This document shows positions 1 to 64,000 of a stretch of 64,000 nt of DNA, piece after piece; the stretch's first letter is position 1, and each line of letters opens with the position of its first letter. This stretch comes from Geomonas ferrireducens. Its GTDB lineage: Bacteria; Desulfobacterota; Desulfuromonadia; Geobacterales; Geobacteraceae. Where the stretch lies: NCBI RefSeq assembly GCF_004917065.1, contig NZ_SSYA01000003.1:704318-768317 (forward strand), in the 5' to 3' direction. Both the position numbers and the translations under genes were made by a program. Under the pieces are notes generated by a model. The model did not search any database. It saw only the letters and a list, made by a program, of their open reading frames with translations, and was not told the DNA's origin.

Positions 1-2
1 TT

Positions 3-68
3 CATGCTGTGAATAGTGACAACCTGCAGACGTTGCTTGTTCCGAAGGCGGCAGACTCTTCCGTCTAA
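3..68 (+). CDS. Possible C-terminal fragment of an upstream gene
   Basis: An open frame enters from the left edge and ends at the TAA at 66-68, giving about 21 residues ending in LVPKAADSSV. It lies just upstream of a polysaccharide gene with its own ribosome binding site, so it could be the end of the preceding locus gene. Nothing in 21 residues identifies a family. It could equally be chance; the other frames close within the first 20 bases. Confidence 0.3.
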   Translation, partial: HAVNSDNLQTLLVPKAADSSV

Positions 69-109
69 GCCTTTTCTGCGGCAGCTGAGGTGGTTATAGG
101 AGGTTTTAA

Positions 110-1042
110 ATGAAGTTCTATAAGCATCCGCAATCAATTGTAGAATCGCATAATATTGGTCGTAATTCGAGAATATGGGCTTTTGCGCACGTTCTGTCAA
201 ATGCAGTAGTTGGTGAAGAGTGTAATATATGTGATCATGTTTTCATAGAAAATGACGTCATCATTGGTAATAGGGTCACTATCAAATGTGGTGTACAGGT
301 TTGGGACGGAGTGAGAATTGCTGATGATGTCTTTATAGGCCCGAATGCCACTTTTACAAATGATTTATTTCCTCGTAGCAAGAAGTATCCTGAGGAATTT
401 TCAAAAACTTTCGTTCTTGAAGGGGCTTCGGTTGGCGCGAATGCCACAATCCTTGCTGGAGTCACTATTGGCAAAAAAGCCATGGTTGGCGCTGGAGCTG
501 TTGTTACGAAGAACGTTCCGCCCAACGCGATCGTTGCTGGTAACCCCGCAAGAATCATTGGATATGTTACGACAACTATGGTTGTCGATAATAAGCAAGA
601 TAAATCATTTCTCCAAGGGGAAGTTCGTCAATCTGATATTCCGGGTGTTGAATTTCTTAGATTGCCGGTAATACCTGATATGCGTGGGAATTTATCCTAT
701 GCCGAATATGGGCAGTTTTTGCCTTTTATCCCTAAAAGGTTTTTTCTTGTTTATGGGGTTCCGAGCAAGGAGATCCGGGGAGAACATGCGCATAAAACCC
801 TCGACCAATTTTTGTTATGCGTCAACGGATCTTGTACTGTCATGGTTGATGACGGTTCCTGCCGTGAAGAATATATTCTCGATTCTCCTGGAACAGCTCT
901 GCGTATCCCACCGATGGTATGGGGGGTACAATATAAATATTCGTCTGACGCTATCCTGTTGGTTCTAGCATCAGATGTTTATTCAAATGAAGATTACATC
1001 AGGGACTACGATGAATTTCTAAAGGCGGTGGGTACCAGATGA
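110..1042 (+). CDS. Bifunctional dTDP-sugar acetyltransferase / 3,4-ketoisomerase (WxcM/FdtD-like)
   Basis: The 310-residue protein is a fusion. Residues ~15-150 form a left-handed beta-helix acetyltransferase (repeated hexapeptides such as [21 protein letters not shown], ending in [13 protein letters not shown]). Residues ~175-305 are a cupin of the FdtA/QdtA/WxcM ketoisomerase family with the catalytic-type motif RGEHAHK (His226, His228). Known relatives convert dTDP-4-keto-6-deoxyglucose to the 3-keto sugar and acetylate the amine formed after transamination, giving dTDP-Fuc3NAc or dTDP-Qui3NAc. The next gene, overlapping by four bases, is the matching aminotransferase. A strong RBS (aggagg at 98-103) supports the ATG at 110. 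Which epimer is made cannot be read from sequence. The precursor genes rmlA and rmlB are not in the window and probably lie upstream. Confidence 0.88.
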
Positions 1043-2139
1043 AAGTTCCTTTTCTAGACCTTAAATCACCTTATATTGAGCTGAAAAATGATCTTGATTT
1101 AGCTTTTAATCGCGTGATGACCTCAGGATGGTATGTCTTAGGGAATGAAGTAGCAGCGTTTGAAAATGAATTTGCATCCTATTGCGGTGCAGAACATTGT
1201 GTGGGTGTTGGGAACGGACTTGACGCATTGCATTTGATATTACGTGCTTACGGAATTGGGGCTGGCGATGAAGTGATAGTCCCTTCAAACACTTATATTG
1301 CAACGTGGCTCTCTGTTACCCATGTCGGTGCTACGCCTGTTCCGGTCGAGCCTGAAGCACGGACGTATAATATAGATGCCGCATTAATAGAGAGAGCGAT
1401 TACTAACAAGACCAAAGCCATCATCGTAGTTCATCTCTATGGCCAAACAGCGGACATGGATGCGATAAATGTTATTGCCCATAAAAATGGATTAAAGGTG
1501 ATAGAAGACTGTGCTCAAGCTCACGGTGCTCTTTACAAAGGGCGCAGAGCCGGCAGTCTTGGTGACGCTGCTGCATTCAGTTTTTACCCCGGCAAAAACC
1601 TGGGAGCTGTAGGCGATGGTGGCGCTGTAACTACTAGCGATCCTGAAGTATCAGATCGGGTCAGGGTTCTTCGCAATTACGGTTCCAGAGTCAAATACCA
1701 CAATGATGTCATAGGCTTTAACTCACGTCTCGATGAGTTACAGGCTGCGTTACTTCGTGTTAAATTAAAAAAACTCGATGAATGGAATGGTCGTCGTCAG
1801 GCTCTTGCATCTCTGTATATGAGAACTCTAGAGGGAGTCCCCGACCTCATTTTACCTTTTGTGGCCGAGTGGGCCGAACCTGTCTGGCATCTTTTTGTCG
1901 TTCGTCATCCGCGGCGGGACAGCTTACAAGATTATCTGACATCTAAAGGTGTAGGTACGCTTATTCATTATCCCGTTCCTCCCCACCGCTCTAGCGCCTA
2001 TTCAGGACAAGGTTATCGAGAACGTTGTTACCCAATTGCTGAGGATCTTGCGGCTACTGTGCTAAGTCTTCCCATGGGCCCTCACCTTGATGATAATTGC
2101 GTTGGTTATGTCGAAAATGCCTTTTCTAGTTTCGCCTAA
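1039..2139 (+). CDS. DegT/DnrJ/EryC1/StrS sugar aminotransferase (FdtB/QdtB-like)
   Basis: PLP-dependent aminotransferase of 366 residues, the normal family length. The fold-type I landmarks are visible: Asp157 in [10 protein letters not shown] contacts the pyridine nitrogen, and Lys186 in FYPGKNLGA is the internal aldimine lysine. The ATG overlaps the stop of the ketoisomerase gene (ATGA), so the two are translationally coupled. By analogy with FdtB/QdtB it should aminate C-3 of the dTDP-3-keto-6-deoxyhexose made by the neighbour; this substrate is inferred from context, not from residues. Cytoplasmic. Confidence 0.88.
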
Positions 2140-2172
2140 ACTTTTACGGGTTTTACGTTTTCAGGATCAAAT

Positions 2173-2775
2173 ATGTTCTTCCGAATAATGATATCTGCAA
2201 TATCCGTATTGTGTCACAGGTACAACTTTCTGCGGTTGCAGTTGTCAACCGCTTCTTTAAAGAGACTTTTAGTCCTCGGCAGCGATATACGGCCAGTAGT
2301 TCCGGTTCGCTGTGACGGAAGTGGGAAGGTTTTTGTTGGGAGCGGGGTTTTGTTAGGCTGTAAGCCTGCGCCTAGGTTGGGGAATGGCGAAATCCTGTTG
2401 CAAGCCAGAGAACCAAAAGCAGTTGTAGAAATTGGGAACAGAGTGGCTTTTTCCAATAACGTTTCAATCATTGCCAATGATAGAATCTCTATTGGAGACG
2501 ATTGCCTTATAGGTGACTGCGTACTTATCATGGATTCTGATTTCCATGGCATAGATCCCCTACAAAGACGAACGAGCAAAGGTATTTCTTTACCTGTTGT
2601 TATAGGGAAAAATGTTTGGTTTGGTAGCCGGGTAATCGTTCAAAAAGGAGTCTGCATTGGTGAGAATTCCATTATAGCGTCTCAAGCCGTAGTTACGCGA
2701 AGTATCCCTCCTAATTGCGTGGCTGGTGGAAATCCCGCAAAAATTATTAGGTATATAAATGAAGGTAAGAACTAA
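2173..2775 (+). CDS. Hexapeptide-repeat acyltransferase
   Basis: The 200-residue protein has a non-repetitive N-terminal third followed by a left-handed beta-helix from about residue 85 (VEIGNRVAF, ISIGDDCLIGDCVLI, VVIGKNVWFGS, VCIGENSII), ending in the family hallmark GGNPAKIIRYI. It most resembles colanic-acid or maltose-type O-acetyltransferases that acetylate sugars of surface polysaccharides; the likely catalytic His is in DSDFHGID. Its 3' end overlaps the flippase start by 17 bases, so it belongs to the same transcript. Acceptor sugar unknown. Confidence 0.8.
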   Translation: MFFRIMISAISVLCHRYNFLRLQLSTASLKRLLVLGSDIRPVVPVRCDGSGKVFVGSGVLLGCKPAPRLGNGEILLQAREPKAVVEIGNRVAFSNNVSIIANDRISIGDDCLIGDCVLIMDSDFHGIDPLQRRTSKGISLPVVIGKNVWFGSRVIVQKGVCIGENSIIASQAVVTRSIPPNCVAGGNPAKIIRYINEGKN

Positions 2776-4249
2776 TAAGTCTGCAACCCATATAATTAGA
2801 GCATCAGCAATAATGGGTAGCAGTTCGTTTGTTGTCATCCTTACCGGGGTTGTGAAAAACAAAGTTTTAGCTCTTATTATAGGACCAGCTGGCTTAGGTC
2901 TTGTGGGGCTTTACTTGTCTATAATTTCAGTTGTAGCAACCATTTCAGGGATGGGTATTAACGGTAGTGGGGTCCGCCATATTGCTGCCGCAGTTAGCGA
3001 AAACGACAACGAAAAGCTGAGCATTACTTGTACGGCGGTCAGAATATCTTCTTTTGTATTTGGCTTGGTTGGAGCTATCTCCCTCATTGTGTTCCGCGAA
3101 CAGGTGTCTGTTCTTGCAATAGGTAAGAGCGGTTATGGTGCTGTAGTTGCTTGGCTAGGCCTTGGAGTCTTAGCTACGAATGTATCCAATGCACAGATAT
3201 CTTTGTTAAACGGTTTAAGAAAACTGGGTGACCTCGCCAGGATCAATGTGACAGGGGCTCTACTTGGATTGCCCATAGCTTGTATTGCTGTTTTGCTTTG
3301 GAAAACTAACGGAGTAATAGCAGCGCTTGTTGGAGGTAATTTAGCAACCCTGACAGCCTCCTGGTGGTTTTATAACAAGAGTGAGATTCCGAAAGTAAAA
3401 ATCGGTCGTAACTGGAACCTGGTTTTGGTGCAGCTAAGGGAACTCTTAGGGTTAGGGACAGTGCTGATGCTCTCAGCGCTAATGACAGCTTCTGTTCAAT
3501 TTTGTGTCAGGGCCTATTTGTCCCAAACTATGGGGATTGAAGCCACAGGTCACTTCCAAGCGTCTTGGAGCATTTCTATGCTTTACCTTGGGTTTGTACT
3601 CAACGCCATGGCGACAGACTTTTACCCTCGTCTTTCGATGGTTGCAAAGGATTCAAGTGAGACTAACAATCTGGTAAATGAGCAGATGGAAGTAGCTTTA
3701 CTTCTTACAGGGCCTGTTATTCTTGGAATGTTAAGCTTCACTCCACAGATAATTTCCATCTTATATTCTAAAGCTTTTTATGAGACTACAAGCATACTTC
3801 GTTGGCAAATCCTCGGAGATCTTTTTAAGGTTGCGTGCTGGCCGATGGGTTTCATTCTGCTCGCTCACGGTCGCAGTGCCTTATTCTTTGCTGCAGAACT
3901 TACATGGAATCTCGCGTATTTGAGTATCATCTACATGGGGCTCGGGATATGGGGTGTAAATATAACTGGCATAGCGTTCTTAGTTGCATACATCCTCCTT
4001 TTTTGTGTTAACTGGGTAATTGTTCACCGTCTCACCAGATTTAGGTTCACTAGATATAATTTACGGCTTTTGTTGATGTATGTTTTATGTTCTATAATAG
4101 TATACTGCTTTGCTGATACGAATAATGTTATGTTTTTTGCTATGTCTTTGTTGATCACATTGGCTTTAGGCGTGTACTCTATTCGTCGTCTATGCAATTC
4201 AGTCGGACCCCTTCCTTGGAAGAAGGCAAAAGCAACCAATTGCTTTTAA
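2759..4249 (+). CDS. wzx: O-antigen/polysaccharide flippase (Wzx family)
   Basis: 496-residue, very hydrophobic protein with about 12-14 predicted membrane segments spread over its length, for example residues ~14-50, ~98-118, ~125-150 and ~165-185. The N-terminal pattern SSFVVILTGVVKNKVLALI and the length fit the Wzx/MATE-like polysaccharide exporter family (COG2244), which moves undecaprenyl-linked repeat units across the inner membrane. The gene overlaps the preceding acetyltransferase. The assignment rests on topology and locus context, since Wzx sequences diverge strongly. It is AT-rich like its neighbours. Confidence 0.85.
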   Translation: MKVRTNKSATHIIRASAIMGSSSFVVILTGVVKNKVLALIIGPAGLGLVGLYLSIISVVATISGMGINGSGVRHIAAAVSENDNEKLSITCTAVRISSFVFGLVGAISLIVFREQVSVLAIGKSGYGAVVAWLGLGVLATNVSNAQISLLNGLRKLGDLARINVTGALLGLPIACIAVLLWKTNGVIAALVGGNLATLTASWWFYNKSEIPKVKIGRNWNLVLVQLRELLGLGTVLMLSALMTASVQFCVRAYLSQTMGIEATGHFQASWSISMLYLGFVLNAMATDFYPRLSMVAKDSSETNNLVNEQMEVALLLTGPVILGMLSFTPQIISILYSKAFYETTSILRWQILGDLFKVACWPMGFILLAHGRSALFFAAELTWNLAYLSIIYMGLGIWGVNITGIAFLVAYILLFCVNWVIVHRLTRFRFTRYNLRLLLMYVLCSIIVYCFADTNNVMFFAMSLLITLALGVYSIRRLCNSVGPLPWKKAKATNCF

Positions 4250-4271
4250 GCCAAATAATGCGAGTTTTCTT

Positions 4272-5507
4272 TTGAATATACTTTTTATTACAAACAAGTT
4301 CATAACAGGAGGTGCCGAGCGATATATCCTAAAAAAGGCATCCGCTCTAATCGCTGAAGGACATAGAGCGCTGATTATTTCGGCTGGTGGTGAGTATACG
4401 ACACGTCTGCTCGATTTGAATATTCCTTTCGTCGATATTCCAGGGCTTGATAAAAACATCAACCTCCTTAGTCACTCAGAGATTCTTTTCATAACTGCTA
4501 AGGTAGGATCTGCAATTCTTAGCCACAAGATTGATATCATAGAAATTGACTCGCCGGTAGTTTTGGAAGTTGGTATTGCGGCTGCTTTCGCATGTAAGAT
4601 CCCATTTCTTCTCAACATTTTTCATGAATATTCGTTTGGTTCAAAGCATGATATCCGGTTGCTCGAGGTTCTTTCCCGTAGCGGACTTCTGTTTTTTCTC
4701 TCCGAAAGTATTGGGGATATTATTTCCTCAAGAACCGGTGCTGATCTAAAAGATGCTCGTGTCCTCCCTATCGTATTGGATCCATATGAATTTAACTCTG
4801 ACGATCCTCCCTTGGAAATATCAGATGATCTTTTTGTATTTGTTGCAATTGCTAGGTTGACTAAAGATAAGGCTTATATAGATGTGTTGCTGGATGAATA
4901 TTGTCAATTTGTAAACCGTGCAGGTGCAAAAAAAACCAGACTTTTCATCGTAGGAGATGGGCCATTCTTTGACAGGTATCACCGTAAATCCCAGCGTATT
5001 AACAAACGTATTCGAAAAAATGACAATCTAATCATCATGATGGGGAATCGTACTGATATATCCGCATTCTATAGGCGCGCGGATGTATATGTCGGAATGG
5101 GGACCACGGCTCTTGAAGCTGCCTTTTTCAAGACCCCTGTTATTGTAGCCTCATTCCACCCTTATCATACCTCAAGCATTGGATACTTCAGTAGGATCGT
5201 ATACGAGTCAGTCGGGGAAGTGGTGCCCTCTAGAGTCTCTTTTACCTCCTATTCTGACATGATGTTTGAACTTTATAAAAACCAGAAACTTCGCGAGGAT
5301 CTTTCTGATAATGGATATAAAAAGATCTGCGACATGTACCTCGCAGAAATTGTAATGAAGAAGTGGATTGTTGCGTACAATGACATTCTTCTCGATAAAC
5401 AACACATTCTATCGCTTGACCTTGACGACATGATCTATTTTCGCGACAGTAAACGTCTGAGGATAAAGAAATTCTTACAATCCCTCACGCGGCTTGCACA
5501 ACTCTAA
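4272..5507 (+). CDS. Glycosyltransferase family 4 protein
   Basis: 411 residues, starting at TTG (4272); no in-frame ATG near the N-terminus gives the family's opening strand, while the TTG yields NILFITNKFITGGAERYIL, which contains the GGAER loop of GT-B glycosyltransferases. Residues ~190-370 hold the nucleotide-sugar binding half: FVAIARLTKDKAY, then ADVYVGMGTTALEAAF with the conserved donor-binding Glu. It should add one sugar of the repeat unit on the cytoplasmic face of the inner membrane. The C-terminal ~40 residues are basic and rich in R/K, possibly membrane-associated. Donor and linkage unknown. Confidence 0.83.
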   Translation: MNILFITNKFITGGAERYILKKASALIAEGHRALIISAGGEYTTRLLDLNIPFVDIPGLDKNINLLSHSEILFITAKVGSAILSHKIDIIEIDSPVVLEVGIAAAFACKIPFLLNIFHEYSFGSKHDIRLLEVLSRSGLLFFLSESIGDIISSRTGADLKDARVLPIVLDPYEFNSDDPPLEISDDLFVFVAIARLTKDKAYIDVLLDEYCQFVNRAGAKKTRLFIVGDGPFFDRYHRKSQRINKRIRKNDNLIIMMGNRTDISAFYRRADVYVGMGTTALEAAFFKTPVIVASFHPYHTSSIGYFSRIVYESVGEVVPSRVSFTSYSDMMFELYKNQKLREDLSDNGYKKICDMYLAEIVMKKWIVAYNDILLDKQHILSLDLDDMIYFRDSKRLRIKKFLQSLTRLAQL

Positions 5508-5510
5508 CTT

Positions 5511-6839
5511 ATGTTACCACTTGCTTACAATAGTACTAGATCGGGGGGGCGACTGGTGTTTCCCTTGGCAGTCATCGCCTGGGCTGTGTTCGTTTCATAT
5601 TTTCTCATACTTCCGGAGCTCTTTAAAATTAAAATGACAGGGGCCCATGTTATTCTTCTGGATTGCCTTACTATTTTGGGCTTCATCTTATTTGCCTCAA
5701 GCCGTGTTGGCGCTATTGGCCATTTACCAGTTTGCCTGACTAAGTACAAAAACAATCTATATTGTTTTATTTTGTTCATATTTATCACTAGCCTCTTTGG
5801 GGCCGTCACTAACGGATTTCCTAATGGATTCATTGATTCTTTTAAAATTGCAACCCAACAAGCATGGCCGCTTGTGCAGATGTTGTTTTTTTTAAACTTA
5901 GGTGTATTTTCTTATCGTCGTCTCGAAATGAGTGAAAATATATTTATTGTATCGATCAGCGTAATAGCTATTGCTGACACTGTTTTAAACATAGCGTCTC
6001 TAGAGTCGATACATTACCTTCGGCCACTTGCTCCTCAAAGCCTTCTATTTATTTTTTGCTTCTTGTTGCTACTAGAGAGAATTCTAAGAGGTAATACTTT
6101 ACCAGCAAAAGGACCACTTTTGATCTTTGTTTGCCTGATGACATTCAATTTCATGGCAGTTGCCTTGTCTGTTACAAGAACAGCTTTGGTAGGACTAGTT
6201 CTTGGGTCCATCATAATGTTTTTGCAGAAATTTAGCGGAAGTTATAATAAAACTAAATATATTTTCTTCTTTATGCTTTTTGGTTTTTGTTTTTTTATTT
6301 TTTTCTTAAAGATGGGGCTAGGGGATGCTTTTGCCTATAGGTCATTCAATTTGCAGGATTCAGAAAGAATAATTATATGGCTTGACGCCTTTAGGATCTT
6401 CAAAGAGAACCCTGTTATCGGTGTCGGACCTGGTTATTATATTAATAACAGTTTGATTGACAATTTTGATCTGGTCGGTGGCCTGTCGTCTGAAAATATG
6501 AGCAACTCTTTGATCCAAATTGGGTCCGCGCATAATACCTTTCTTAACACTCTTGCAACGACAGGAGTCATAGGACTTATATTTTATATTTTTATTTTAG
6601 TTCAGACTCGTTCCTTGCTGAGCAAGTCCCTGCAAAAAGTGGATTGGGTTAAATCGTACTTTTGGGTTACTTTTTTCCTCTCCCTTTTTGAAGAATCTAC
6701 ATTTTTACCTTCCACAAGGTACACTCCAATTCTACTTGCCCCCTTCTGGTATTTCATGGGAGCGAAAGTCTTTGGCAATCGCACTCTCCCAAGTGCATCT
6801 TCGAACGATAAAACGGATCTTTCCCATGCCCAATGTTGA
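5511..6839 (+). CDS. O-antigen polymerase/ligase-like membrane protein (Wzy/WaaL family)
   Basis: 442 residues with roughly ten hydrophobic segments. A Wzy_C-type signature is present: residues ~300-345 contain NPVIGVGPGYYI, and then SAHNTFLNTLATTGVIGL, the His-Asn-x-Phe loop followed by a Gly-rich membrane helix that marks O-antigen ligases and many Wzy polymerases. Next to wzx and glycosyltransferases, the polymerase role (joining repeat units in the periplasm) is likelier than lipid-A ligation, but sequence alone cannot decide. It starts three bases after the preceding stop; the next gene begins inside its 3' end. Confidence 0.8.
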   Translation: MLPLAYNSTRSGGRLVFPLAVIAWAVFVSYFLILPELFKIKMTGAHVILLDCLTILGFILFASSRVGAIGHLPVCLTKYKNNLYCFILFIFITSLFGAVTNGFPNGFIDSFKIATQQAWPLVQMLFFLNLGVFSYRRLEMSENIFIVSISVIAIADTVLNIASLESIHYLRPLAPQSLLFIFCFLLLLERILRGNTLPAKGPLLIFVCLMTFNFMAVALSVTRTALVGLVLGSIIMFLQKFSGSYNKTKYIFFFMLFGFCFFIFFLKMGLGDAFAYRSFNLQDSERIIIWLDAFRIFKENPVIGVGPGYYINNSLIDNFDLVGGLSSENMSNSLIQIGSAHNTFLNTLATTGVIGLIFYIFILVQTRSLLSKSLQKVDWVKSYFWVTFFLSLFEESTFLPSTRYTPILLAPFWYFMGAKVFGNRTLPSASSNDKTDLSHAQC

Positions 6840-7986
6840 ATCTGAAATCGCACCAAAACCTGTGGTTGTGTTTCTAGAAGATGTAACTATTTTAGATAGA
6901 CCATACCTTCACCGGTTTTTTATTGCACAAGCCAAAGAATTCTTGAGCTTGAATGCGAAAGTTATATTTTGCACTAAGGACTGTACTCCTTTGTTACAAA
7001 AGTTTTTAGATGATCACATCACTGGCGCATTTGCAGATAGGAACAGCGGTCGTAATTCTATTAAAAAATATAATCCGACGATTTTATTCATTTCGAGTGT
7101 AATAACTGGAGCTAAGTTATATCTGCTTCATGTCTTTTTTCGGAAAAAAGCGAACATTGTTTTTTGGTATCAGGGCCTAATTCCAGAAGAGTCATTTTTA
7201 AGACGCAATAGCAATCTTCGCAGATGCATCTTACTCTTACTTGAGCATCTTGGACTCGAAATATCAGATATTGTTTTGTTGCCGACCCAAAGCATGTTGG
7301 ATTACCTGAAAGATGCTAACCGACTGCCTCAAAAAAATAAATATATAGTCATTCCCAATGCTATTAGCGCACTGCCTCCTTTGACTTCTGAATCCAAGAA
7401 ACTTTGGGCGATCGAGTCCAATACATCACCTACAATTGGCTACTGTGGTGGGTTGTCGAGATGGCAGTGTTTCCCTGCGGCACTTCACTTCGTAAAGAAG
7501 CTTCAAGAACTTGATCCAAACGTCCTATTTTTAATACTCACTTTCGACTCCCAAAAAGCTTTGGATATGCTGTCAGAAAATGGAATATCAAATGCTGTAG
7601 TTCGGAGTACTACTCCTGACCAAGTATATAAATATGTTCAAGCTTTTGATGTCGGAATCCTATTTCGAGAAGAGGGCCCCGTCAATGCTGCAGCTTTTCC
7701 CCTGAAATACTTAGATTATATTTCTAATGGTGTGCCTGTATTGACGACTCATGCACTCAAAGCGATTTTCGATGACGCTAAAGCGACACATGGTTGTGTT
7801 CTGAATCTAGATGACATTGATTATTCTTCTGTTCTTTCTTATATTAAAGACATTGCGTCTGATAAAACGTTAATAACTAAATCACTTAGGCAGCACTGTG
7901 CTGATAGGTGGATGTTTCATTATGTTAACAGGCAAGCGAAAAGAGCTTTTAAGGAACTGCTGCAGAAGACTTCTGCCAACGTGTAA
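6826..7986 (+). CDS. Glycosyltransferase (GT-B fold)
   Basis: The frame is open from 6688, but the ATG at 6826 is preferred: upstream codons overlap the membrane protein deeply and translate to no GT-like sequence, while from 6826 the protein opens MPNVESEIAPKPVVVFLEDV. This gives 386 residues and a 14-base overlap with wzy. The C-terminal half has GT-B features: TIGYCGGLSRWQCF, then DVGILFREEGPVNAAAFPLK with acidic donor-binding residues, and LDYISNGVPVLTT. It should transfer one sugar of the repeat unit. Family 4 is likely but specificity is unknown. Confidence 0.78.
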   Translation: MPNVESEIAPKPVVVFLEDVTILDRPYLHRFFIAQAKEFLSLNAKVIFCTKDCTPLLQKFLDDHITGAFADRNSGRNSIKKYNPTILFISSVITGAKLYLLHVFFRKKANIVFWYQGLIPEESFLRRNSNLRRCILLLLEHLGLEISDIVLLPTQSMLDYLKDANRLPQKNKYIVIPNAISALPPLTSESKKLWAIESNTSPTIGYCGGLSRWQCFPAALHFVKKLQELDPNVLFLILTFDSQKALDMLSENGISNAVVRSTTPDQVYKYVQAFDVGILFREEGPVNAAAFPLKYLDYISNGVPVLTTHALKAIFDDAKATHGCVLNLDDIDYSSVLSYIKDIASDKTLITKSLRQHCADRWMFHYVNRQAKRAFKELLQKTSANV

Positions 7987-8009
7987 TTTATATAATTGTG
8001 GGTTCTTTT

Positions 8010-9080
8010 ATGAATTCTTCACCGAAGTTATTAATAGTTGGCCGCGTTCCTCCGCCATATGGAGGCGTATCCGTTCATCTCTATCGTCTTACTGAATATT
8101 TGAAAATGGCCGGTTTTCCTTTTCAATTTTGCGATCTATCGGGAAGTTCGAATTCAAATTTTATCAACTGCAATAATCTTTTCCGTTTGACATGGGCGCT
8201 TATCGCTAGGCGTTACAGCGTTGTCCATTGCCATGCCAGTAATCCTTTGCTGGTAATTTTAATTGGTTTAGTTTCCGCACTCCTGAACCGCAAAGCGATT
8301 TACACATTGCATGGTGAAGGAAACCTCTTAACTTGTGAGAATGGATCTTTTCCATTGAAGACCGTATTGCGTTTTGTCCTGCGTAGAGCAACTAGAATTA
8401 TCACTATTAATTCCAACTGTTACACAAGGGCTTGCCAACTCGTTTCCTCTAGTGACAAAATATTGCAAATGCCAGCGTACTTGCCTCCTACACCCTCTGA
8501 GTTTATTTCTCAACCGATTTCAGATCGTATTGAAGAATTTTTACTAGAGCACTCTGTCTGCTTTGCCTCCCAGGGAACTTTTGGTAATAAATACCAAGGA
8601 CTTGATCTTTATCGTTTTGACTTAATGGCTGAGGCTCTTCTTAAACTGAGGGAGACGGTTTCAACCGCTGGTCTTATCTCCTTTATCTCGCAAACACTTG
8701 ACCCGGCTGCTCGCGATGAAGTTTTTGGTCTTCGTCAAAAAATGGGACTTGATCATCACTGGTTAATTCTTGAAAATTTTGGTTCAGCATTGCCCATATA
8801 TCTGAGATGCAAGGCATTTATACGCCCCACTATGTCTGACGGTGATTCTCTCAGTATACGCGAATGCCTTGATTTGGGAATTCCCGTCATTGCTTCCGAC
8901 GCTGTTCCCAGGCCTGATGGGTGTATAATTTTCAAAACAGGCGATGTCCATTCACTTCATACCTCTATTTTGTCATTACTGACCGACTATAAGTACTTCA
9001 ATGCACAAGTGAAAAAAACAAAAACAGATAATTGTTATCAGCCATTGCTTAAATGTTATATCGACTGTTTAGCCATTTAA
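8010..9080 (+). CDS. Glycosyltransferase family 4 protein
   Basis: 356 residues from ATG 8010 (a GTG four codons upstream, at 7998, is an alternative; neither has a strong ribosome binding site). The N-terminus LLIVGRVPPPYGGVSVHLYR is the GT4 acceptor-side Rossmann strand with its glycine loop. Later, HCHASNPL and IYTLHGEGN are typical GT4 contacts. In the C-terminal half, FIRPTMSDGDSLSIRECLD carries the ExxxxxE-like donor-binding motif, followed by GIPVIASD. Third glycosyltransferase in this AT-rich block; sugar specificity cannot be stated. Confidence 0.82.
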   Translation: MNSSPKLLIVGRVPPPYGGVSVHLYRLTEYLKMAGFPFQFCDLSGSSNSNFINCNNLFRLTWALIARRYSVVHCHASNPLLVILIGLVSALLNRKAIYTLHGEGNLLTCENGSFPLKTVLRFVLRRATRIITINSNCYTRACQLVSSSDKILQMPAYLPPTPSEFISQPISDRIEEFLLEHSVCFASQGTFGNKYQGLDLYRFDLMAEALLKLRETVSTAGLISFISQTLDPAARDEVFGLRQKMGLDHHWLILENFGSALPIYLRCKAFIRPTMSDGDSLSIRECLDLGIPVIASDAVPRPDGCIIFKTGDVHSLHTSILSLLTDYKYFNAQVKKTKTDNCYQPLLKCYIDCLAI

Positions 9081-9107
9081 ATCGGATCGGAAAGGAATTG
9101 CTTATAG

Positions 9108-9626
9108 ATGAATTTAAAACGTTTATTTCACTCAATTTTGTCTGGCTATGATGAGACTGCTTTTTGGATAGCGAAAGAAAGATGCAGAACAACAAAAAAC
9201 ACATTTTTAAAATTTTTCTATCTTCGAAGGTACAATAAGTTAAGTCTCAAGTTTTGCGCTTACGTGGGGTATAATGCAATTTTTGATGAACTACCAATCC
9301 TCCCTCATAGTTTGTTTGGAATTTTTATCTCTGATTCAGCCACGATAGGAAAGTCATGTGTAATATTCCATCACGTCACGATTGGTTCAAATACACTTAA
9401 AGACTCTAAAAGGCCTGGTGCTCCTACTATTGGCAATAATTGTTACATCGGAGCCGGGGCAAAAATTATCGGGAATATAAAAATTGGTGACAATGTCCGG
9501 ATAGGTGCAAATTGCGTTGTCACACAGGATATACCCTCAAACAGTACAGTTGTCCTCCCTCCACCTCGTATCATGGCGAAGGAAAACACCGATAACAGCT
9601 TTATTAGACAAAAGCGAAACAACTAA
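9108..9626 (+). CDS. Serine-acetyltransferase-like hexapeptide acyltransferase
   Basis: 172-residue protein of the CysE/LbH superfamily. After ~70 non-repetitive residues the beta-helix runs from ATIGKSCVIFHHVTIG through PTIGNNCYIGAGAKIIG and VRIGANCVVTQDIPSNSTVV. The His-His in FHHVTIG matches the catalytic histidine region of CysE-type enzymes. It lacks the CysE N-terminal helical domain (compare the real cysE at 32425-33093), so in this locus it is more likely a sugar O- or N-acetyltransferase, as in WbbJ/WcaB-type proteins, than a cysteine-synthesis enzyme. Confidence 0.78.
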   Translation: MNLKRLFHSILSGYDETAFWIAKERCRTTKNTFLKFFYLRRYNKLSLKFCAYVGYNAIFDELPILPHSLFGIFISDSATIGKSCVIFHHVTIGSNTLKDSKRPGAPTIGNNCYIGAGAKIIGNIKIGDNVRIGANCVVTQDIPSNSTVVLPPPRIMAKENTDNSFIRQKRNN

Positions 9627-9640
9627 TAGGTCGAATTGTA

Positions 9641-11038
9641 ATGACTTCGAATGCCTTTAATTTATATAGCCAGCTTCCAGTTTGCCTTCAGAATCTCGCG
9701 TGTTCATTGGCTGGTTTGAAAATTAAACGGGACAGATATGACAGGACCTTTCACGACTCGTTGAAAAGTCTTTGTGAATCCGAATGGCTCACCCTTGCTG
9801 AGTTGCAGGCATATCAGGACCGCCAAGTGGCGCGGGTAATTAAACATGCTTATGATACAGTGCCATATTATCGTCGTGTAATGGACGAAAACCGATTGAT
9901 CCCATCGGATATTACCAAGACCGCTGATCTTGTCCAACTTCCCCTCCTATCCAAGGATATGGTCCGTGAATACGGTGACCAGTTGCTTTCCAACTCTGTA
10001 CCCAAAAAGCAGATGGTTGAAGGCCATACGGGAGGTACAACAGGTAAAGCCCTACAACTTTTCGCAGATAAAGGCACGCAACCTCGTCAATGGGCTGTTT
10101 GGTGGCGGCACCGTCGCAGATTCGGATTGGACATAAATGATGATTTCATTGTTTTTGCCGGAAGGAATGTAATTCCTTTAAGCAACATGAATCCGCCCTT
10201 TTGGCGCCGTAACATTCCAATGCACCAGACATATGTGTCAATCCACCACATGACGAAGCAAAATATGCCTGCTCTTTTAGATTATCTCCAAAAGAGGAAA
10301 GTGAAATACTACTCGGGCTATCCTTCTGCTGTCTATCTTGTCGCAAAATATATGTTGGATAATGGCATCACCTTGCCAAATCCTCCTGATGTGACTGTCC
10401 TTGGGGCTGAAACGCTTTTGCCGCACCAGCGCCGGGCAATGAAGGAGGCATTCGGTGGGCGGATCACGGATCAATACGGAGCAAGCGAACAATGCGGAAA
10501 TATAAGCGAGTGTGAACATGGCAACTATCACGTTGATATGGAATTCGGCCACATAGAATTTCTTCCTTTGAAAGAGGATATACCAAACGTAAGAAGGATT
10601 GTTTGCACCGGCTTCTGGAATGACGCCATGCCGTTGATCCGTTACGAAACAGGCGATCTCGCTACTATCTCGTCTGAAAACTTTACTTGCCCGTGTGGTC
10701 GCAAATCGCCCGTGGTTGAGAAAATCGATGGCCGTATAGAGTCCTACATTATTACCCCTGATGGCCGACAGGCTGGACGTTTAGATTTCATTTTCAAAGA
10801 CAGCTGGTTCATAGAAGAAGCGCAGTTCATACAGGAAAATATTTCCTCAGTCAAAGTTAAGGTCGTGCGGAGTCCTGAGTTCAAAGATGAGCATGAAAAG
10901 AAGCTCCTCAGTGACCTCAGAAATTATTTGGGTGACGTAATCCAGTTTGAAATAGAATACGTTGATGCAATTCCCCGTACAGCCAACGGAAAGTTTCGTC
11001 AAATCATTTCCACTGTTTCCAGCAATAGGGCAAATTAA
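9641..11038 (+). CDS. CapK/PaaK-like AMP-binding protein (phenylacetate-CoA ligase family)
   Basis: 465-residue member of the phenylacetate-CoA ligase/CapK branch of adenylate-forming enzymes. The phosphate-binding loop is visible as GHTGGTTGKALQLF (residues ~128-141). Later landmarks are GYPSAVYLVAKYM, TVLGAETLLPHQRR, DQYGASEQCGNISE (the A5-type motif), RYETGDLATI and RTANGKFRQI near the end. Homologues are often found in capsule and O-antigen loci with unknown substrate; an activated acyl or amino-acid decoration of the polysaccharide is possible. It is the last gene of the AT-rich block. Confidence 0.82.
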   Translation: MTSNAFNLYSQLPVCLQNLACSLAGLKIKRDRYDRTFHDSLKSLCESEWLTLAELQAYQDRQVARVIKHAYDTVPYYRRVMDENRLIPSDITKTADLVQLPLLSKDMVREYGDQLLSNSVPKKQMVEGHTGGTTGKALQLFADKGTQPRQWAVWWRHRRRFGLDINDDFIVFAGRNVIPLSNMNPPFWRRNIPMHQTYVSIHHMTKQNMPALLDYLQKRKVKYYSGYPSAVYLVAKYMLDNGITLPNPPDVTVLGAETLLPHQRRAMKEAFGGRITDQYGASEQCGNISECEHGNYHVDMEFGHIEFLPLKEDIPNVRRIVCTGFWNDAMPLIRYETGDLATISSENFTCPCGRKSPVVEKIDGRIESYIITPDGRQAGRLDFIFKDSWFIEEAQFIQENISSVKVKVVRSPEFKDEHEKKLLSDLRNYLGDVIQFEIEYVDAIPRTANGKFRQIISTVSSNRAN

Positions 11039-11051
11039 CAATGAGGTTACT

Positions 11052-13190
11052 TTGAACCAGATCATCCAGAACTTGAAAAGTGGAGAGACTCTTCTTCAAG
11101 AAGTTCCGGCTCCAACTGTGCAACCCGGCTGCCTTCTTATAAAAACCTGTCGAACCCTTGTCTCTTTGGGCACTGAACGGATGCTGGTGGAATTCGGCAA
11201 TGCCAGCCTCATCCAGAAAGCACGCCAGCAGCCGGACAAGGTGAAGATGGTGCTGGACAAGATCCGCAGCGACGGTCTGCTCCCGACGATGGAGGCTGTC
11301 TTCAACAAACTTGGGCAGCCGCTTCCTCTAGGGTACTGCAACGTTGGGCGTGTCATTGCGGTGGGGCAGGGGGTTACAGACTTTCAGGTTGGCGACAGGG
11401 TTGCTTCCAACGGGTCTCACGCCGAAATTGTCTCAGTCCCCAAAAACCTCTGCGCAAAGATACCTGAGAAGGTGACAGATGATGCTGCCGCGTTTACAGT
11501 CATCGGCTCCATTGGGCTTCAAGGCATCCGCCTATTACGGCCTACCTTCGGTGAAACCGTCGCAGTCATCGGGCTAGGTCTTATTGGGCTGCTCTCCGCG
11601 CAGTTGCTGCGCGCCAATGGCTGTCGGGTTGTCGGGTTCGACTTCGACCAGAAAAAGGTGGACGTCGCCAACGCGATGGGCATTATCGCGGTGAACCCTG
11701 CCGGCGGAACCGACCAGGTGAAGTTCGTGTCAGAACTCACCTCTGGCGTCGGTGCTGACGGTGTCCTGATCACCGCCTCCGCTAAGGGGGACGAGATCAT
11801 CTCCCAGGCTGCACGCATGAGCCGGAAGCGTGGACGCATCGTTCTCGTCGGAGTCATTGGGCTCAACCTTTCCCGGGCTGAATTTTACGAGAAGGAACTC
11901 TCCTTCCAAGTCTCCTGTTCCTACGGCCCCGGACGCTACGATGACGACTACGAGCAGAAAGGGCATGACTACCCCATCGGCTTCATTCGGTGGACCGAGA
12001 GGCGGAACTTTGAAGCGATTCTTGCCGCCATAGAATCCGGCCAGTTGCAGGTCGATCCTCTCATCACCGAAAGGGTACCTCTGGCTGATTACAACAGCAT
12101 CTACGACAACATAGGGAAATCCTCTTCCATCGCTTCGTTGCTTCTGTACCCGGAGAAGCTCGATCCGTCCCCCGTTGTGACAGTATCCAACCCCTTGTTT
12201 ACCCAAGGGAAGGGGATAGTCGGCATCATCGGTGCCGGCAACTTCACCAGCGCCACGGTGTTGCCGGCCCTCAAGCCACTAAACCCACAGCTGAAGTACA
12301 TCGTCTCGGCGGGTGGGGTGACTGCCAGGACTCTCGCCGACCGGGCGGGCTTTGCCAACGCGGCCACCGACTATAAGGTGATTCTGGCTGACCCCGAAGT
12401 GGACTTGGTGATGATCACCACACGCCATAACCTTCACGCTCCCATGGTCATCGATGCGTTGAGCGCTGGGAAAAACGTCTTCGTAGAAAAACCTCTGTGC
12501 CTTACCAGTGAGGAGCTTGACCAGATAGTGAATGCCCACTCCGCCGCGGGCAGCATCGGCGGCGGTCGGTCGGTTCTTACCGTCGGCTACAATCGCCGCT
12601 TTGCTCCCTTCACTCAGAAAATCAAATCGCTTGTTGGTCAGGGTGCCGTAAATATCGTTGCCACCATGAACGCAGGCTTTATCCCTGCGAACTCATGGGT
12701 CCACGATCTTCAGGTTGGGGGAGGGCGCATCGTCGGCGAGGCCTGCCACTTCATCGATCTTTGCTCATATATCGCCGGGAGCCGCGTCGTTGCCGTCTGC
12801 ATGAACGCCCTTGGCTCGTCACCTGCCGAGAATACCGATAATGCCAGCATCCTCCTTAAATACGCCAACGGTTCCAATGCCGTCATCAACTACTTTGCCA
12901 ACGGAAGCAAGGCGTACTCAAAGGAGCGGCTCGAGGTGCATTCCCAAGAGCGTTCGCTCATCATGGACAACTGGCGCACCCTGACGGGCTACGGCTTCAA
13001 GGGTTTTACCTCCTCGAAAGGAAAGCAGGCCAAGGGACATGCCGAGCAGTTCAGGCTCCTGTTGGAGCGCCTGCGCTCCGGCGGCGAACCCCTTATCCCG
13101 TTTGAAGAGATCGTCAATACCACCCGAGCCGGATTTGCCGCCATTACCTCCCTCAAGGAGGGACGGTGGGTCGAGGTTTCCGAGGGATGA
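11052..13190 (+). CDS. Two-domain oxidoreductase: zinc-type MDR dehydrogenase fused to Gfo/Idh/MocA
   Basis: The TTG at 11052 is chosen: it has a GAGG Shine-Dalgarno seven bases upstream (11043-11046) and gives the family start NQIIQNLKSGETLLQEVP; in-frame codons further left lie inside the previous gene. The 712-residue protein has an MDR domain first (residues ~1-350; GDRVASNGSHAE, then the NAD(P) loop VIGLGLIGLLSAQLL) and a Gfo/Idh/MocA domain second (residues ~375-710; VGIIGAGNFTSATVLPAL, FVEKPLCLTSEEL with the catalytic-type EKP motif, GEACHFIDLC). Such fusions accompany heparinase-like genes in polysaccharide loci; the sugar oxidised is unknown. High G+C, unlike the genes before it. Confidence 0.88.
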   Translation: MNQIIQNLKSGETLLQEVPAPTVQPGCLLIKTCRTLVSLGTERMLVEFGNASLIQKARQQPDKVKMVLDKIRSDGLLPTMEAVFNKLGQPLPLGYCNVGRVIAVGQGVTDFQVGDRVASNGSHAEIVSVPKNLCAKIPEKVTDDAAAFTVIGSIGLQGIRLLRPTFGETVAVIGLGLIGLLSAQLLRANGCRVVGFDFDQKKVDVANAMGIIAVNPAGGTDQVKFVSELTSGVGADGVLITASAKGDEIISQAARMSRKRGRIVLVGVIGLNLSRAEFYEKELSFQVSCSYGPGRYDDDYEQKGHDYPIGFIRWTERRNFEAILAAIESGQLQVDPLITERVPLADYNSIYDNIGKSSSIASLLLYPEKLDPSPVVTVSNPLFTQGKGIVGIIGAGNFTSATVLPALKPLNPQLKYIVSAGGVTARTLADRAGFANAATDYKVILADPEVDLVMITTRHNLHAPMVIDALSAGKNVFVEKPLCLTSEELDQIVNAHSAAGSIGGGRSVLTVGYNRRFAPFTQKIKSLVGQGAVNIVATMNAGFIPANSWVHDLQVGGGRIVGEACHFIDLCSYIAGSRVVAVCMNALGSSPAENTDNASILLKYANGSNAVINYFANGSKAYSKERLEVHSQERSLIMDNWRTLTGYGFKGFTSSKGKQAKGHAEQFRLLLERLRSGGEPLIPFEEIVNTTRAGFAAITSLKEGRWVEVSEG

Positions 13191-15067
13191 CCTCGAGGTT
13201 TTCTCTCATCCTGAATACCTCTTTCCGACTGGGCTTTCGTTCGATTGCGAGAGTAACGGCCTACCGTCTTGTATGCCGAGCCGGTATTTACCGCTACCTT
13301 TTGCCGCAGCGTGTATGGAACTCCGGCGACGCTTTTTTCGCCCCCGGGTCGTTTGCCCCAACGCCGCTCTCCGAAGCACAGCACCGCACGGTACTGCAGC
13401 ACGCCTCTTCGATGCTTGCGGGGGAACTTCCCTACTACTCCTCTTCGCTAAAGCAGGTCGGCTCTCCGCCTGACTGGTTTTTCGATCCCTTCACCGGCAC
13501 CCGGTCGCTCCCCCATGGACACTGGTCGGACTGCAGCGTGCTGCCTGGTTGCGACATTAAAAACGTATGGGAGGCGTCGCGGTTCGAATGGGCGCCGGTG
13601 CTGGCCCTGGCATGGCGCATCTCGGGGGAGGAAAAATACCTCTCCACACTCAACGCCTGGGTTTCCGACTGGGCGGTGAAAAATCCGTACAACTTCGGAC
13701 CCAACTGGAAGTGCGGACAGGAGGCTGCCATTCGCCTCATCAACCTGCTCCTCACCGCACGTGTTCTGGGCGTACATGATGCCCCTTCTTCTTCGCTGGT
13801 GGAATTTATCAGCCTCCATTGCAGCCGAATCATGCCTACCATCCACTACGCGGTAGGACAGGACAACAACCACGGTACTTCCGAAGCGGCGGCCCTTTTT
13901 ATCGGCGGGGGATGGCTGGTTAAGGTGGCCGGTTCAACTGCGCTGAAAAGACGTGCCGGTCTTTGGCACCAGCAGGGGCGCCGGCGCCTGGAAGAGCGAG
14001 TCTCGAGACTTGTAGCTCCTGACGGGAGCTTTTCACAGTATTCCGTAAACTACCACCGCGTCCTTCTCGACACCCTCAGCCAGGTCGAAATCTGGCGCAG
14101 AGAACTGGACGCACCCTCTTTCAGCTCTTTCTTCTACGCCCTTTGCAAGTCAGCTACCGTATGGCTTGAAGCCATGACGGACGCTTTGACCGGGGATGTA
14201 CCCAACCTGGGTGCCAACGACGGCGCGCGGCTTTACGACCTCTTCTTCGCACCGTACCGGGATTTCCGTCCGTCGGTGGAGCTTGCCTCTCTTCTCTTCC
14301 GGGGACAAAGGGTTTACGGAAAAGGGGAGTGGAACGCTCCTCTTCGTTTGCTTGGGATCGAGCCGGACGCATATCCTTGCAGCAAAGATAGCCCGTACTG
14401 TCATTTCCCGGACGGCGGATACTTGGTGTTGCACTCCGGTGCCTCGCGGGGAGTTATCCGTTACGCAAACTTCGTTTTTCGTCCGGGGCATGCAGACTGT
14501 CTTCACCTCGACCTGTGGCACAAGGGGGTAAACATCCTTCGTGACGGGGGGACCTTCAGCTACAGCGCCGACCCTTCCTGGCACGATTACTTCTCCGGCA
14601 CCCCGGCCCATAACACGGTCCAGTTTGACGGGCGCAACCAGATGCCTCGCCTCGGGCGTTTCCTCTTCGGAGAATGGCTTAAGATGGAAAGCGTCTCTGG
14701 GATAGTTAACGATGGCGCCGCCAAGTCTTGGAGCGGCGCTTACCGCGATTGGAAAGGGGCCCGGCACAGAAGGACGGTTACCGCCCAGGGGAAAGTCTGG
14801 CGTATCCGGGACGAGGTGAGCGGCTTTGAAGAGAAAGCGGTCCTCAGGTGGCGACTTGTTCCGGCAGATTGGACGCTGAGCCGTGGAAATTGCGTAAGCG
14901 AACACGCCCTGGTTTCGGTGACCGCTTCTGCTCCGCTGCGGCGACTGGAACTTACAACCGGCTGGGAATCACTTCACTACCAGGAGAAAACTCCGCTACC
15001 CGTGCTGGAGATCGAACTCGGGCCTGGCACCTGGTCGATCGATACAGAAATAACACTTAAGGACTGA
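13187..15067 (+). CDS. Heparinase II/III-like protein
   Basis: 626 residues from ATG 13187, which overlaps the previous stop as ATGA; a GTG at 13166 is the alternative. The N-terminal ~300 residues look like the alpha/alpha toroid of polysaccharide lyases (GQDNNHGTSEAAALFIGG contains the Asn-His-x-x-x-Glu pattern), and the C-terminal half is the beta-sandwich heparinase II/III domain with HADCLHLDLWHKG, DGGTFSYSADP and AHNTVQFDGRNQMPR. No signal peptide is evident, which is common for copies inside EPS operons. A uronic-acid polysaccharide lyase or modifying role is inferred; it forms a coupled unit with the two-domain oxidoreductase. Confidence 0.85.
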   Translation: MTSRFSLILNTSFRLGFRSIARVTAYRLVCRAGIYRYLLPQRVWNSGDAFFAPGSFAPTPLSEAQHRTVLQHASSMLAGELPYYSSSLKQVGSPPDWFFDPFTGTRSLPHGHWSDCSVLPGCDIKNVWEASRFEWAPVLALAWRISGEEKYLSTLNAWVSDWAVKNPYNFGPNWKCGQEAAIRLINLLLTARVLGVHDAPSSSLVEFISLHCSRIMPTIHYAVGQDNNHGTSEAAALFIGGGWLVKVAGSTALKRRAGLWHQQGRRRLEERVSRLVAPDGSFSQYSVNYHRVLLDTLSQVEIWRRELDAPSFSSFFYALCKSATVWLEAMTDALTGDVPNLGANDGARLYDLFFAPYRDFRPSVELASLLFRGQRVYGKGEWNAPLRLLGIEPDAYPCSKDSPYCHFPDGGYLVLHSGASRGVIRYANFVFRPGHADCLHLDLWHKGVNILRDGGTFSYSADPSWHDYFSGTPAHNTVQFDGRNQMPRLGRFLFGEWLKMESVSGIVNDGAAKSWSGAYRDWKGARHRRTVTAQGKVWRIRDEVSGFEEKAVLRWRLVPADWTLSRGNCVSEHALVSVTASAPLRRLELTTGWESLHYQEKTPLPVLEIELGPGTWSIDTEITLKD

Positions 15068-15068
15068 C

Positions 15069-16301
15069 ATGCACGTACTGTATTTCCACCAGCATTTCTC
15101 GACGCCTCACGGCTCAACCGGGACTAGGTCGTATGAGATGGCGCAGCGACTGCTCCGCCAAGGCCACAAGGTAACCATGGTTTGTGGAAGCGGACAGATG
15201 GCGAAAAGCGGTCTTGCAGGCGAACCGGTAAGGGGAGCGCGTCGCGGCAACGTCGACGGCATAGACGTCATCGAACTCTGCCTTCCCTATTCGAACTACG
15301 ATGGCTTTCTGAAAAGGGCGCTGACCTTCCTCCGATACGCTTGGCGCAGTTCGCAGTTTGCGCTGCAACTCGATTACGATCTCCTCTTTGCAACGTCGAC
15401 TCCGCTTACGGCGGGAATCCCGGGCATCTTGATGAAGCCCTTCCGCCGTAAACCGTTTGTCTTTGAAGTACGCGACCTTTGGCCTGAACTTCCGCGTGAG
15501 ATGGGGGTGATAACAAACCCGTTCATCCTTAAGGCCATGGACCTGTTGGAATGGCTCTCCTATCGTTCGGCTGATGCCTGCATCGGATTGTCCCCGGGTA
15601 TCGTGCGCGGGATAACGAGACGCGGCGTAGCCCAAGAGAAAGTTGCCATGGTTCCGAATGGTTGTGACTTGGCGCTTTTTCACCCGGCCATGAAGGAGGC
15701 AATAGACATCCCTGGGATCGACAAGGCGGACTTCGTTTCCGTTTTCTGTGGCGCCCATGGCATCGCCAATGGCCTCGATGCGGTCCTGGACGCCGCAAAG
15801 GTCCTGAAAAACCGCGGCATAAAAGACATAAAACTGCTCTTTATCGGCGATGGAAAGCTCAAGCCGTCTTTGGCGCAGCGCGCAGAAGCGGAAGGGCTCG
15901 ACAACTGCGTCTTCTGTAACCCGGTTCCAAAGCATGAACTCTCGAAATTGACCGCCTCGGCCGACGTAGGGCTGATGATACTGGCCAACGTTCCCGCATT
16001 CTATTACGGGACCTCCCCCAATAAATTCTTCGACTACATCGCATCCGGCATTCCGGTGCTGAACAACTACCCTGGGTGGCTTGCCGACATCATAACCAAC
16101 GACGACTGCGGCATTGCTGTCCCGCCCGAAGATCCCGAAGCCTTTGCCGATGCACTAGTTGAGTTGAGAGATGACCCGCGACGCAGAACGCTGATGGGGA
16201 AAAAGGCAAGGCTGCTCGCGGAGAGGGAGTTCAGCCGTGATGACCTTGCCGGTGACTTCGTGGCCTTCTTGGAAGAATGCGGGAGCAAGTACAAACGATG
16301 A
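15069..16301 (+). CDS. Glycosyltransferase family 4 protein (WbuB/WcaI-like)
   Basis: 410 residues opening MHVLYFHQHFSTPHGSTGTR, the typical start of WbuB/WcaI-type GT4 enzymes. Other landmarks: FEVRDLWPELPREMG (strongly conserved in this subgroup), MVPNGCDLALFHP at the hinge, VFCGAHGIANGLDAVLDA, and YGTSPNKFFDYIASGIPVL with donor-binding residues. WbuB relatives add N-acetyl-L-fucosamine to a lipid-linked sugar, but specificity here is not proven. One base separates it from the heparinase gene and it overlaps the phosphoglycosyl transferase start, so it probably acts early on the lipid-linked first sugar. Confidence 0.87.
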   Translation: MHVLYFHQHFSTPHGSTGTRSYEMAQRLLRQGHKVTMVCGSGQMAKSGLAGEPVRGARRGNVDGIDVIELCLPYSNYDGFLKRALTFLRYAWRSSQFALQLDYDLLFATSTPLTAGIPGILMKPFRRKPFVFEVRDLWPELPREMGVITNPFILKAMDLLEWLSYRSADACIGLSPGIVRGITRRGVAQEKVAMVPNGCDLALFHPAMKEAIDIPGIDKADFVSVFCGAHGIANGLDAVLDAAKVLKNRGIKDIKLLFIGDGKLKPSLAQRAEAEGLDNCVFCNPVPKHELSKLTASADVGLMILANVPAFYYGTSPNKFFDYIASGIPVLNNYPGWLADIITNDDCGIAVPPEDPEAFADALVELRDDPRRRTLMGKKARLLAEREFSRDDLAGDFVAFLEECGSKYKR

Positions 16302-16903
16302 AGCGACTTATGGATTTCATCGCTAGTGCGCTCGCGCTCATCCTGTTTTCCCCGCTACTTGTGCTCCTTGCGCTTGTGGTGCGCATCAAGTTAGGAGGGC
16401 CGGTGCTCTTTCGCCAGCAAAGACCGGGAAAAAACGGCCGCCCCTTTGTCATGCTCAAGTTTCGCACCATGACAAACGCAAAGGATGCCTCAGGCGACCT
16501 GCTCCCTGATCATCTGCGGCTGACCAGATTCGGACGTTTCTTGCGCAGTAGTAGCCTCGACGAATTACCCGAACTGATCAACGTCCTCAAGGGAGAGATG
16601 AGTCTCGTGGGGCCGCGTCCGCTGCTGATGGAATATATGCCCTTGTACTCGGCGGAACAGGCGCGGCGCCACGAGGTCAAGCCGGGTGTAACGGGATGGG
16701 CCCAGGTCAATGGTCGCAACGCGATAAGCTGGGAGGACAAGTTCAAACTCGATGTCTGGTACGTCGACAATCGTTCCATCAGGCTCGACTTAAAGATCAT
16801 CCTCTCCACAGTCGCGAAGGTATTCAAACGCGAGGGGATATCGCAGGAGGGGCAAGCGACAATGGAGAAATTCGCAGGAAGTGAACGGAGAGACCAAAAG
16901 TGA
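16298..16903 (+). CDS. Initiating phosphoglycosyl transferase (bacterial sugar transferase, PglC-like)
   Basis: 201 residues from ATG 16298 (ATGA overlap with the previous stop; an in-frame ATG at 16277 is less likely). One N-terminal hydrophobic re-entrant helix (residues ~6-30) precedes the catalytic domain with RQQRPGKNGRPFVMLKFRTM, LRLTRFGRFLRSSSLDELPE (the catalytic Asp-Glu pair), LKGEMSLVGPRPLL and KPGVTGWAQVNGR. Its short form, without the WcaJ/WbaP N-terminal membrane domain, matches PglC, which transfers a phospho-diNAcBac to undecaprenyl phosphate. Neighbours encoding PglD-like and PglE-like enzymes support that substrate. Confidence 0.9.
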   Translation: MKRLMDFIASALALILFSPLLVLLALVVRIKLGGPVLFRQQRPGKNGRPFVMLKFRTMTNAKDASGDLLPDHLRLTRFGRFLRSSSLDELPELINVLKGEMSLVGPRPLLMEYMPLYSAEQARRHEVKPGVTGWAQVNGRNAISWEDKFKLDVWYVDNRSIRLDLKIILSTVAKVFKREGISQEGQATMEKFAGSERRDQK

Positions 16904-17538
16904 AACCTGCAAAGGACCAGATCTTCGTGTTCGGTGCGAGCGGCCATGCCAAAGTCGTGATCGACATCATAGAGAAAGAGGGGCTTTTCGAAATCGCTTT
17001 TCTGGTCGACGATGACCCTTCACTTATGGGAAGTTCAGTCTTCGGTTATCCCGTTATCGGAGGGAAACAGGAGCTGGGTGCCAGCGGGATCGTCATGGGG
17101 GTCGTGGCCATCGGAAGCAACCGCGCGCGTCGTAGCGTCGCTGCCTGGCTGGCTGAAAACGGCTACCATTTGGTTACGGTGCAGCACCCTTCCGCACAGG
17201 TCGGCCGAGGAGTTACCCTTGGCAACAACTGCGTTGTTATGGCTGGTGCAGTCGTGAACTCCGACTGCAAAATCGGTAACGATGTGATCATCAATACGAA
17301 GGCTAGCATCGACCACGACTGCCACATTGGCGACGGTGTCCACTTGGCCCCCGGAACAACTCTATGCGGCACGGTTGAGGTCGGCGCTGGCACATTTATC
17401 TGTGCTGGAGCCACCGTAGTTCCGAACCTTAAAATAGGTTCCGAGGTCGTGGTCGGCGCGGGAGCAACCGTTGTAACCGACGTGCCAGACAGGGTGCTGG
17501 TGGTGGGGACTCCCGCTCGGATAGCCAAGTCAATATAG
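16900..17538 (+). CDS. PglD/NeuD-like sugar N-acetyltransferase
   Basis: 212 residues with a GTG start overlapping the previous stop (GTGA). It has the PglD two-part layout: an N-terminal Rossmann-like region (FVFGASGHAKVVIDIIEKEG, residues ~5-80) that binds the UDP-sugar, and a C-terminal beta-helix (GVTLGNNCVVMAGAVVNSDC through VVGAGATVVTDVPD). The catalytic-type His is in SIDHDCHIGDG. In the bacillosamine pathway PglD acetylates the 4-amino group of UDP-4-amino-sugar. With PglC-, PglE- and PglF-like genes nearby this is the most economical role; NeuD-type sialic-acid acetylation is the alternative, but no sialic-acid synthase is present. Confidence 0.88.
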   Translation: MKPAKDQIFVFGASGHAKVVIDIIEKEGLFEIAFLVDDDPSLMGSSVFGYPVIGGKQELGASGIVMGVVAIGSNRARRSVAAWLAENGYHLVTVQHPSAQVGRGVTLGNNCVVMAGAVVNSDCKIGNDVIINTKASIDHDCHIGDGVHLAPGTTLCGTVEVGAGTFICAGATVVPNLKIGSEVVVGAGATVVTDVPDRVLVVGTPARIAKSI

Positions 17539-17548
17539 GGAGAGGAAA

Positions 17549-18643
17549 ATGGAACCAATTCTGATAGATATCATAGCCGGTGCCCGCCCTAATTTCATGA
17601 AAATAGCGCCTATCATAAAGGCCATCCAGGAGAGACAGGGGAGGGGGAGCCGTCTTCGCTACCGTTTGGTTCACACTGGCCAGCATTACGATGCCAGGAT
17701 GTCGGGCGACTTCTTCGCTCAACTCGGCATCCCCGTGCCGGACGTGAACCTTGAGGTCGGATCAGGGACCCAGGCCGAGCAGACGGCGACCATCATGACC
17801 CGTTACGAAAAGCTTTTGATGGAGAAACGAAGCGACCTCTGTCTTGTCGTTGGCGACGTGACCTCCACCATGGCGTGTTCCATAGCGGCGCAGAAACTAT
17901 GCGTCAAGGTCGCTCACGTCGAGGCGGGTATACGCTCCGGCGACTGGAGCATGCCGGAAGAGATCAACCGGATGGTCACCGACGCCATCACCAATTACTT
18001 CTTCACGACCAGTGAAGTGGCGAACGCAAATCTTCGGCGCAGCGGCGTATCAGACGAGAAGATTCACTTCGTCGGCAACACTATGATTGACACTCTGCTC
18101 GCGAACATGGGACGGTTGCGCCCGCCCATGTTTTGGGAGGAACTTGCCCTGGAGTCGGGAGAATATTTCGTCCTTACCCTGCACCGTCCGGCAAACGTGG
18201 ACGATCTCGATCAGTTGACCGGGATGCTGACCGCGGTAGCGGGCGGATGCCGAAACTTGCCCGTCGTATTTCCGATTCACCCTCGGACCTCCAAGAATCT
18301 GGGCACCTCACCCATACCAGACAACATAAAACTGGTGGAACCGCAGCCGTACCTCGAGTTCAACTACCTCGTAAAGCACGCCAAAGCGGTCATCACCGAC
18401 TCAGGCGGCATCACCGAAGAGACAACCGTGATGGGGGTTCCTTGCATGACTCTGCGGGACTCCACCGAACGTCCGGAAACCGTCACTATGGGAACCAACG
18501 TGCTTTTGGGGACAGACCCGACGAACCTCAAGCCGGCGCTAGACTTGCTATTTTCAGGGAGATGGAAAAAGGGGGATATTCCTCCGCTATGGGACGGTAA
18601 GACCGGGCAACGTATAGCTGAAATACTTGAGGCTACCCTTTAA
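17549..18643 (+). CDS. wecB: UDP-N-acetylglucosamine 2-epimerase (non-hydrolysing)
   Basis: 364 residues, full length for the WecB family. Characteristic motifs: IAGARPNFMKIAPIIKAI at the N-terminus, VHTGQHYDARMSGDFF, VGDVTSTMACSIAA, HVEAGIRSGDWSMPEEINR with the catalytic acidic residues, and TDSGGITEETTVMGVPC with the UDP-binding Glu. It interconverts UDP-GlcNAc and UDP-ManNAc in the cytoplasm, supplying ManNAc or a ManNAc-derived residue for the repeat unit. No UDP-ManNAc dehydrogenase (wecC) is in the window. Good RBS (gggagagg) upstream of the ATG at 17549. Confidence 0.93.
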   Translation: MEPILIDIIAGARPNFMKIAPIIKAIQERQGRGSRLRYRLVHTGQHYDARMSGDFFAQLGIPVPDVNLEVGSGTQAEQTATIMTRYEKLLMEKRSDLCLVVGDVTSTMACSIAAQKLCVKVAHVEAGIRSGDWSMPEEINRMVTDAITNYFFTTSEVANANLRRSGVSDEKIHFVGNTMIDTLLANMGRLRPPMFWEELALESGEYFVLTLHRPANVDDLDQLTGMLTAVAGGCRNLPVVFPIHPRTSKNLGTSPIPDNIKLVEPQPYLEFNYLVKHAKAVITDSGGITEETTVMGVPCMTLRDSTERPETVTMGTNVLLGTDPTNLKPALDLLFSGRWKKGDIPPLWDGKTGQRIAEILEATL

Positions 18644-18678
18644 GGGGCATCCATCGCGTAAGAAAGAAAGGGACTAAG

Positions 18679-19845
18679 ATGGCCGGAAAATTCGCACCGT
18701 GGCCAAGCTTCACACATGAAGAAGCCGATATCGTCAGTAATGTACTTTTATCTAACAAGGTCAACTATTGGACGGGGGGGGAAGGACGGCTATTTGAGCA
18801 GGAGTTCGCTGCTCATTGTAATACGGGGTATGCGGTCGCCTTGGCAAATGGAACCGTGGCTCTCGAACTGGCACTTCACGCTCTTGGGATCGGACCAGGG
18901 GATGAGGTCATAACCACGAGCCGGACTTTCATCGCATCGGCGAGCTGCATCGTCATGCGAGGTGCGACTCCCGTCCTCGCAGACGTCGACCAAGTGACTC
19001 AGAACATCACTGCTGAAACCATTCGTCCTCACATCACCCCTCAAACCAAAGCCATCATTTGCGTGCACCTGGCTGGCTGGCCATGTGACATGGACCCGAT
19101 ACTGGAACTGGCGCGCGAGCATGGATTGAAGGTCATCGAGGACTGCGCGCAGTGCCACGGCGCAACGTACAAGGGGCGGCCAGTCGGTTCATTGGGTGAC
19201 GTAGCCGCATTCTCCTTTTGCCAGGACAAGATCATGACCACCGGCGGGGAAGGGGGGATGCTCACCACGAACGTCGAGGAAATCTGGCGTCGGGCCTGGG
19301 AGTTCAAGGATCACGGCAAGAGCTATGACGCAGTTTACAACCGCCAGCACCCGCCGGGGTTCCGTTGGCTGCACGAATCCTTCGGCACCAATTGGCGCCT
19401 AACCGAAATGCAGTCGGCGATCGGCAGGATCCAGCTCGGTAAACTGCCGGAATGGACCCTGGTAAGGAGAAGAAACGCGGAGATCCTCACCAAGGGCTTC
19501 AGCAACCTCCCGGGGCTCAGGGTGACGGTTCCGCCGTCCGAAATCGGCCATGCCTACTACAAGTACTACGTCTTCGTAGAGCCGGAACGTCTGGCGGAAG
19601 GATGGGACCGCGATAAAATCATGAACGCTGTAACAGCCGAGGGGATCCCTTGCTTCAGCGGCAGTTGCAGCGAGATCTATCTTGAGAAGGCCTTCGATGG
19701 GTTGAGACCAGCGACCCGGTTCCCCTTGGCTAAAGAGCTTGGAGAAACCAGCCTCATGTTCCTTGTCCATCCCACCCTCACGGAACAGGAAATGATGGAT
19801 ACCGTGGCCGCCGTAGCAAAAGTAATGGCCGCTGCCGTCGGATGA
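18679..19845 (+). CDS. DegT family aminotransferase (PglE-like)
   Basis: 388-residue PLP aminotransferase. Asp155 in IEDCAQCHGA and Lys184 in FCQDKIMTTGGEGG are the cofactor residues; the Gln-Asp-Lys context differs from the YPGKN of the copy at 1039-2139, so the two use different substrates. Proteins with this layout aminate the 4-keto group of UDP-2-acetamido-2,6-dideoxy-hexos-4-ulose, the product of the PglF-type dehydratase at 21236-23167. It closes the operon; the 41-bp repeat array begins 30 bases after its stop. Confidence 0.87.
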   Translation: MAGKFAPWPSFTHEEADIVSNVLLSNKVNYWTGGEGRLFEQEFAAHCNTGYAVALANGTVALELALHALGIGPGDEVITTSRTFIASASCIVMRGATPVLADVDQVTQNITAETIRPHITPQTKAIICVHLAGWPCDMDPILELAREHGLKVIEDCAQCHGATYKGRPVGSLGDVAAFSFCQDKIMTTGGEGGMLTTNVEEIWRRAWEFKDHGKSYDAVYNRQHPPGFRWLHESFGTNWRLTEMQSAIGRIQLGKLPEWTLVRRRNAEILTKGFSNLPGLRVTVPPSEIGHAYYKYYVFVEPERLAEGWDRDKIMNAVTAEGIPCFSGSCSEIYLEKAFDGLRPATRFPLAKELGETSLMFLVHPTLTEQEMMDTVAAVAKVMAAAVG

Positions 19846-19875
19846 CTTCCGATCGGGATTTGAAAGATTTCGAGC

Positions 19876-20100
19876 GAAATGTTTCAAGTTTTCCAAAAAG
19901 TTGGCAGATTTTTCCTGAAATGTTTCAAGTTTTTGAAAAAGTTGACATATTTAGCACGAAATATTGCAGGTTTTTGAAAAAGTTGACAGATTTAGCCCGA
20001 AATGTTTCAAGTTTGCGGACAAATCTGACAAGTTTTGCCCCAAATGTTTCAGGTTTTGGAAAAAGTTGCAACATCGTGCCCCGAACCTTTCAACTTTGAG
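19876..20100. repeat. Degenerate 41-42 bp tandem repeat, about 5.5 units
   Basis: Units begin at 19876, 19917, 19958, 19999, 20041 and 20083. Each starts (g/c)aaat-g-tttca(a/g)g, continues with ttttgaaaaagttg and ends around atttagccc. Spacing is exactly 41 bases for the first four starts and 42 for the last two. A further partial tail may precede the first unit. Because 41 is not a multiple of three, any reading frame through it changes phrase each unit. No inverted repeat or T-run suggesting a terminator was seen. Confidence 0.9.
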
Positions 20101-20138
20101 GGGAAATGTGACGGCCTTCGGGGGAGACGTCCTAAGAG

Positions 20139-20194
20139 GTCACGCGGAGGCGCTAAGTCGCCAAGAAAGTCTTCAATTAACAGGAATGAAGGGG
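20139..20194. repeat. Decayed copy of the cgcaaag / gggatgaagggg dispersed repeat
   Basis: The stretch reads gtcacgcggaggcgctaag, then tcgccaagaaag, then ttaacaggaatgaaggggg. This is the same word order as the intact dispersed elements at 27-38 kb (gtcacgcaaagacgcaaag, then taacagggatgaagggg) with many substitutions. The rest of 20101-20266 shows nothing else recognisable. Confidence 0.5.
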
Positions 20195-20266
20195 GCGAGT
20201 GGGTAGGAAAGCTTGAGCTCTTTGGCGGGGGGGCTTATTCGAGTTCGGGAACGGACGTGAGTGGCT

Positions 20267-20305
20267 AAAAAAGGCCCCCGCAGGCGTCCGAACTGCGGGG
20301 ACCTT
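20267..20305 (-). terminator. Rho-independent terminator of the fibronectin-III gene
   Basis: Read on the minus strand: an 8-bp G/C stem (ccccgcag with ctgcgggg) extended by four outer pairs after one mismatch, a nine-base loop, then a run of six T. It lies 10 bases beyond the stop of the gene at 20315-20938. Confidence 0.85.
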
Positions 20306-20314
20306 CCTCGGATA

Positions 20315-20938
20315 TTAGATGCACATGAGCGAAACGAACTGCGACCAAGGTCCCTGGCCGTTGGGACCTATCGCCCTTACCCGGAACCAGTAGAGCGTAC
20401 CAGGGACTAGTCCGCTCACCAGAAGATGCGACGCCTTTGTTCCAACGCCGCAATGCTTCCAGTTTGCCTCGATGGATGGATCGCCGATGCAACATGAGAT
20501 GTCGTAGCTCTTCGCTCCCTTAACCGGCTCCACCCTGAGCAGCAACTCCCCAGATACTTTTCCATGGATCACCCGCAGGTTCCCCGGACTGGTAAGAATA
20601 GGGGTGTTGGACCTTCTCACCTTCTCGGGTGGAACTCCGAACCTCTCCAGCAGGTCGGGATGTTCCACTGCCGCATGCCGCATCACGGCAAAGAATACAG
20701 TGAACTTGCGGTCCAGCTTCTGCCGGATGGCCTTCAGCTGCTTCGCTTTCTCCGGGTCCCCGTCGGCTGCTTCGCTGAATGCCACCTTGTGCTCTTCGAA
20801 GACTTCCTCGAGTTCTTCCCGCTTTGGAAAGAAAGATTCGACCAGCGCGTACAGGCTAGGGTCTTTCGCCATGGCGACCACGATGGCAGACGTTTTGGGA
20901 ATCGCTTCCGCACTGCTGAGTTGCGTGATGTTGTCCAT
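20315..20938 (-). CDS. Fibronectin type III domain protein
   Basis: 207 residues from the ATG at 20938, which has an aaaggagc Shine-Dalgarno; an in-frame ATG six codons upstream lacks one. Residues ~1-105 are predicted mostly helical (SSAEAIPKTSAIVVAMAKDP, then a charged EELEEVFEEHK stretch). Residues ~115-205 form one fibronectin type III domain, recognised by SPGNLRVIHG, KGAKSYDI, LVSGLVPGTLYWFRVRAIG and GQGPWSQF. No signal peptide or membrane segment is visible. It is monocistronic, with its own terminator, and faces opposite to the polysaccharide genes on both sides. Similar helical-plus-FN3 proteins occur in geobacters; function unknown. Confidence 0.85.
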   Translation of the reverse strand: MDNITQLSSAEAIPKTSAIVVAMAKDPSLYALVESFFPKREELEEVFEEHKVAFSEAADGDPEKAKQLKAIRQKLDRKFTVFFAVMRHAAVEHPDLLERFGVPPEKVRRSNTPILTSPGNLRVIHGKVSGELLLRVEPVKGAKSYDISCCIGDPSIEANWKHCGVGTKASHLLVSGLVPGTLYWFRVRAIGPNGQGPWSQFVSLMCI

Positions 20939-21235
20939 AAGCGGCTCCTTTTGCAATGAAATTAGAAAACGCTTAAATAGCTACCACGGTTACTGACGAG
21001 GTCAATGGTTTTTCTGAGCGGTGGGTGCTCTTTTTCCTATGCACCTAGGATAATATCCTGCCGAAGGGGTAAGTTGGAAGCGGCATCGGGTAAGGCTAAG
21101 GATGACGTGGTAAATCGCCTTATGCGAATTGTTAAGGTTTGTTTCCTTAAGGTTTTGTGATATTCTTTTCAGCTGTTGTTCGTTTTTTATGTCGCAGCGC
21201 AAGACCTGGTTGAGCGCTGCTTGTTGGGAGGGGTC

Positions 21236-23167
21236 ATGATACACGCCAGAAGGGTCCTGGTGTTTTTCCTCGATGTGGTGCTTATTGCCGCCGCGTTCTT
21301 CCTTTCGTTTCTCCTTCGCTTCGATTTCCAGGTCCGGCCGAACCAGGTGGAAAACCTGAAAACCGGGCTTGTCGTCGCCATGGCGGTGAAGCCCGCCATG
21401 TTCGTCGCCTCCGGGGTCTACCGCAGCATCTGGCGCTACGCCTCGTTGCAGGACGCCTACGAGATCTTCAAGATAGTCTCCCTTTCTTCAGCCGTTTCAG
21501 CCCTCACCCTCGTGTACATGAAAGGCCCATTCGGGATGCCGCGCTCCATCTATATCCTGGATTGGTTCCTGCTCTTCGCCCTCGTTGCCGGAAGCCGATT
21601 GGTGTGGAGAATCTATCGCGAGACAAAGATCATCCCCGGGCTTTGCAAGGGAAAGAGGACCCTCATCGTCGGGGCGGGAGAGGCGGGGAATCTTCTTCTC
21701 AAGGAGATTCGCAAGCAGCCTGAGGCCGCATACAACGTGCTGGGCTTCGTGGACGACGACCCTCAGAAGATGGGCATGCGGCTCTCCGGGGTCCGTGTCC
21801 TTGGGGGGACTGGCAGGCTCAGCGGGCTGGTGCGCAAGCACAACATAGAGGAAGTCATCTTCGCAATCCCATCCGGCGACAGGGATCTCATGCGCCGCGT
21901 CATCGCGAACTGCGAGAAGACCAAGGCGCGCTTCAAGACGCTCCCCGGCATCACCGAGATGATCGACGGCGATGTCTCCATGAGCCACATAAAAGACGTG
22001 GAAATCGAGGACCTCTTGGGGCGCGACCCCGTCGTTCTGGACCAGACCGCGATAAGGAACTACCTGACGGACAAGCGGGTGCTGGTGACGGGTGCTGCGG
22101 GAAGCATCGGAAGCGAGATCTGTCGCCAAGTGGCCCGTTTCAAGCCTGCAAAGCTCGTGCTTTTCGATCACGCCGAGACCCCCCTATTCTATATAGAGAA
22201 GGAACTCGCCGAGAGTTTCCCCGACCTGCGCATCATCCCGATGGTGGGGGACGTGAAGAACCAGGACCGCGTCGAGGCGGTGTTCGACGAGTTCGGGCCG
22301 GAGGTCGTCTTTCACGCCGCGGCGTACAAGCATGTCGCCATGATGGAATACAACCCGGCCGAGGCCGTGCTGAACAACGTCATGGGGTCGAGGACTGTTG
22401 CCGATGCGGCGCATAAGTACAAGGTGCGCAATTTCGTGATGGTCTCGACCGACAAGGCGGTGAACCCGACCAACGTGATGGGGGCCACCAAGCGAAGCGC
22501 GGAGATTTACGTTCAGGCGCTGGCAGCGAAGAGTCAGACGAAATTTACGACGGTACGGTTCGGCAATGTGCTCGGGAGTAACGGCAGCGTCATCCCGCTT
22601 TTCAAGGAGCAGATCCGGAAAGGGGGGCCGGTCACGGTCACCGACAAGGACGTGGTGCGCTACTTCATGACCATACCGGAGGCGTCTCAGTTGGTGATGC
22701 AGGCGGGGTGCATCGGCCATGGCGGCGAGATCTTCGTGCTCGACATGGGAGAGCCGGTACGGATCCTTTCCCTTGCCGAGGAGCTGATCCGTCTCTCCGG
22801 TTTCATCCCGTACAAGGAGATCGATATCCGGTTCACCGGTCTGAAGCCCGGCGAGAAGCTTTTCGAGGAACTGCTGATCGACGGGGAGGGGATCAAGCCG
22901 ACCAGTCACAAGAAGATCCGGGTCATGGCGCCGGTGGAGACCGATCTTAAGCAGGTGAGCGCAGATCTGGAGGAGCTCTTTGGGTTTGCGAGAAGCCATG
23001 AGCTGGATTCCGTTTTGCGTACGCTCAGGCGTGTCGTGCCCGAGTTCGTGCCGCGGTATCATTTCGAGGCCGCGCCCCCCTTTGCCTTCCAGAGGGTCCG
23101 GCCCGACCTGTTCCCGCCGCAAAAACTCGCCATCGTCCGCAACCTGCGAGAGGAAACGGCAGCATAA
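21236..23167 (+). CDS. Membrane-bound UDP-GlcNAc 4,6-dehydratase (CapD/WbpM/PglF-like)
   Basis: 643 residues from ATG 21236, preceded by gggagggg; the 20 in-frame codons upstream carry no family sequence. Four membrane helices occupy residues ~5-135, then a Rossmann-like middle domain (RTLIVGAGEAGNLLLKEI) and the extended-SDR catalytic domain starting RVLVTGAAGSIGSEICRQ. STDKAVNPTNVMGATKR contains the catalytic Thr-Asp-Lys and the Met-x-x-x-Lys that replaces Tyr-x-x-x-Lys in PglF/WbpM. It makes UDP-4-keto-6-deoxy-GlcNAc at the inner membrane for the PglE-like aminotransferase at 18679. Transcribed separately, behind a ~280-bp gap opposite the FN3 gene. A dispersed repeat starts immediately after its stop. 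Confidence 0.92.
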   Translation: MIHARRVLVFFLDVVLIAAAFFLSFLLRFDFQVRPNQVENLKTGLVVAMAVKPAMFVASGVYRSIWRYASLQDAYEIFKIVSLSSAVSALTLVYMKGPFGMPRSIYILDWFLLFALVAGSRLVWRIYRETKIIPGLCKGKRTLIVGAGEAGNLLLKEIRKQPEAAYNVLGFVDDDPQKMGMRLSGVRVLGGTGRLSGLVRKHNIEEVIFAIPSGDRDLMRRVIANCEKTKARFKTLPGITEMIDGDVSMSHIKDVEIEDLLGRDPVVLDQTAIRNYLTDKRVLVTGAAGSIGSEICRQVARFKPAKLVLFDHAETPLFYIEKELAESFPDLRIIPMVGDVKNQDRVEAVFDEFGPEVVFHAAAYKHVAMMEYNPAEAVLNNVMGSRTVADAAHKYKVRNFVMVSTDKAVNPTNVMGATKRSAEIYVQALAAKSQTKFTTVRFGNVLGSNGSVIPLFKEQIRKGGPVTVTDKDVVRYFMTIPEASQLVMQAGCIGHGGEIFVLDMGEPVRILSLAEELIRLSGFIPYKEIDIRFTGLKPGEKLFEELLIDGEGIKPTSHKKIRVMAPVETDLKQVSADLEELFGFARSHELDSVLRTLRRVVPEFVPRYHFEAAPPFAFQRVRPDLFPPQKLAIVRNLREETAA

Positions 23168-23312
23168 CAAAACCGATTCAAACAGGGATGAAGGGGATAC
23201 AGGGGATAAAACCTTTATAACCAGAAACCACAAGCTTGAGGTTAAACCAAGAAGTCTTTTGGTTTTAAAGCCTTTATCCCGTTCATCCCCTTCATCCCTG
23301 TTAAATGGTTCT
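23168..23312. repeat. Dispersed palindromic repeat, copy 1 (accagaaaccacaag subtype)
   Basis: Left arm aaaaccgattcaaacaggga then tgaaggggatacaggggata; core accagaaaccacaagctt then gaggttaaacc; right arm tttatcccgttcatcccctt then catccctgttaaat. The arms are inverted copies of each other. The left arm begins within a few bases of the dehydratase stop. The core differs from the cgcaaag core of most other copies and is shared only with the copy on the other side of the GxxExxY gene. Confidence 0.9.
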
Positions 23313-23390
23313 TGTCTTGATCGATGAAAATACTTGAGGATCTGTTATAAGCATTGACGCCTTCTAATTTTGCTTGTGGCGGAGGTCCTC

Positions 23391-23762
23391 GTGATCCATG
23401 ACGACTTGACTGGTAAGGTTATTGGCGCCTGTTTTGAAGTCAGCAATGAACTCGGCAGCGGCTTCCTTGAGTCTGTGTACGAAAAGGCGCTACTGGTAGC
23501 CCTGACGGATGTCGGATTGCAAGCTGACTCGCAAGTTCCTCTGAAGGTCGTTTATCGCAACAAAGTTGTCGGGGATTTTTTCGCAGATATTGTTGTTGAA
23601 GGGACGGTGTTGTTAGAATTGAAAGCCGTGAAAGCTTTAGCTCCTGAACACACTGCCCAAGTACTAAATTATCTGAAAGCTACGGGCATCGAAGTTGGAC
23701 TGCTGGTTAACTTCGGACATCCCAAACTCGAATACCGAAGGTTGGGCAATAGGCTCAGTTAA
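23391..23762 (+). CDS. GxxExxY family protein (PD-(D/E)XK nuclease-like fold)
   Basis: 123 residues from GTG 23391, chosen for the ggagg five bases upstream; a GTG at 23376 and a TTG at 23370 are further left. The family signature is GSGFLESVYEKAL near residue 25, followed by VVGDFFADIVVEGTVLLELK, whose Asp and Glu-x-Lys match the PD-(D/E)XK active-site pattern, and NYLKATGIEVGLLVNFG. Biochemical function of the family is not established. It sits alone between two dispersed repeats of one private subtype and is less G+C-rich than its neighbours, which suggests it arrived with, or is tied to, those repeats. Confidence 0.87.
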   Translation: MIHDDLTGKVIGACFEVSNELGSGFLESVYEKALLVALTDVGLQADSQVPLKVVYRNKVVGDFFADIVVEGTVLLELKAVKALAPEHTAQVLNYLKATGIEVGLLVNFGHPKLEYRRLGNRLS

Positions 23763-23977
23763 AACCGGTTAGGTTTAAACCAGAAAATCTTTTTCGTTTA
23801 AAGCCTTTATCCCGTTCATCCGTTTTTATCCCTGTAAATTGCTTTGCTGTTCAAACCGATTCAAACAGGGAGGAAGGGGATAAAGGGGATAAAACTTTTA
23901 TGACCAGAAACCACAAGCTTTGGGTTAAACCTGAAAACCTTTTTTGCTTAAAATCCCCTTCATCCATGTTAAAAGAG
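23763..23977. repeat. Dispersed palindromic repeat, copy 2 (half element plus full element)
   Basis: Directly after the GxxExxY stop comes a half element (aaccggttaggtttaaacc ... tttatcccgttcatccg ... tccctgtaaat), then from about 23850 a full element: aaaccgattcaaacaggga, ggaaggggataaagggg, core accagaaaccacaagctt, and a decayed right arm ccccttcatccatgttaaaa. The core is the same subtype as copy 1. Confidence 0.85.
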
Positions 23978-23985
23978 ATCTTTGA

Positions 23986-25620
23986 ATGAGATTATCCAAT
24001 ATCGTTGTGACGTTGTTCGTTGCTGTCCTTTATCCGGGGTTTGCTTTTGCTCTTTCGTCCCCGAACATACCTCTGGACAGTCCCATCTACCTCTACCTCG
24101 AGAAACTCTCCGGCTTCGGCTTGGTTTCTTCGGACGTGAAGGGGATTCGACCCTTCTCACGGGCGGAAGCGGCACGTATGGTCCGGGAGGCTGAGGAGAA
24201 AACGGTACCAGGCGCTACCTCACCGCTCGCCACCGAACTGATCTCCCGCCTCAAGGAGCTCCTGCCCCGCGAACTGACTTACTACGGTCGCGAGGAGTCG
24301 GCTCCTGCCTTCGACTACGACCCGCTCGCAATGGCTCGACTGCGCTACGTCTACCTCGATGGTGCACCGAGAAGCTATTACCGCGCCGTGCATGACCCAG
24401 GCGACGACGGCGTCTTCGGCATCGGCGGCGGCCTGCGTCCCTCGAACCCTTATCCCTCGCCGGTACAGCAGCGGGGCAGCGAGGGGACGCCGCTTTTGGA
24501 AAACAACGACGGCGTGGTCTACAAAAGAGGGACCAACCTGGACTTGACGGGGAGCGGGGAGCTCTACTTCGGTGCCATGGGAAGCGCGCTCGTTGAGCCG
24601 CAGCTCCTTTGGTCGGAGGCGGACGATGAGGCGAGGGTGCGCCTGAACCGCGGCTACGTGAAAATCGGCGGCAAGGGGCTGGAACTGGAGGTGGGGCGCG
24701 ACGAGAACTGGCTGGGTCCCGGCTACCGCGGTGCCATCACGCTGACCAATAACGCCAGAAACCTCGACCAGGTAAAGCTTTCCAGTCCCGAGTTGGTGAA
24801 GAGCAGATACCTCTGGGACCTCAAGTACTCCCTAGTCTTCTCCCGGCTTGAGAAAACGGTCACCGACGGAAAAGAGCGCGAGCCGTACTTCTTTGCAGGA
24901 AAACTCGCCATGAAACCGCTCGAGAACCTCGAGTTCGGCATAAACCTCGGACGACAGGCGGGCGGCCCCGGCGTCAACAACGGCTTCGGGGACATCGTGC
25001 GTGGCCTTGTAGGGGGGACGAGCGAGGACAATTCCAACTCCATCGCAGGGTTTGATCTGCGGCTGAGACTCCCCTGGCTGCGTAACACCGAGTTGTACGG
25101 CGAGCTATCCGGCGAAGACGCCGCGGCCTTCTGGCCCATCGTGGAGAGCTACGTCGCCGGCTTCTACATCCCGAGGCTCACCGACAGTGGCCGGGATGAC
25201 CTGCGCTTCGAGTACTTTCGCGGCAACCGCATCCTTTACACCAACGGCACCTTTGTTGAGGGATACCTGTACCATGGTCTGCCGCTTGGCCACTCCCAGG
25301 GGGGCGCCACCCAGGACTTCTTCCTGCGTTACAGCCACTGGTTCTCGGTACGCAACAACCTCGCGCTGGAGGCGTTCCATACCCGGCGCGGCGACTACGG
25401 CCGCGTCACCGTCGACGAGACTGGGAGGTATGACGCGGGCGGGGTTATGCAGGCGATCGAGCGCAAGAACGCCCTGCGCGCCTCTTGGACCTTCCCCGTC
25501 TTCAAGGAGTGGAGCGCCCTGCTTCTCTACGGTCAGGAATGGGTCCACAACTACGAGTTGCGCGCCGGAGACACGCAGATGAACCAGTTGCTGCGCGCCG
25601 AGCTCACCTACCGCTACTGA
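23986..25620 (+). CDS. Wzi-like capsule assembly outer-membrane protein
   Basis: 544 residues. A signal peptide is visible at residues 1-~21 (hydrophobic VVTLFVAVLYPGFAFA, cleavage near ALS). After it comes a helical region with SPIYLYLEKLSGFGLVSSD and IRPFSRAEAARMV, the usual opening of the Wzi capsule-assembly family (PF14052) in deltaproteobacteria. The rest alternates short polar/hydrophobic strands and ends in an aromatic strand (LLRAELTYRY), consistent with an outer-membrane beta-barrel. Wzi in E. coli anchors capsule at the surface. Placed close to the polysaccharide locus, it likely handles the same polymer; it has its own start region downstream of a dispersed repeat. Confidence 0.82.
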   Translation: MRLSNIVVTLFVAVLYPGFAFALSSPNIPLDSPIYLYLEKLSGFGLVSSDVKGIRPFSRAEAARMVREAEEKTVPGATSPLATELISRLKELLPRELTYYGREESAPAFDYDPLAMARLRYVYLDGAPRSYYRAVHDPGDDGVFGIGGGLRPSNPYPSPVQQRGSEGTPLLENNDGVVYKRGTNLDLTGSGELYFGAMGSALVEPQLLWSEADDEARVRLNRGYVKIGGKGLELEVGRDENWLGPGYRGAITLTNNARNLDQVKLSSPELVKSRYLWDLKYSLVFSRLEKTVTDGKEREPYFFAGKLAMKPLENLEFGINLGRQAGGPGVNNGFGDIVRGLVGGTSEDNSNSIAGFDLRLRLPWLRNTELYGELSGEDAAAFWPIVESYVAGFYIPRLTDSGRDDLRFEYFRGNRILYTNGTFVEGYLYHGLPLGHSQGGATQDFFLRYSHWFSVRNNLALEAFHTRRGDYGRVTVDETGRYDAGGVMQAIERKNALRASWTFPVFKEWSALLLYGQEWVHNYELRAGDTQMNQLLRAELTYRY

Positions 25621-25732
25621 TCCCGCCTCGCACGAAAACAGCAGCCCTGGTCAAATGTCCCCCAGCGGCTAATGTTCTTCCGGAAATCCCGGTGGAAAGA
25701 GGAGTGCCGCAACCCACGAAGCGCGCATTGGG

Positions 25733-25964
25733 CCTAACGTTCCCCCCTTTGCGAAGGGGGGGCAGGGGGGATTTGCCTTGGTCGGACCATACCAGCATCT
25801 GTTGACGCGGCCACTGCTCACGCTGCGCCTGGAATAGATGACAGAACCTTGGTGGCATCCTCTAGGAGGAAAGCGGCTCATGGAACCGTAAAACTTGCAG
25901 AAACCGCTGTAAAAATCAAATCCCCCCCGTCCCCCCTTCGCAAAGGGGGGAGCTTTAAAGGCCA
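25733..25964. mobile_element. MITE-like element, copy A
   Basis: A 232-bp non-coding element bounded by ~34-bp inverted repeats. The left end reads ccccccttt-gcgaagggggg then gcaggggggatttg; the right end, reverse-complemented, reads the same with gac for gca. Each end is itself a near-palindrome (ccccccttcgcaaagggggg). A second copy in the same orientation is at 35928-36147. The flanks 25621-25732 and 25965-26126 contain nothing else recognisable. Confidence 0.78.
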
Positions 25965-26126
25965 CTCTGTGGAGTAAGCACCGTCACAAAACGGGGCGTA
26001 AAGGCCTCGCCTGGTTCTTCGATGGAATGGAGGCTCAGCGGGGAAGCTCTTCGCTTGTGTTGACGGCTGCGCTGTGGCATAGTCCTGCCTGTACACTTTT
26101 CGGTACTTCAACCTGCGAGACTGTCC

Positions 26127-26360
26127 ATGGATAGAGATAAAGTCACCCTGCTTTTGGAAAGCATAAGCAGCAAACTCGATTACCTTCTTGAGGGGCAAGA
26201 GGCCCTTATTCGAGAGGTGCGCGAATCAAGTCGCAGGATGAAAGAACGCACTGAGTTACTTTGGCGCGAATTGGAAACCGAGCTGAACAATGAAGGGCTG
26301 AGTCTGGAGGAGCGTCTGGCCTTGTATAACACGCAAAAACATGGCGGCGAACGATGCTGA
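26127..26360 (+). CDS. Small coiled-coil hypothetical protein
   Basis: A 77-residue frame with no recognised family. Residues ~1-60 show a heptad-like pattern rich in Leu, Glu and Arg (LLLESISSKLDYLLEGQEAL, then ERTELLWRELETEL), so a helical coiled coil is likely. No signal peptide or membrane segment. The Shine-Dalgarno is weak, but codon choice looks coding and nothing better occupies the stretch. It sits between the MITE-like copy and the ExeA gene. It could be the remnant of a longer gene. Confidence 0.5.
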   Translation: MDRDKVTLLLESISSKLDYLLEGQEALIREVRESSRRMKERTELLWRELETELNNEGLSLEERLALYNTQKHGGERC

Positions 26361-26518
26361 CTGTCGGCCCCTTTAAGATGGTGTGCGCAGCACCCGCTCA
26401 AATGTCTAGATAACTCTTCCCCACGGCACCGGTCCACGCTCCCTTTCCCCTTTATTTCTCAACAGATTCGCGCTATATTCACCCCCTCGTCCAACGGCAA
26501 CCTCTAAAGGGAACGCAC

Positions 26519-27403
26519 ATGCCCGCGATGTACTGCGAATTTTACGGCTTCAGGGAGAGCCCGTTCACCCTCACTCCCAACCCCCGCTTTCTCTTCATGA
26601 GCGAACAGCACCGGGAGGCGTACGCGCACCTAGTCTATGCCGTTGACCATCGCGCGGGTTTCGTGGAGTTGACCGGAGAGGTCGGTACCGGCAAGACGAC
26701 GCTTTTGCGCACTTTCCTTGGTAAGCTCGACCAGGAGGGCCACCGCACCGCCCTCATCTTCAATCCATGTCTATCCGACCTCGAGCTTTTGAAGAGTGTG
26801 AACCGCGAGTTCGGTCTTTCCTGGGAATCGGAGAGCCGGGTGGAACTGCTGCAGGTGCTGAACGCCTTTCTGCTTCAGCAGAAAGAGGCGGGGCGCAGTG
26901 TCGTGCTGGTGATGGACGAGGCGCAGAACCTGCCCGCCGAGGTGCTGGAGCAGATACGCCTCATCTCGAACCTCGAGACGGAGACCGACAAGCTCATCCA
27001 GATCGTTCTTTCCGGCCAGCCGGAGCTTTTGTCGGTCCTTGCGCGCAAGGAGCTGCGCCAGTTGAACCAGCGCGTCACCGTGCGCTATCATCTGCTTCCC
27101 ATGGACTTCGAGAGCACGCAGCGCTACATCGACCATCGCATGGAGCTCGCCGGGTGCTATCGCGCCGCGGAGTTCTCCAAGGCTGCCATGAAACGCATCT
27201 ACCGTTTCTCCGGAGGGGTGCCGAGGCTGGTGAACGTGGTTTGTGACCGGGCTTTGTTGATCGGCTTCACCGAGGAGGCACGGACCATCACCGGCAAGAT
27301 GGCGGCCCAGGCCGTTTCCGAGGTGGGTGGTTTCTCCCCTTACGGCACGACAGCAAACGTGTTGCGTCGCGTCTTCGGAAGAAACATATTCAAACAGGGA
27401 TGA
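26519..27403 (+). CDS. ExeA/GspA-like AAA ATPase
   Basis: 294 residues. MYCEFYGFRESPFTLTPNP is the typical ExeA/MshM opening. Walker A is GEVGTGKTTLLR (residues ~56-67) and Walker B is VVLVMDEAQNLP; later RVTVRYHLLPMDFE and GGVPRLVNVVCDRALL are family-typical C-terminal motifs. Members energise assembly of type II secretion or type IV pilus-like systems, or serve as exopolysaccharide-locus ATPases. It lacks the long C-terminal periplasmic domain of true ExeA. Its partner gspB follows after a dispersed repeat. The last four codons (FKQG) and the TGA stop lie within that repeat, so the original C-terminus may have been altered. Confidence 0.87.
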   Translation: MPAMYCEFYGFRESPFTLTPNPRFLFMSEQHREAYAHLVYAVDHRAGFVELTGEVGTGKTTLLRTFLGKLDQEGHRTALIFNPCLSDLELLKSVNREFGLSWESESRVELLQVLNAFLLQQKEAGRSVVLVMDEAQNLPAEVLEQIRLISNLETETDKLIQIVLSGQPELLSVLARKELRQLNQRVTVRYHLLPMDFESTQRYIDHRMELAGCYRAAEFSKAAMKRIYRFSGGVPRLVNVVCDRALLIGFTEEARTITGKMAAQAVSEVGGFSPYGTTANVLRRVFGRNIFKQG

Positions 27404-27612
27404 AGGGGATATAGGGGATAAAGGCATAAAACCTTTATCACGCAAAGACGCAAAGGCGCAAAGAGAGGCAAAAACAAAAGAAAGATTTTGGTTTAAACCC
27501 AAAGCCTGTTGGCTTTTTATCCCGTTCATCCCATTTATCCCTGTTAAATAGCCTTTGTTTTTTTATTTGCTCTACTTTGCGTCTTGAGTGAGTGCAGCGA
27601 ACTGGCGTGACA
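27386..27612. repeat. Dispersed palindromic repeat, copy 3 (cgcaaag subtype)
   Basis: Left arm tattcaaacagggatgaagg then ggatataggggata; inner word tcacgcaaagacgcaaagg; centre agattttggtttaaaccca; right arm ttatcccgttcatcccattt then atccctgttaaata; then tttgcgtcttgagtgagtgc and agcgaactggcgtgac. It occupies the whole gap between exeA and gspB, genes that normally adjoin, and overlaps the end of exeA. Confidence 0.9.
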
Positions 27613-27634
27613 GAACTGGTATATAGAGGAGTGT

Positions 27635-28384
27635 ATGAGCTCTATTTTGAAGGCTTTAGAGAAGGTCGATGAGTCGCAAAGGCCGAGACGTGCGGCAAGC
27701 GGCGGCATTGGCAGGGGACGGGATCGGCGTCCTGCCTGGCTTCTGCCGGCCTGGACGCTTGGCGGCGCCTCCGTTGCTGCTATCGTCACCTACGCCTTGA
27801 TGGGCGGCTTTACGCGTCCGACTACGGTCGCGGAAAAACCGGCGCGTCCGGCTGTCGCAGAAGCTCCTGCCAAGACGGTGCAGCACCCCGTAGCCGAAAA
27901 GCAGCAACCGGTGCAACAACCGGTTGCGGCAAAACCTGGGGAACCCGTCGCAAAAACTTCGGCCAAACCGGTTGCGCAGTCCACTCCCCCGGCCTTAGCC
28001 GCAAAGCCGGTTCGGAGCACCGCGAAAGTTGCGGCAACCCCGGCCGCAACGAAACAGCAAGCGGCAGTGAAGGTCACGCAGCCTTTGCAGAAGGTTCGTC
28101 CGGTCTCCAATGCCGCTCTCCAGCCTGCGTCCATGGAAGCGGCGGCAGTCGCCGCCGTGGTGCCGGATCCTGCCCCGCAGAAATCTCGTCCTGCGATCCG
28201 CGTTTCCGGGATCGCATGGCAAAACAGCAGCGAGGCGAGTTTTGCCATGGTGAACGGGCACGCCCTGCGCCAGGGTGCCGTGGTGGAGGGGTACAAGCTC
28301 GAACAGATCTACGAAGACAGCGTCCGTTTCTCCAACAGCAAGGGGAATTCCCTGGTGGTCCCCCTCGGGGCGGGCGACGAATAA
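27635..28384 (+). CDS. GspB-like general secretion pathway protein
   Basis: 249 residues in three parts. Residues 1-30 are the conserved cytoplasmic start MSSILKALEKVDESQRPR of GspB/ExeB partners of ExeA. Residues ~38-58 (LLPAWTLGGASVAAIVTYAL) form one membrane helix. A long low-complexity Ala/Pro/Val/Lys linker (~65-180) spans the periplasm, and residues ~188-245 form the C-terminal GspB domain (IRVSGIAWQNSSEASFAMVN, then EGYKLEQIYEDSVRFS). GspB and GspA together help insert the secretin multimer. No secretin or pilin gene is in the window, so its target machine lies elsewhere. Confidence 0.87.
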   Translation: MSSILKALEKVDESQRPRRAASGGIGRGRDRRPAWLLPAWTLGGASVAAIVTYALMGGFTRPTTVAEKPARPAVAEAPAKTVQHPVAEKQQPVQQPVAAKPGEPVAKTSAKPVAQSTPPALAAKPVRSTAKVAATPAATKQQAAVKVTQPLQKVRPVSNAALQPASMEAAAVAAVVPDPAPQKSRPAIRVSGIAWQNSSEASFAMVNGHALRQGAVVEGYKLEQIYEDSVRFSNSKGNSLVVPLGAGDE

Positions 28385-28606
28385 CTGCACAAAACCGATT
28401 CAAACAGGGATGAAGGGGATAAAGGGGATAAAGGCACACACCTTTTCCTCACGCAAAGGCGCAAAGACGGTCAAATCGAACAAAAAGAATTAGGTTTAAC
28501 ACCAAAATCCTTTGTCTTTTAGGTTTTATCCCGTTCATCCCCTTCATCCCTGTTAAATAGTCTTTGTCTTAGGTTTCTTTGCGACTTTGCGTCTTTGCGT
28601 GACAGA
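28385..28606. repeat. Dispersed palindromic repeat, copy 4
   Basis: Left arm aaaaccgattcaaacaggga starts within 8 bases of the gspB stop, then tgaaggggataaagggg, ctcacgcaaaggcgcaaag, a centre with taggtttaacaccaaaatcc, right arm ttatcccgttcatccccttc then atccctgttaaata and finally ttgcgactttgcgtctttgc gtgaca. Confidence 0.9.
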
Positions 28607-28637
28607 GATTGTTGGTTTGAAAGGAAGGGAAGGTAAC

Positions 28638-28916
28638 ATGTCGGGGCATGAGATGGACCAGGCGCAGTGGGAGGCTCTGTGCGAGCAGTGCGGGCTCTGC
28701 TGCTTTGAGAAGATAGAGGACGAGGACGGCAGGATCCTGTTCACCTCGACTCCCTGCCGGTATCTGGATATAACGACCAGGCGCTGCAAGATCTACAAGA
28801 AGCGCTTCAAGGTCTTTCCCGAGTGCGTGCAGCTGACCCCGGAACTCGTAAAAGAGTTGAAGTGGCTGCATCGAAGCTGCGGCTACAAGAAGGCCATGCG
28901 CAAAGGAATCCTTTGA
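28638..28916 (+). CDS. YkgJ/YcgN-type cysteine-cluster protein
   Basis: 92 residues from ATG 28638, preceded by ggaagg; upstream in-frame codons fall inside the repeat. Cysteines are arranged as CEQCGLCCFEK near the N-terminus, CRYLDITTRRCKIY in the middle, FPECVQL and a final CGYKK, matching the YcgN/YkgJ family (CxxCGxCC), which is thought to bind zinc or an Fe-S cluster; its function is unknown. It is soluble and small. The stop (TGA) is immediately followed by the accgattcgaacaggg arm of the next repeat. Confidence 0.87.
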   Translation: MSGHEMDQAQWEALCEQCGLCCFEKIEDEDGRILFTSTPCRYLDITTRRCKIYKKRFKVFPECVQLTPELVKELKWLHRSCGYKKAMRKGIL

Positions 28917-29200
28917 ACCGATTCGAACAGGGATGAAGGGGATAAAGGGGATAAAGACTTACAACCCTTTTTCACGCAAAGCCGCAAAGACGCAAAGCAA
29001 AGACAAGCTTTAGGTTTAAACCAAAATCTTTTGTGTTTGCCGTTTATGCTTTAACCTTGCGACTTTGCGTCTTTGCGTGACAGTGGATTTGGGTCTTGTT
29101 TTTATCCCGTTCATCCCCTTCATCCCTGTTAAATAAGCCTTTGTTTTTGTTTTACTTTGCGACTTTGCGTCTTGAGTGAGCGTAGCGAACGGGCGTGAGG
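28916..29200. repeat. Dispersed palindromic repeat, copy 5
   Basis: Left arm gaaccgattcgaacagggat begins on the last base of the preceding stop, then gaaggggataaagggg and cacgcaaagccgcaaagacg; centre aggtttaaaccaaaatcttt; right arm ttgcgactttgcgtctttgc, ttatcccgttcatccccttc, atccctgttaaata, and a distal cttgagtgagcgtagcgaac module. Confidence 0.9.
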
Positions 29201-29243
29201 CGCTTTTTTGATGCATCTAAAATGATAGGAGTTGTCACCCACT

Positions 29244-30494
29244 ATGTCGGATAAGAACCACGCAGTAACAGTCAGACTTTCGGAAGCTGATTTCCAGGCA
29301 CTTTCCCTTCAGCAGAAAACCCAGTACCTGAAAACGCAATCCGGCAAGGAAAAGATGGACCTGATCCTCGCCGACTCCGATGCAAGAAGACTCGCCGCCT
29401 CTCTGGAGTCGCAGGAGTTCTTCTGGCTCATCAAAGAAGTGGGCGAGGCCGACGCGGTGGAACTCCTGCGTCTTGCTTCGGCGGAGCAGTGTGTCTTCAT
29501 CCTCGACATGGAACTCTGGGAGGGCTGGACTTTCTCAGAGGATCGCGCCTGCCACTGGCTTACCTACTTCATGGAAGGGGGCGAGCCGCGCGTCCACGAA
29601 CTGCTGAAGCATCTGGACTTCGAGCTTTTGCAGCTCTTGCTGAGCCGTGAAATCGTGGTGGGCGGTGGTATCGGCGATCAGGACAACGACGAGGAGCGCC
29701 TGGCGGATTACGACCACACCTTCGACGGCGTGTTCATGGTGACCTTCAAGAAACCGCAGCACAGTCAGTTGATCGGCTCGTTTCTCTCCATGCTGATCAA
29801 GTTGGACAACCCGCTCTATACGGCGCTTATGGAAGGGGTGAAAGGGGATGTCGACCTGGAGATGGAGGAGCAGTGCCAGCGTTTTCGCACCGGAAGGCTG
29901 CAGGACCTGGGATTCCCCCCGCTTGACGAGGCGCTATCGATCTACGCCCGCGTGCATCCGGACCATTTCCAGCTGGAGGGAGGGAAAGAGCTTGTCCCGG
30001 CAGGGGAGGGGGGGCACTTTCTTCCGGTCGCCGCCGACGAAGGGACGCTCTTCGCACGCGCCTTGAACCGCGCAGACTCGGAGATCGTCTATCAGGAGCT
30101 GAATTACCTCGTGAACAGTGCGCTCGTCGCGGAAGGAGAGGCGTTCCACGAGCCGGAGTCGATGCTCGCGGTGATGCACCGGGTGTGCGGCTACCTGAAC
30201 ATCGCGCTGGAGAAGGTCGCTGCCGGTGATGAGGAGGTGGCGGCGCGCATCCTGGTCGAGGAGGAATTGAAGCGGTTGTTTCAGCTTGGCTACAGCATCG
30301 TGCTGCAGCTCAAGTTCGCGGCGCGGGACATGGAGAGTGAGGACTACGCCACGGCGAAACTGCTTGCCGGGCTTAAGACGAAGCGTCCGCGCTACTACCG
30401 CGGGCTCGATGAGGATGGCATCGACGGTTACCGGGAGTTCCGGGATACCGGCGACGTGCAGCGCGTGGCGGAATTCATCCAGGCACACCACTAA
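29244..30494 (+). CDS. DUF6178 family protein
   Basis: 416 residues from ATG 29244 (an in-frame TTG at 29232 is an alternative). The sequence is soluble and mostly helical by inspection, rich in Leu, Glu and Asp, with no signal peptide or membrane helix. Recognisable family text includes KTQYLKTQSGKEKMDLILAD, FWLIKEVGEADAVELLRLAS and ARPHDLA-like motifs are absent; near the end GLKTKRPRYYRGLDEDGIDG is typical. DUF6178 is found mainly in geobacters and related deltaproteobacteria and has no known activity. Dispersed repeats border it on both sides. No catalytic motif could be identified. Confidence 0.75.
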   Translation: MSDKNHAVTVRLSEADFQALSLQQKTQYLKTQSGKEKMDLILADSDARRLAASLESQEFFWLIKEVGEADAVELLRLASAEQCVFILDMELWEGWTFSEDRACHWLTYFMEGGEPRVHELLKHLDFELLQLLLSREIVVGGGIGDQDNDEERLADYDHTFDGVFMVTFKKPQHSQLIGSFLSMLIKLDNPLYTALMEGVKGDVDLEMEEQCQRFRTGRLQDLGFPPLDEALSIYARVHPDHFQLEGGKELVPAGEGGHFLPVAADEGTLFARALNRADSEIVYQELNYLVNSALVAEGEAFHEPESMLAVMHRVCGYLNIALEKVAAGDEEVAARILVEEELKRLFQLGYSIVLQLKFAARDMESEDYATAKLLAGLKTKRPRYYRGLDEDGIDGYREFRDTGDVQRVAEFIQAHH

Positions 30495-30786
30495 AAACTG
30501 TCACCCAAAGACGCAAAGAAAACCAAGACAAAGACTTATTTAACAGGGATGAAGGGGATAAAAGGGGTAAAACCAAGGCAAAATTCTCTGTCACGCAAAG
30601 ACGCAAAGTCGCAAAGGAAAACCTGAAAAACCTTAACAGGGATAAGGAATAAACCAGAGACAAAAGACTTTGGGGGTAAAACCGAAATTCTTTTGTTTCT
30701 GCTTGTCTTTGCGCCTTTGCGGCTTTGCGTGACAAAGGTTTTACGCCTTTATCCCGTTTATCCCCTTCATCCCTGTTTGAATAGGT
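30495..30786. repeat. Dispersed palindromic repeat, copy 6, between convergent genes
   Basis: Starts at the DUF6178 stop with gtcacccaaagacgcaaaga, continues tttaacagggatgaagggga, tcacgcaaagacgcaaagtc, a second taacagggataagg, centre actttgggggtaaaaccgaa, then ctttgcgcctttgcggcttt gcgtgaca and the right arm tttatcccgtttatcccctt catccctgtttgaatagg, which abuts the mtaB stop on the other strand. Confidence 0.9.
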
Positions 30787-32079
30787 TTACGCTTTTATCC
30801 TGCCTATCAGTTCCCCGCCTTTGGTGCCGGTGATCGCTACGTTCACCTCACGGTTCACCATTTCCTCGCTTCCGTCGATCTGCACGGTCAGGTAATTCCT
30901 GGCAAGCCCCCTGCGCCCTCCATCGTCTTTTTGCACAAGTACCTGTAGTTCACGTCCCACGAACTTGGCGGCATACTCTGCCTTCTTCCGCTCGGAGAGG
31001 AGCCTTAGTTTCTCGGCGCGCTCCTTGATCACCTTCGGCTGCACCTGGGCGGCCATGGTGGCGGCGGGGGTGCCGGGACGCTGCGAGAATGGGAAAACAT
31101 GGAGGTAGGCGAGGGGGAGCGACTCGATGAACGCGAAGGTCTCGGCGAACTCCTCGTCCGTCTCCCCGGGGAAGCCCGCGATCACGTCGGAGCCGATGCA
31201 TACGTCGGGGATGGCTGCGACCAGCGCATCGACGACACTGCGGAAAAGCTTCGTATCGTAGCCGCGGTTCATACGGGACAGCACGCCGTCGGAGCCGCTT
31301 TGCAGTGGTAGGTGCAGGTGCGGGCAGACGATTTTCGAAGTGGACATGAACTCGACCATCTCGGCGGGGACCTCGGTCGGCTCCACCGAGCCTACCCGCA
31401 GCCTCTGCACCACTCCCTGCTCTTCGGCAAGCTTCATAAGGCCCAAAAGGTCGGTCGGCGGGTCGAGGTCGAGGCCGTATGCGCCGAGATGGATCCCGGT
31501 CAGCACGATCTCCCGGAACCCTTTCGCTGCAAACGCGGCCATACCCTCGAGCGCTTCCGGCGGGGCGACGCTGCGCGAAGCGCCGCGCGCATAGGGGACG
31601 ATGCAGTATGCGCAACGGGCGTCGCAGCCGTTTTGCACCTGCAGGAAGGCACGGGTGTGCTCGGCGAAGCTCTCCAGCGGCGTTCTCTCTTTCGACCTCT
31701 CCTTCGATATGTCGCTCACCACCGCCTGCGGCTCGTCCTTCAACCCCTCGATGAAGCCGACGATGTCTTTCTTCTCGGTGTTGCCGAGGATCAGGTTAAC
31801 GCCGGGGAGTTTCAGAAGATCGTCGCCGGCCATCTGGGCGTAGCAGCCGGTGACCACGACGCGGGCCTCCGGGTTCATGCGGGAGGCGCGTCTGATCAGG
31901 CGGCGCGACTCGGCGTCGGTTTTGGCGGTGACGGTGCAGCTGTTGATGACGTAGATATCGGCCTTTTCGGTGAAGGGGACGAAGCTGTACCCTTGCTGCT
32001 CGAGGGCCTGGGTCATGGCGGCAGACTCGAACTGGTTGATTTTGCAGCCGAGGGTGGTGATGGCTATCTTCTTGTTCAT
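30787..32079 (-). CDS. mtaB: tRNA threonylcarbamoyladenosine 2-methylthiotransferase MtaB
   Basis: 430 residues. The radical-SAM methylthiotransferase layout is complete. The N-terminal cluster-binding cysteines are Cys12 (TLGCKINQFESA), Cys48 (INSCTVTAKTD) and Cys79 (TGCYAQMAG). The radical SAM motif is Cys152-Cys156-Cys159 (NGCDARCAYCIVPYARG). A TRAM domain occupies the last ~60 residues. GCKINQFES (rather than GCQMN of MiaB or GC-x-K of RimO) points to MtaB, which adds methylthio to t6A37 in tRNAs decoding ANN codons. RBS gaggttgc precedes the ATG. Confidence 0.93.
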   Translation of the reverse strand: MNKKIAITTLGCKINQFESAAMTQALEQQGYSFVPFTEKADIYVINSCTVTAKTDAESRRLIRRASRMNPEARVVVTGCYAQMAGDDLLKLPGVNLILGNTEKKDIVGFIEGLKDEPQAVVSDISKERSKERTPLESFAEHTRAFLQVQNGCDARCAYCIVPYARGASRSVAPPEALEGMAAFAAKGFREIVLTGIHLGAYGLDLDPPTDLLGLMKLAEEQGVVQRLRVGSVEPTEVPAEMVEFMSTSKIVCPHLHLPLQSGSDGVLSRMNRGYDTKLFRSVVDALVAAIPDVCIGSDVIAGFPGETDEEFAETFAFIESLPLAYLHVFPFSQRPGTPAATMAAQVQPKVIKERAEKLRLLSERKKAEYAAKFVGRELQVLVQKDDGGRRGLARNYLTVQIDGSEEMVNREVNVAITGTKGGELIGRIKA

Positions 32080-32093
32080 GCAACCTCAAAATA

Positions 32094-32426
32094 CATATTT
32101 AACAGGGATAAAGGGGATGAAGGGGATAAGGCCAAAAAACATTTGTAACGCAAAGGAGCTGAGACGAAAAGAAAAAAAGAACTAATACAGGGATGCAGGG
32201 GGGGATGGGATAAACCTAAAAGCTCCTGTCACGCAAAGACGCAAAGTCGCAAAGCATATTAACAGGGATGAAGGGGATGAAGGGGATAAACCAAAGACAA
32301 AAGACTTCGGAGGTTAAACCAAAGTCTCTTTAATTTCTGCTTTCTTTGCGCCTTTGCGTCTTTGCGTGACAAAGGTTTTATGCCTTTATCCCGTTCATCC
32401 CCTTCATCCCTGTTTGAATCGGTTTT
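32094..32426. repeat. Dispersed palindromic repeat, copy 7 (longest, partly duplicated)
   Basis: Fills the gap between cysE (stop) and mtaB (start). It reads taacagggataaaggggatg, then tgtcacgcaaagacgcaaag at 32225-32245, a second taacagggatgaaggggatg, centre acttcggaggttaaaccaaa, gcgcctttgcgtctttgcgt, ttatcccgttcatccccttc and cctgtttgaatcggtttt, which abuts the cysE stop. Confidence 0.9.
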
Positions 32427-33093
32427 AGCTGAGTTTCTTCTTGAGCGCTTCGTGCTCGGCGGCGAGGGCGTTGTACTTCCTCTCCAGCTCGCGGATCTGG
32501 TCGAAGAGGCAGGAGATCGCCTTCGCCTCGGGGTCCGGCATCTTGCCGTGCTCAAGGTCGAGACGGTCCTGCGGCTTTTCGGTGGCCATTACCACGCGCC
32601 CGGGTATGCCGACGACGGTGGAGTTGGGGGGGACTTCCTTTACGACGACGGAGTTGGAGCCGACCTTGCTGTCTTTTCCCACTGTGAAGGGGCCGAGGAT
32701 CTTTGCACCGGAGCCGATGACGACGTTGTCCATCAGGGTGGGGTGACGTTTCACCTTTTCCCAACTGACACCGCCCAAGGTGACGCCGTGGTACAGGGTC
32801 ACGTTGTCACCGATCTCGGCGGTCTCGCCGATCACGACGCCCATGCCGTGGTCGATGAAGAAGCCTTTGCCGATCTTCGCACCGGGGTGGATCTCGATGC
32901 CGGTGAAAAAGCGCCCGAAGTGGGAGGTGAGGCGTCCCAGGAAGTAGCAGTCGTGGACCCAGAACCAGTGTGCCACCCGGTGGAACCAGAGAGCGTGCAG
33001 TCCCGGATAACAGAAGATCACCTCGAGCACGCTTCTTGCCGCCGGATCCCTGTCAAAGACTGCCTTTATGTCTGATTTCAACCTTGTGAACAT
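32425..33093 (-). CDS. cysE: Serine O-acetyltransferase
   Basis: 222 residues from ATG 33093, which follows a gggaggg Shine-Dalgarno; in-frame ATGs further upstream lack one. The order is a short helical N-terminus ([20 protein letters not shown]), [17 protein letters not shown], then the beta-helix with [20 protein letters not shown] (catalytic Asp-His) and [12 protein letters not shown]. This compact EpsC-type CysE makes O-acetylserine for cysteine synthesis. The charged C-terminal tail is predicted helical. No cysK neighbour; repeats flank both sides. Confidence 0.93.
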
Positions 33094-33191
33094 CGGTTCC
33101 CTCCCTGGTTTCATGTCTTTTTGTCGTAACATACCACACCGAATACGTCAATAATTAACATGAAACCCGAAGTAAAAAGCAAAACAGAAGC

Positions 33192-33520
33192 TTAAACCGG
33201 TTCACGCAAAGACGCAAAGTCGCAAAGGAAAATCAAAAAAAAGGCTTATTTAACAGGGATGAAGGGGATGAAAGGGATGAAAGGGATAACATCTAAAACA
33301 AGATCTGGTGTCACGCAAAGACGCAAAGACGCAAAGGAAAACCTGAAAGACATTTAACAGGGATAAAGTGGCGGAAAGGGATAATCAAGATAAGAAAGGC
33401 TTTGGGGGTAAACCAGAATCTTTTGTTTGTGCTTGTCTTTGCGCCTTTGCGTCTTTGCGTGACAAAGGTTTATGCTTTTATCCCGTTTATCCCCTTCATC
33501 CTTGTTCAGATCGGTTTTGT
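33192..33520. repeat. Dispersed palindromic repeat, copy 8
   Basis: Between miaA (stop) and cysE (start). Words in order: ttcacgcaaagacgcaaagt, taacagggatgaaggggatg, gtcacgcaaagacgcaaaga, taacagggataaag, centre gctttgggggtaaaccagaa, gcgcctttgcgtctttgcgt, ttatcccgtttatccccttc and ccttgttcagatcggttttg. The right end runs into the coding sequence of miaA and provides its stop codon. Confidence 0.9.
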
Positions 33521-34440
33521 TTGAAACGGTTTTGCAGCAGTTCGAGTGCCTCGTTCAGCGGGTCCCCGGCGCCTCCGACCCAGTTGATCTCGGTACCACG
33601 GCTTTGCATCTTTTTGAACCAGTTCTCCTGCTTCTTGGCAAAATCGTGGATCGCGGCGTTCAACTTCTGAAACATGTCATTGCGGGAGAGTTCTCCCTTT
33701 AGGTACCGGGCGAGGTAGCGATACTCCAGACCGTAAAACTCGAGCCGCTCCCAGCTCGTCCCTGCCTCGTGCAGACGACGCACCTCCTCGACCATCCCGG
33801 CTTCCATGCGCTCCTTGAGCCTGCGGGTGATCCGCTCTCTTATCACGGCTCGATCCCAGCGGATACCGATGGTGAACGGCACGATGTCGGGCCACGGCTC
33901 ACTTGCCTCGCCATTATGCTCGGCGATCTCGATGGCACGCACGAGACGGCTGCGCTCGGTAAGATCTGTGGTGTTGTGCAGGGTGGGGGCGGCGCGGACC
34001 AGCCTCTCGGCAAGCTCTTCCATGGAAAGCGGCGCAAGTTCGTCCCTCAGCTCAGGGTTTTCCGGAACCTCGGCCAGGCGGTAGCCGCGCAGCACGCAGT
34101 CGAGGTACATGCCGCTCCCACCCACCAGGATCGGCAGTTTGCCGCGTTCTGAGATCTCGGCAAAGCAAGCGAGAAAGTAACGCTGGAACTGGAACAGGTT
34201 GAACTCGGAGCCGGGAGGGGCTATGTCGATCAGGTGGTAGGGGATGCCTTCGTACTCGTGCAGGTCCTTGCCGGTGCCCAAGTCCATGCCGCGATAGACC
34301 TGGCGCGAATCGGCTGAAATGATCTCACCGTCGAACCTGTCGGCCAACTGCACCCCAAGCCGCGTCTTTCCCGAGGCGGTGGCTCCGAGGATGACCAGCA
34401 GGTTGGGGCTGCCGGACGTCTTGCTGCTGCCGGATACCAT
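33496..34440 (-). CDS. miaA: tRNA dimethylallyltransferase
   Basis: 314 residues from ATG 34440, whose A is shared with the ctpA stop (TGATG). P-loop LVILGATASGKTRLGVQLA, then IISADSRQVYRGMDLGTGK, YHLIDIAPP and LPILVGGSGMYLD are classical MiaA motifs. It transfers a dimethylallyl group to N6 of A37 in tRNAs reading UNN codons; with mtaB nearby, two A37 modification enzymes sit in one neighbourhood. The C-terminus ends NRFKQNRSEQG, encoded by two head-to-tail copies of the repeat arm, with the stop supplied by the repeat, so the native end has been replaced or extended. Confidence 0.94.
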   Translation of the reverse strand: MVSGSSKTSGSPNLLVILGATASGKTRLGVQLADRFDGEIISADSRQVYRGMDLGTGKDLHEYEGIPYHLIDIAPPGSEFNLFQFQRYFLACFAEISERGKLPILVGGSGMYLDCVLRGYRLAEVPENPELRDELAPLSMEELAERLVRAAPTLHNTTDLTERSRLVRAIEIAEHNGEASEPWPDIVPFTIGIRWDRAVIRERITRRLKERMEAGMVEEVRRLHEAGTSWERLEFYGLEYRYLARYLKGELSRNDMFQKLNAAIHDFAKKQENWFKKMQSRGTEINWVGGAGDPLNEALELLQNRFKQNRSEQG

Positions 34441-35807
34441 CAACGGCCGGCGCTCTTTTGCAGGACGTTGACTCCTTTCAGCAGGTCGAGGGCGCGAGCG
34501 AGTTGATTGTCCTTTTGCAGAAGCTCTTCATTGCTGAGCTCCGGACTCTTCCCGTTGCTGCGGGAGGGGAGTTGCCGCGGCGCGGTTTTTTTCGGCGGCG
34601 CCGGGGCCGGATGCCCCGCCTCGGGGACCTCCTCCATGTGCCCGTCCAGGTCCCGCTCACGGACATCGGCCTCCTTCTCCTTATTGAGCGCCGGTTTTGT
34701 GGCGAACTCGACGACGATGTCGGGGGTGATCCCTTTGGCCTGAATGGAGCGCCCGTTCGGGGTGTAGTAACGTGCGGTGGTGAGCTTCAGCCCATCGCCG
34801 TTGTTGAGGGTCATCACCGACTGCACGCTTCCCTTGCCGAAGCTCTGCGTACCCATGATCACGGCGCGCTTGTGGTCTTGCAGCGCGCCGGCGACGATCT
34901 CGGAGGCGCTCGCGCTGCCACCGTTTATGAGCACCACCATCGGGTAGTTCGGCTCCTTCTTCCCTATCGTGGCGGTTAGCGTGTTGGTCATCCCGGGCTC
35001 GCGCCCTCTGGTGCTGACGATGTCGCCGTTGCCGAGCCCCTCGCCGATGAAACGGTCGGCGACACGGTAGGCCTGGTCCACGAGTCCGCCCGGGTTGTAG
35101 CGCAGGTCGAGCACGAGACCGGAGAGCGGTCCTCCGTTGTCCGCGGCCAGGGTTTTCAGGGCTCTCTCGAAGTCCTCGCCGGTCCTTTCTTGGAACTCCG
35201 CGATACGGACGTAGCCGAAACCTGGCGCAACGAGGCGGGCCTTGAGGCTCTTGGTCTTGATGATGGCGCGGGTGAGGCGGAAGGTGAGCGGCGCTGCGGC
35301 CCCCTCTCTCTCTATGGTCAGGGTGACCGTGGTCCCCGGGGTGCCGCGCATCCGGTTGACGCACTCGTTGATGGGGAGATCCTTGGTCGGCTTGCCGTCG
35401 ATGAGGGCGATGTGATCGCCGGACAGGATGCCTGCCTTGAAGGCCGGGGTGTCCTCGATAGGCGCGTTGACCATGAGCTTGCCGTTACGCATGTCCAGCT
35501 CGATCCCCACGCCGCCGAAGGCGCCGGCCATGTGCACTTTCATCTCGGAGAAGTCCGAAGCGGGAAGGTAAACGCTGTGCGGGTCGAGCGCGGCCAGCAT
35601 CCCGTTGATGGCGCCGGTCATGAGCTTTTTGTCATCGACCTTGTCGACGTAGCTCTCTTTGACGATGTCCACCACTTCCTTGAACATGGCGAGGTATTCC
35701 GCCTCGCTGCGGCGGGCACGCTCTTCCTTATCAAGAAGCGGTGCCAGGAAGAAGAGGGAAGCGAGGATGGCGGCGACGGCCGATATGACGAAACCTTTTT
35801 TCAGCAT
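34440..35807 (-). CDS. S41 family C-terminal processing protease
   Basis: 455 residues. One N-terminal membrane helix (residues ~5-24, VISAVAAILASLFFLAPLL) anchors it in the inner membrane facing the periplasm. A PDZ domain (residues ~90-175; FGGVGIELDMRNGKLMVNAP) is followed by the S41 catalytic core with LRYNPGGLVDQAYRVADRF, NGGSASASEIVAGAL (catalytic Ser) and GTQSFGKGSVQSV (catalytic Lys). The last ~90 residues are charged and Pro-rich, longer than in E. coli-type CtpA. It trims exported proteins at their C-terminus. Translationally coupled to miaA. Confidence 0.93.
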   Translation of the reverse strand: MLKKGFVISAVAAILASLFFLAPLLDKEERARRSEAEYLAMFKEVVDIVKESYVDKVDDKKLMTGAINGMLAALDPHSVYLPASDFSEMKVHMAGAFGGVGIELDMRNGKLMVNAPIEDTPAFKAGILSGDHIALIDGKPTKDLPINECVNRMRGTPGTTVTLTIEREGAAAPLTFRLTRAIIKTKSLKARLVAPGFGYVRIAEFQERTGEDFERALKTLAADNGGPLSGLVLDLRYNPGGLVDQAYRVADRFIGEGLGNGDIVSTRGREPGMTNTLTATIGKKEPNYPMVVLINGGSASASEIVAGALQDHKRAVIMGTQSFGKGSVQSVMTLNNGDGLKLTTARYYTPNGRSIQAKGITPDIVVEFATKPALNKEKEADVRERDLDGHMEEVPEAGHPAPAPPKKTAPRQLPSRSNGKSPELSNEELLQKDNQLARALDLLKGVNVLQKSAGR

Positions 35808-35927
35808 CCAGGTGGGCCTTTGCTAGTTTTCGGGATGAAACGGCGACTGTTACTGTAGTTTTTGCGTCGTTAGTTGTCAAGAATTCCGGGGAGGCCAATA
35901 CATGAGCTACGAAGCGCCGTCCTTGAA

Positions 35928-36147
35928 CCTAGCGTTCCCCCCTTTGCGAAGGGGGCAGGGGGGATTTGCCGTGGCCGGACCATACAAGCGCCTGCTGTTG
36001 CTGCGATCACGCACCCTGCAATAGCAAATGACAGATAACGAACAACTTGCCCGTGAGGGAAGCGACTCCGTTCAACCGATTAGAACCAATGGATGACAAT
36101 CAAATCCCCCCCGTCCCCCCTTCGCAAAGGGGGGAGCTCTAAGGCCA
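35928..36147. mobile_element. MITE-like element, copy B
   Basis: A 220-bp relative of the element at 25733, in the same orientation. Ends match closely: left cct-a-gcgttccccccttt then gcgaagggggcagggggg; right tcaaatcccccccgtccccc then cttcgcaaaggggggagctc. Interior text such as ggaccatac and atgacagaac/atgacagataac is shared, so the whole element, not just the ends, is homologous. It lies in the divergent gap between ctpA and the DUF502 gene and contains no coding frame. Confidence 0.78.
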
Positions 36148-36287
36148 CCGTTCTCAGCAAGAAAGAACAGCGATTGCCAGAAACGGTTCTTCCCCGGGAT
36201 TAAGGAATGAACATCGCTACGGTGGGGAACACCGTTGACATTTCGGCCGCTTTTGTAGCATAACGCAAACGGAAGATAGGAGGCACA

Positions 36288-36887
36288 ATGGAAAAACTCA
36301 TCAAACATTTCAAGGGGCGCTTCATCACGGGCCTGTTCGTGGTCGTTCCCCTGGGCATCACCATTTTTATTCTGAAGTTCCTGTTCAACTTCGCGGACGG
36401 CATCCTCGGGTCGTACCTTGATTCGTTGCTCACCGCCCTGATCAACGACCACACCTATATCCCCGGCCTTGGCATGCTGACCGGGGTGATCGTCATCTAC
36501 CTTTCCGGGCTTCTCGCCACCAACGTGATGGGAACGAGGATTCTCAGGTGGTGGGACGATCTCTTTTCGCGCATCCCCCTGGTGAAGTCGATCTACGGCT
36601 CCAGTAAGCAGCTCACCCAGGTTTTCAAGGACGGCAAGACCTCCTATCGTCGTGCCGTGTTCGTTGAGTGGCCACGAAAGGGGGTGCGTGCCGTCGGCTT
36701 CGTGACCGCTGAGGTCGAGCATGACGGCGAGAGGATGGTTGTGGTGTACGTGCCGACCATGCCGAATCCGACCTCCGGATTCGCACTCTTTTTCCATGAG
36801 GACGAGGTCGAGGACTGCGGCATGACGGTGGAGGACGCGGTTAAGTTCGTGGTTTCCGGCGGCGTCGTGGTTGAAAAAAACCTTTAA
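36288..36887 (+). CDS. DUF502 family membrane protein
   Basis: 199 residues. Two N-terminal membrane helices are visible (FITGLFVVVPLGITIFILKF, residues ~12-32, and LGMLTGVIVIYLSGLLAT, residues ~63-82), followed by the DUF502 core: WWDDLFSRIPLVKSIYGSSK, then FVEWPRKGVRAVGFVTAEV and VYVPTMPNPTSGFALFF. RBS ataggagg precedes the ATG by six bases. The family is widespread in bacteria and plants (LIKE-COV) without an assigned biochemical role; an inner-membrane location is expected. It is followed directly by a dispersed repeat. Confidence 0.88.
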   Translation: MEKLIKHFKGRFITGLFVVVPLGITIFILKFLFNFADGILGSYLDSLLTALINDHTYIPGLGMLTGVIVIYLSGLLATNVMGTRILRWWDDLFSRIPLVKSIYGSSKQLTQVFKDGKTSYRRAVFVEWPRKGVRAVGFVTAEVEHDGERMVVVYVPTMPNPTSGFALFFHEDEVEDCGMTVEDAVKFVVSGGVVVEKNL

Positions 36888-37163
36888 CCAAAACCCGGCT
36901 CGCGCAAAGACGCAAAGCAAAACAAAGACAACAAAATCTCTGTCACGCAAAGACGCAAAGTCGCAAAGTCGCAAAGTAAAACCCGAAAGCCATTTAACAC
37001 GGATGAATGGGATGAAAGGGATAAAACCTTTAAAAAAAAGAGACTTTGGGGTTAAACCAGAATCTTTTGTTGTGCTTGTCTTTGCGCCTTTGCGTCTTTG
37101 CGTGACAAAGATTTGTGCCTTTATCCCCTTTATCCCCTTTATCCCTGTTTGAATCGGTTTTGA
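36888..37163. repeat. Dispersed palindromic repeat, copy 9
   Basis: Begins after the DUF502 stop with cgcgcaaagacgcaaagcaa, then tgtcacgcaaagacgcaaag extended by three more cgcaaag units, taacacggatgaatgggatg, centre gactttggggttaaaccaga, gcgcctttgcgtctttgcgt, ttatcccctttatccccttt and atccctgtttgaatcggttt. The last arm lies 12 bases from the start codon of the next gene, an exception to the usual 3'-end placement. Confidence 0.9.
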
Positions 37164-37174
37164 GTGAGGTGGTC

Positions 37175-38140
37175 ATGAAGATCGTGGTGCTGGACGGACA
37201 CACCCTGAACCCCGGTGACAACCCGTGGGACGAGGTCGCTGCTTTCGGCGAACTCACCGTGCACGACCGCACCCCGGAGCATCTTGTTGCGGAGCGCTCC
37301 CGCGGCGCGCAGATCATACTCACCAACAAGACGCCGCTCACGGCAGCTACCCTGGCCCTGCTCCCCGAGCTTAAGCTTATCTGTGTCCTTGCTACCGGCT
37401 ACAACGTGGTGGATCTGGCGGCCGCGGCGCGGCTTGGCATTCCGGTGGTGAACGTGCCGGAGTACGGCAGCGATTCGGTGGCGCAGCACGCCATCGCCCT
37501 GATTTTGGAGCTCACGAACCGGGTGGCGCATTATAGCGAGGCGGTTCACAGGGGGGATTGGACCCGCTCGGCGGACTTCACCCTCGTCGGGGAGCCGCTC
37601 ACCGAACTCTGCGGCAGGACGATCGGGATCGTCGGGCTCGGACGCATCGGTGCGCGCGTCGCGGCCGTCGCACATGCCCTTGGCATGCAGGTCATCGCGT
37701 ACAACCCGCGTCACCGTGCCGCACCCGGTGGATTTCCTGTTACATGGGTCGAGCTTCACGAGCTTTTTGGTCGTTCCGACGTGATAAGCCTGCACTGTCC
37801 GCTTACCGAGGATAATGCGGGTATGGTGAACGCGGAGCTTCTCTCGCTCATGCAGCGCCACGCGCTTCTTATCAACACCTCGAGGGGCGGGCTTGTAAAC
37901 GAGGGGGACTTGGCCGATGCCCTGAACCGTGGCGTCATCGCCGGAGCCGCCGTGGACGTTGCCGCCTCAGAGCCGATCCCTGACGACAGCCCGCTTCTCA
38001 CCGCAAGAAACTGCATCATCACCCCGCACATCGCCTGGGCCACCATGGCCGCCCGCCAAAGGCTCATGGCGACTACGGCGCAAAACATCGCCGCCTTCCT
38101 CGAAGGTTCCCCTCAAAACGTCGTGAACCAAAACCTGTAA
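37175..38140 (+). CDS. D-2-hydroxyacid dehydrogenase (glycerate/hydroxypyruvate reductase-like)
   Basis: 321 residues from ATG 37175, with gaggtgg just upstream; the 20 in-frame codons before it are translated repeat. NAD-binding loop GIVGLGRIGARVAAVAHALG (residues ~148-167) and the catalytic set Arg (NTSRGGLVNEGDLADAL region and earlier LATGYNVVDLAAA), Glu and His (IITPHIAWATMAAR) are present. The spacing and ATGYNVVD text fit the HprA/VanH-like hydroxypyruvate or glycerate dehydrogenase subgroup. Substrate assignment is by subgroup similarity only. Cytoplasmic, monocistronic. Confidence 0.87.
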   Translation: MKIVVLDGHTLNPGDNPWDEVAAFGELTVHDRTPEHLVAERSRGAQIILTNKTPLTAATLALLPELKLICVLATGYNVVDLAAAARLGIPVVNVPEYGSDSVAQHAIALILELTNRVAHYSEAVHRGDWTRSADFTLVGEPLTELCGRTIGIVGLGRIGARVAAVAHALGMQVIAYNPRHRAAPGGFPVTWVELHELFGRSDVISLHCPLTEDNAGMVNAELLSLMQRHALLINTSRGGLVNEGDLADALNRGVIAGAAVDVAASEPIPDDSPLLTARNCIITPHIAWATMAARQRLMATTAQNIAAFLEGSPQNVVNQNL

Positions 38141-38374
38141 GCATCTCACGCCCGTTCGCTTTGCTCACTCAAGCCGCAAAGTCGCAAAGATAATCAAAAA
38201 CGAGGAAACCATTTAACAGGGATGAATGGGATAAAAGGGATGTACCAAGACAAAAGACTTTGGGGTTAAACCAAAATCTTTCGTTTCTGCTTGTCTTTGC
38301 GCCTTTGCGCCTTTGCGTGAGAAAGGTTTATGATTTTATCCCCTGTATCCCCTTCATCCCTGTTTGAATAGGCT
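38141..38374. repeat. Dispersed palindromic repeat, copy 10 (rightmost)
   Basis: Begins right at the dehydrogenase stop with the inverted third module (ctcacgcccgttcgctttgc then tcactcaag at 38145-38173), then gccgcaaagtcgcaaag, taacagggatgaatgggata, centre actttggggttaaaccaaaa, gcgcctttgcgcctttgcgt, ttatcccctgtatccccttc and cctgtttgaatagg. No copy was found to its right. 38375-38549 shows nothing recognisable apart from a short ccaca/tgtgg hairpin near 38500. Confidence 0.88.
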
Positions 38375-38549
38375 TCTCCCCAAGGCTATGCGTCTTTGGT
38401 GTTTACGGCATAACCGGCTCCTGGTGAAGAGGGCCCGAGTCCTCCCCTCCCGTTTAACTGCCCGTTCGACCGCGTAAAAATGAGGTTTTCCGGCCCGCTC
38501 CACACCTTTTGTGGAAAGCGCTGTGGAAAAGACGTTGAAGGAGGGAGAA

Positions 38550-38756
38550 ATGCTTTTTAAATTGGCGGTCTCTGCGTTTTGCCTAAAAAATAATCAGGTT
38601 GCTGCGAACGACGTTCCAAACATAGTGCCAATGATTTCAATGACTTACCCTAAAGTGGCGGAGTGGCGATGGAAAATCGTGTCAAGCTTTTTTTGCGCCG
38701 GAGTGGTGCCTGTTTCGGGCATGGTCCTTTCCCTGCTCAAACAAGCAGCAGGCTGA
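38550..38756 (+). CDS. Possible small membrane-associated protein
   Basis: A 68-residue frame starting MLFKLAVSAFCLKNNQVAAN. Its main support is a good Shine-Dalgarno (ggaggg, spacing about four) before the ATG at 38550. It has a weak hydrophobic N-terminus and a hydrophobic C-terminal stretch (FFCAGVVPVSGMVLSLL). No family is recognised and codon use is not convincing. It may be a non-coding remnant. Confidence 0.25.
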   Translation: MLFKLAVSAFCLKNNQVAANDVPNIVPMISMTYPKVAEWRWKIVSSFFCAGVVPVSGMVLSLLKQAAG

Positions 38757-38829
38757 CGAGCCATAAATCTTGACATGCCGCAGGTGCCTATGTTAATTGG
38801 ACAAACCTTTTTTTTATAATGACTTTTTT

Positions 38830-38855
38830 CGGTTTTAACAACCGTTTGATACGGT
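38830..38855. promoter_or_regulatory. Overlapping inverted repeats upstream of the acyl-CoA ligase
   Basis: Two dyads share an arm: cggtt-ttaac-aaccg and accgt-ttgat-acggt, both five-base arms with five-base spacers. They sit between a plausible promoter (TTGACA at 38770 with a TTAATT-like -10) and the start codon at 38874, the position of a repressor operator. A TetR-type fatty-acid regulator is a guess. Confidence 0.4.
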
Positions 38856-38873
38856 GAAACACAGGGGGTGCCC

Positions 38874-40523
38874 ATGACGCAAGAGATCAATCTGACAGTC
38901 GGAGCTTTGCTGGACGACATAGCGGGCAAATTTCCCGACAACGAGGCGCTGATCTACGTCGAGCGCGGCCTGCGCTACACCTGGCGCGAGTTTAATGAGC
39001 GCTGTCGCCAAGTGGCGAAGGGGCTTTTGCGCTTAGGGGTGAAAAAGGGCGATCACCTGGCGATCTGGGCCTACAACGTCCCTGAGTGGGTGACCCTGCA
39101 GTTCGCCACCGCGAAAATCGGGGCGGTGCTCGTTACCGTCAATACAAGCTATAAGTCCGCCGAGCTCGAGTACCTCCTTCGGCAGTCCGACTCGCGCGTT
39201 CTTTTCATGGTGCAGGGGTTCAAGGATACCAACTACGTCGAAACGCTGTCGAGCGTGGTTCCGGAGCTTGCGACGAGCAAGCCCGGTGAGCTTTCAAACG
39301 CGACACTTCCCTGTCTGCAGCACGTCGTCTTCATTGGGGATGGAGCCCCTGACGGGATGATCAACTTCGAGAAGATCGTCGAGCTGGGGCGCGATGTGTC
39401 AGACGCCGAACTCGCGGCCGTGGAGGCAACCCTGCACGTGAACGAGGTGATCAACATGCAGTACACCTCGGGCACCACCGGTTTCCCGAAGGGGGTGATG
39501 CTGACCCACCACAACGTGATCAACAACGGCTTCAACATCGGTGAGTGCATGCGCTTCACCGAAAATGACCGCCTCTGCATCCCTGTTCCCTTCTTCCACT
39601 GCTTCGGCTGCGTTTTAGGGGTCATGGCCTGCGTCACCCACGGCACTACCATGGTCCCGGTGGAGATCTTCGACCCCCTGAAAGTGCTGCAGGCGATTGA
39701 GAAGGAGCGCTGCACCGCGGTGCATGGCGTTCCGACCATGTTCATCGCCGAACTCGAACACCCTCGTTTCCAGGAGTTCGATCTCACCTCGCTTAGGACC
39801 GGCATCATGGCCGGCTCCAACTGCCCGATCGAGGTGATGCGCCGCGTCATCCGCGATATGCACGCAAGCGAAATCACCATTGCCTACGGTCAGACCGAAT
39901 CGTCGCCGGTCATCACCCAGACCCGCACCGATGACCCGATCGAGCTTAAGGTCTCCACCGTCGGCAGGGTGCTTCCCAACGTGGAGCTGAAGATCGTCGA
40001 CATCGAAACCAGCGCGGAACTCCCGCCGGGCAAGCAGGGCGAACTCTGCACCCGGGGATACCTGGTCATGAAGGGGTATTACAAGATGCCCGAAGAGACC
40101 GCGAAGGCGATCGACACGGATGGCTGGCTCCACACCGGGGACCTCGCGGTCATGGACGAAAACGGCTACTGCAAGATCACCGGGCGGATCAAGAACATGA
40201 TCATCCGCGGCGGCGAAAACATCTATCCCCGGGAGGTCGAGGAGTTCCTTTACACCCATCCGAAGATCTCTGACATCCAGGTCTACGGCGTGCCGGACCG
40301 AAAGTACGGCGAGCAGGTCATGGCGGCCGTGGTGCTCAAGCAGGGGTGCGAGATGACCGAGGAAGAGGTGAAGGAATTCTGCCGCGGTAGGATCGCCAAC
40401 TACAAGATTCCGAAATACGTTCGCTTCGTCGACTCCTATCCCATGACGGCAAGCGGCAAGATCCAGAAATTCAAGCTGCGCGAAATGGCGATACGCGAAC
40501 TGCAGCTTGAGGAAAATGTCTGA
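38874..40523 (+). CDS. AMP-binding acyl-CoA synthetase (medium/long-chain)
   Basis: 549 residues from ATG 38874, with aggggg just upstream; a GTG two codons earlier is possible. Adenylate-forming motifs are complete: phosphate loop MQYTSGTTGFPKGVMLTHHN (residues ~196-215), ITIAYGQTESSPVI, GWLHTGDLAVMDENGY, GRIKNMIIRGGENIYPREVE and the C-terminal catalytic Lys in TASGKIQKFKLRE. The pattern FYCFGC-like FFHCFGCVLG and the overall text match FadD3/FadK-type or 3-methylmercaptopropionyl-type ligases; fatty or short aromatic acids are likely substrates. It activates the acid with ATP and CoA in the cytoplasm. Confidence 0.88.
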   Translation: MTQEINLTVGALLDDIAGKFPDNEALIYVERGLRYTWREFNERCRQVAKGLLRLGVKKGDHLAIWAYNVPEWVTLQFATAKIGAVLVTVNTSYKSAELEYLLRQSDSRVLFMVQGFKDTNYVETLSSVVPELATSKPGELSNATLPCLQHVVFIGDGAPDGMINFEKIVELGRDVSDAELAAVEATLHVNEVINMQYTSGTTGFPKGVMLTHHNVINNGFNIGECMRFTENDRLCIPVPFFHCFGCVLGVMACVTHGTTMVPVEIFDPLKVLQAIEKERCTAVHGVPTMFIAELEHPRFQEFDLTSLRTGIMAGSNCPIEVMRRVIRDMHASEITIAYGQTESSPVITQTRTDDPIELKVSTVGRVLPNVELKIVDIETSAELPPGKQGELCTRGYLVMKGYYKMPEETAKAIDTDGWLHTGDLAVMDENGYCKITGRIKNMIIRGGENIYPREVEEFLYTHPKISDIQVYGVPDRKYGEQVMAAVVLKQGCEMTEEEVKEFCRGRIANYKIPKYVRFVDSYPMTASGKIQKFKLREMAIRELQLEENV

Positions 40524-40574
40524 TCTTTACTGCAGATTCGCTAATAACCCCTTGATCTTACTGGTGTGCAAGGG

Positions 40575-40603
40575 TTGACGCGGCGCAGATTGTGAGTTAT
40601 CTT
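40575..40603 (+). promoter_or_regulatory. Sigma-70-like promoter of the M24 peptidase gene
   Basis: TTGACG at 40575-40580 and TATCTT at 40598-40603, separated by 17 bases. Transcription would start near 40610, placing the hairpin at 40606-40638 at the extreme 5' end of the mRNA. Confidence 0.55.
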
Positions 40604-40605
40604 TG

Positions 40606-40638
40606 CCTCTCTCCTCATGAGCATCATGAGGAGAGAGG
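40606..40638 (+). promoter_or_regulatory. Perfect 15-bp hairpin overlapping the leader of the M24 peptidase gene
   Basis: Left arm 40606-40620 (cctctctcctcatga), loop gca, right arm 40624-40638 (tcatgaggagagagg); all 15 pairs match. The right arm runs directly into the Shine-Dalgarno (ggagggg, 40637-40643) in front of the ATG at 40646. It may hide or protect the ribosome site, or be a DNA operator. Confidence 0.6.
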
Positions 40639-40645
40639 AGGGGAT

Positions 40646-41836
40646 ATGCGGCTTACGCCGAAGAACGAACTGGAATACCGTTACAGGAAACTGCAAGTCG
40701 AGATGGCGGCCGCGGGCATGGACGCGGTCCTCATGGTGCAAAACGCCGACCTTTTCTATTTCACCGGTACCGTTCAGGCCGGTGTCCTCTACCTTCCCGT
40801 CTCAGGAAAACCGATCTACCTCGTGCGCCGGGACTTCATGCGCGCACGCATGGAGAGCGCCCTGGAAAATGTGGTGCCGCTTCCCTCGCTGGACCGGCTC
40901 CCCTCCCTGATCGCCGAGCACGGCGGTTGTGCGCCGCAGCGTCTGGGTCTTGAACTCGACGTCCTGCCGGTCAATCTCTACCACAGATACCTTTCACTTT
41001 TCCCCGACGCAAAGCCCATGGACGCCACGCCTCTCATCCGGCGCGTGCGCATGTGCAAGACCCACTACGAGATCCACATTCTGCAGGACGCGGCCGGTCA
41101 GGCCGACAAGGCTTACCGTCGCGCGCGGGAGGTGATCCGCGAGGGTATGAGCGAGGTTGATCTCGCCGCCGAGCTGGAACATGTCATGCGCGTCGAGGGA
41201 CACCAGGGGTATGTAAGGATGCGGGCCTTCAACGGGGAGATCTCCGGCGTACAGGTCCTCTCCGGTGCCGATGCCGCCGCTCCCGCCTGCACCAATACTG
41301 CCTTGGGCGGCATGGGGCTTACCCCGGCGTTCGGCCACGGCGCGAGCTACAACAGGATTCGGCGCGACGAAGCGGTGGTGGTGGATTTCGCAAGTTGTTT
41401 TGACGGCTACCTGGTGGATCAGACCAGGATCTTCGCTATCGGTTCCGTTTCGGACCGGATGCGGAAGGGGTACGAGGACATGCTCCGCATCGAGGAACTG
41501 ATGATGGAGATGGCCGTCGAGGGCGCCAGTTGGGGCTGTATCTATCGCGCCTGTCTTGAGCGTGCCCATGCCATGGGATACGCCGACGCGTTCATGGGCA
41601 CCCCGGGCTGCCAGATATCATTCATCGGGCACGGTCTCGGCATCGAGATCGACGAATATCCGTTCATCGCCAGAGGGTTCGATGAGGAAACCCTGGAGGT
41701 GGGGATGGCCTTCGCCTTTGAGCCGAAACTGGTGTTTCCCGGGGAGGGCGCCGTTGGCATAGAAAATTCCTTTTATCTGTCAGAACAGGGGCTTAAACGA
41801 CTCACTTTCTCAAATCAGGAACTGGTACTGCTCTAG
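40646..41836 (+). CDS. M24 family Xaa-Pro aminopeptidase-like protein
   Basis: 396 residues from ATG 40646; upstream in-frame codons fall in the hairpin. The N-terminal creatinase-like domain (residues ~1-140) starts LTPKNELEYRYRKLQVEMAA. The pita-bread metallopeptidase domain shows metal-ligand segments VVVDFASCFDGYLVDQTRIF (two Asp), FIGHGLGIEIDEYPF (His), FAFEPKLVFPGEGAVGIENS (two Glu). It should remove N-terminal residues before proline, or belong to a non-peptidase branch. Located just after the acyl-CoA ligase but with its own promoter. Confidence 0.88.
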   Translation: MRLTPKNELEYRYRKLQVEMAAAGMDAVLMVQNADLFYFTGTVQAGVLYLPVSGKPIYLVRRDFMRARMESALENVVPLPSLDRLPSLIAEHGGCAPQRLGLELDVLPVNLYHRYLSLFPDAKPMDATPLIRRVRMCKTHYEIHILQDAAGQADKAYRRAREVIREGMSEVDLAAELEHVMRVEGHQGYVRMRAFNGEISGVQVLSGADAAAPACTNTALGGMGLTPAFGHGASYNRIRRDEAVVVDFASCFDGYLVDQTRIFAIGSVSDRMRKGYEDMLRIEELMMEMAVEGASWGCIYRACLERAHAMGYADAFMGTPGCQISFIGHGLGIEIDEYPFIARGFDEETLEVGMAFAFEPKLVFPGEGAVGIENSFYLSEQGLKRLTFSNQELVLL

Positions 41837-41882
41837 GTTGGATTAAAATGTATGCAAAATAGTAAAACGGGATTTTTTTGTA

Positions 41883-41938
41883 TTGAAATTGAGTCGGCTC
41901 AATGGTATACATTTGAAAAATCTTTGTATACAGTATAC
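41883..41938 (+). promoter_or_regulatory. gltA promoter with dyads and three GTATAC sites
   Basis: TTGAAA (41883-41888) and TATACA (41906-41911) with a 17-base spacer form a good sigma-70 promoter. Within the spacer is ttgag-tcgg-ctcaa (41889-41902). GTATAC palindromes lie at 41905-41910 (overlapping the -10), 41926-41931 and 41933-41938, 21 and 7 bases apart. This crowding suggests repression. The remaining leader to 42054 is ~110 bases and contains a gatcag direct repeat near 41997. Confidence 0.6.
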
Positions 41939-42054
41939 CTACCTCACGCAACCGGCCGAAAGTCAGTGTCAAAAGGCACGGTGTCCGCGGGCGATTTGAT
42001 CAGTTAACTCGATCAGTATGTACCTCAACCCCAACAGAAAAGGAGATCTGGCAC

Positions 42055-43380
42055 ATGACGCAATTGAAAGAGAAGTTGTTTGAGAAGATCCAGGCACACC
42101 GCCCCCGTATCACCAAGCTGACCAAAGAGTTCGGCTCCGTCATCATCGACAAGGTGGACATCGGCCAGTGCATCGGCGGCGCCCGCGACATCAGGTCGCT
42201 CGTCACCGACATCTCCTACCTCGACCCGCAGGAAGGCATCCGTTTCCGCGGCAAGACCATCCCCGAGACCTTCGAAGCACTGCCGAAGGCGGCAGGCTCC
42301 GAGTACCCGACGGTCGAGTCCTTCTGGTACTTCCTGCTGACCGGCGAGGTTCCGACCCTGGAGCAGGTTGCCGCCGTTGAGGCCGAGTTCAAGACCCGTC
42401 AGGTGGTGCCCGAGTACGTGTACACCGTCGTGCGCTCGCTGCCCAGAGACAGCCACCCGATGGTCATGCTCTCCGTCGGCATCATGGCCATGCAGAAGGA
42501 GTCCAAGTTCGCTGCCTTCTACAGCGGCGGCAAGTTCAACAAGATGGATGCCTGGGAGTACGTCTACGAGGATGCAAGCGACATCGTCGCACGTATCCCG
42601 GTTCTCGCAGCCTTCATCTACAACCTGAAGTATCGCGGTGACAAGCAGATCGCCATCGATCCGAAACTCGACCTGGGCGCCAACTTCGCCCACATGATCG
42701 GTCAGAGCGAGCAGTACAAGGACGTGGCAAGGATGTACTTCATCCTCCACTCCGACCACGAGTCCGGCAACGTCTCGGCTCACACCACCCACCTGGTGCA
42801 CTCCGCTCTCTCCGACCCGTACTACGCGTACGCCGCCGGCCTGAACGGCCTTGCCGGTCCGCTGCACGGCCTTGCCAACCAGGAAGTTCTCGGCTGGATC
42901 ATGGAGTTCCAGAAGAAACTCAACGGCGCCGAGCCGACCAAAGAGAACGTCACCAAGGCTCTCTGGGATACCCTCAACGCAGGCCAGGTTGTTCCGGGCT
43001 ACGGCCACGCCGTTCTCAGGAAGACCGACCCGCGCTACACCGCGCAGCGTGAGTTCTGCCTCAAGACTCCGGGCCTCAAGGACGACTCGCTGTTCAAACT
43101 GGTCGCCATGATCTTCGAGACCGCCCCGGGCGTTCTCACCGAGCACGGCAAGACCAAGAACCCCTGGCCGAACGTCGATGCGCAGTCCGGCGTCATCCAG
43201 TGGTACTACGGCCTCAAGGAGTGGGACTTCTACACCGTTCTGTTCGGTGTTGGTCGTGCCCTTGGCTGCATGGCGAACATCACCTGGGACCGCGGCCTTG
43301 GTTACGCGATCGAGCGTCCGAAGTCCGTTACCACCGACATGCTCGAGAAGTGGGCTGCAGAGGGCGGCAGGAAGATGTAA
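42055..43380 (+). CDS. gltA: Citrate synthase, eukaryotic type
   Basis: 441 residues. The catalytic triad falls at His271 (GPLHGLANQEV), His318 (GYGHAVLRKTDPRY) and Asp375 (NVDAQSGVIQWYYG), nearly the numbering of mitochondrial enzymes (274, 320, 375). IRFRGKTIPETFEALPKA is also typical of the mitochondrial type and unlike the usual bacterial hexameric form. Geobacter sulfurreducens is known to use such a eukaryote-like citrate synthase for acetate oxidation via the TCA cycle. RBS aaggaga precedes the ATG; a strong terminator follows. The upstream dyads suggest repression under some growth mode. Confidence 0.95.
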   Translation: MTQLKEKLFEKIQAHRPRITKLTKEFGSVIIDKVDIGQCIGGARDIRSLVTDISYLDPQEGIRFRGKTIPETFEALPKAAGSEYPTVESFWYFLLTGEVPTLEQVAAVEAEFKTRQVVPEYVYTVVRSLPRDSHPMVMLSVGIMAMQKESKFAAFYSGGKFNKMDAWEYVYEDASDIVARIPVLAAFIYNLKYRGDKQIAIDPKLDLGANFAHMIGQSEQYKDVARMYFILHSDHESGNVSAHTTHLVHSALSDPYYAYAAGLNGLAGPLHGLANQEVLGWIMEFQKKLNGAEPTKENVTKALWDTLNAGQVVPGYGHAVLRKTDPRYTAQREFCLKTPGLKDDSLFKLVAMIFETAPGVLTEHGKTKNPWPNVDAQSGVIQWYYGLKEWDFYTVLFGVGRALGCMANITWDRGLGYAIERPKSVTTDMLEKWAAEGGRKM

Positions 43381-43411
43381 TTCGCCGCTTAACGGCAAAG
43401 TTGAACAGGAA

Positions 43412-43440
43412 GGGGGCGCGTTTGCGCCCCCTTTTTTTTT
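43412..43440 (+). terminator. Rho-independent terminator of gltA
   Basis: Eight G/C pairs (gggggcgc with gcgccccc), a four-base loop and a run of nine T, 31 bases after the gltA stop. Confidence 0.95.
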
Positions 43441-43453
43441 AGCTGGCGGCTCG

Positions 43454-43501
43454 GCTGATGGCTGATGGCTGATGGGAGTGATGGGAGTGATGGGAGTGAT
43501 G
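43454..43501. repeat. Two adjacent short tandem repeats (7 bp x3, 9 bp x3)
   Basis: gctgatg occurs three times in a row, followed by ggagtgatg three times, all perfect. A looser gctaaa/gctaag run follows near 43530-43550. Located between the gltA terminator and the end of the convergent AMMECR1 gene. Confidence 0.85.
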
Positions 43502-43595
43502 GACTCGGCGAGGACAGGGGTAGGTTAGGGCTAAAGCTAAGGCTAAAACTAGGTGGGGAAGGTGGGACCGCCGGTGGGGCGGCCCCATATCTGCA

Positions 43596-44144
43596 TCACT
43601 GTTCTGCGAACACCTGGGCGCTAAAGACGTAAAGATCGGCTCCCTCTTTCCAGTCGTCTCTCTTCAGACCGGCCTTCAGCGCCGTCTGCATCAGGAAGGT
43701 CTCGCGATCCCATTTGTGCTCCACTGCTACCTGGGGCAGGAGCACCCCGCGCGAAAAGTTCTTCTCCAGATACAGGCCGTGTTTGCCAACCTCCACCTCT
43801 TCGGGGGACTCTATCTTGCTGAGGGGCGAGAGCACCGATATCTCCAATTCGAACTCAGCCAGGTCGTCCTCCTTCATCGGGTAGAAACGGGGATCCCTGG
43901 TTGCTGCGGAGGCGGCCATCTCCTGGACTAATTGATATAAGGGCTTGTCTGAGGTGAAGTTGCCAATGCAACCTCTAAGCGCCCCTTGTTTCTTGATGGT
44001 GACGAAACACCCCTGGGGCGCCAGCAGCCTTTCCCCGGTCACCATCTGCATCTTGAGTTTTCCGGTCTGGACCGTAGACGTTACCGCTTCGCGGGCCAGA
44101 TGGAGAAGAAGTTTCTTGTCTGAGGAATTGAGCGTTTCGTTCAC
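43596..44144 (-). CDS. AmmeMemoRadiSam system protein A (AMMECR1 domain)
   Basis: 182 residues starting at GTG 44144 with an agggggacc Shine-Dalgarno. The AMMECR1 domain fills the protein: CFVTIKKQGALRGCIGNF (the LRGCIG signature, residues ~46-63), AASAATRDPRFYPMKEDDL, ELEISVLSPLSKIESPEEV and GVLLPQVAVEHKWDRETF. It is usually found with Memo-like and radical SAM partner genes; neither is adjacent here. Its reaction is not established. The 480 bases upstream, to the lipoprotein gene, hold nothing clearly recognisable besides that gene's promoter. Confidence 0.92.
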   Translation of the reverse strand: MNETLNSSDKKLLLHLAREAVTSTVQTGKLKMQMVTGERLLAPQGCFVTIKKQGALRGCIGNFTSDKPLYQLVQEMAASAATRDPRFYPMKEDDLAEFELEISVLSPLSKIESPEEVEVGKHGLYLEKNFSRGVLLPQVAVEHKWDRETFLMQTALKAGLKRDDWKEGADLYVFSAQVFAEQ

Positions 44145-44519
44145 GGGTCCCCCTTGGTGGCGTAGCTCCGGCGCGGGGCGGAGAGAGATTGGTCTAAAGT
44201 AATATATTCAGTCTCTGTTTACAAGAACTATGCACCCTTCTTCCACCGTTTTTCGCCTTTATCAAACCCGATCATGACCGTGAGGGGGATGTCGGAGGGC
44301 GACACGTGGCAGCTGTCTTCCCGTGGCCACCTGTTGGACGCTTTTCATTCCCCTGGGTGTTGCTCCACGACCCGGTTTCGGGGGAGGAGTCATCCGCAGT
44401 AGGTTGCTTTCCTTCGCATTTATCGCAATATTGTAGAGTTTGCATATTTGCGCTGGCCGATCAAAAAGTTTACAAAACAGGCGTTAATAATTTTTTGCAT
44501 TCCCCACCTTTAAAAAGTG

Positions 44520-44547
44520 TTGACTTTTACAGGAATGCTAGTATATT
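44520..44547 (+). promoter_or_regulatory. Sigma-70-like promoter of the small lipoprotein gene
   Basis: TTGACT (44520-44525) and TATATT (44542-44547) with a 16-base spacer, about 80 bases before the start codon at 44628, in a locally AT-rich segment. Confidence 0.6.
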
Positions 44548-44627
44548 CGCCATTTGTTGTCGTACGAAAAAAACCATGCGCTTTGCGCAGTAATGGTAAA
44601 TCCAAAAGAAAAGAGGTGATATCGTCA

Positions 44628-44837
44628 ATGAAAAAACTGATCTCCTTCGCACTTTGCCTGGCCCTGGCCCTGTCCTTCGCTGCTGGCTGCAAGAAGAAAG
44701 AAGAGGCTCCGGCTCCGGCCGCTGAGCAGGCTGCTCCGGCTGCTCCGGCGCAGGCTCCGATGTCCTCCGCTAAAGCTCCGGAAGCTGCTCCGGCTGCTCC
44801 GGCTGCTCCGGCTCAGGCTCCGGCTGAGAAGAAGTAA
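44628..44837 (+). CDS. Small Ala/Pro-rich lipoprotein
   Basis: 69 residues from ATG 44628, with aagaggtgat upstream. MKKLISFALCLALALSFAAG is a lipoprotein signal ending in the lipobox AAGC; the mature part starts Cys-Lys-Lys-Lys and then consists almost wholly of Ala, Pro and Glu (EEAPAPAAEQAAPAAPAQAP), encoded by repeated gctccg codon pairs. It is probably acylated and sent to the outer membrane, as an extended spacer or filler lipoprotein. Own promoter and a two-hairpin terminator suggest strong independent expression. No family beyond lipoprotein is recognised. Confidence 0.85.
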   Translation: MKKLISFALCLALALSFAAGCKKKEEAPAPAAEQAAPAAPAQAPMSSAKAPEAAPAAPAAPAQAPAEKK

Positions 44838-44865
44838 GCTGAAACAGGGTCGCCCTGTTTCGCGA

Positions 44866-44896
44866 AGCCCACAGATCGCTCTGTGGGCTTTTTTTG
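44866..44896 (+). terminator. Rho-independent terminator of the small lipoprotein gene
   Basis: agcccacag pairs with ctgtgggct around a six-base loop and ends in seven T. A second hairpin, aaacaggg-tcg-ccctgttt, lies just before it (44842-44861). Confidence 0.93.
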
Positions 44897-44918
44897 TACC
44901 TCTATCCGGCCATTTGCC

Positions 44919-44948
44919 TTGACAACGGCGGAGCCGGAATGCTAATTA
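44919..44948 (+). promoter_or_regulatory. Sigma-70-like promoter of ndk
   Basis: TTGACA at 44919-44924 with TAATTA (44943-44948, 18-base spacer) or CTAATT (17-base spacer) as -10, followed 38 bases later by the ndk start. Confidence 0.55.
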
Positions 44949-44985
44949 GATGGGTCGTCTACTATAAATAATCTCGGAGGAAACA

Positions 44986-45399
44986 ATGGAAAGAACATTT
45001 GCCATCATAAAGCCTGACGCAGTCGAGAGAAACGTGACCGGCAAGGTCCTCGCCATGATCGAAGAAGGTGGCTTCAAGATCGTCGGCATGAAGAAGATCC
45101 TGCTCTCCAAGAGCCAGGTCGAAGGGTTCTACTACGTTCACAAAGAGCGTCCGTTCTTCGGCGACCTCTGCGCGTTCATGTCCCGCGGCCCGGTGATCAC
45201 CCTGGTGCTGGAGAAGGAAAACGCCATCGCCGACTGGCGTACCCTCATGGGTGCAACCAACCCGGCCAACGCCGCGGAAGGTACCATCCGCAAGTCCCTG
45301 GGTGTCAGCATCGAGGAGAACACCGTACACGGCTCCGATTCCCCCGAGTCCGCTTCCTTCGAAATCCCGTATTTCTTCAACCAGCTGGAACTGGTTTAA
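44986..45399 (+). CDS. ndk: Nucleoside diphosphate kinase
   Basis: 137 residues, complete. [20 protein letters not shown] is the standard start and His115 in [13 protein letters not shown] is the phosphohistidine. It balances nucleoside triphosphate pools by transferring the gamma-phosphate from ATP to other NDPs. RBS cggagga precedes the ATG. Its terminator separates it from rlmN, although only 66 bases lie between the two genes, so some read-through is possible. Confidence 0.97.
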
Positions 45400-45426
45400 T
45401 CCGAAGCCGGTTCAGGACAGACCAAG

Positions 45427-45451
45427 AGCCCTTCGCGAGAAGGGCTTTTTT
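45427..45451 (+). terminator. Rho-independent terminator of ndk
   Basis: agcccttc-gcga-gaagggct followed by T run (45446-45451). It ends 15 bases before the rlmN start codon, so it also lies in the rlmN leader. Confidence 0.9.
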
Positions 45452-45465
45452 AGTATCAAGTGGGC

Positions 45466-46500
45466 ATGGAAAAGACCGATATCAAGAATTTGACCCTGCA
45501 GGATCTCGAGGCGTACATCTCGGGGCTCGGCAAGGAACGCTTCCGCGCGAAACAGATCTTCAAGTGGCTCTACCAGATGGATGCCATGAGCTTCGACGAG
45601 ATGACCAACGTCTCCAAGGAGTTCAGGGCCGTTCTGCAAGAGCGTGCCGAGATCAGCAACCTCATCCCCGAGGCGGTCGAGGCTTCCGCGGACGGCACGA
45701 GGAAGTACCTCTTCCGTCTTAAGGACGGCTCCGCCGTGGAAAGCGTACTCATCCCGGACGAGGGGAGAAACACCCTGTGCATCTCCAGCCAGGTCGGCTG
45801 CGCCATGAAGTGCGCCTTCTGCCTGACCGGCACCTTCGGCCTTGACAGGAACCTGACCACCGCCGAGATCGTGAACCAGGTTTGCGCGGTGAAACGCGAA
45901 CACCCGGTGAACAACATCGTCTTCATGGGGATGGGGGAGCCGCTGCACAACCTTGGCGGCGTCATCCCGGCGGTGAAGATCCTCACCGACCCGGACGGCT
46001 TCCAGCTCTCCACGCGCAAGGTGACCGTCTCCACCTCGGGGCTCGTCCCTGAGATGGCGGAGCTTGGACGCGGCTGCACGGTGAACCTTGCCGTCTCCCT
46101 GAACGCCACGACGGACGAGGTGCGGGACCAGATCATGCCGATCAACCGGCGTTACCCCCTGAAGGAGCTCCTGGCCGCCTGCAAGGCGTTCCCGCTTCCC
46201 TCCAGGCGCTGGATCACCATGGAGTACGTCATGATCCGGGACCTGAACGACACGCTGGAGGACGCGAAAAGGCTCGTGCGCCTGATCAGCAACATCCCCT
46301 CCAAGGTGAACCTGATCCCGTTCAACGAGCACGAGGGGTGCGGCTTCAGGACGCCGACCCAGGAGAGCATCGACCGGTTCCACAAGTACCTTTTGGACAA
46401 GAACGTCACCGTGATCACCCGCTCCAGCCGCGGTGGGGATATCTCCGCCGCCTGCGGGCAGTTGAAGGGGAAGTTGGATAAAAAGGACGAGGCAGACTAG
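45466..46500 (+). CDS. rlmN: Dual-specificity 23S rRNA/tRNA (adenine-C2)-methyltransferase
   Basis: 344 residues from ATG 45466 (a GTG two codons upstream is possible; no strong Shine-Dalgarno for either). Radical SAM cysteines are Cys112, Cys116 and Cys119 ([12 protein letters not shown]); other RlmN text is [19 protein letters not shown] and [13 protein letters not shown], with the conserved Cys near the end in [11 protein letters not shown] that takes part in methyl transfer. It methylates C2 of A2503 in 23S rRNA and A37 in some tRNAs. Third tRNA/rRNA A37-type modification enzyme in the window with mtaB and miaA. Confidence 0.96.
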
Positions 46501-46555
46501 CGCCGCCTGAAGGGGCGCTCCGTTTATATTAATTCAATGACGCTGGGAGGAAGCT

Positions 46556-47419
46556 ATGGCTAACGAAGTAATCGGTGTGATCGGCGGCAGCGGACTGTAC
46601 GAGATGGAAGGGATGACCGGGGTGAGCCAGGTCACCGTGGATACCCCGTTCGGCAGGCCCAGCGACGAGTACGTCACCGGTACCCTTGACGGCGTACAGA
46701 TGGTCTTCCTGCCGCGCCATGGCAAGGGGCACCGCTTCACCCCCTCCGAGGTGAACTACCGCGCCAACGTCTACGGCATGAAGAAGCTCGGCGTCACCCG
46801 CATCATCTCCGTCTCGGCGGTGGGGAGCCTGAAGGAGGAGATCGTCCCCGGGCACATCGTCGTCCCGGACCAGTTCATCGACCGCACCCGCGGTTTCCGT
46901 AAGGACTCCTTCTTCGGCAACGGCGTGGTCGGCCACGTCCAGTTCGCGGACCCCGTCTGCGGCGAACTCTCCGACATCCTGTACCGGGCGGCCGGTGAGG
47001 TGGGGGCTACCGTGCACAAGGGGGGATGCTACGTCTGCATGGAGGGACCGGCCTTCTCCACCCGCGCCGAGTCGCACCTGTACCGCTCCTTCGGCGCTTC
47101 CATCATCGGCATGACGAACCTGACCGAGGCGAAGCTCGCCCGCGAGGCCGAGATCTGCTACGGCGTCATAGCCCTCTCCACCGATTACGACTGCTGGCAC
47201 GAGTCCCACGACGACGTCTCGGTGGAGGCTATCATCGAGATCATCAAGAACAACGTGGCCACCGCGAAAAAGATCATCCGCCAGGCGGTGGCGCAGGTTG
47301 CCGCCGGCCGCGGCTGTGCCTGCGGCGAGGCGCTCAAGTACGCGGTGATCAGCGATACCTCGGTCATCCCCGTCGAGACCCGCGAAAACCTCGAGCTCAT
47401 CCTCGGGAAATACCTGTAG
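46556..47419 (+). CDS. mtnP: S-methyl-5'-thioadenosine phosphorylase
   Basis: 287 residues. VIGVIGGSGLYEMEGM is the phosphate-binding start of the PNP/MTAP family, followed by FLPRHGKGHRFTPSEVNYRA, and YVCMEGPAFSTRAES and IGMTNLTEAKLAREAE, which carry base and ribose contacts. Asp in STDYDCWH region favours adenine-type substrates, as in MtnP. It cleaves methylthioadenosine to adenine and methylthioribose-1-phosphate. RBS gggagga before the ATG. A hairpin terminator separates it from the PfkB kinase. Confidence 0.93.
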   Translation: MANEVIGVIGGSGLYEMEGMTGVSQVTVDTPFGRPSDEYVTGTLDGVQMVFLPRHGKGHRFTPSEVNYRANVYGMKKLGVTRIISVSAVGSLKEEIVPGHIVVPDQFIDRTRGFRKDSFFGNGVVGHVQFADPVCGELSDILYRAAGEVGATVHKGGCYVCMEGPAFSTRAESHLYRSFGASIIGMTNLTEAKLAREAEICYGVIALSTDYDCWHESHDDVSVEAIIEIIKNNVATAKKIIRQAVAQVAAGRGCACGEALKYAVISDTSVIPVETRENLELILGKYL

Positions 47420-47431
47420 AACGACAACGTG

Positions 47432-47461
47432 CCGCCGGGGCTTCCCGGCGGCTTCTTCTTA
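47432..47461 (+). terminator. Probable rho-independent terminator of mtnP
   Basis: gccgccggg pairs with cccggcggc (nine G/C pairs, loop gctt) followed by ttcttctta, a T-rich but interrupted tail. Confidence 0.75.
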
Positions 47462-47502
47462 TCCGCAGTCGCACCCCATCCCGCACCACACCGGAGGCTT
47501 TC

Positions 47503-48420
47503 ATGAGCATACTTGTCGTAGGCTCCGTCGCACTTGATTCCGTAGAGACCCCGTTCGGGGTAAGAGACCGCGTCCTTGGGGGCTCCGCCACCTATTTCGC
47601 CACTTCCGCCAGCTTCTTCACCGACGTGAACCTCGTGGCCGTGGTCGGGGAGGACTTCCCTGAGGAGCACACCCGCTTTCTCTCCTCGCGCAACATCGAT
47701 CTTACCGGCCTCTCCCGGGTCCCCGGCGAAACCTTCCACTGGAAGGGGCGCTACGGCTACGACCTGAACGAGGCGCAGACCCTGGAAACCCACCTGAACG
47801 TGTTCGAGAGCTTCAAGCCGGTGATCCCCGAAGCTTATGCGGACGCGCAGTACCTGATCCTCGCCAACATCGATCCCGAGCTGCAGATGGAGGTGCTGAA
47901 CCAGGTGAAGAGCCCGCGCGTGGTCGCCTGCGACACCATGAACTTCTGGATCTCCTCGAAGCCTGAGGCGCTCAAAAAGGTGATCAGCCGCGTCGACTTC
48001 CTGATCATCAACGAGGGGGAGGCACGCCAGCTCTCCGGCGAGGCGAACCTGGTAAAGGCCGCCCGCGCCATCATAGGCCTCGGCGTGAAGAACCTCATCG
48101 TGAAGCGCGGCGAGTACGGGGTGCTCATGTTCAACGGGCACTCGGTCTTTGCCGCCCCCGCGTTCCCGCTCGAGGAGGTCTTCGACCCGACCGGCGCAGG
48201 CGACACCTTCGCCGGCGGTTTCATGGGGTATCTCGCCAACACCGGTAACCTCTCCGAGGAGGGGATCCGTCAGGCCGTCATCTTCGGCTCGGTGATGGCC
48301 TCCTTCAACGTGGAGGACTTCAGCCTCGAACGTCTGAAGACCCTCAGCTACCCCGAGATCGAGGCGCGTTACCGCAGCTTCAAGAACATGACCCATTTTC
48401 AGGGCGTAGGTGAGCTGTAG
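47503..48420 (+). CDS. PfkB family sugar kinase
   Basis: 305 residues from ATG 47503, eleven bases after ggagg; the frame is open far upstream but only as a shadow of mtnP. ILVVGSVALDSVETPFG opens the ribokinase fold, GGSATYFATSASFF is the first PfkB signature, and DPTGAGDTFAGGFMGYL (residues ~227-243) holds the catalytic Asp and anion hole. Substrate is unclear; the family includes ribokinase, adenosine kinase and fructokinase. Position after mtnP hints at nucleoside or thioribose salvage, but this is only context. Confidence 0.9.
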   Translation: MSILVVGSVALDSVETPFGVRDRVLGGSATYFATSASFFTDVNLVAVVGEDFPEEHTRFLSSRNIDLTGLSRVPGETFHWKGRYGYDLNEAQTLETHLNVFESFKPVIPEAYADAQYLILANIDPELQMEVLNQVKSPRVVACDTMNFWISSKPEALKKVISRVDFLIINEGEARQLSGEANLVKAARAIIGLGVKNLIVKRGEYGVLMFNGHSVFAAPAFPLEEVFDPTGAGDTFAGGFMGYLANTGNLSEEGIRQAVIFGSVMASFNVEDFSLERLKTLSYPEIEARYRSFKNMTHFQGVGEL

Positions 48421-48522
48421 CGCCGCATCTGGAGCGCCGCCGATTACCGGCTTCTCATTGACAACGATCACCACATCTGTTAATTTTTCCTGGTGCAATT
48501 TCGCGGGTTTCCTGTGAGGTAT

Positions 48523-49275
48523 ATGAATCGTCCCACGTTCTTCATGCTTGCCGTCACCGTCCTGCTCGCCTCGGGGTGCGCCCTGAGTCAGGCCGACAGG
48601 AACCTGGCCGTCTACCACTTCCAGATGGGGCAGTCCTTCTATGCCGAGAGCAACTTCACCGGCGCCCTGAAGGAGCTGACCGCCGCCGAGAAGCTCACGC
48701 CAAAAGACCCCGAACTTCTGAACCTTTTGGGGCTCGCCTATTTCCGCAAGGGACACTACGACCTCGCCGAGGAGAAGTTTCTGAAGGCGGTCTCCCTCAG
48801 GAAGAACTTCTCCGATGCGCGCAACAACCTGGGCGTCAACTATCTGGAGATGAAGCGCTGGGATGACGCCATCAACCAGTTCAAGGTGGTGCAGGACGAC
48901 ATCTTCTACCAGGGACAGGACAACGCCGCCATAAACCTGGGGCTCGCCTACCTCGGGAAGGGGGATTACCCCCATGCCCTTGAGGTGCTGCGCGGCCAGG
49001 TCGGCAAAAACGGCAACGATCCCCGTACCAGGCTGAACCTCGGACGCGTCTACTTCGCCATGGACAAGACCGAGCTTGCCGTAGAGGAGTACCAGAAGGC
49101 GCTTAGGCTTGCGCCGACCTACGCGAGCGCCCATTACCACATGGGGCTAGCGCAGATGAAGCTCAAAAACGCCGAAGCGGCCAGGAACGCGTTTCAGGAT
49201 GTTGTGCGTCTGGCCCCGGATTCCGAGATCGGGCAGCTCTCCAGGGAGTACCTGGACCTGCTCAAGGTGAGGTAA
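48523..49275 (+). CDS. Tetratricopeptide-repeat lipoprotein (PilF/PilW-like)
   Basis: 250 residues from ATG 48523, with tgaggt upstream (an in-frame GTG at 48493 is an alternative). The signal MNRPTFFMLAVTVLLASGC ends in a lipobox (ASGC). About six TPR units follow, for example AVYHFQMGQSFYAESNFTGA, PELLNLLGLAYFRKGHYDLA, DARNNLGVNYLEMKRWDDA and AHYHMGLAQMKLKNAEAA. PilF-type TPR lipoproteins help assemble the type IV pilus secretin in the outer membrane. The stop is one base from the RodZ-like gene, so the two are co-expressed. Confidence 0.87.
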   Translation: MNRPTFFMLAVTVLLASGCALSQADRNLAVYHFQMGQSFYAESNFTGALKELTAAEKLTPKDPELLNLLGLAYFRKGHYDLAEEKFLKAVSLRKNFSDARNNLGVNYLEMKRWDDAINQFKVVQDDIFYQGQDNAAINLGLAYLGKGDYPHALEVLRGQVGKNGNDPRTRLNLGRVYFAMDKTELAVEEYQKALRLAPTYASAHYHMGLAQMKLKNAEAARNAFQDVVRLAPDSEIGQLSREYLDLLKVR

Positions 49276-49276
49276 A

Positions 49277-50116
49277 GTGGCTGAGCCAGAGTTGGAAAAC
49301 GGCGCGGAGCTCCCGGTCGGGGAGTACCTGCGCAGGGCCCGCGAGGCGAAGGGGCTTCAGTTGGAAGACGCCGCCCGCGTCACGAAGATCGGGAAGAACT
49401 ACCTGGTCGCCATCGAGGCGGGACAGTTTGAAAAGCTCCCCAATGCGGCGTATATCAAGGGGTTCCTGCGGCTTTACGCCGGGTACCTCTCCCTTTCCGG
49501 TGACGATATCGTGGCGCGGTACGAGAAGGGGCTCGCTCCTCCTCCCGGCCTACAGCCTACCGCCACCAACACCACAGAGGCCGAATCAAAGCGGCCCGGA
49601 ATCGTGAGCCTGGAGCGGGTCAGGGTGGCCGGTCCCGGACGGTGGGCGGTGCCTGCGCTTTTGCTAATAGCTGTGGTTGTCGTGGCTGTTTTCATCTCCG
49701 AGGATGAGCGTCCTGTAGCCCCCCCTCCGGCGGCACCCCCTGCGCCGGCAGCCGTTCCCGCGCCTGCACCCCTTGCCGTTCAAAAGCCGTTAAGCTCAAG
49801 CCGCGGCGCTCTTCCCGCGCCCCCAGCGGAAGGGGAGAGCACAGCGACGCCGCCCGGCAAAAAGGGAGGCATCGTGCTGAAGCTGCGCTTCACCCAGGAC
49901 AGCTGGCTCAGCATCACCATCGACGACAGCATCTCGCAGCGCTACGACCTGAAGGCCGGCGACATCATCGAGTGGAAAGGGGAGCGTTCCTTCGTTCTCG
50001 ATCTCGGTGACGGTGGCGCGGTCGAGGGTGAGTTGAACGGCCGCCCCCTCAAGGCACTGGGTGAGTCGGGAAAGCCTGCGCACGTGGAGTTGACCGGTCG
50101 CGAAGCGGGACAGTGA
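49277..50116 (+). CDS. RodZ-like helix-turn-helix membrane protein
   Basis: 279 residues, GTG start. Residues ~14-80 form the RodZ-type helix-turn-helix (GEYLRRAREAKGLQLEDAAR, KIGKNYLVAIEAGQFEKLPN, YIKGFLRLYAGYL). One membrane helix lies at ~116-136 (WAVPALLLIAVVVVAVFI). A Pro/Ala-rich linker leads to the C-terminal DUF4115 domain (LKLRFTQDSWLSITIDDSIS ... EGELNGRPLKALG). RodZ links MreB filaments to the membrane and controls cell shape. 50117-50313 downstream holds nothing recognisable. Confidence 0.9.
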   Translation: MAEPELENGAELPVGEYLRRAREAKGLQLEDAARVTKIGKNYLVAIEAGQFEKLPNAAYIKGFLRLYAGYLSLSGDDIVARYEKGLAPPPGLQPTATNTTEAESKRPGIVSLERVRVAGPGRWAVPALLLIAVVVVAVFISEDERPVAPPPAAPPAPAAVPAPAPLAVQKPLSSSRGALPAPPAEGESTATPPGKKGGIVLKLRFTQDSWLSITIDDSISQRYDLKAGDIIEWKGERSFVLDLGDGGAVEGELNGRPLKALGESGKPAHVELTGREAGQ

Positions 50117-50313
50117 GACCGGAAACGATGCGTCGCCTTCCCGGGTACGGCAGGTTTGGGCCGGGAGACGGTAAGAAGTGACTGTGACTGGCGTTAATGT
50201 GAAGGGGGCTGCTGCGAGTTGGATTGCGCGGGGATGCCCCCGCTTCGTCTTCGCCGCGTAAGACCATTCACTACGACCAGTTACGGAATCTTGTGAAGAG
50301 GGCTTACCCGCCC

Positions 50314-50341
50314 TTGACAGCGGGTTCCCTAGTGTTAGAAT
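50314..50341 (+). promoter_or_regulatory. Sigma-70-like promoter of the receiver-domain gene
   Basis: TTGACA (50314-50319) and TAGAAT (50336-50341), 16-base spacer, about 25 bases before the start codon at 50367. Confidence 0.6.
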
Positions 50342-50366
50342 CAATCCTGCAGATTTTAATAAGAAT

Positions 50367-50759
50367 ATGGAGCCGATCTTGCCAAAGCAGCCGAAGAGAA
50401 TACTGGTGGTAGACGACGAGGAGAACGCTCGCATCGGCCTCTCCCGACTACTTGCCAAGGAAGGCTTCCTGGTAGACAGTGTTGCGAACGGGTTCGAAGC
50501 GCTCAACTACTTGCGCGAGCAGGAAGTGAACCTGATCGTCACCGATATCAATATGCCCGAGATGAACGGCATCACCTTCCTGAAGGAACTGAACAGGAGC
50601 TATCCGTCCAGCAACGTAATCATGATCACCGCCTACGGCGGGGTGGAATCCTATATAGAGGCGATGAACCTGGGGGCCTTCGAGTACATCAACAAGCCGG
50701 TGAAGATCGACGAGCTTAAGTCGATCCTCAAGAAGATCTTCAAGGAAACGAGCCACTGA
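50367..50759 (+). CDS. Single-domain response regulator
   Basis: 130 residues: only a CheY-like receiver domain. Acidic pair in ILVVDDEENARIGL, phospho-acceptor Asp60 (VTDINMPEMNG), Thr in MITAYGG and Lys in INKPVKIDELKSIL complete the switch. With no output domain it must act through protein contact. It heads a signalling set: universal stress protein, a receiver-kinase and another receiver follow. Its ribosome site is weak (aataagaat). Confidence 0.92.
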   Translation: MEPILPKQPKRILVVDDEENARIGLSRLLAKEGFLVDSVANGFEALNYLREQEVNLIVTDINMPEMNGITFLKELNRSYPSSNVIMITAYGGVESYIEAMNLGAFEYINKPVKIDELKSILKKIFKETSH

Positions 50760-50790
50760 CTCTGATCGCCGAAAACCGGGGAGGGTCCAG

Positions 50791-51234
50791 ATGCCAAACT
50801 TCGACAAGATACTTTTCGCCACCGATTTTTCCGAAAGCTCCGGCCACGCCTTTACCTACGCGCTGACCCTTGCCAAGCAGTTCAACAGCCGCCTGACCAT
50901 CATGCACGTGATCAACGAGCCGGTCGACCTGCGCGGCTTCTACGTACCCCACGTCTCCTTTGAGAACCTTGAGAAGGAGATCGAGGAGGGTGCGCAGAAG
51001 ATGATGAGCACCTTTATCACCCAAAACATCGCCGGCTTCGCCAATTACGAGACCGCCATCGTGACCGGGGTACCCTGGGAAGAGATCATGAGACGGGCCG
51101 AAACCGACGGCTCTTCCTGCATCGTTCTGGGCACCCAGGGGAGAAGCGGTATCGACCACCTGCTTTTCGGTTCGACCGCTGAGCGCGTGGTGCGCAAAGC
51201 GCATTGCCCGGTGGTCACGGTGAGGCTTCCCTGA
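50791..51234 (+). CDS. Universal stress protein (UspA family)
   Basis: 147 residues. FDKILFATDFSESSGHAFTY starts the fold, and GTQGRSGIDHLLFGSTAERV is the G-x2-G-x9-G-S/T nucleotide-binding motif, so this is an ATP-binding-type Usp. Role in stress adaptation is inferred from the family. Located between two receiver genes, with RBS ggggaggg, 31 bases after the receiver stop, probably cotranscribed with it; a terminator follows. Confidence 0.94.
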   Translation: MPNFDKILFATDFSESSGHAFTYALTLAKQFNSRLTIMHVINEPVDLRGFYVPHVSFENLEKEIEEGAQKMMSTFITQNIAGFANYETAIVTGVPWEEIMRRAETDGSSCIVLGTQGRSGIDHLLFGSTAERVVRKAHCPVVTVRLP

Positions 51235-51256
51235 TAAAAACGGCATACATCCATGC

Positions 51257-51284
51257 GGGGCAGCGTTCGCTGCCCCTTTTTTTT
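51257..51284 (+). terminator. Rho-independent terminator after the universal stress gene
   Basis: ggggcagc-gttc-gctgcccc followed by eight T. Confidence 0.95.
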
Positions 51285-51322
51285 GATGTTTTTGATCCTA
51301 TACGGAAGGAGCAGGACCTGAA

Positions 51323-52513
51323 ATGAGCGATGTGGAAAAAGCGCCGCGCGGCCGCGTCCTGATCGTCGACGACGAGAAGGTCATCCTTGATCTTACCGGC
51401 ATCATCCTGAGAAACCGCGGCTACCAGGTCTACACAGCCCTCAGCGCGCAGGAGGGGTTGGAGACCATAGAGCGGGAGCGCCCGGAGCTGGTCCTTTTGG
51501 ACTACATGATGCCCAACATGGACGGTCTCACCGCCCTGAGGGAGATCAAGCGGCTCTACAGCGACACCTACGTCATCATGTTCACCGGCAAGGGAAGCGA
51601 GGAAATCGCCGTCGAGCTGATGAAGGCGGGGGCGTCGGACTACATCCTCAAGCCCTTCAACAACCAGGACCTCGTCGAGCGGATCGAGAGCGTGCTGAAG
51701 CTGCGCGGTATCGAGCTGCAAAACCGCGCACTCTTGAGCGAGCGGGAGCGGCTTTTGGCCGAGATCGCGGACTGGAACCGGGAACTCGAGGCGCGCGTGC
51801 AGGAAAAGAGCGAGGCGCTTTCCAGGGCCCAGGCCGAGGTGGTGCAGTCTGAGAAGCTCGCCTCGCTTGGCTACCTCTCCGCCGGGATGGCGCACGAGAT
51901 CAGAAACCCGCTCAACTCGATCGCGCTCTTCGTCCAGTTGATTAAGAGCGGGCTGGACGAGCCGGAGCGCGAGGAGTACGTCGACAAGATCCTCAAGGAA
52001 GTGGACCGGATCGACAACATCCTCGGCAAGCTCCTCGACGCCGCGAAGCGCCCGAAGTTCGAGATCAGCGAGGTCCGGGTGGACCGGGTTCTCGAGCACA
52101 CCCTCGATGCCTTCACCCCGCAACTGCGCCAGAAGCGGATCAAGGTGGTGCGCGACTTCAGAAGCCTTCCTCCCGCCATAAAGGCCGACCCCATGGAGAT
52201 CGAGCAGATCTTCACCAACCTCTTTTTGAACTCGATCCACGTCATGCCGGAGGAGGGGACCCTCACCGTGTCCCTCGAGGAGGAACAGGATTTCCTCACG
52301 GTGCGTGTCGCCGACACCGGTCCCGGCATCCCCCCCGAGAACCTTCCCAACATCTTCGATCCCTTCTTCACCACGAACAGCCGCGGCACCGGTCTCGGGC
52401 TCTCGGTTGTGCTGCGCATCGTCAAGACCTACAAGGGCAAGATCGAGGTGGAAAAGAGCGACCCCGCCGGCACCACCTTCGCGGTGCGCCTGCCGCTTAA
52501 CGCGCCGAGATAA
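51323..52513 (+). CDS. Receiver domain-histidine kinase fusion
   Basis: 396 residues. The receiver comes first (residues ~10-125; Asp60 in LLDYMMPNMDG, Lys in ILKPFNNQDL), then a coiled coil (~130-180), the dimerisation domain with His191 (AGMAHEIRNPLNSIALFVQL) and the HATPase domain (FTNLFLNSIHVMPEEGTLTV, VADTGPGIPPENLPNIFDPF, GTGLGLSVVLRIVKTY). No membrane segment or sensor domain, so it is a cytoplasmic kinase whose input is phosphorylation of its own receiver. The partner receiver is probably at 52586. RBS aaggagcagg. Confidence 0.94.
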   Translation: MSDVEKAPRGRVLIVDDEKVILDLTGIILRNRGYQVYTALSAQEGLETIERERPELVLLDYMMPNMDGLTALREIKRLYSDTYVIMFTGKGSEEIAVELMKAGASDYILKPFNNQDLVERIESVLKLRGIELQNRALLSERERLLAEIADWNRELEARVQEKSEALSRAQAEVVQSEKLASLGYLSAGMAHEIRNPLNSIALFVQLIKSGLDEPEREEYVDKILKEVDRIDNILGKLLDAAKRPKFEISEVRVDRVLEHTLDAFTPQLRQKRIKVVRDFRSLPPAIKADPMEIEQIFTNLFLNSIHVMPEEGTLTVSLEEEQDFLTVRVADTGPGIPPENLPNIFDPFFTTNSRGTGLGLSVVLRIVKTYKGKIEVEKSDPAGTTFAVRLPLNAPR

Positions 52514-52585
52514 AAGGGTGCTTTCCGCTTTTCTTTTCGACCGCATTTTTGTATGATGTCGCATTCCACACGCCTTGAGGTCGAA

Positions 52586-52993
52586 ATGACAGCAGAGAGC
52601 AGGGGCCGCATCCTCCTGGTAGACGACGACAAGTTCTTCCTGAAGGTGATGTCCGACGCCTTCACGGGTGCGGACTTCGCCGTAGTGACCGCAGAGGATG
52701 GCCTGTGCGGCGTCGAGGCCTATGCCGCCGGCGATTTCGACGTTGTCATCCTCGACCTCATCATGCCCCGCATGGGAGGGGTGAGCGCCTCCCTGGAGAT
52801 GGGGCGCCTGGCGAGGGAGCCGGAGCCGATCTTCATCCTGTTGACCTCGATGTTCCAGGGCGCCCCGCACGAACACCCGATTCCCGAAATGGGAGCAAAG
52901 GTGCACATCCCGAAATCAACCTCTCCTCTGGACATCGTCATCATCGTCGAGCAGCTCCTGGAAAGAAAACGGCGCGGCGCCGGCGCCGCCTGA
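52586..52993 (+). CDS. Single-domain response regulator
   Basis: 135 residues from ATG 52586, after tgaggt; an ATG eleven codons upstream is less likely. Acidic cluster in ILLVDDDKFFLKVM, phospho-acceptor Asp57 (VILDLIMPRMGG), Thr in FILLTSMFQGAP and Lys in VHIPKSTSPLDIV. The ending AAERKRRGAG-like basic tail (ERKRRGAGAA) is short and no output domain is present. Likely acts with the adjacent kinase. Confidence 0.9.
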   Translation: MTAESRGRILLVDDDKFFLKVMSDAFTGADFAVVTAEDGLCGVEAYAAGDFDVVILDLIMPRMGGVSASLEMGRLAREPEPIFILLTSMFQGAPHEHPIPEMGAKVHIPKSTSPLDIVIIVEQLLERKRRGAGAA

Positions 52994-53003
52994 CGGAAAC
53001 CCC

Positions 53004-54578
53004 ATGCCATTTTTGTTACGTAACCTCACCCTGAGCCCGGGCGTCGAGGAGAGTGCGCTGCGTCCTTTGGCCGCCGCCGGCCTGGGCGTGCGCGAAGCAG
53101 AGATCACGGAGCTCACCCTGGTGAAAAAGGGTGTGGACGCCCGGAAGAAAGGGGCCATCAAGCTGGTCTACACGGTCCGGGTATCGCTCGCCGACGAGTC
53201 GCGGGTGAAGCCCAAGGGGGACGTGACGCGGGTGGAGCCGCCTGCCGCGCCCCGCTTCCCGCGTCTCTCCTCTTCCGAGCGCATCGTCATCGTCGGCATG
53301 GGCCCGGCGGGGCTTTTCGCCGCGTTGAGACTCGCCGAGTACGGCCTTACCGCCCGGATCCTCGAGCGTGGGCGCGACGTGGAGCGGCGCGCGAAGGACG
53401 TCTCCCGTTTCTGGCGCCTGGGTGAGCTGTGCGCAGAGAGCAACGTGCAGTTCGGGGAAGGGGGCGCCGGCACCTTCTCGGACGGGAAACTCACCACCCG
53501 TGTGAAGGACGCGAACTGCGGCTGGGTGCTCCAGCGCTTCGTCGACTTCGGAGCGCCGCCCGAGATCCTCTACGCGTCGAAGCCGCACATCGGCACCGAC
53601 CGGCTGCGCGCGGTGGTGCGCGGCATCCGCGAGCGGCTCATCGCCTCGGGCTTTTCCGTCGGCTTCGAGCAGAGGCTGACCGGGATCGGGATGGCCGCCG
53701 GCCGGGTGGCGAGCGTCATGGTGAACGAGACCGGCGAGGAGCCGTGCGACACGCTCGTGCTGGCACCCGGGCACAGCGCACGCGACACCTACGCCCTGTT
53801 GCACGCCATTGGGGTCAACATGGAACAAAAGCCGTTCGCGGTGGGGCTCAGGGTGGAGCACCCGCAGGCCCTGATCAACGAGATTCAGTACGGCCGGAAC
53901 GCGCACCCCTCGCTCCCCGCGGCGGAGTACTTCCAGGCCTACAACAACGAGCGAACCGGCCGCTCCGCCTACTCCTTCTGCATGTGCCCGGGCGGGGTGG
54001 TGGTGGCATCCTCCTCGGAGACCGGCGGGGTGGTGGTGAACGGCATGAGCGGCTACCGCAGAAACGGCCCCTTCGCCAACAGCGCCCTCGTGGCGACCGT
54101 CGGGCCCGCGGATTTCGCCGGGGCTTCCCCGCTTGCCGGGGTCGAGTTCCAGCGCGAGTTGGAGCGGCGCGCCTTCAACGCCGGTGGGGGAGGGTACCTC
54201 GCCCCGGCCCAGAGCCTCATGGGCTTTCTCGGCAAGGGTGTGGGGCGGATACACGCGAGCTACCGCCCCGGTGTTACCGAGTACGACCTCGTCTCGCTGC
54301 TTCCCGCGCCGGTTGCGGCGACGCTAAGGGAGGGGATCGAGTACTTCGACCGGAAGATGCGCGGCTTCATCTCGGCCGAGGCGACGCTTACCGGCGTGGA
54401 GACGCGGACCTCTGCCCCGTTGCGCATCGTGAGAGGGGAAGATCTGCAGTCGAAAAGCCATAACGGCCTCTACCCGACCGGGGAGGGGGCAGGCTACGCC
54501 GGCGGCATCATGAGCGCTGCTCTCGACGGCATCCGGGTGGCCGACGCCATCGCGGCGAGGATCGCCGCCGGGCGCTAG
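53004..54578 (+). CDS. FAD-dependent oxidoreductase (COG2509 family)
   Basis: 524 residues. Residues ~1-85 form a small N-terminal domain (LLRNLTLSPGVEESALRPLA, TLVKKGVDARKKGAIKLVYT). The FAD site is IVIVGMGPAGLFAALRLAE (residues ~93-111), then NVQFGEGGAGTFSDGKLTTR, ALALAPGHSARDTY-like LVLAPGHSARDTYALLH and NGLYPTGEGAGYAGGIMSAA near the end. COG2509 proteins are uncharacterised flavin dehydrogenases found in many bacteria. Begins ten bases after the response regulator stop, so may be cotranscribed. Confidence 0.9.
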   Translation: MPFLLRNLTLSPGVEESALRPLAAAGLGVREAEITELTLVKKGVDARKKGAIKLVYTVRVSLADESRVKPKGDVTRVEPPAAPRFPRLSSSERIVIVGMGPAGLFAALRLAEYGLTARILERGRDVERRAKDVSRFWRLGELCAESNVQFGEGGAGTFSDGKLTTRVKDANCGWVLQRFVDFGAPPEILYASKPHIGTDRLRAVVRGIRERLIASGFSVGFEQRLTGIGMAAGRVASVMVNETGEEPCDTLVLAPGHSARDTYALLHAIGVNMEQKPFAVGLRVEHPQALINEIQYGRNAHPSLPAAEYFQAYNNERTGRSAYSFCMCPGGVVVASSSETGGVVVNGMSGYRRNGPFANSALVATVGPADFAGASPLAGVEFQRELERRAFNAGGGGYLAPAQSLMGFLGKGVGRIHASYRPGVTEYDLVSLLPAPVAATLREGIEYFDRKMRGFISAEATLTGVETRTSAPLRIVRGEDLQSKSHNGLYPTGEGAGYAGGIMSAALDGIRVADAIAARIAAGR

Positions 54579-54624
54579 AGCTGCCGCACCGTATCAGCAT
54601 GATTTTTATTACAAGGAGCCCTAC

Positions 54625-55809
54625 TTGAAAAAGACCGTTGCCGAAATAAAAGACCGCGACATCGTAGAGGCGGTCTTCCTGGTCAAGGAAAAGATCGTCG
54701 CCATGGCCAAGAACGGCAAGCCGTACCTCACCCTGAGGCTGATGGACAAGACGGGGGAGGTGGATGCCAAGATCTGGGACAACGCGGACCAGGTCGGCTC
54801 TTTGTTCGACAGAAACGACTTCCTCGCCGTGAAGGGGAAGGCGAGCGTCTACCTCGGCAAGATGCAGCTCATCGTCTCCGAGCTGAAGCGGGTTCCCGAG
54901 GAAACCGTGGTGCTCGCCGATTTTCTTCCCGAGACCGACAGCGACATAAAGGGCATGGAGGCCGAACTGCACGCCCTGATCGCCAGCATGGCCGACCAGG
55001 ACCTCGCCAGGCTGCTCCGCTCCTTCTTCGAGGACCCGGAGCTCATGGCGCAGTACCGCACGGCACCTGCGGCGAAGGGGATGCACCACGTCTACCTGGG
55101 GGGACTCCTGGAGCACTCGCTTTCCGTGGCGCGGCTCGTGGACGCCATGGTGCCGCTCTACCAGGGGCTCAACCGCGACCTCCTCGTCGCCGGCGCGCTG
55201 CTGCACGACATCGGCAAGGTGCGCGAGATGACCTATCTGCGCTGCTTCGACTACTCCGATGAAGGGAAGCTGCTCGGTCACATCACCATCGGCGTCGAGA
55301 TGCTGCATGAGCGGATCGCGAAGCTCCCGGATTTTCCGGCCGAGCTCGCCATGCTCCTTAAACACATGATCCTGTCGCACCACGGTCAGTACGAGTACGG
55401 CTCGCCCAAGCGTCCTAAGACCCTGGAAGCGACCATCCTCAACTACTTGGACGACCTCGACTCGAAGATCAACGGTATCCGGACCCACATAAGAAAAGAG
55501 CCGGACAACCCGTCCCGCTGGACCGCTTATCACCGCCTCTACGACCGCTACTTCTTCAAGGAGAAGCCGGCCGTTGCCGAGGGGGAAGCGGGAGCGTGCC
55601 TCGAGCCCTCCGAACTGCTTGCGGAGACGGTAACCGCGCCGGAGCCGCCTAGCCCGGCCGACCGGCCTGAAACGGCTACGCAGCAACGCCAGGACCAACG
55701 CCAGGACCAACGCCAGGACCAACGCCAGGACCAACGCCAGGACCAACGCCAGGACCAGCGCGAGCGGAAAAGCTTCAGCAACAACCCGTTCGCCATCCTT
55801 AAGAAGTGA
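54625..55809 (+). CDS. OB-fold / HD-domain 3'-5' exoribonuclease (YhaM-like)
   Basis: 394 residues starting at TTG 54625 with caaggagc upstream. Residues ~5-95 are the OB-fold nucleic-acid binding domain (KNGKPYLTLRLMDKTGEVDA). The HD domain (~155-290) shows HHVYLGGLLEHSLSVARLVD, GALLHDIGKVREM and HMILSHHGQYEYGSPKRP. The arrangement matches YhaM/CBF1 RNases of Firmicutes. The C-terminus is an Arg-Gln-Asp-Gln tetrapeptide repeated six times, encoded by a perfect 12-bp repeat; this tail is not part of the family and may vary in length. Ends NNPFAILKK. Confidence 0.9.
   Translation: MKKTVAEIKDRDIVEAVFLVKEKIVAMAKNGKPYLTLRLMDKTGEVDAKIWDNADQVGSLFDRNDFLAVKGKASVYLGKMQLIVSELKRVPEETVVLADFLPETDSDIKGMEAELHALIASMADQDLARLLRSFFEDPELMAQYRTAPAAKGMHHVYLGGLLEHSLSVARLVDAMVPLYQGLNRDLLVAGALLHDIGKVREMTYLRCFDYSDEGKLLGHITIGVEMLHERIAKLPDFPAELAMLLKHMILSHHGQYEYGSPKRPKTLEATILNYLDDLDSKINGIRTHIRKEPDNPSRWTAYHRLYDRYFFKEKPAVAEGEAGACLEPSELLAETVTAPEPPSPADRPETATQQRQDQRQDQRQDQRQDQRQDQRQDQRERKSFSNNPFAILKK
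55684..55755 (+). repeat. Perfect 12-bp tandem repeat, six copies, in the HD nuclease gene
   Basis: caacgccaggac is repeated six times without a mismatch, starting at 55684, 55696, 55708, 55720, 55732 and 55744, in frame, encoding a Q-R-Q-D tetrapeptide ladder. Identity at synonymous positions shows recent expansion. Confidence 0.97.
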
Positions 55810-55823
55810 CGGGAGGAATAGCC

Positions 55824-56453
55824 ATGCTATTTGAAACCATAGTCGTCGGACCGCTCGGGGTGAACTGCTTCATCCTGGGGGACAAGCAGAGTAAGGAAGG
55901 GATGGTGGTGGATCCGGGCGCGGACTGCGACATCATCCTCGCCACGGTGGCCCAGTTCGGCATCAACGTGAAGTACATCGTCAACACCCATGGCCACTTC
56001 GACCACATGGGGTGCAACCGCAGGCTCAAGGAGAAGACCGGAGCGCCGCTTCTGGCGCACAAGGAGGACCTCAACTTCCTGGTGCACGCGTCACGCTCCG
56101 CCACGAAGTACGGGCTCACCGTGGAGGACTCGCCGGAGCCGGACCTTTTCCTCACCGACGGGATGCAGCTTCAGCTCGGTGCGCGCGTCATCGAGGTGCT
56201 GCACACCCCCGGGCACACCCAGGGCGGCTGCTGCCTCTATCTCGCCAACGAAAAGCTGGTGCTCACCGGCGACACCCTCTTTGCCGACTCGGTCGGGCGC
56301 ACCGACCTCCCGGGAGGAAACCACGACCAGCTCATCACCTCGATCCGCACCAAGCTGATGGCGCTCCCGGACGATACCATCGTCTGGCCCGGGCACGGCC
56401 CCTCCAGCACCATCGGGCAGGAGCGCCGCTTCAACCCGTACCTCAACGACTAG
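55824..56453 (+). CDS. MBL-fold metallo-hydrolase (glyoxalase II-like)
   Basis: 209 residues from ATG 55824, behind gggagga; a GTG at 55806 would overlap the nuclease gene. Zinc ligands are His56, His58, Asp60 and His61 (NTHGHFDHMG), followed by LHTPGHTQGGCCLY, LTGDTLFADSVGRTD and VWPGHGPSSTIG. Short YcbL-type glyoxalase II-like hydrolases have this layout and may cleave thioesters such as lactoylglutathione or other small substrates. Substrate unknown. Cytoplasmic; ten bases before coaBC. Confidence 0.92.
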   Translation: MLFETIVVGPLGVNCFILGDKQSKEGMVVDPGADCDIILATVAQFGINVKYIVNTHGHFDHMGCNRRLKEKTGAPLLAHKEDLNFLVHASRSATKYGLTVEDSPEPDLFLTDGMQLQLGARVIEVLHTPGHTQGGCCLYLANEKLVLTGDTLFADSVGRTDLPGGNHDQLITSIRTKLMALPDDTIVWPGHGPSSTIGQERRFNPYLND

Positions 56454-56462
56454 GGGGACGCC

Positions 56463-57665
56463 ATGCTCAAGGGGAAAGAGATCGTTCTCGGGGTGACCGG
56501 CGGTATCGCTGTCTACAAGGCTGTGGAGCTGCTGCGTCTTTTGGTCAAGGCGGGAGCCCATGTCCACGTGGTGATGACCAAAGCGGCCACCGAGTTCGTG
56601 ACGCCGCTCACCTTCCAGACGCTCTCCGGGAACCCGGTGCATCTGGAGCTCTTCAACCTGATCTCCGAGGAGAAAATCGGCCACATCGCGCTCGCCGATC
56701 GCGCTGACCTTTTCATCATCGCCCCGGCCACGGCCAACTGCATCGGGAAGATCTCTCACGGCATCGCGGATGACCTCCTCACCACCACGGTGATGGCGAC
56801 GAGGGCACCGGTTTTGATCGCGCCGGCGATGAACGTGAACATGTACCGCAACGCGATTTACCAGGAGAACGAGGCGCGCCTGAAGGCACACGGCTACCTC
56901 TTTGTGGCCCCCGCCTGCGGCATGCTGGCGTGCGGCTACGAGGGTGAAGGGAAACTGCAGGCGCCCGAGGTGATCCTCGAGGAGGCGGTGGCGGCCCTGA
57001 CCCCGAAGCGGCTAGCGGGGACGCGCATCCTGGTGACGGCCGGACCGACGCTCGAGGAGATCGACCCGGTGCGCTTCATCAGCAACCACTCCTCTGGGAA
57101 GATGGGGTACGCCATCGCCCGGCAGGCGCGCCTGCGCGGCGCCGAGGTGACCCTGGTGACCGGACCGACCTGTATCGCGCCGCCGCTTGGGGTGGACGTG
57201 GTCCGCGTGCAGAGCGCGCAGCAGATGCGGGACGCGGTGCGGGAGCGCCTCGAGAAAACCGACGTCGTCATCAAGGCGGCCGCGGTCGCCGATTACCGCC
57301 CGAAACTGCGTGCCGGCAACAAGATGAAGAAGGAGGCGGAGAGCCTCACCATCGAGCTCGAGAAGAACCCGGACATCCTGGCGGAGCTCGGTGCGAGCAA
57401 AGAAAAGCGGATCCTGGTCGGTTTCGCCGCCGAGACGCAGGACCTCGTACGCAACGCCGGGGTGAAGCTGGAGAAGAAGAACCTGGACATGGTGGTGGCG
57501 AACGACGTCTCGCAGGAAGGGGCGGGTTTCAACGTGGACACCAACATCGCGAAGCTTCTCTTCCGTGACGGCCGGGTGGAGGAACTCCCCATCATGGAGA
57601 AAGAGGACCTCGCCTGCGTGATCCTGGAGCACGTGGAACATCTGCGCGGCGGGGAGCGCGGCTAG
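56463..57665 (+). CDS. coaBC: Bifunctional phosphopantothenoylcysteine decarboxylase / synthetase
   Basis: 400 residues, complete fusion. CoaC domain (residues ~1-185): VLGVTGGIAVYKAVELLRLL, the catalytic His in EEKIGHIALADRAD, IIAPATANCIGKI, PAMNVNMY and APACGMLACGYEGEGK with the active-site Cys. CoaB domain (~190-398): LVTAGPTLEEIDPVRFISNH, SGKMGYAIARQA and ILVGFAAETQDL. It makes 4'-phosphopantetheine for coenzyme A from 4'-phosphopantothenate and cysteine using CTP. RBS gggggacgcc upstream; a short gap and convergent gene follow. Confidence 0.96.
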   Translation: MLKGKEIVLGVTGGIAVYKAVELLRLLVKAGAHVHVVMTKAATEFVTPLTFQTLSGNPVHLELFNLISEEKIGHIALADRADLFIIAPATANCIGKISHGIADDLLTTTVMATRAPVLIAPAMNVNMYRNAIYQENEARLKAHGYLFVAPACGMLACGYEGEGKLQAPEVILEEAVAALTPKRLAGTRILVTAGPTLEEIDPVRFISNHSSGKMGYAIARQARLRGAEVTLVTGPTCIAPPLGVDVVRVQSAQQMRDAVRERLEKTDVVIKAAAVADYRPKLRAGNKMKKEAESLTIELEKNPDILAELGASKEKRILVGFAAETQDLVRNAGVKLEKKNLDMVVANDVSQEGAGFNVDTNIAKLLFRDGRVEELPIMEKEDLACVILEHVEHLRGGERG

Positions 57666-57714
57666 CAAGGCTTAATTGCGGCGGGAAGGGGTGTTTAGGC
57701 AGGACGGCCGGGAG

Positions 57715-58623
57715 CTATTTAGAGAGGATCTGCAGCAGCAGTTCCGGCTCGCAGATCGCCTCTTTCAGCTTCAGCTTGATCTCGTCGAGCTCGGCGTACG
57801 CCTGGTCCTTGGTGATCTTGCCGGTGCGGTAGAGAAGGCGCAGGTTCTTGCGCACCGCTTCGGCGGCGGCGAGCGCCCGCTCGCCGGTTGGGTCGGCGTG
57901 GAAGAAAGGTGAGGAGTCGTCGTTGTTTAGGAAGTCGAAGACCGCTTCCTGGGCGAGGCGCATGTACTCCTCCCGGTCGTCCTCTTCGAGCTGATAGCGC
58001 GAGGTATCGGACAGGGTCGACAGGAGGCTCTGCCACTTCTCGAGGCGGCTCACCAGCAGGATGGAATTGAAGATCCGCTTATTGGTGCCGAAGGAGAAGA
58101 TGGTATCCGAGAGCACCTTGCGCAGCAGTTCATCGTTGCTGCTGAAATGCTCCTGCGCCACTTTCTTCGCGGTGTCCCAGATCTCCTTATCCACGTAGTT
58201 CTCGAAACGCATCTCCCAATAAGCGTGTTTCAGGGTTAGCGATGAGAAGCTCCGCATCACCTTGAAGGGGACGTAGTAGTTGTGCGCGATGCAGTCGGCG
58301 GCCAGGTGGCTCAGGTAGCCGTAGGCGCAGGCCTGCTGTGCGGGATCGCCGGCCTTGTCGAGAACCCGGTGCCCTATGCGCCAGCGGTGGCAGTGTTGCA
58401 GGTAGTGGGTGAACTTCTTCCCCAGGGTGATGTCGGCCGCGATGGTGCCGTAAAGAAAATCGTACGGGTGTGCTGCGATGACGGCGGCTACTGCGGGTTT
58501 GAGGACGTCGAGGTTGTTCAGGACGTTCATGCCGAGTTGAAGATGCACCCCGGCCCCCCAGGCAAGTGCCTGCTCGGGGAGCGCCAGAAGTATCAGGGCT
58601 GTGGCGAGAATCAGTAGCGGCAT
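57715..58623 (-). CDS. Zinc-dependent phospholipase C-like secreted protein
   Basis: 302 residues from ATG 58623 (ATG 58635 is also possible; neither has a clear ribosome site). MPLLILATALILLALPEQAL is a signal peptide whose cleavage after ALA would leave Trp as the first mature residue (WGAGVHLQLGMNVLNNL), as in bacterial zinc phospholipases where Trp1 binds zinc. Further ligand-type histidines are in KFTHYLQHCHRWRIGHRVL and YGYLSHLAADCIAHNYYVP. The C-terminal half is acidic and helical. It could hydrolyse phospholipids; that is a family inference. Overlaps the opposite-strand promoter region of the UDG-like gene. Confidence 0.82.
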   Translation of the reverse strand: MPLLILATALILLALPEQALAWGAGVHLQLGMNVLNNLDVLKPAVAAVIAAHPYDFLYGTIAADITLGKKFTHYLQHCHRWRIGHRVLDKAGDPAQQACAYGYLSHLAADCIAHNYYVPFKVMRSFSSLTLKHAYWEMRFENYVDKEIWDTAKKVAQEHFSSNDELLRKVLSDTIFSFGTNKRIFNSILLVSRLEKWQSLLSTLSDTSRYQLEEDDREEYMRLAQEAVFDFLNNDDSSPFFHADPTGERALAAAEAVRKNLRLLYRTGKITKDQAYAELDEIKLKLKEAICEPELLLQILSK

Positions 58624-58669
58624 GCTTTCGAGCATAGTTAATGAAACGGGAAATGTAAAGGGGTTTGCC

Positions 58670-59350
58670 ATGGCGGAGATGGAGGAGCGGGAACTGCTTT
58701 TACGCTCGCTCAAGGGGTACCTGACCGGTCTGGCGGAGAGCGGTGTCGACGAGCTTCTCTTCGAGGCCGCCCCGCTTGAGGAGCTGACTGCTGCTTCCAG
58801 CGGTGCAGACATAGTTGCGGCTACTGCCACGGCCGGCGACATCCCCCTTGCAGCAGCCGAAGGCGCAGGTACGGGCGCGGCAACCTCGGAACCTTCCCCG
58901 GCGGCCCCTGCGTCCGCTGCCGCAGAACCGTCTCTGCGCCAGGAGGGGCAACCCGGTTCCGGTCTTCTCTTCCTTATGTCCGGGGAAGGTTTTGCCGGAG
59001 CGCCGGGAGGACTCCTTGCCAAGATCATCGCGGGGATGAAATTCAAGCGGGATGAAGTTTGCCTGGTGAGCTTCGAAGCGGGACAGGATCAAGACGCCAT
59101 GGCGCGGGTCCTGTCCGCGAAAATTGCAGAACTTGCTCCCCAAGTGGTCGTGTCACTTGGAGAGGAAGCGACCTCGCTCTTTCTGAACGACCGAACTCCC
59201 CTGGTGCGGCTGCGTGGCCGTTTCCGCGAGCTGCAGGGGATGGCTGTCATGCCGACGCTGCACCCGGAGGCGCTCCTTGCTGACGAGGGACTAAAGCGCC
59301 ACGTTTGGGAAGACATGAAACTCGTTATGCGCCGCCTGGGCAGAGGCTAG
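58670..59350 (+). CDS. UDG4-like (uracil-DNA glycosylase superfamily) protein without Fe-S cysteines
   Basis: 226 residues from ATG 58670 (aaaggggttt upstream). The C-terminal ~140 residues carry degenerate family-4 uracil-DNA glycosylase motifs: LLFLMSGEGFAGAPGGLLAK (compare GEAPG and the GRAGQLL loop), VVVSLGEEATSLFL and AVMPTLHPEALLADEG (the HP-x-x-LL motif). Classical family-4 enzymes hold a 4Fe-4S cluster with four cysteines; this protein has only one (DEVCLVSF). The first ~85 residues include an Ala/Glu-rich linker. Activity is therefore uncertain. Divergent from the phospholipase gene, ending four bases into the next minus-strand gene. Confidence 0.8.
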   Translation: MAEMEERELLLRSLKGYLTGLAESGVDELLFEAAPLEELTAASSGADIVAATATAGDIPLAAAEGAGTGAATSEPSPAAPASAAAEPSLRQEGQPGSGLLFLMSGEGFAGAPGGLLAKIIAGMKFKRDEVCLVSFEAGQDQDAMARVLSAKIAELAPQVVVSLGEEATSLFLNDRTPLVRLRGRFRELQGMAVMPTLHPEALLADEGLKRHVWEDMKLVMRRLGRG

Positions 59351-59760
59351 CGCGGCGAACTGCACGACTTTAAACGGCCGTTCTCGAAGAGCGAGATCGG
59401 CTGCTGCTCCACGCACGTCTTGCCGTCCACCTCCACCCGCGTGGCCAGGACGCATCCCTCCAGCTTGCCGGACTGGTAAAAGCTGATAGCCCCGTACTCA
59501 TTGCAGACCAACCCCTCGTAGTAGAAGAAGTCCTTGGTAACACAACTCTTCAACATCCCCTGTTCGTAGAACTCGGCCTCCGCCAACAAGTTGCACCTGA
59601 CCCCGCTCAGGATGGTGATGTCCTTCAGGTTGCAGGACTTCAGGTCGCCGTTCGGGTAGTAGATTGCCGTCGACCCAGGATTGCAGATGGACGGGTCAAC
59701 GGCGAGGGCGTCGCTCACCCCGGGCACCAGCAGTACAAGTAGTAACAGAGCGCACTTCAT
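59347..59760 (-). CDS. Secreted cysteine-rich MORN-like repeat protein
   Basis: 137 residues from ATG 59760 with ggaggtcaatc upstream. Signal peptide MKCALLLLVLLVPGVSDALA, then four repeats with the pattern (F/Y)-x2-G-x-LK-x-C: YYPNGDLKSCNL, FYEQGMLKSCVT, FYQSGKLEGCVL and LFENGRLKSC. This resembles MORN_2-type antitoxin/toxin-like or surface repeats, but with a cysteine added to each unit, so disulfides or metal binding are possible. Periplasmic or extracellular. Function unknown. Confidence 0.82.
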   Translation of the reverse strand: MKCALLLLVLLVPGVSDALAVDPSICNPGSTAIYYPNGDLKSCNLKDITILSGVRCNLLAEAEFYEQGMLKSCVTKDFFYYEGLVCNEYGAISFYQSGKLEGCVLATRVEVDGKTCVEQQPISLFENGRLKSCSSPR

Positions 59761-59911
59761 GATTGACCTCCTGTGTAGCGGCTTCCCCAGAGCCATCGCC
59801 AAGTATAGTGTCGTGATTAATAAATTCAAATTTATCTTCTTGCGATGCACTGGTTGGTTAGATATGCTTAACCGGCTTCGGCCGAACCAATCCAGCACAA
59901 AGGAGATCATT

Positions 59912-60226
59912 ATGGCTAAGATTAGACGCATCGTTACTGTCCTGCTCTGTGCCTGCATGCTCGCCTCGTTCACCGGCTGCACTACCACGCCAAAGCGCGA
60001 GTCGGCAGGAGAGTACGTGGATGACTCGGTGATCACCACCCGGGTCAAGGCCGCCATCTTCGACGAACTCGCCCTGAAGACGTTCCAGATCAACGTCACC
60101 ACCTACCGGGGTGTGGTGCAGTTGAGCGGCTTCGTGGATTCGGCGGAGAACGCGAGGAAAGCGGGCGAGATCGCCCGCGGCGTGAAGGGTGTCCAGGAAG
60201 TTAAGAACGACCTCATAACGAAGTAG
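59912..60226 (+). CDS. BON-domain lipoprotein (OsmY/periplasmic stress type)
   Basis: 104 residues from ATG 59912, five bases after aggag. VTVLLCACMLASFTGC is a lipoprotein signal with lipobox FTGC. Residues ~40-103 make a single BON domain: VDDSVITTRVKAAIFDELAL, KTFQINVTTYRGVVQLSGFV, then ENARKAGEIARGVKGVQEVK. BON domains bind membranes, as in OsmY, and are often induced by osmotic or envelope stress. Outer-membrane or periplasmic location expected. Confidence 0.9.
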   Translation: MAKIRRIVTVLLCACMLASFTGCTTTPKRESAGEYVDDSVITTRVKAAIFDELALKTFQINVTTYRGVVQLSGFVDSAENARKAGEIARGVKGVQEVKNDLITK

Positions 60227-60233
60227 AGGGAAT

Positions 60234-60262
60234 AAAAAAAACCCCTCCCGGAAGGGAGGGGG
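60234..60262 (-). terminator. Rho-independent terminator of the DUF2795 gene
   Basis: On the minus strand cccctccc pairs with gggagggg around loop ttcc, followed by eight T. On the plus strand there is no T run, so it serves mainly the minus-strand gene, though the hairpin also lies after the BON gene stop. Confidence 0.88.
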
Positions 60263-60273
60263 TGGGATTAGGG

Positions 60274-60573
60274 TCAATGATGGGAAGACCTGCTGTGGGA
60301 TTTACCTTGGCCTGCCTGTCCGCCTGATTGTTGTTTGCTCCTGCCAGATTTAGAGCTTGATTCTTCGCTCCCCTCTTTACCGAATGCTTTCATGACGTCC
60401 GCCATGCTGCCATATTCCTTTTCTTCCATTTTCTGGATCTCGTCGAGAACCACTTTCTCTGCTTTCATGTGTTGAGCGTGTTTTAAAAGATCCTGTTTCT
60501 CTGCCGGGAAGTCGATCCCTTTCAGATGCTTGGTGACGTTTGCCGGTGAATGACCTGTGCCACGCGTTGCCAT
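60274..60573 (-). CDS. DUF2795 domain protein
   Basis: 99 residues. GHSPANVTKHLKGIDFPAEK and DLLKHAQHMKAEKVVLDEI match DUF2795 (about 50 residues, helical). The C-terminal third is low-complexity, rich in Ser, Gly, Gln, Lys (KSGRSKQQSGGQAGQGKSHS). RBS aggaagtt precedes the ATG. DUF2795 is of unknown function and common in geobacters and actinobacteria; a DNA- or stress-related role is sometimes assumed without proof. Confidence 0.86.
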   Translation of the reverse strand: MATRGTGHSPANVTKHLKGIDFPAEKQDLLKHAQHMKAEKVVLDEIQKMEEKEYGSMADVMKAFGKEGSEESSSKSGRSKQQSGGQAGQGKSHSRSSHH

Positions 60574-60692
60574 AACTTCCTCCTTTTACGGCCTTTTTAT
60601 CTCCCATACACAAGTCGATTATATGGAATTGATTTTTTTTAATCAATTGAAAAGGCCGCTGTGACATAGGCCGCAAACTGCCCCCGTAAGTC

Positions 60693-62501
60693 TCACCAGG
60701 AAAGGAGGGCAAGCAGAGTCAGAGCGGCCGTACCCACGGTGAACCAGACGACGTAGTCCCCGATATAGCCGCTGTGCACCCGGCGCAGGAGAACAACCGG
60801 CCCCCTGACGATGGACTTGATCCGCTTCGTTGCGCGGCCATGCAGCGGCCCCGGTGCCAGAAACAGCGTGGCAAGCGCGACCGCTCCGGCTGCTGCGATG
60901 AGGCCGCCTCCCAACCCGGGACGCGCGACGCGTGACAGAGGGGGCGTCATACGCCGCTCTCCCGCCAAGACAACATGCCGGTATCCATCGCGATCCACGA
61001 AGCGCGCCGCGGCCAGCGCTGCTACCTGCTGCCCCTGCGGCAGAAGCCCGACACCAAGAGAGCTCAAAAGGAGCAGGGCCATGGGAAGGATCATGATCAC
61101 CGGCGTGGGCCCCCTCGACTTTTCCGCTTCCGCGCCTTCCTCACCGGAGGCGGGTGCGGAACTGGAGAAGGGATCGAGATGCCCGAGGCCGAAGAAGATC
61201 CCGCCCCCCGCGCGCAGGACCGCTCCCCCAGTGAGCACGGACCCCAGGGCGAAAAAGGGGACAAGCCAGCCGTAGCCGAGCCCGCGCGCGCTCTCCTCGA
61301 TGATCCCTTTGCCGGCCCAGGTGCCGAAGGGGGGGAGCCCGGCGAGGGCCAGTCCAGCAAGGAGGAAGAGGACCCCGGTGATCTTCAGCCGACGGCACTT
61401 GCCGTGCAACTGTTTCTCGTCCACGGAGCGGAAGTGGTAGACGAGGATACCGGTGGCGATGAAGAGCCCCCCCTTGATTAAGCCGTGCCCGAAGATGTAG
61501 AGAAGGGTCCCCTCTAGGGCCTGCCGCTCGTGCAGTGCAAACCCGGCAAGGATGAGACCGCTGTGACTAACCGTCGAGTAGGCGAGAAGGCGCTTCAGGT
61601 GGCGCTGCAGGCAGGCCATGGCGCCACCGGCCAGCAGCGTCACGATGCCGATGCCGAGGAAAGCAGATTGCACCGGAGCCTGGGCGAGCACGTCGCTGAA
61701 GACCACCCAGTAGATGCGCGCCACCGCGTACAGGCCAAGCTGCACCATGATGCCGGAGAAGAGGACGGAGGCCGGGGTGGGGGCTACCGAGTGGGCATCG
61801 GGAAGCCAGAAGTGGAACGGGAACACGGCCCCCTTGACCAGGAAACCGACGGACAGGAGCATGAAGGCGACGCCCACAGGCGCCGTGACCGGTTTACCGT
61901 GCAGGGCGGCTCCGATCCAGGCGAGATTCAATCCCCCGGTCTTGGCGTACAGAAGTCCGATGCCGAGTAGCACCATGAGCCCACCGAGGCTGTTCATCAC
62001 CGCGAAGTTGAGTCCTCCCTCCAGGGGACCGCTTTCCTCGATCTTGTACCCGGTCAGGGCGTAGGCGGCGACACCCATCAGCTCGAAAAAGACGAACATG
62101 TTGAAGAGGTCGCCGGTGAGGGCGAACCCCTGCAGCGAGGCGAGGAAAAGGAGCATCAGCGTGTGGTAATAGGTGCGGACGGCGTGGAAGTGGTGCCAGG
62201 AGAAGAGCAGGGCGGCAACTGTCAGAAGGGAGGCGAGCAGGGCCAAAAGGGCTGCGGCCGGGTCGATGACGAAGGCGATGCCGACGGGAAAGCCGCGCAT
62301 CAGGCTCCAGTCCCCGAACCAGTAGACCAGTGTGGCGGCCAAAGAGCGCTCCAGAAGCAGGAGGTCGAAAACCACCACGGCAAGGGCGGTCAGAAGGGAG
62401 AGGACGTCGAGCACACGGCGCCGGGAGCGCAGCTGTTCCAGAGCAGCCAGAAGCGCGGCCATGAAGAGCGGCAACACAACGGGAAGGGGAGGAGTATTCA
62501 T
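60693..62501 (-). CDS. mnhD: Na+/H+ antiporter subunit D (Mrp/Mnh, NuoM/NuoN-like)
   Basis: 602 residues from ATG 62501, two bases after the mnhC stop; codons upstream belong to mnhC. About 14-16 membrane helices. Proton-channel family text: LTGDLFNMFVFFELMGVAAY, VKGAVFPFHFWLPDAHSVAP and KRLLAYSTVSHSGLILAGFA. The charged residues Glu in FFELMG and Lys in VKGAVF are those needed for ion translocation in complex I-like antiporters. It is longer than usual MnhD; the last ~100 residues include a charged loop and an extra helix. Confidence 0.9.
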   Translation of the reverse strand: MNTPPLPVVLPLFMAALLAALEQLRSRRRVLDVLSLLTALAVVVFDLLLLERSLAATLVYWFGDWSLMRGFPVGIAFVIDPAAALLALLASLLTVAALLFSWHHFHAVRTYYHTLMLLFLASLQGFALTGDLFNMFVFFELMGVAAYALTGYKIEESGPLEGGLNFAVMNSLGGLMVLLGIGLLYAKTGGLNLAWIGAALHGKPVTAPVGVAFMLLSVGFLVKGAVFPFHFWLPDAHSVAPTPASVLFSGIMVQLGLYAVARIYWVVFSDVLAQAPVQSAFLGIGIVTLLAGGAMACLQRHLKRLLAYSTVSHSGLILAGFALHERQALEGTLLYIFGHGLIKGGLFIATGILVYHFRSVDEKQLHGKCRRLKITGVLFLLAGLALAGLPPFGTWAGKGIIEESARGLGYGWLVPFFALGSVLTGGAVLRAGGGIFFGLGHLDPFSSSAPASGEEGAEAEKSRGPTPVIMILPMALLLLSSLGVGLLPQGQQVAALAAARFVDRDGYRHVVLAGERRMTPPLSRVARPGLGGGLIAAAGAVALATLFLAPGPLHGRATKRIKSIVRGPVVLLRRVHSGYIGDYVVWFTVGTAALTLLALLSW

Positions 62502-62503
62502 GG

Positions 62504-62848
62504 TCAGCCCCGCATGGGGGGCTCGCTCTTCGGATCGAGCGTCCCGCTGCGCTTGTGGCGCTGAAGGGCGAGGGCGAGGAGCAGGGCAGAGACCGTTGCC
62601 CCGACGACGATGTCGGTCAAGGTGAGCGCCTGCACCACCGGGTCGACCATGATCCGTGTTCCCGGGATGTCGCCGGTAATGGGCGCGGTGCCGTTGTTCA
62701 CGTAGCCGACCGAGAGCAGCAGCAGGTAGCCTGAGGACTGGGCGACGAAGAGAGCACTCACCAGGTAAATGCTGTTCCTGCAGGTGGCGATACCGTAAAG
62801 GCCTACCACCAGGAGCCACACTACAACGAGGAAGGGGAGCGCGTTCAC
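62504..62848 (-). CDS. mnhC: Na+/H+ antiporter subunit C (NuoK-like)
   Basis: 114 residues, GTG start overlapping the mnhB stop (GTGA). Three membrane helices: FLVVVWLLVVGLYGIATCRN, LVSALFVAQSSGYLLLLSVG and DIVVGATVSALLLALAL, with QALTLTDIVVG, the NuoK/MnhC-like conserved text. It is a core subunit of the Mrp multisubunit antiporter complex. The final ~20 residues are polar and charged. Confidence 0.92.
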   Translation of the reverse strand: MNALPFLVVVWLLVVGLYGIATCRNSIYLVSALFVAQSSGYLLLLSVGYVNNGTAPITGDIPGTRIMVDPVVQALTLTDIVVGATVSALLLALALQRHKRSGTLDPKSEPPMRG

Positions 62849-63606
62849 GATTTCTTCTCCCTGCGGATCACGAGGACCTGGCGCAAAAAGGCCGCGATCA
62901 GAAGCACGAAGGCCGAGGCCACCTCGATACCGACGGCTGTGTTCAACAGTGGCAGCGTCCCGGTGGAGAGGAGTTCCCCCGAGACTCCGAGCGGAAAGAG
63001 GTTGCGCATGTAATGGTAGTCGGAGAGGAGGGGGAGTGCGCCTATCATGGCGTAGCTCATGGCGCCGGCGGCCTCCAGGTGGGAGGCCAGATGGTCGCGC
63101 TTAATCTTCAGGAGGTCGCCGTATTCGCCGCTCAGGTAGACGTAGTAAAAGGCGGTAGCCACCAGCACCCCGCCCTGGAAGCCGCCGCCGGGCGTCAGGT
63201 GACCGTGCAGGACGACGTAGATTCCCAGCAGCAGGGTGAAGGGGAACATGACAACGCCAAGCCCGAGAACGGCCGGTGCGGCCACGATGCCGGCGCGGTC
63301 CGGTGCCTGGTCCGTCGGTTCGCGGGTTTCTTCGTCCTCCTGCCGCCTGAGCAGCAGTAGCCCTCCCGCTACCGCGGCGAAGAGGATGAACTCTTCGGCG
63401 AGCGTGTCGAAACCGCGGTAATCGAAGGTGACGGCGGCGACCGCTTGCTGGGCGTGCCGCATCGGTTCCATGCTCTCCAGCACCAGCGCCCGGTAGGCCC
63501 CGCTTTGACGGCCGAAAGTGGGGAGGGAGGTGAAGGCGGCGACGAGGCACCCGGCAAGGAGCGCGGCAGCCAGCGCGAAAAGCGTGTTGCGCAGGCGATC
63601 GTTCAT
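62845..63606 (-). CDS. mnhB: Na+/H+ antiporter subunit B (MnhB domain)
   Basis: 253 residues, ATG overlapping the upstream stop as ATGA. One N-terminal helix (TLFALAAALLAGCLVAAF), RGFDTLAEEFILFAAVAGGL, then the MnhB core with FPFTLLLGIYVVLHGHLTPG and GGFQGGVLVATAFYYVYL and two more helices. The N-terminal part (RGFDTLGE-like) resembles the C-terminal piece of MnhA/MbhE, so this is the extended MbhE-MnhB type found in split Mrp systems. Confidence 0.88.
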   Translation of the reverse strand: MNDRLRNTLFALAAALLAGCLVAAFTSLPTFGRQSGAYRALVLESMEPMRHAQQAVAAVTFDYRGFDTLAEEFILFAAVAGGLLLLRRQEDEETREPTDQAPDRAGIVAAPAVLGLGVVMFPFTLLLGIYVVLHGHLTPGGGFQGGVLVATAFYYVYLSGEYGDLLKIKRDHLASHLEAAGAMSYAMIGALPLLSDYHYMRNLFPLGVSGELLSTGTLPLLNTAVGIEVASAFVLLIAAFLRQVLVIRREKKS

Positions 63607-63845
63607 CGCGCCCCCCTGGAGCGGGTCTTCGCCACGGTAAGGAGCACCATGAGCGGGAAGGCGACCGCCCCGACGACCATTTCGGAAAGGGCGACGTCAG
63701 GCGCCTGCAGCACCAGGAAAAGGATGCTGAGGGTGAGCCCGAAAAAACCGGCGATGATCGACTGGGGGAGAGGATCGCGCGTCGCCACCACCGCCCACCC
63801 GGATGTCGCCACCAGCAGAAACGCCACCGCCTCAATGGGCCCCAT
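63603..63845 (-). CDS. Mrp antiporter DUF4040 subunit
   Basis: 80 residues from ATG 63845, six bases after gaggagg; ATG 63851 would place the ribosome site too close. Three hydrophobic segments (IEAVAFLLVATSGWAVV, IIAGFFGLTLSILFLVL, EMVVGAVAFPLMVLLTV) and LQAPDVALSEMVVGAV are the DUF4040/MnhB-like signature (PDVALTE), normally the C-terminal part of MnhA. It is encoded separately here, as in MbhD-type split subunits. Confidence 0.88.
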   Translation of the reverse strand: MGPIEAVAFLLVATSGWAVVATRDPLPQSIIAGFFGLTLSILFLVLQAPDVALSEMVVGAVAFPLMVLLTVAKTRSRGAR

Positions 63846-64000
63846 GGTCATCCTCCTCTCCCTGATCGTCGGTGGGCTTCTTCACGTCTTTCGCCTCGCG
63901 CAGGTAATGCGCCCGTGCCGCGGCGAAGGTGATCACCGGATTGCCGACCACCATGACCGCGAAGACGAGCCACGCCTTGATGGTGGGGGCGGACATCCCT
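63832..64000 (-). CDS. mnhG: Na+/H+ antiporter subunit G, C-terminal part (runs off the right edge)
   Basis: Read on the minus strand, an open frame enters at 64000 and ends at the TGA 63834-63832, giving 56 codons with ...SAPTIKAWLVFAVMVVGNPV and ITFAAARAHYLREAKDVKKP. The TAPTIKAW/NP-x2-ARA pattern is the C-terminal end of MnhG/MrpG. The last residues are acidic (GEEDDHGAH). It overlaps the DUF4040 start by 14 bases, consistent with the operon order G, DUF4040, B, C, D. The start lies beyond the window. Confidence 0.8.
   Translation of the reverse strand, partial: GMSAPTIKAWLVFAVMVVGNPVITFAAARAHYLREAKDVKKPTDDQGEEDDHGAH

Follow-up and report, generated by a model that had tools for sequence, protein, structure and literature searches.

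Intergenic palindromes of Geomonas ferrireducens resemble gene-less copies of an element bearing a putative GxxExxY nuclease

We analyzed a window of 64,000 nucleotides from Geomonas ferrireducens (contig NZ_SSYA01000003.1, positions 704,318 to 768,317), in which ten palindromic clusters were present between positions 23168 and 38375 (Table 1). These palindromes are real and far above chance expectation. With up to three mismatches, the 20-mer ccgattcaaacagggatgaa had nine matches and ACAGGGATRAAGGGGATRAA had 41 (shuffle mean of 0.01 in both cases), and 34 matches to CGCAAAGNCGCAAAG were found with at most one mismatch (shuffle mean of 0.04), all confined to the same stretch of the window. Counts that exceed the shuffle means so hugely bear out the ten copies listed in a first-pass annotation made from the letters alone; inverted arms pointing inward and a GGTTTAAACC-like centre were also found as it had described, and its gene names mtaB, cysE, and miaA hold. 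Its proposal that all copies share one plan had to be replaced by two separable arm families, namely A, made of GGGATRAA units, and B, made of CGCAAAG units. Both clusters beside the GxxExxY gene are A-type and have no B-arm, and the remaining eight are composites in which A and B arms occur together. Folding analysis indicated a strong RNA hairpin for element 4 (z of -6.25) and a z of -9.18 for element 1 as DNA, and an Rfam scan of the window yielded 0 matches at the gathering score. Further copies exist beyond the window, the arm patterns being dispersed over 313 CGC and 50 A-type sites in this genome.

Table 1. Palindromic elements and the GxxExxY gene in the analyzed window.
Feature	Position	Strand	Remarks
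Element 1: A-type palindrome	23168..23311	+	Directly past dehydratase stop codon; left bracket of GxxExxY gene
GxxExxY gene, GSGFLE type	23370..23762	+	TIGR04256, PF13366 PD-(D/E)XK; start codon approximate
Element 2: A-type half palindrome (centre and right arm), then second A-type palindrome	23767..23975	+	Right bracket of GxxExxY gene
Element 3: composite A/B	27383..27612	+	Left arm contains end of exeA-like gene
Element 4: composite A/B	28390..28610	+	gspB / Cys-cluster gene gap
Element 5: composite A/B	28914..29202	+	Cys-cluster gene / DUF6178 gene gap
Element 6: composite A/B	30490..30793	-	DUF6178 gene / mtaB gap, convergent
Element 7: composite A/B	32090..32428	-	mtaB / cysE gap
Element 8: composite A/B	33197..33522	-	cysE / miaA gap; miaA stop inside arm
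Element 9: composite A/B	36898..37163	-	Marked arm touches start codon of 2-hydroxyacid dehydrogenase-like gene
Element 10: composite A/B	38145..38375	-	Marked arm without adjoining gene

The first-pass annotation does not mention that a nuclease-family gene is bracketed by the first two copies. The product of this gene matched the family profiles (TIGR04256/PF13366) with 143.7 bits for a cut-off of 35 and 142 bits for a cut-off of 22, and the PD-(D/E)XK site residues D73, E83, and K85 are invariant in GxxExxY proteins. The predicted structure (mean pLDDT of 91.9) resembles SSO0001 and lambda-type exonucleases, pointing to a Cas4/exonuclease-like fold, and a sequence search for a solved homologue gave none that was convincing (best E of 0.18). 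From these profile matches and the model, GxxExxY is a putative nuclease with a PD-(D/E)XK fold. A phage or defence origin was considered and rejected, as the two GxxExxY proteins of this genome had no PHROGs or PADLOC match; one scan of viral contigs found four GxxExxY loci. The genome carries two GxxExxY genes, both bracketed by palindromes. The family was present in 44 of the 48 related genomes searched, and its loci extend over many phyla, including two archaeal records, although the name is scarcely mentioned in the literature searched.

The link between the protein and flanking repeats holds across genomes. In counts that ignore kinship among genomes, all 31 GxxExxY loci from 30 related genomes had a repeat common to both flanks within 300 bp, compared to 0/30 PIN control loci (2/30 at 500 bp), and a multi-phylum set gave 65/76 GxxExxY loci versus 13/178 in-locus ORFs, leaving 11 of the 76 GxxExxY loci without a flank repeat. 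Protein class and arm class also matched. Again ignoring kinship, GxGLLE proteins had RAG-ending units at 76 loci with one contrary case (39/116 unclassifiable) and GxGFLE proteins had RAT-ending units at 18 loci with two contrary cases (25/45 unclassifiable), the corresponding ratios within the window's own family being 25:0 and 18:2. Inside the GxGLLE class, no finer correlation between protein and arm was detected across phyla (r = 0.015, p = 0.37, n = 64), and covariation over all 90 loci of the class was weak (r = 0.18).

Genome copy number followed the presence of the cognate gene to a moderate degree, with medians of 69 and 9 for CGC sites (p = 3e-4) and of 21 and 2.5 for CAC sites (p = 0.02), values that ignore kinship and use 91 of the 114 GxxExxY matches from the related-genome search. 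In some copy-rich genomes no cognate gene was among those retrieved: G031 has 39 CAC sites yet no GxxExxY match, and G016 has 171 CGC sites yet a single GxGFLE gene. The sites also cluster locally, since 27 of the 50 A-type arm sites of this genome lie within 70 kb of its A-type gene (1.5 expected), as do 31 of 56 in genome G017, although these represent fewer independent events because each element contributes two or more sites. Another mobile enzyme, such as a Y1 (HUH) transposase, could in principle spread the gene-less copies, with GxxExxY cassettes merely riding on palindromes. REPs are spread by Y1 enzymes in other bacteria, according to excerpts of PMC8266576, and four Y1_Tnp matches exist at three places in this genome. 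However, neither the A nor the B motif was found at any of the four Y1 loci (approximately 1.5 kb per side), whereas both GxxExxY genes are bracketed, so a Y1/RAYT enzyme was rejected as the mover and this scenario appears very unlikely. Two of the Y1 loci, L298 and L301, have a flank repeat of another kind.

According to the first-pass annotation, one outer arm of the copies begins next to a stop codon and arm orientation follows the gene. Inspection by eye supported the adjacency for all seven genes it had listed, with the stop codon within the marked arm for exeA and miaA, but not for three of the ten copies: the marked arm at 23856 lies about 94 bases beyond the GxxExxY stop, the one at 37138 touches a start codon, and the one at 38353 has no gene close by. 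The arms at 37138 and 38353 additionally run against the orientation rule. A preference for stop codons was recovered, as marked arms were close to a same-strand stop in 6/14 copies here, 9/14 in G017, and 5/7 in G019 (automatic calls of simple ORFs; the three counts are not independent because the genomes are related), above the background of 11-13% of intergenic positions.

Gap types also point to insertion. Over 240 kb of this genome, the 17 element gaps comprised 16 tandem, one convergent, and no divergent gaps, versus 59, 12, and 18 for the other gaps, and the 14 of 18 clusters that could be placed in G017 were distributed 11/2/1, versus 65/12/16. Moreover, inspection by eye of the 18 genomes of the genus in which gspB was matched showed an element-free gspB/Cys-cluster gene gap of no more than about 50 bp in 15 of them, and the gap of element 3 is short in most relatives displayed. 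The element-free gspB gap, the stop-codon bias, and the excess of tandem gaps favour the earlier suggestion that the element inserts at gene 3' ends.

The companion suggestion, that the element replaces, or itself provides, the 3' end of the adjoining gene's transcript, would fit the stop-codon bias and the strong predicted RNA hairpin. It had been tied to a reported lack of terminators in this stretch, a contrast that counting failed to support: the 20.5-40.4 kb region has 25 terminator-like sites (G+C-rich stem, then T-run), three of them within element gaps, versus 26.4 ± 5.5 in shuffles, and intrinsic terminators there are not above the shuffle background. The relatives' gaps are short, operon-like, and without a visible terminator, convergent gaps are not in excess, GxxExxY copies had co-directional neighbours in 58/86 and 42/67 placed gaps (PIN control, 10/27), and start codons too can be flanked by arms (element 9). 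Because most elements separate genes of the same direction, and some occupy operon-like gaps that relatives have in a short, element-free form, the transcript-end reading is unsupported and we regard it as highly improbable, even if the elements may have some effect on transcripts. The palindromes beside genes are probably insertions rather than transcript-ending devices, given their resemblance to gene-less copies of a nuclease-bearing element.

Comparison of the same site between genomes revealed cassette, gene-less, and empty states. At the dehydratase|wzi gap, protein type and arms switched together in 12/12 genomes, a count that excludes L177, where a single neighbour gene matched, and the tree indicates at least three joint switches; the L307 locus (G027) stops short of the wzi-like gene. 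In five further genomes this gap holds gene-less palindromes, a half-arm, or nothing, and the empty site of G026 contains no arm. Gene-less, half-arm, and empty states likewise occur at the trmN6-like gap, and G015 and G022 still show, by eye, the remnant of a CGC-type right arm at the position of the cassette in their sister G014. Between G000 and G017 or G019, nine and six large length differences were found, several of which correspond to a different repeat family; none was a recent A/B insertion facing a clean empty site from which a target-site duplication could be read.

The arms might instead serve the GxxExxY gene as operators or its transcript as processing sites, with gene-less copies being decayed cassettes and the protein moving no DNA. 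Such decay would agree with the matching of arm and protein classes, with gene-less copies where relatives hold the gene, and with the remnant opposite the G014 cassette. We find it unlikely, as gene-less copies far exceed genes (313 CGC sites versus two genes) and new copies occur in gaps that most members of the genus keep short. Passive movement, in which homologous recombination and the transfer of flanking DNA would carry the elements without a dedicated enzyme, could fit the whole-cassette switches at the dehydratase|wzi gap as well as the other cargo located between two elements in G017. It leaves unexplained the bracketing of one protein family at nearly all loci and the many copies at unrelated sites, and seems quite improbable.

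We therefore favour, as the probable explanation from sequence comparison, a mobile element whose full form is the GxxExxY cassette and whose gene-less copies are the palindromes seen here, the best reading being a REPIN/RAYT-like element built around an unrelated nuclease. In a complete cassette, two to four short tandem units make up an arm, followed by a GxxExxY gene of approximately 350-400 bp and by the same arm inverted, with whole palindromes bracketing the gene at some loci. GxGLLE proteins pair with units of the CRCNRAG form (B-type here), and GxGFLE proteins with AT-ending units such as CGCAGAT, CACGAAT, and GGGAT (A-type here). We infer that the nuclease may bind its own arms, perhaps recognised as an extruded hairpin, and then cut; repair would copy the palindrome or cassette into new sites, often nearby, and selection would leave copies chiefly just past stop codons and off promoters. 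More tentatively, with somewhat less than even confidence, these elements may form a class in bacteria and some archaea in which a small Cas4-like GxxExxY nuclease moves widespread tandem-unit palindromes under a two-way code, reading the final base of their units (RAG/RAT) according to its GxGLLE/GxGFLE type, and gene-less copies spread in a RAYT-like manner.

Several known systems share parts of this organization. In REPIN/RAYT systems (TnpA_REP, "REPtrons"), as described in excerpts of PMC8266576, dispersed intergenic palindromes flank one DNA-processing gene and palindrome groups match protein groups, as here. However, the gene bracketed here is of a PD-(D/E)XK nuclease family rather than HUH (Y1), and the arms are tandem units of 8-10 bases, whereas REP carries a GTAG-type tag (title of PMC3733652). 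The multicopy nucleotide sequences of Geobacter are also intergenic repeats in related bacteria, grouped in palindromic or short-direct-repeat families with several per gap; compared by description alone, they differ in that the excerpted text names no linked gene (PMC2996986, PMC2700814). As with MITEs and their autonomous parents, a gene-bearing form coexists with many short gene-less forms and both share terminal inverted repeats, but neither a transposase of a known family nor a target-site duplication was seen. Homing endonuclease genes are similar in that a small gene for a nuclease forms a spreading unit of its own and a given site can be filled or empty. Here, in contrast, the arms travel with the gene and are also widespread without it, no intron or intein is involved, and the G026 empty site has no arm.

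GxxExxY is a widespread orphan family, and its link to palindromes offers a substrate on which the protein can be tested. The repeats in turn gain a likely source in GxxExxY, because the CAC-unit pattern reached at least twice its backward control in 19 of the 25 genomes reached via other groups' loci. The arm code would make specificity directly testable and, if the proposal is true, the REPIN/RAYT plan would have been invented a second time, independently.

Ten palindromic clusters at window positions 23168-38375 were confirmed as genuine, their arms and centres recurring far more often than in shuffled sequences, and the rest of the window was free of them by the arm and centre patterns used. 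A-arms consist of GGGATRAA units (period 9) and B-arms of CGCAAAG units (period 8), oriented inward around a GGTTTAAACC-like centre. The first-pass annotation had attributed a single plan to all ten; inverted arms about a common centre were indeed found, but two clusters beside a GxxExxY gene carried A-arms only, and the other eight both types. The B-arms of three elements were broken by a gagtgagcgtagcgaacgggcgtga-like insert of 20-odd bases, which looked as if a short sequence had taken the place of part of the arm. A separate repeat, whose CCCCCCTTTGCGAAGGGGG-type ends enclose 165-220 bp of body sequence, had two copies in the window, and its presence differed at several sites between the Geomonas ferrireducens genome (G000; 4.81 Mb, 14 contigs) and its relative G017. 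The window itself spans G000 C3 704318-768317.

Coordinates of the gene, repeat and gap features
Feature	Position	Size	Remarks
GxxExxY ORF	window 23370-23762	130 codons	between clusters 1 and 2
gagtgagcgtagcgaacgggcgtga-like inserts	window 27585-27612, 29172-29200, 38145-38170
CCCCCCTTTGCGAAGGGGG-ended repeat	window 25735-25955, 35930-36140
Gap 3' of Cys-cluster gene	window 28914-29202		loci L233-L240, L243-L245
Dense CACGCAAAG-type arm clusters	G000 C2 1556032-1556684, C3 63629-71988
G017 gene between elements	L284 4561-5298	short	nucleotidyltransferase domain PF18765/PF01909, then a further frame

Palindromes of this kind are linked to the GxxExxY gene. In profile searches, the product of the window ORF matched TIGR04256 (E 2.8e-42) and PF13366 PD-(D/E)XK (E 1.4e-41). 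The second of the two GxxExxY genes in G000 (L026) sits between CGCAAAG-type palindromes. The AlphaFold2 model (mean pLDDT 91.9) had as its best PDB match in a structure search SSO0001 (E 8.8e-5), which we take to be a Cas4 protein, followed by LHK-Exo, lambda exonuclease and MGME1; a sequence search for a solved homologue returned none that was convincing. The catalytic D, E and K were unvarying across both GxxExxY alignments. Within the family, 48 genomes were searched for GxxExxY and 44 had it; the 114 matches include fragments. When the 300 bp to the left and right of the gene were compared and scored against 40 Markov shuffles, a flank repeat exceeded all 40 at 31/31 GxxExxY loci (30 genomes) and at 0/30 PIN-gene control loci from the same 48 genomes; at 500 bp, the counts were 31/31 versus 2/30. 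From a scan of genome contigs, we also took the best 80 loci among at least 580 confirmed matches, covering many phyla and two archaeal records; this set is skewed to the GxGLLE class of protein because that motif belonged to the search pattern. Flank repeats rose above shuffles in 65 of the 76 loci with enough flank, and in 13 of 178 other ORFs of these loci. One scan of viral contigs yielded four GxxExxY loci.

Arms match the protein in two classes. Units vary by locus (CACAGAG, CGCAAAG, CACGGAG, CGCAGAT, CACGAAT, GGGATAA) and were classed by their last bases as RAG- or RAT-ending; 168 of 171 collected loci had usable flanks. Arms beside GxGLLE proteins (n = 116) were RAG-ending in 76 cases, RAT-ending in 1 and unclassifiable in 39, and those beside GxGFLE proteins (n = 45) were RAT-ending in 18, RAG-ending in 2 and unclassifiable in 25 (Fisher p = 2e-16, kinship ignored). 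Proteins with neither motif (n = 7) had RAT (2), RAG (2) or no classifiable arms (3). Within the window's own family, RAG:RAT was 25:0 for GxGLLE versus 2:18 for GxGFLE. Control stretches 500-800 bp away scored in 1/100, 1/45 and 1/7 loci. Finer matching within the GxGLLE class was weak over all loci and absent across phyla.

Between the dehydratase and wzi-like genes, a GxxExxY cassette occupies the gap in twelve genomes of the genus. Judged by eye, the arms were of CGCAAAG type in all five GPGLLE cassettes and of GGGAT type in all seven G[SAN]GFLE cassettes. On a midpoint-rooted tree from pieces of two other genes, at least three switches of cassette type were needed (mean for shuffled labels, 4.1), and type differed between close relatives (G000/G017 versus G019; G013 versus G023). 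The same gap, sought in six more genomes and recovered in five, held by eye a gene-less CGGAT-unit palindrome with an apparent leftover CGC right arm (G015, G022), a GGGAT array without gene (G024), a half-arm (G018), or no arm, palindrome or cassette (G026). The 19 genus genomes compared upstream of the trmN6-like gene fell into three groups: palindromes with GxxExxY in 6, a palindrome lacking the gene in 3, and neither in 10 over the 330 bp viewed, one of these ten (G021) having a different neighbour gene. Arms and gene were therefore gained, lost and swapped jointly, and exchange as a unit was seen at one site.

Gene-less arms are both dispersed and locally clustered. The CGC-unit pattern occurred at 313 sites in G000, versus 10 for the pattern read backward, and at 4-331 sites per genome across the genus. 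The CAC-unit pattern was scarce in most of the genus (0-18 sites) and reached 56 sites in G018, 78 in G024 and 37 in G026, three genomes in which the CGC pattern was close to its control. In G000, 27 of 50 A-type sites lay within 70 kb of the A-type gene (1.5 expected), as did 31 of 56 near that of G017; independent events are fewer, since each element yields at least two sites. Further dense CACGCAAAG-type arm clusters were seen elsewhere in G000. Loci of other groups led to a set of 25 genomes, most of them picked for CAC-type arms; the CAC pattern was present in all and at least twice its backward control, which tandem arrays raise, in 19; G054, G059, G064, G069, G071 and G072 fell below that mark or had too few sites.

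It had been proposed that the palindromes may insert at, replace or act as transcript 3' ends. By simple ORF calls, element gaps in 240 kb of G000 were 16 tandem, 1 convergent and 0 divergent, versus 59, 12 and 18 among other gaps of at least 60 bp; in G017 they were 11, 2 and 1 (14 of 18 clusters placed) versus 65, 12 and 16. Neighbours were co-directional in 58/86 and 42/67 placed gaps around GxxExxY genes and in 10/27 around PIN-gene controls. Element 3 contains the exeA stop codon. Inspected by eye, the gap between gspB and the Cys-cluster gene, which holds element 4, was about 50 bp or less and element-free in 15 of 18 genus genomes, and the exeA-gspB gap was short in 9 of 12 other genomes shown, longer but palindrome-free in two, and occupied by a different palindrome in G027. 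The last two of these options are not supported: the orthologous gaps in relatives being mostly short and element-free, the elements are probably insertions into operon-like gaps and not terminator substitutes. The gap 3' of the Cys-cluster gene held, by eye, some palindrome or arm in many genus members, and in one (L244) the arm itself provided the stop codon.

Six CAC/CGC-unit arm strings did not occur in the open-access literature searched. There, GxxExxY is mentioned in two papers, a single time apiece and in other contexts, and PF13366 is named in one further paper; CGCAAAG strings had no match, and the remaining A- and B-arm matches appear unrelated by title. Two Geobacter papers (PMC2996986, PMC2700814) describe multicopy palindromic and repeat sequences, the available portions naming no linked gene. 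As for mechanism, the GxxExxY protein may recognise the arms and cut there, repair would copy the element to new sites, and selection would favour copies behind stop codons. Against this, no target-site duplication was seen, some copy-rich genomes have no cognate gene among the GxxExxY loci fetched, and G017 has a different gene between two elements where G000 has a single element. That G017 segment also gave a weak PADLOC PDC-S09 match. The overall plan is shared with REPIN/RAYT systems whereas the associated protein is unrelated, and we would call the palindrome/GxxExxY system REPIN/RAYT-like in that sense.
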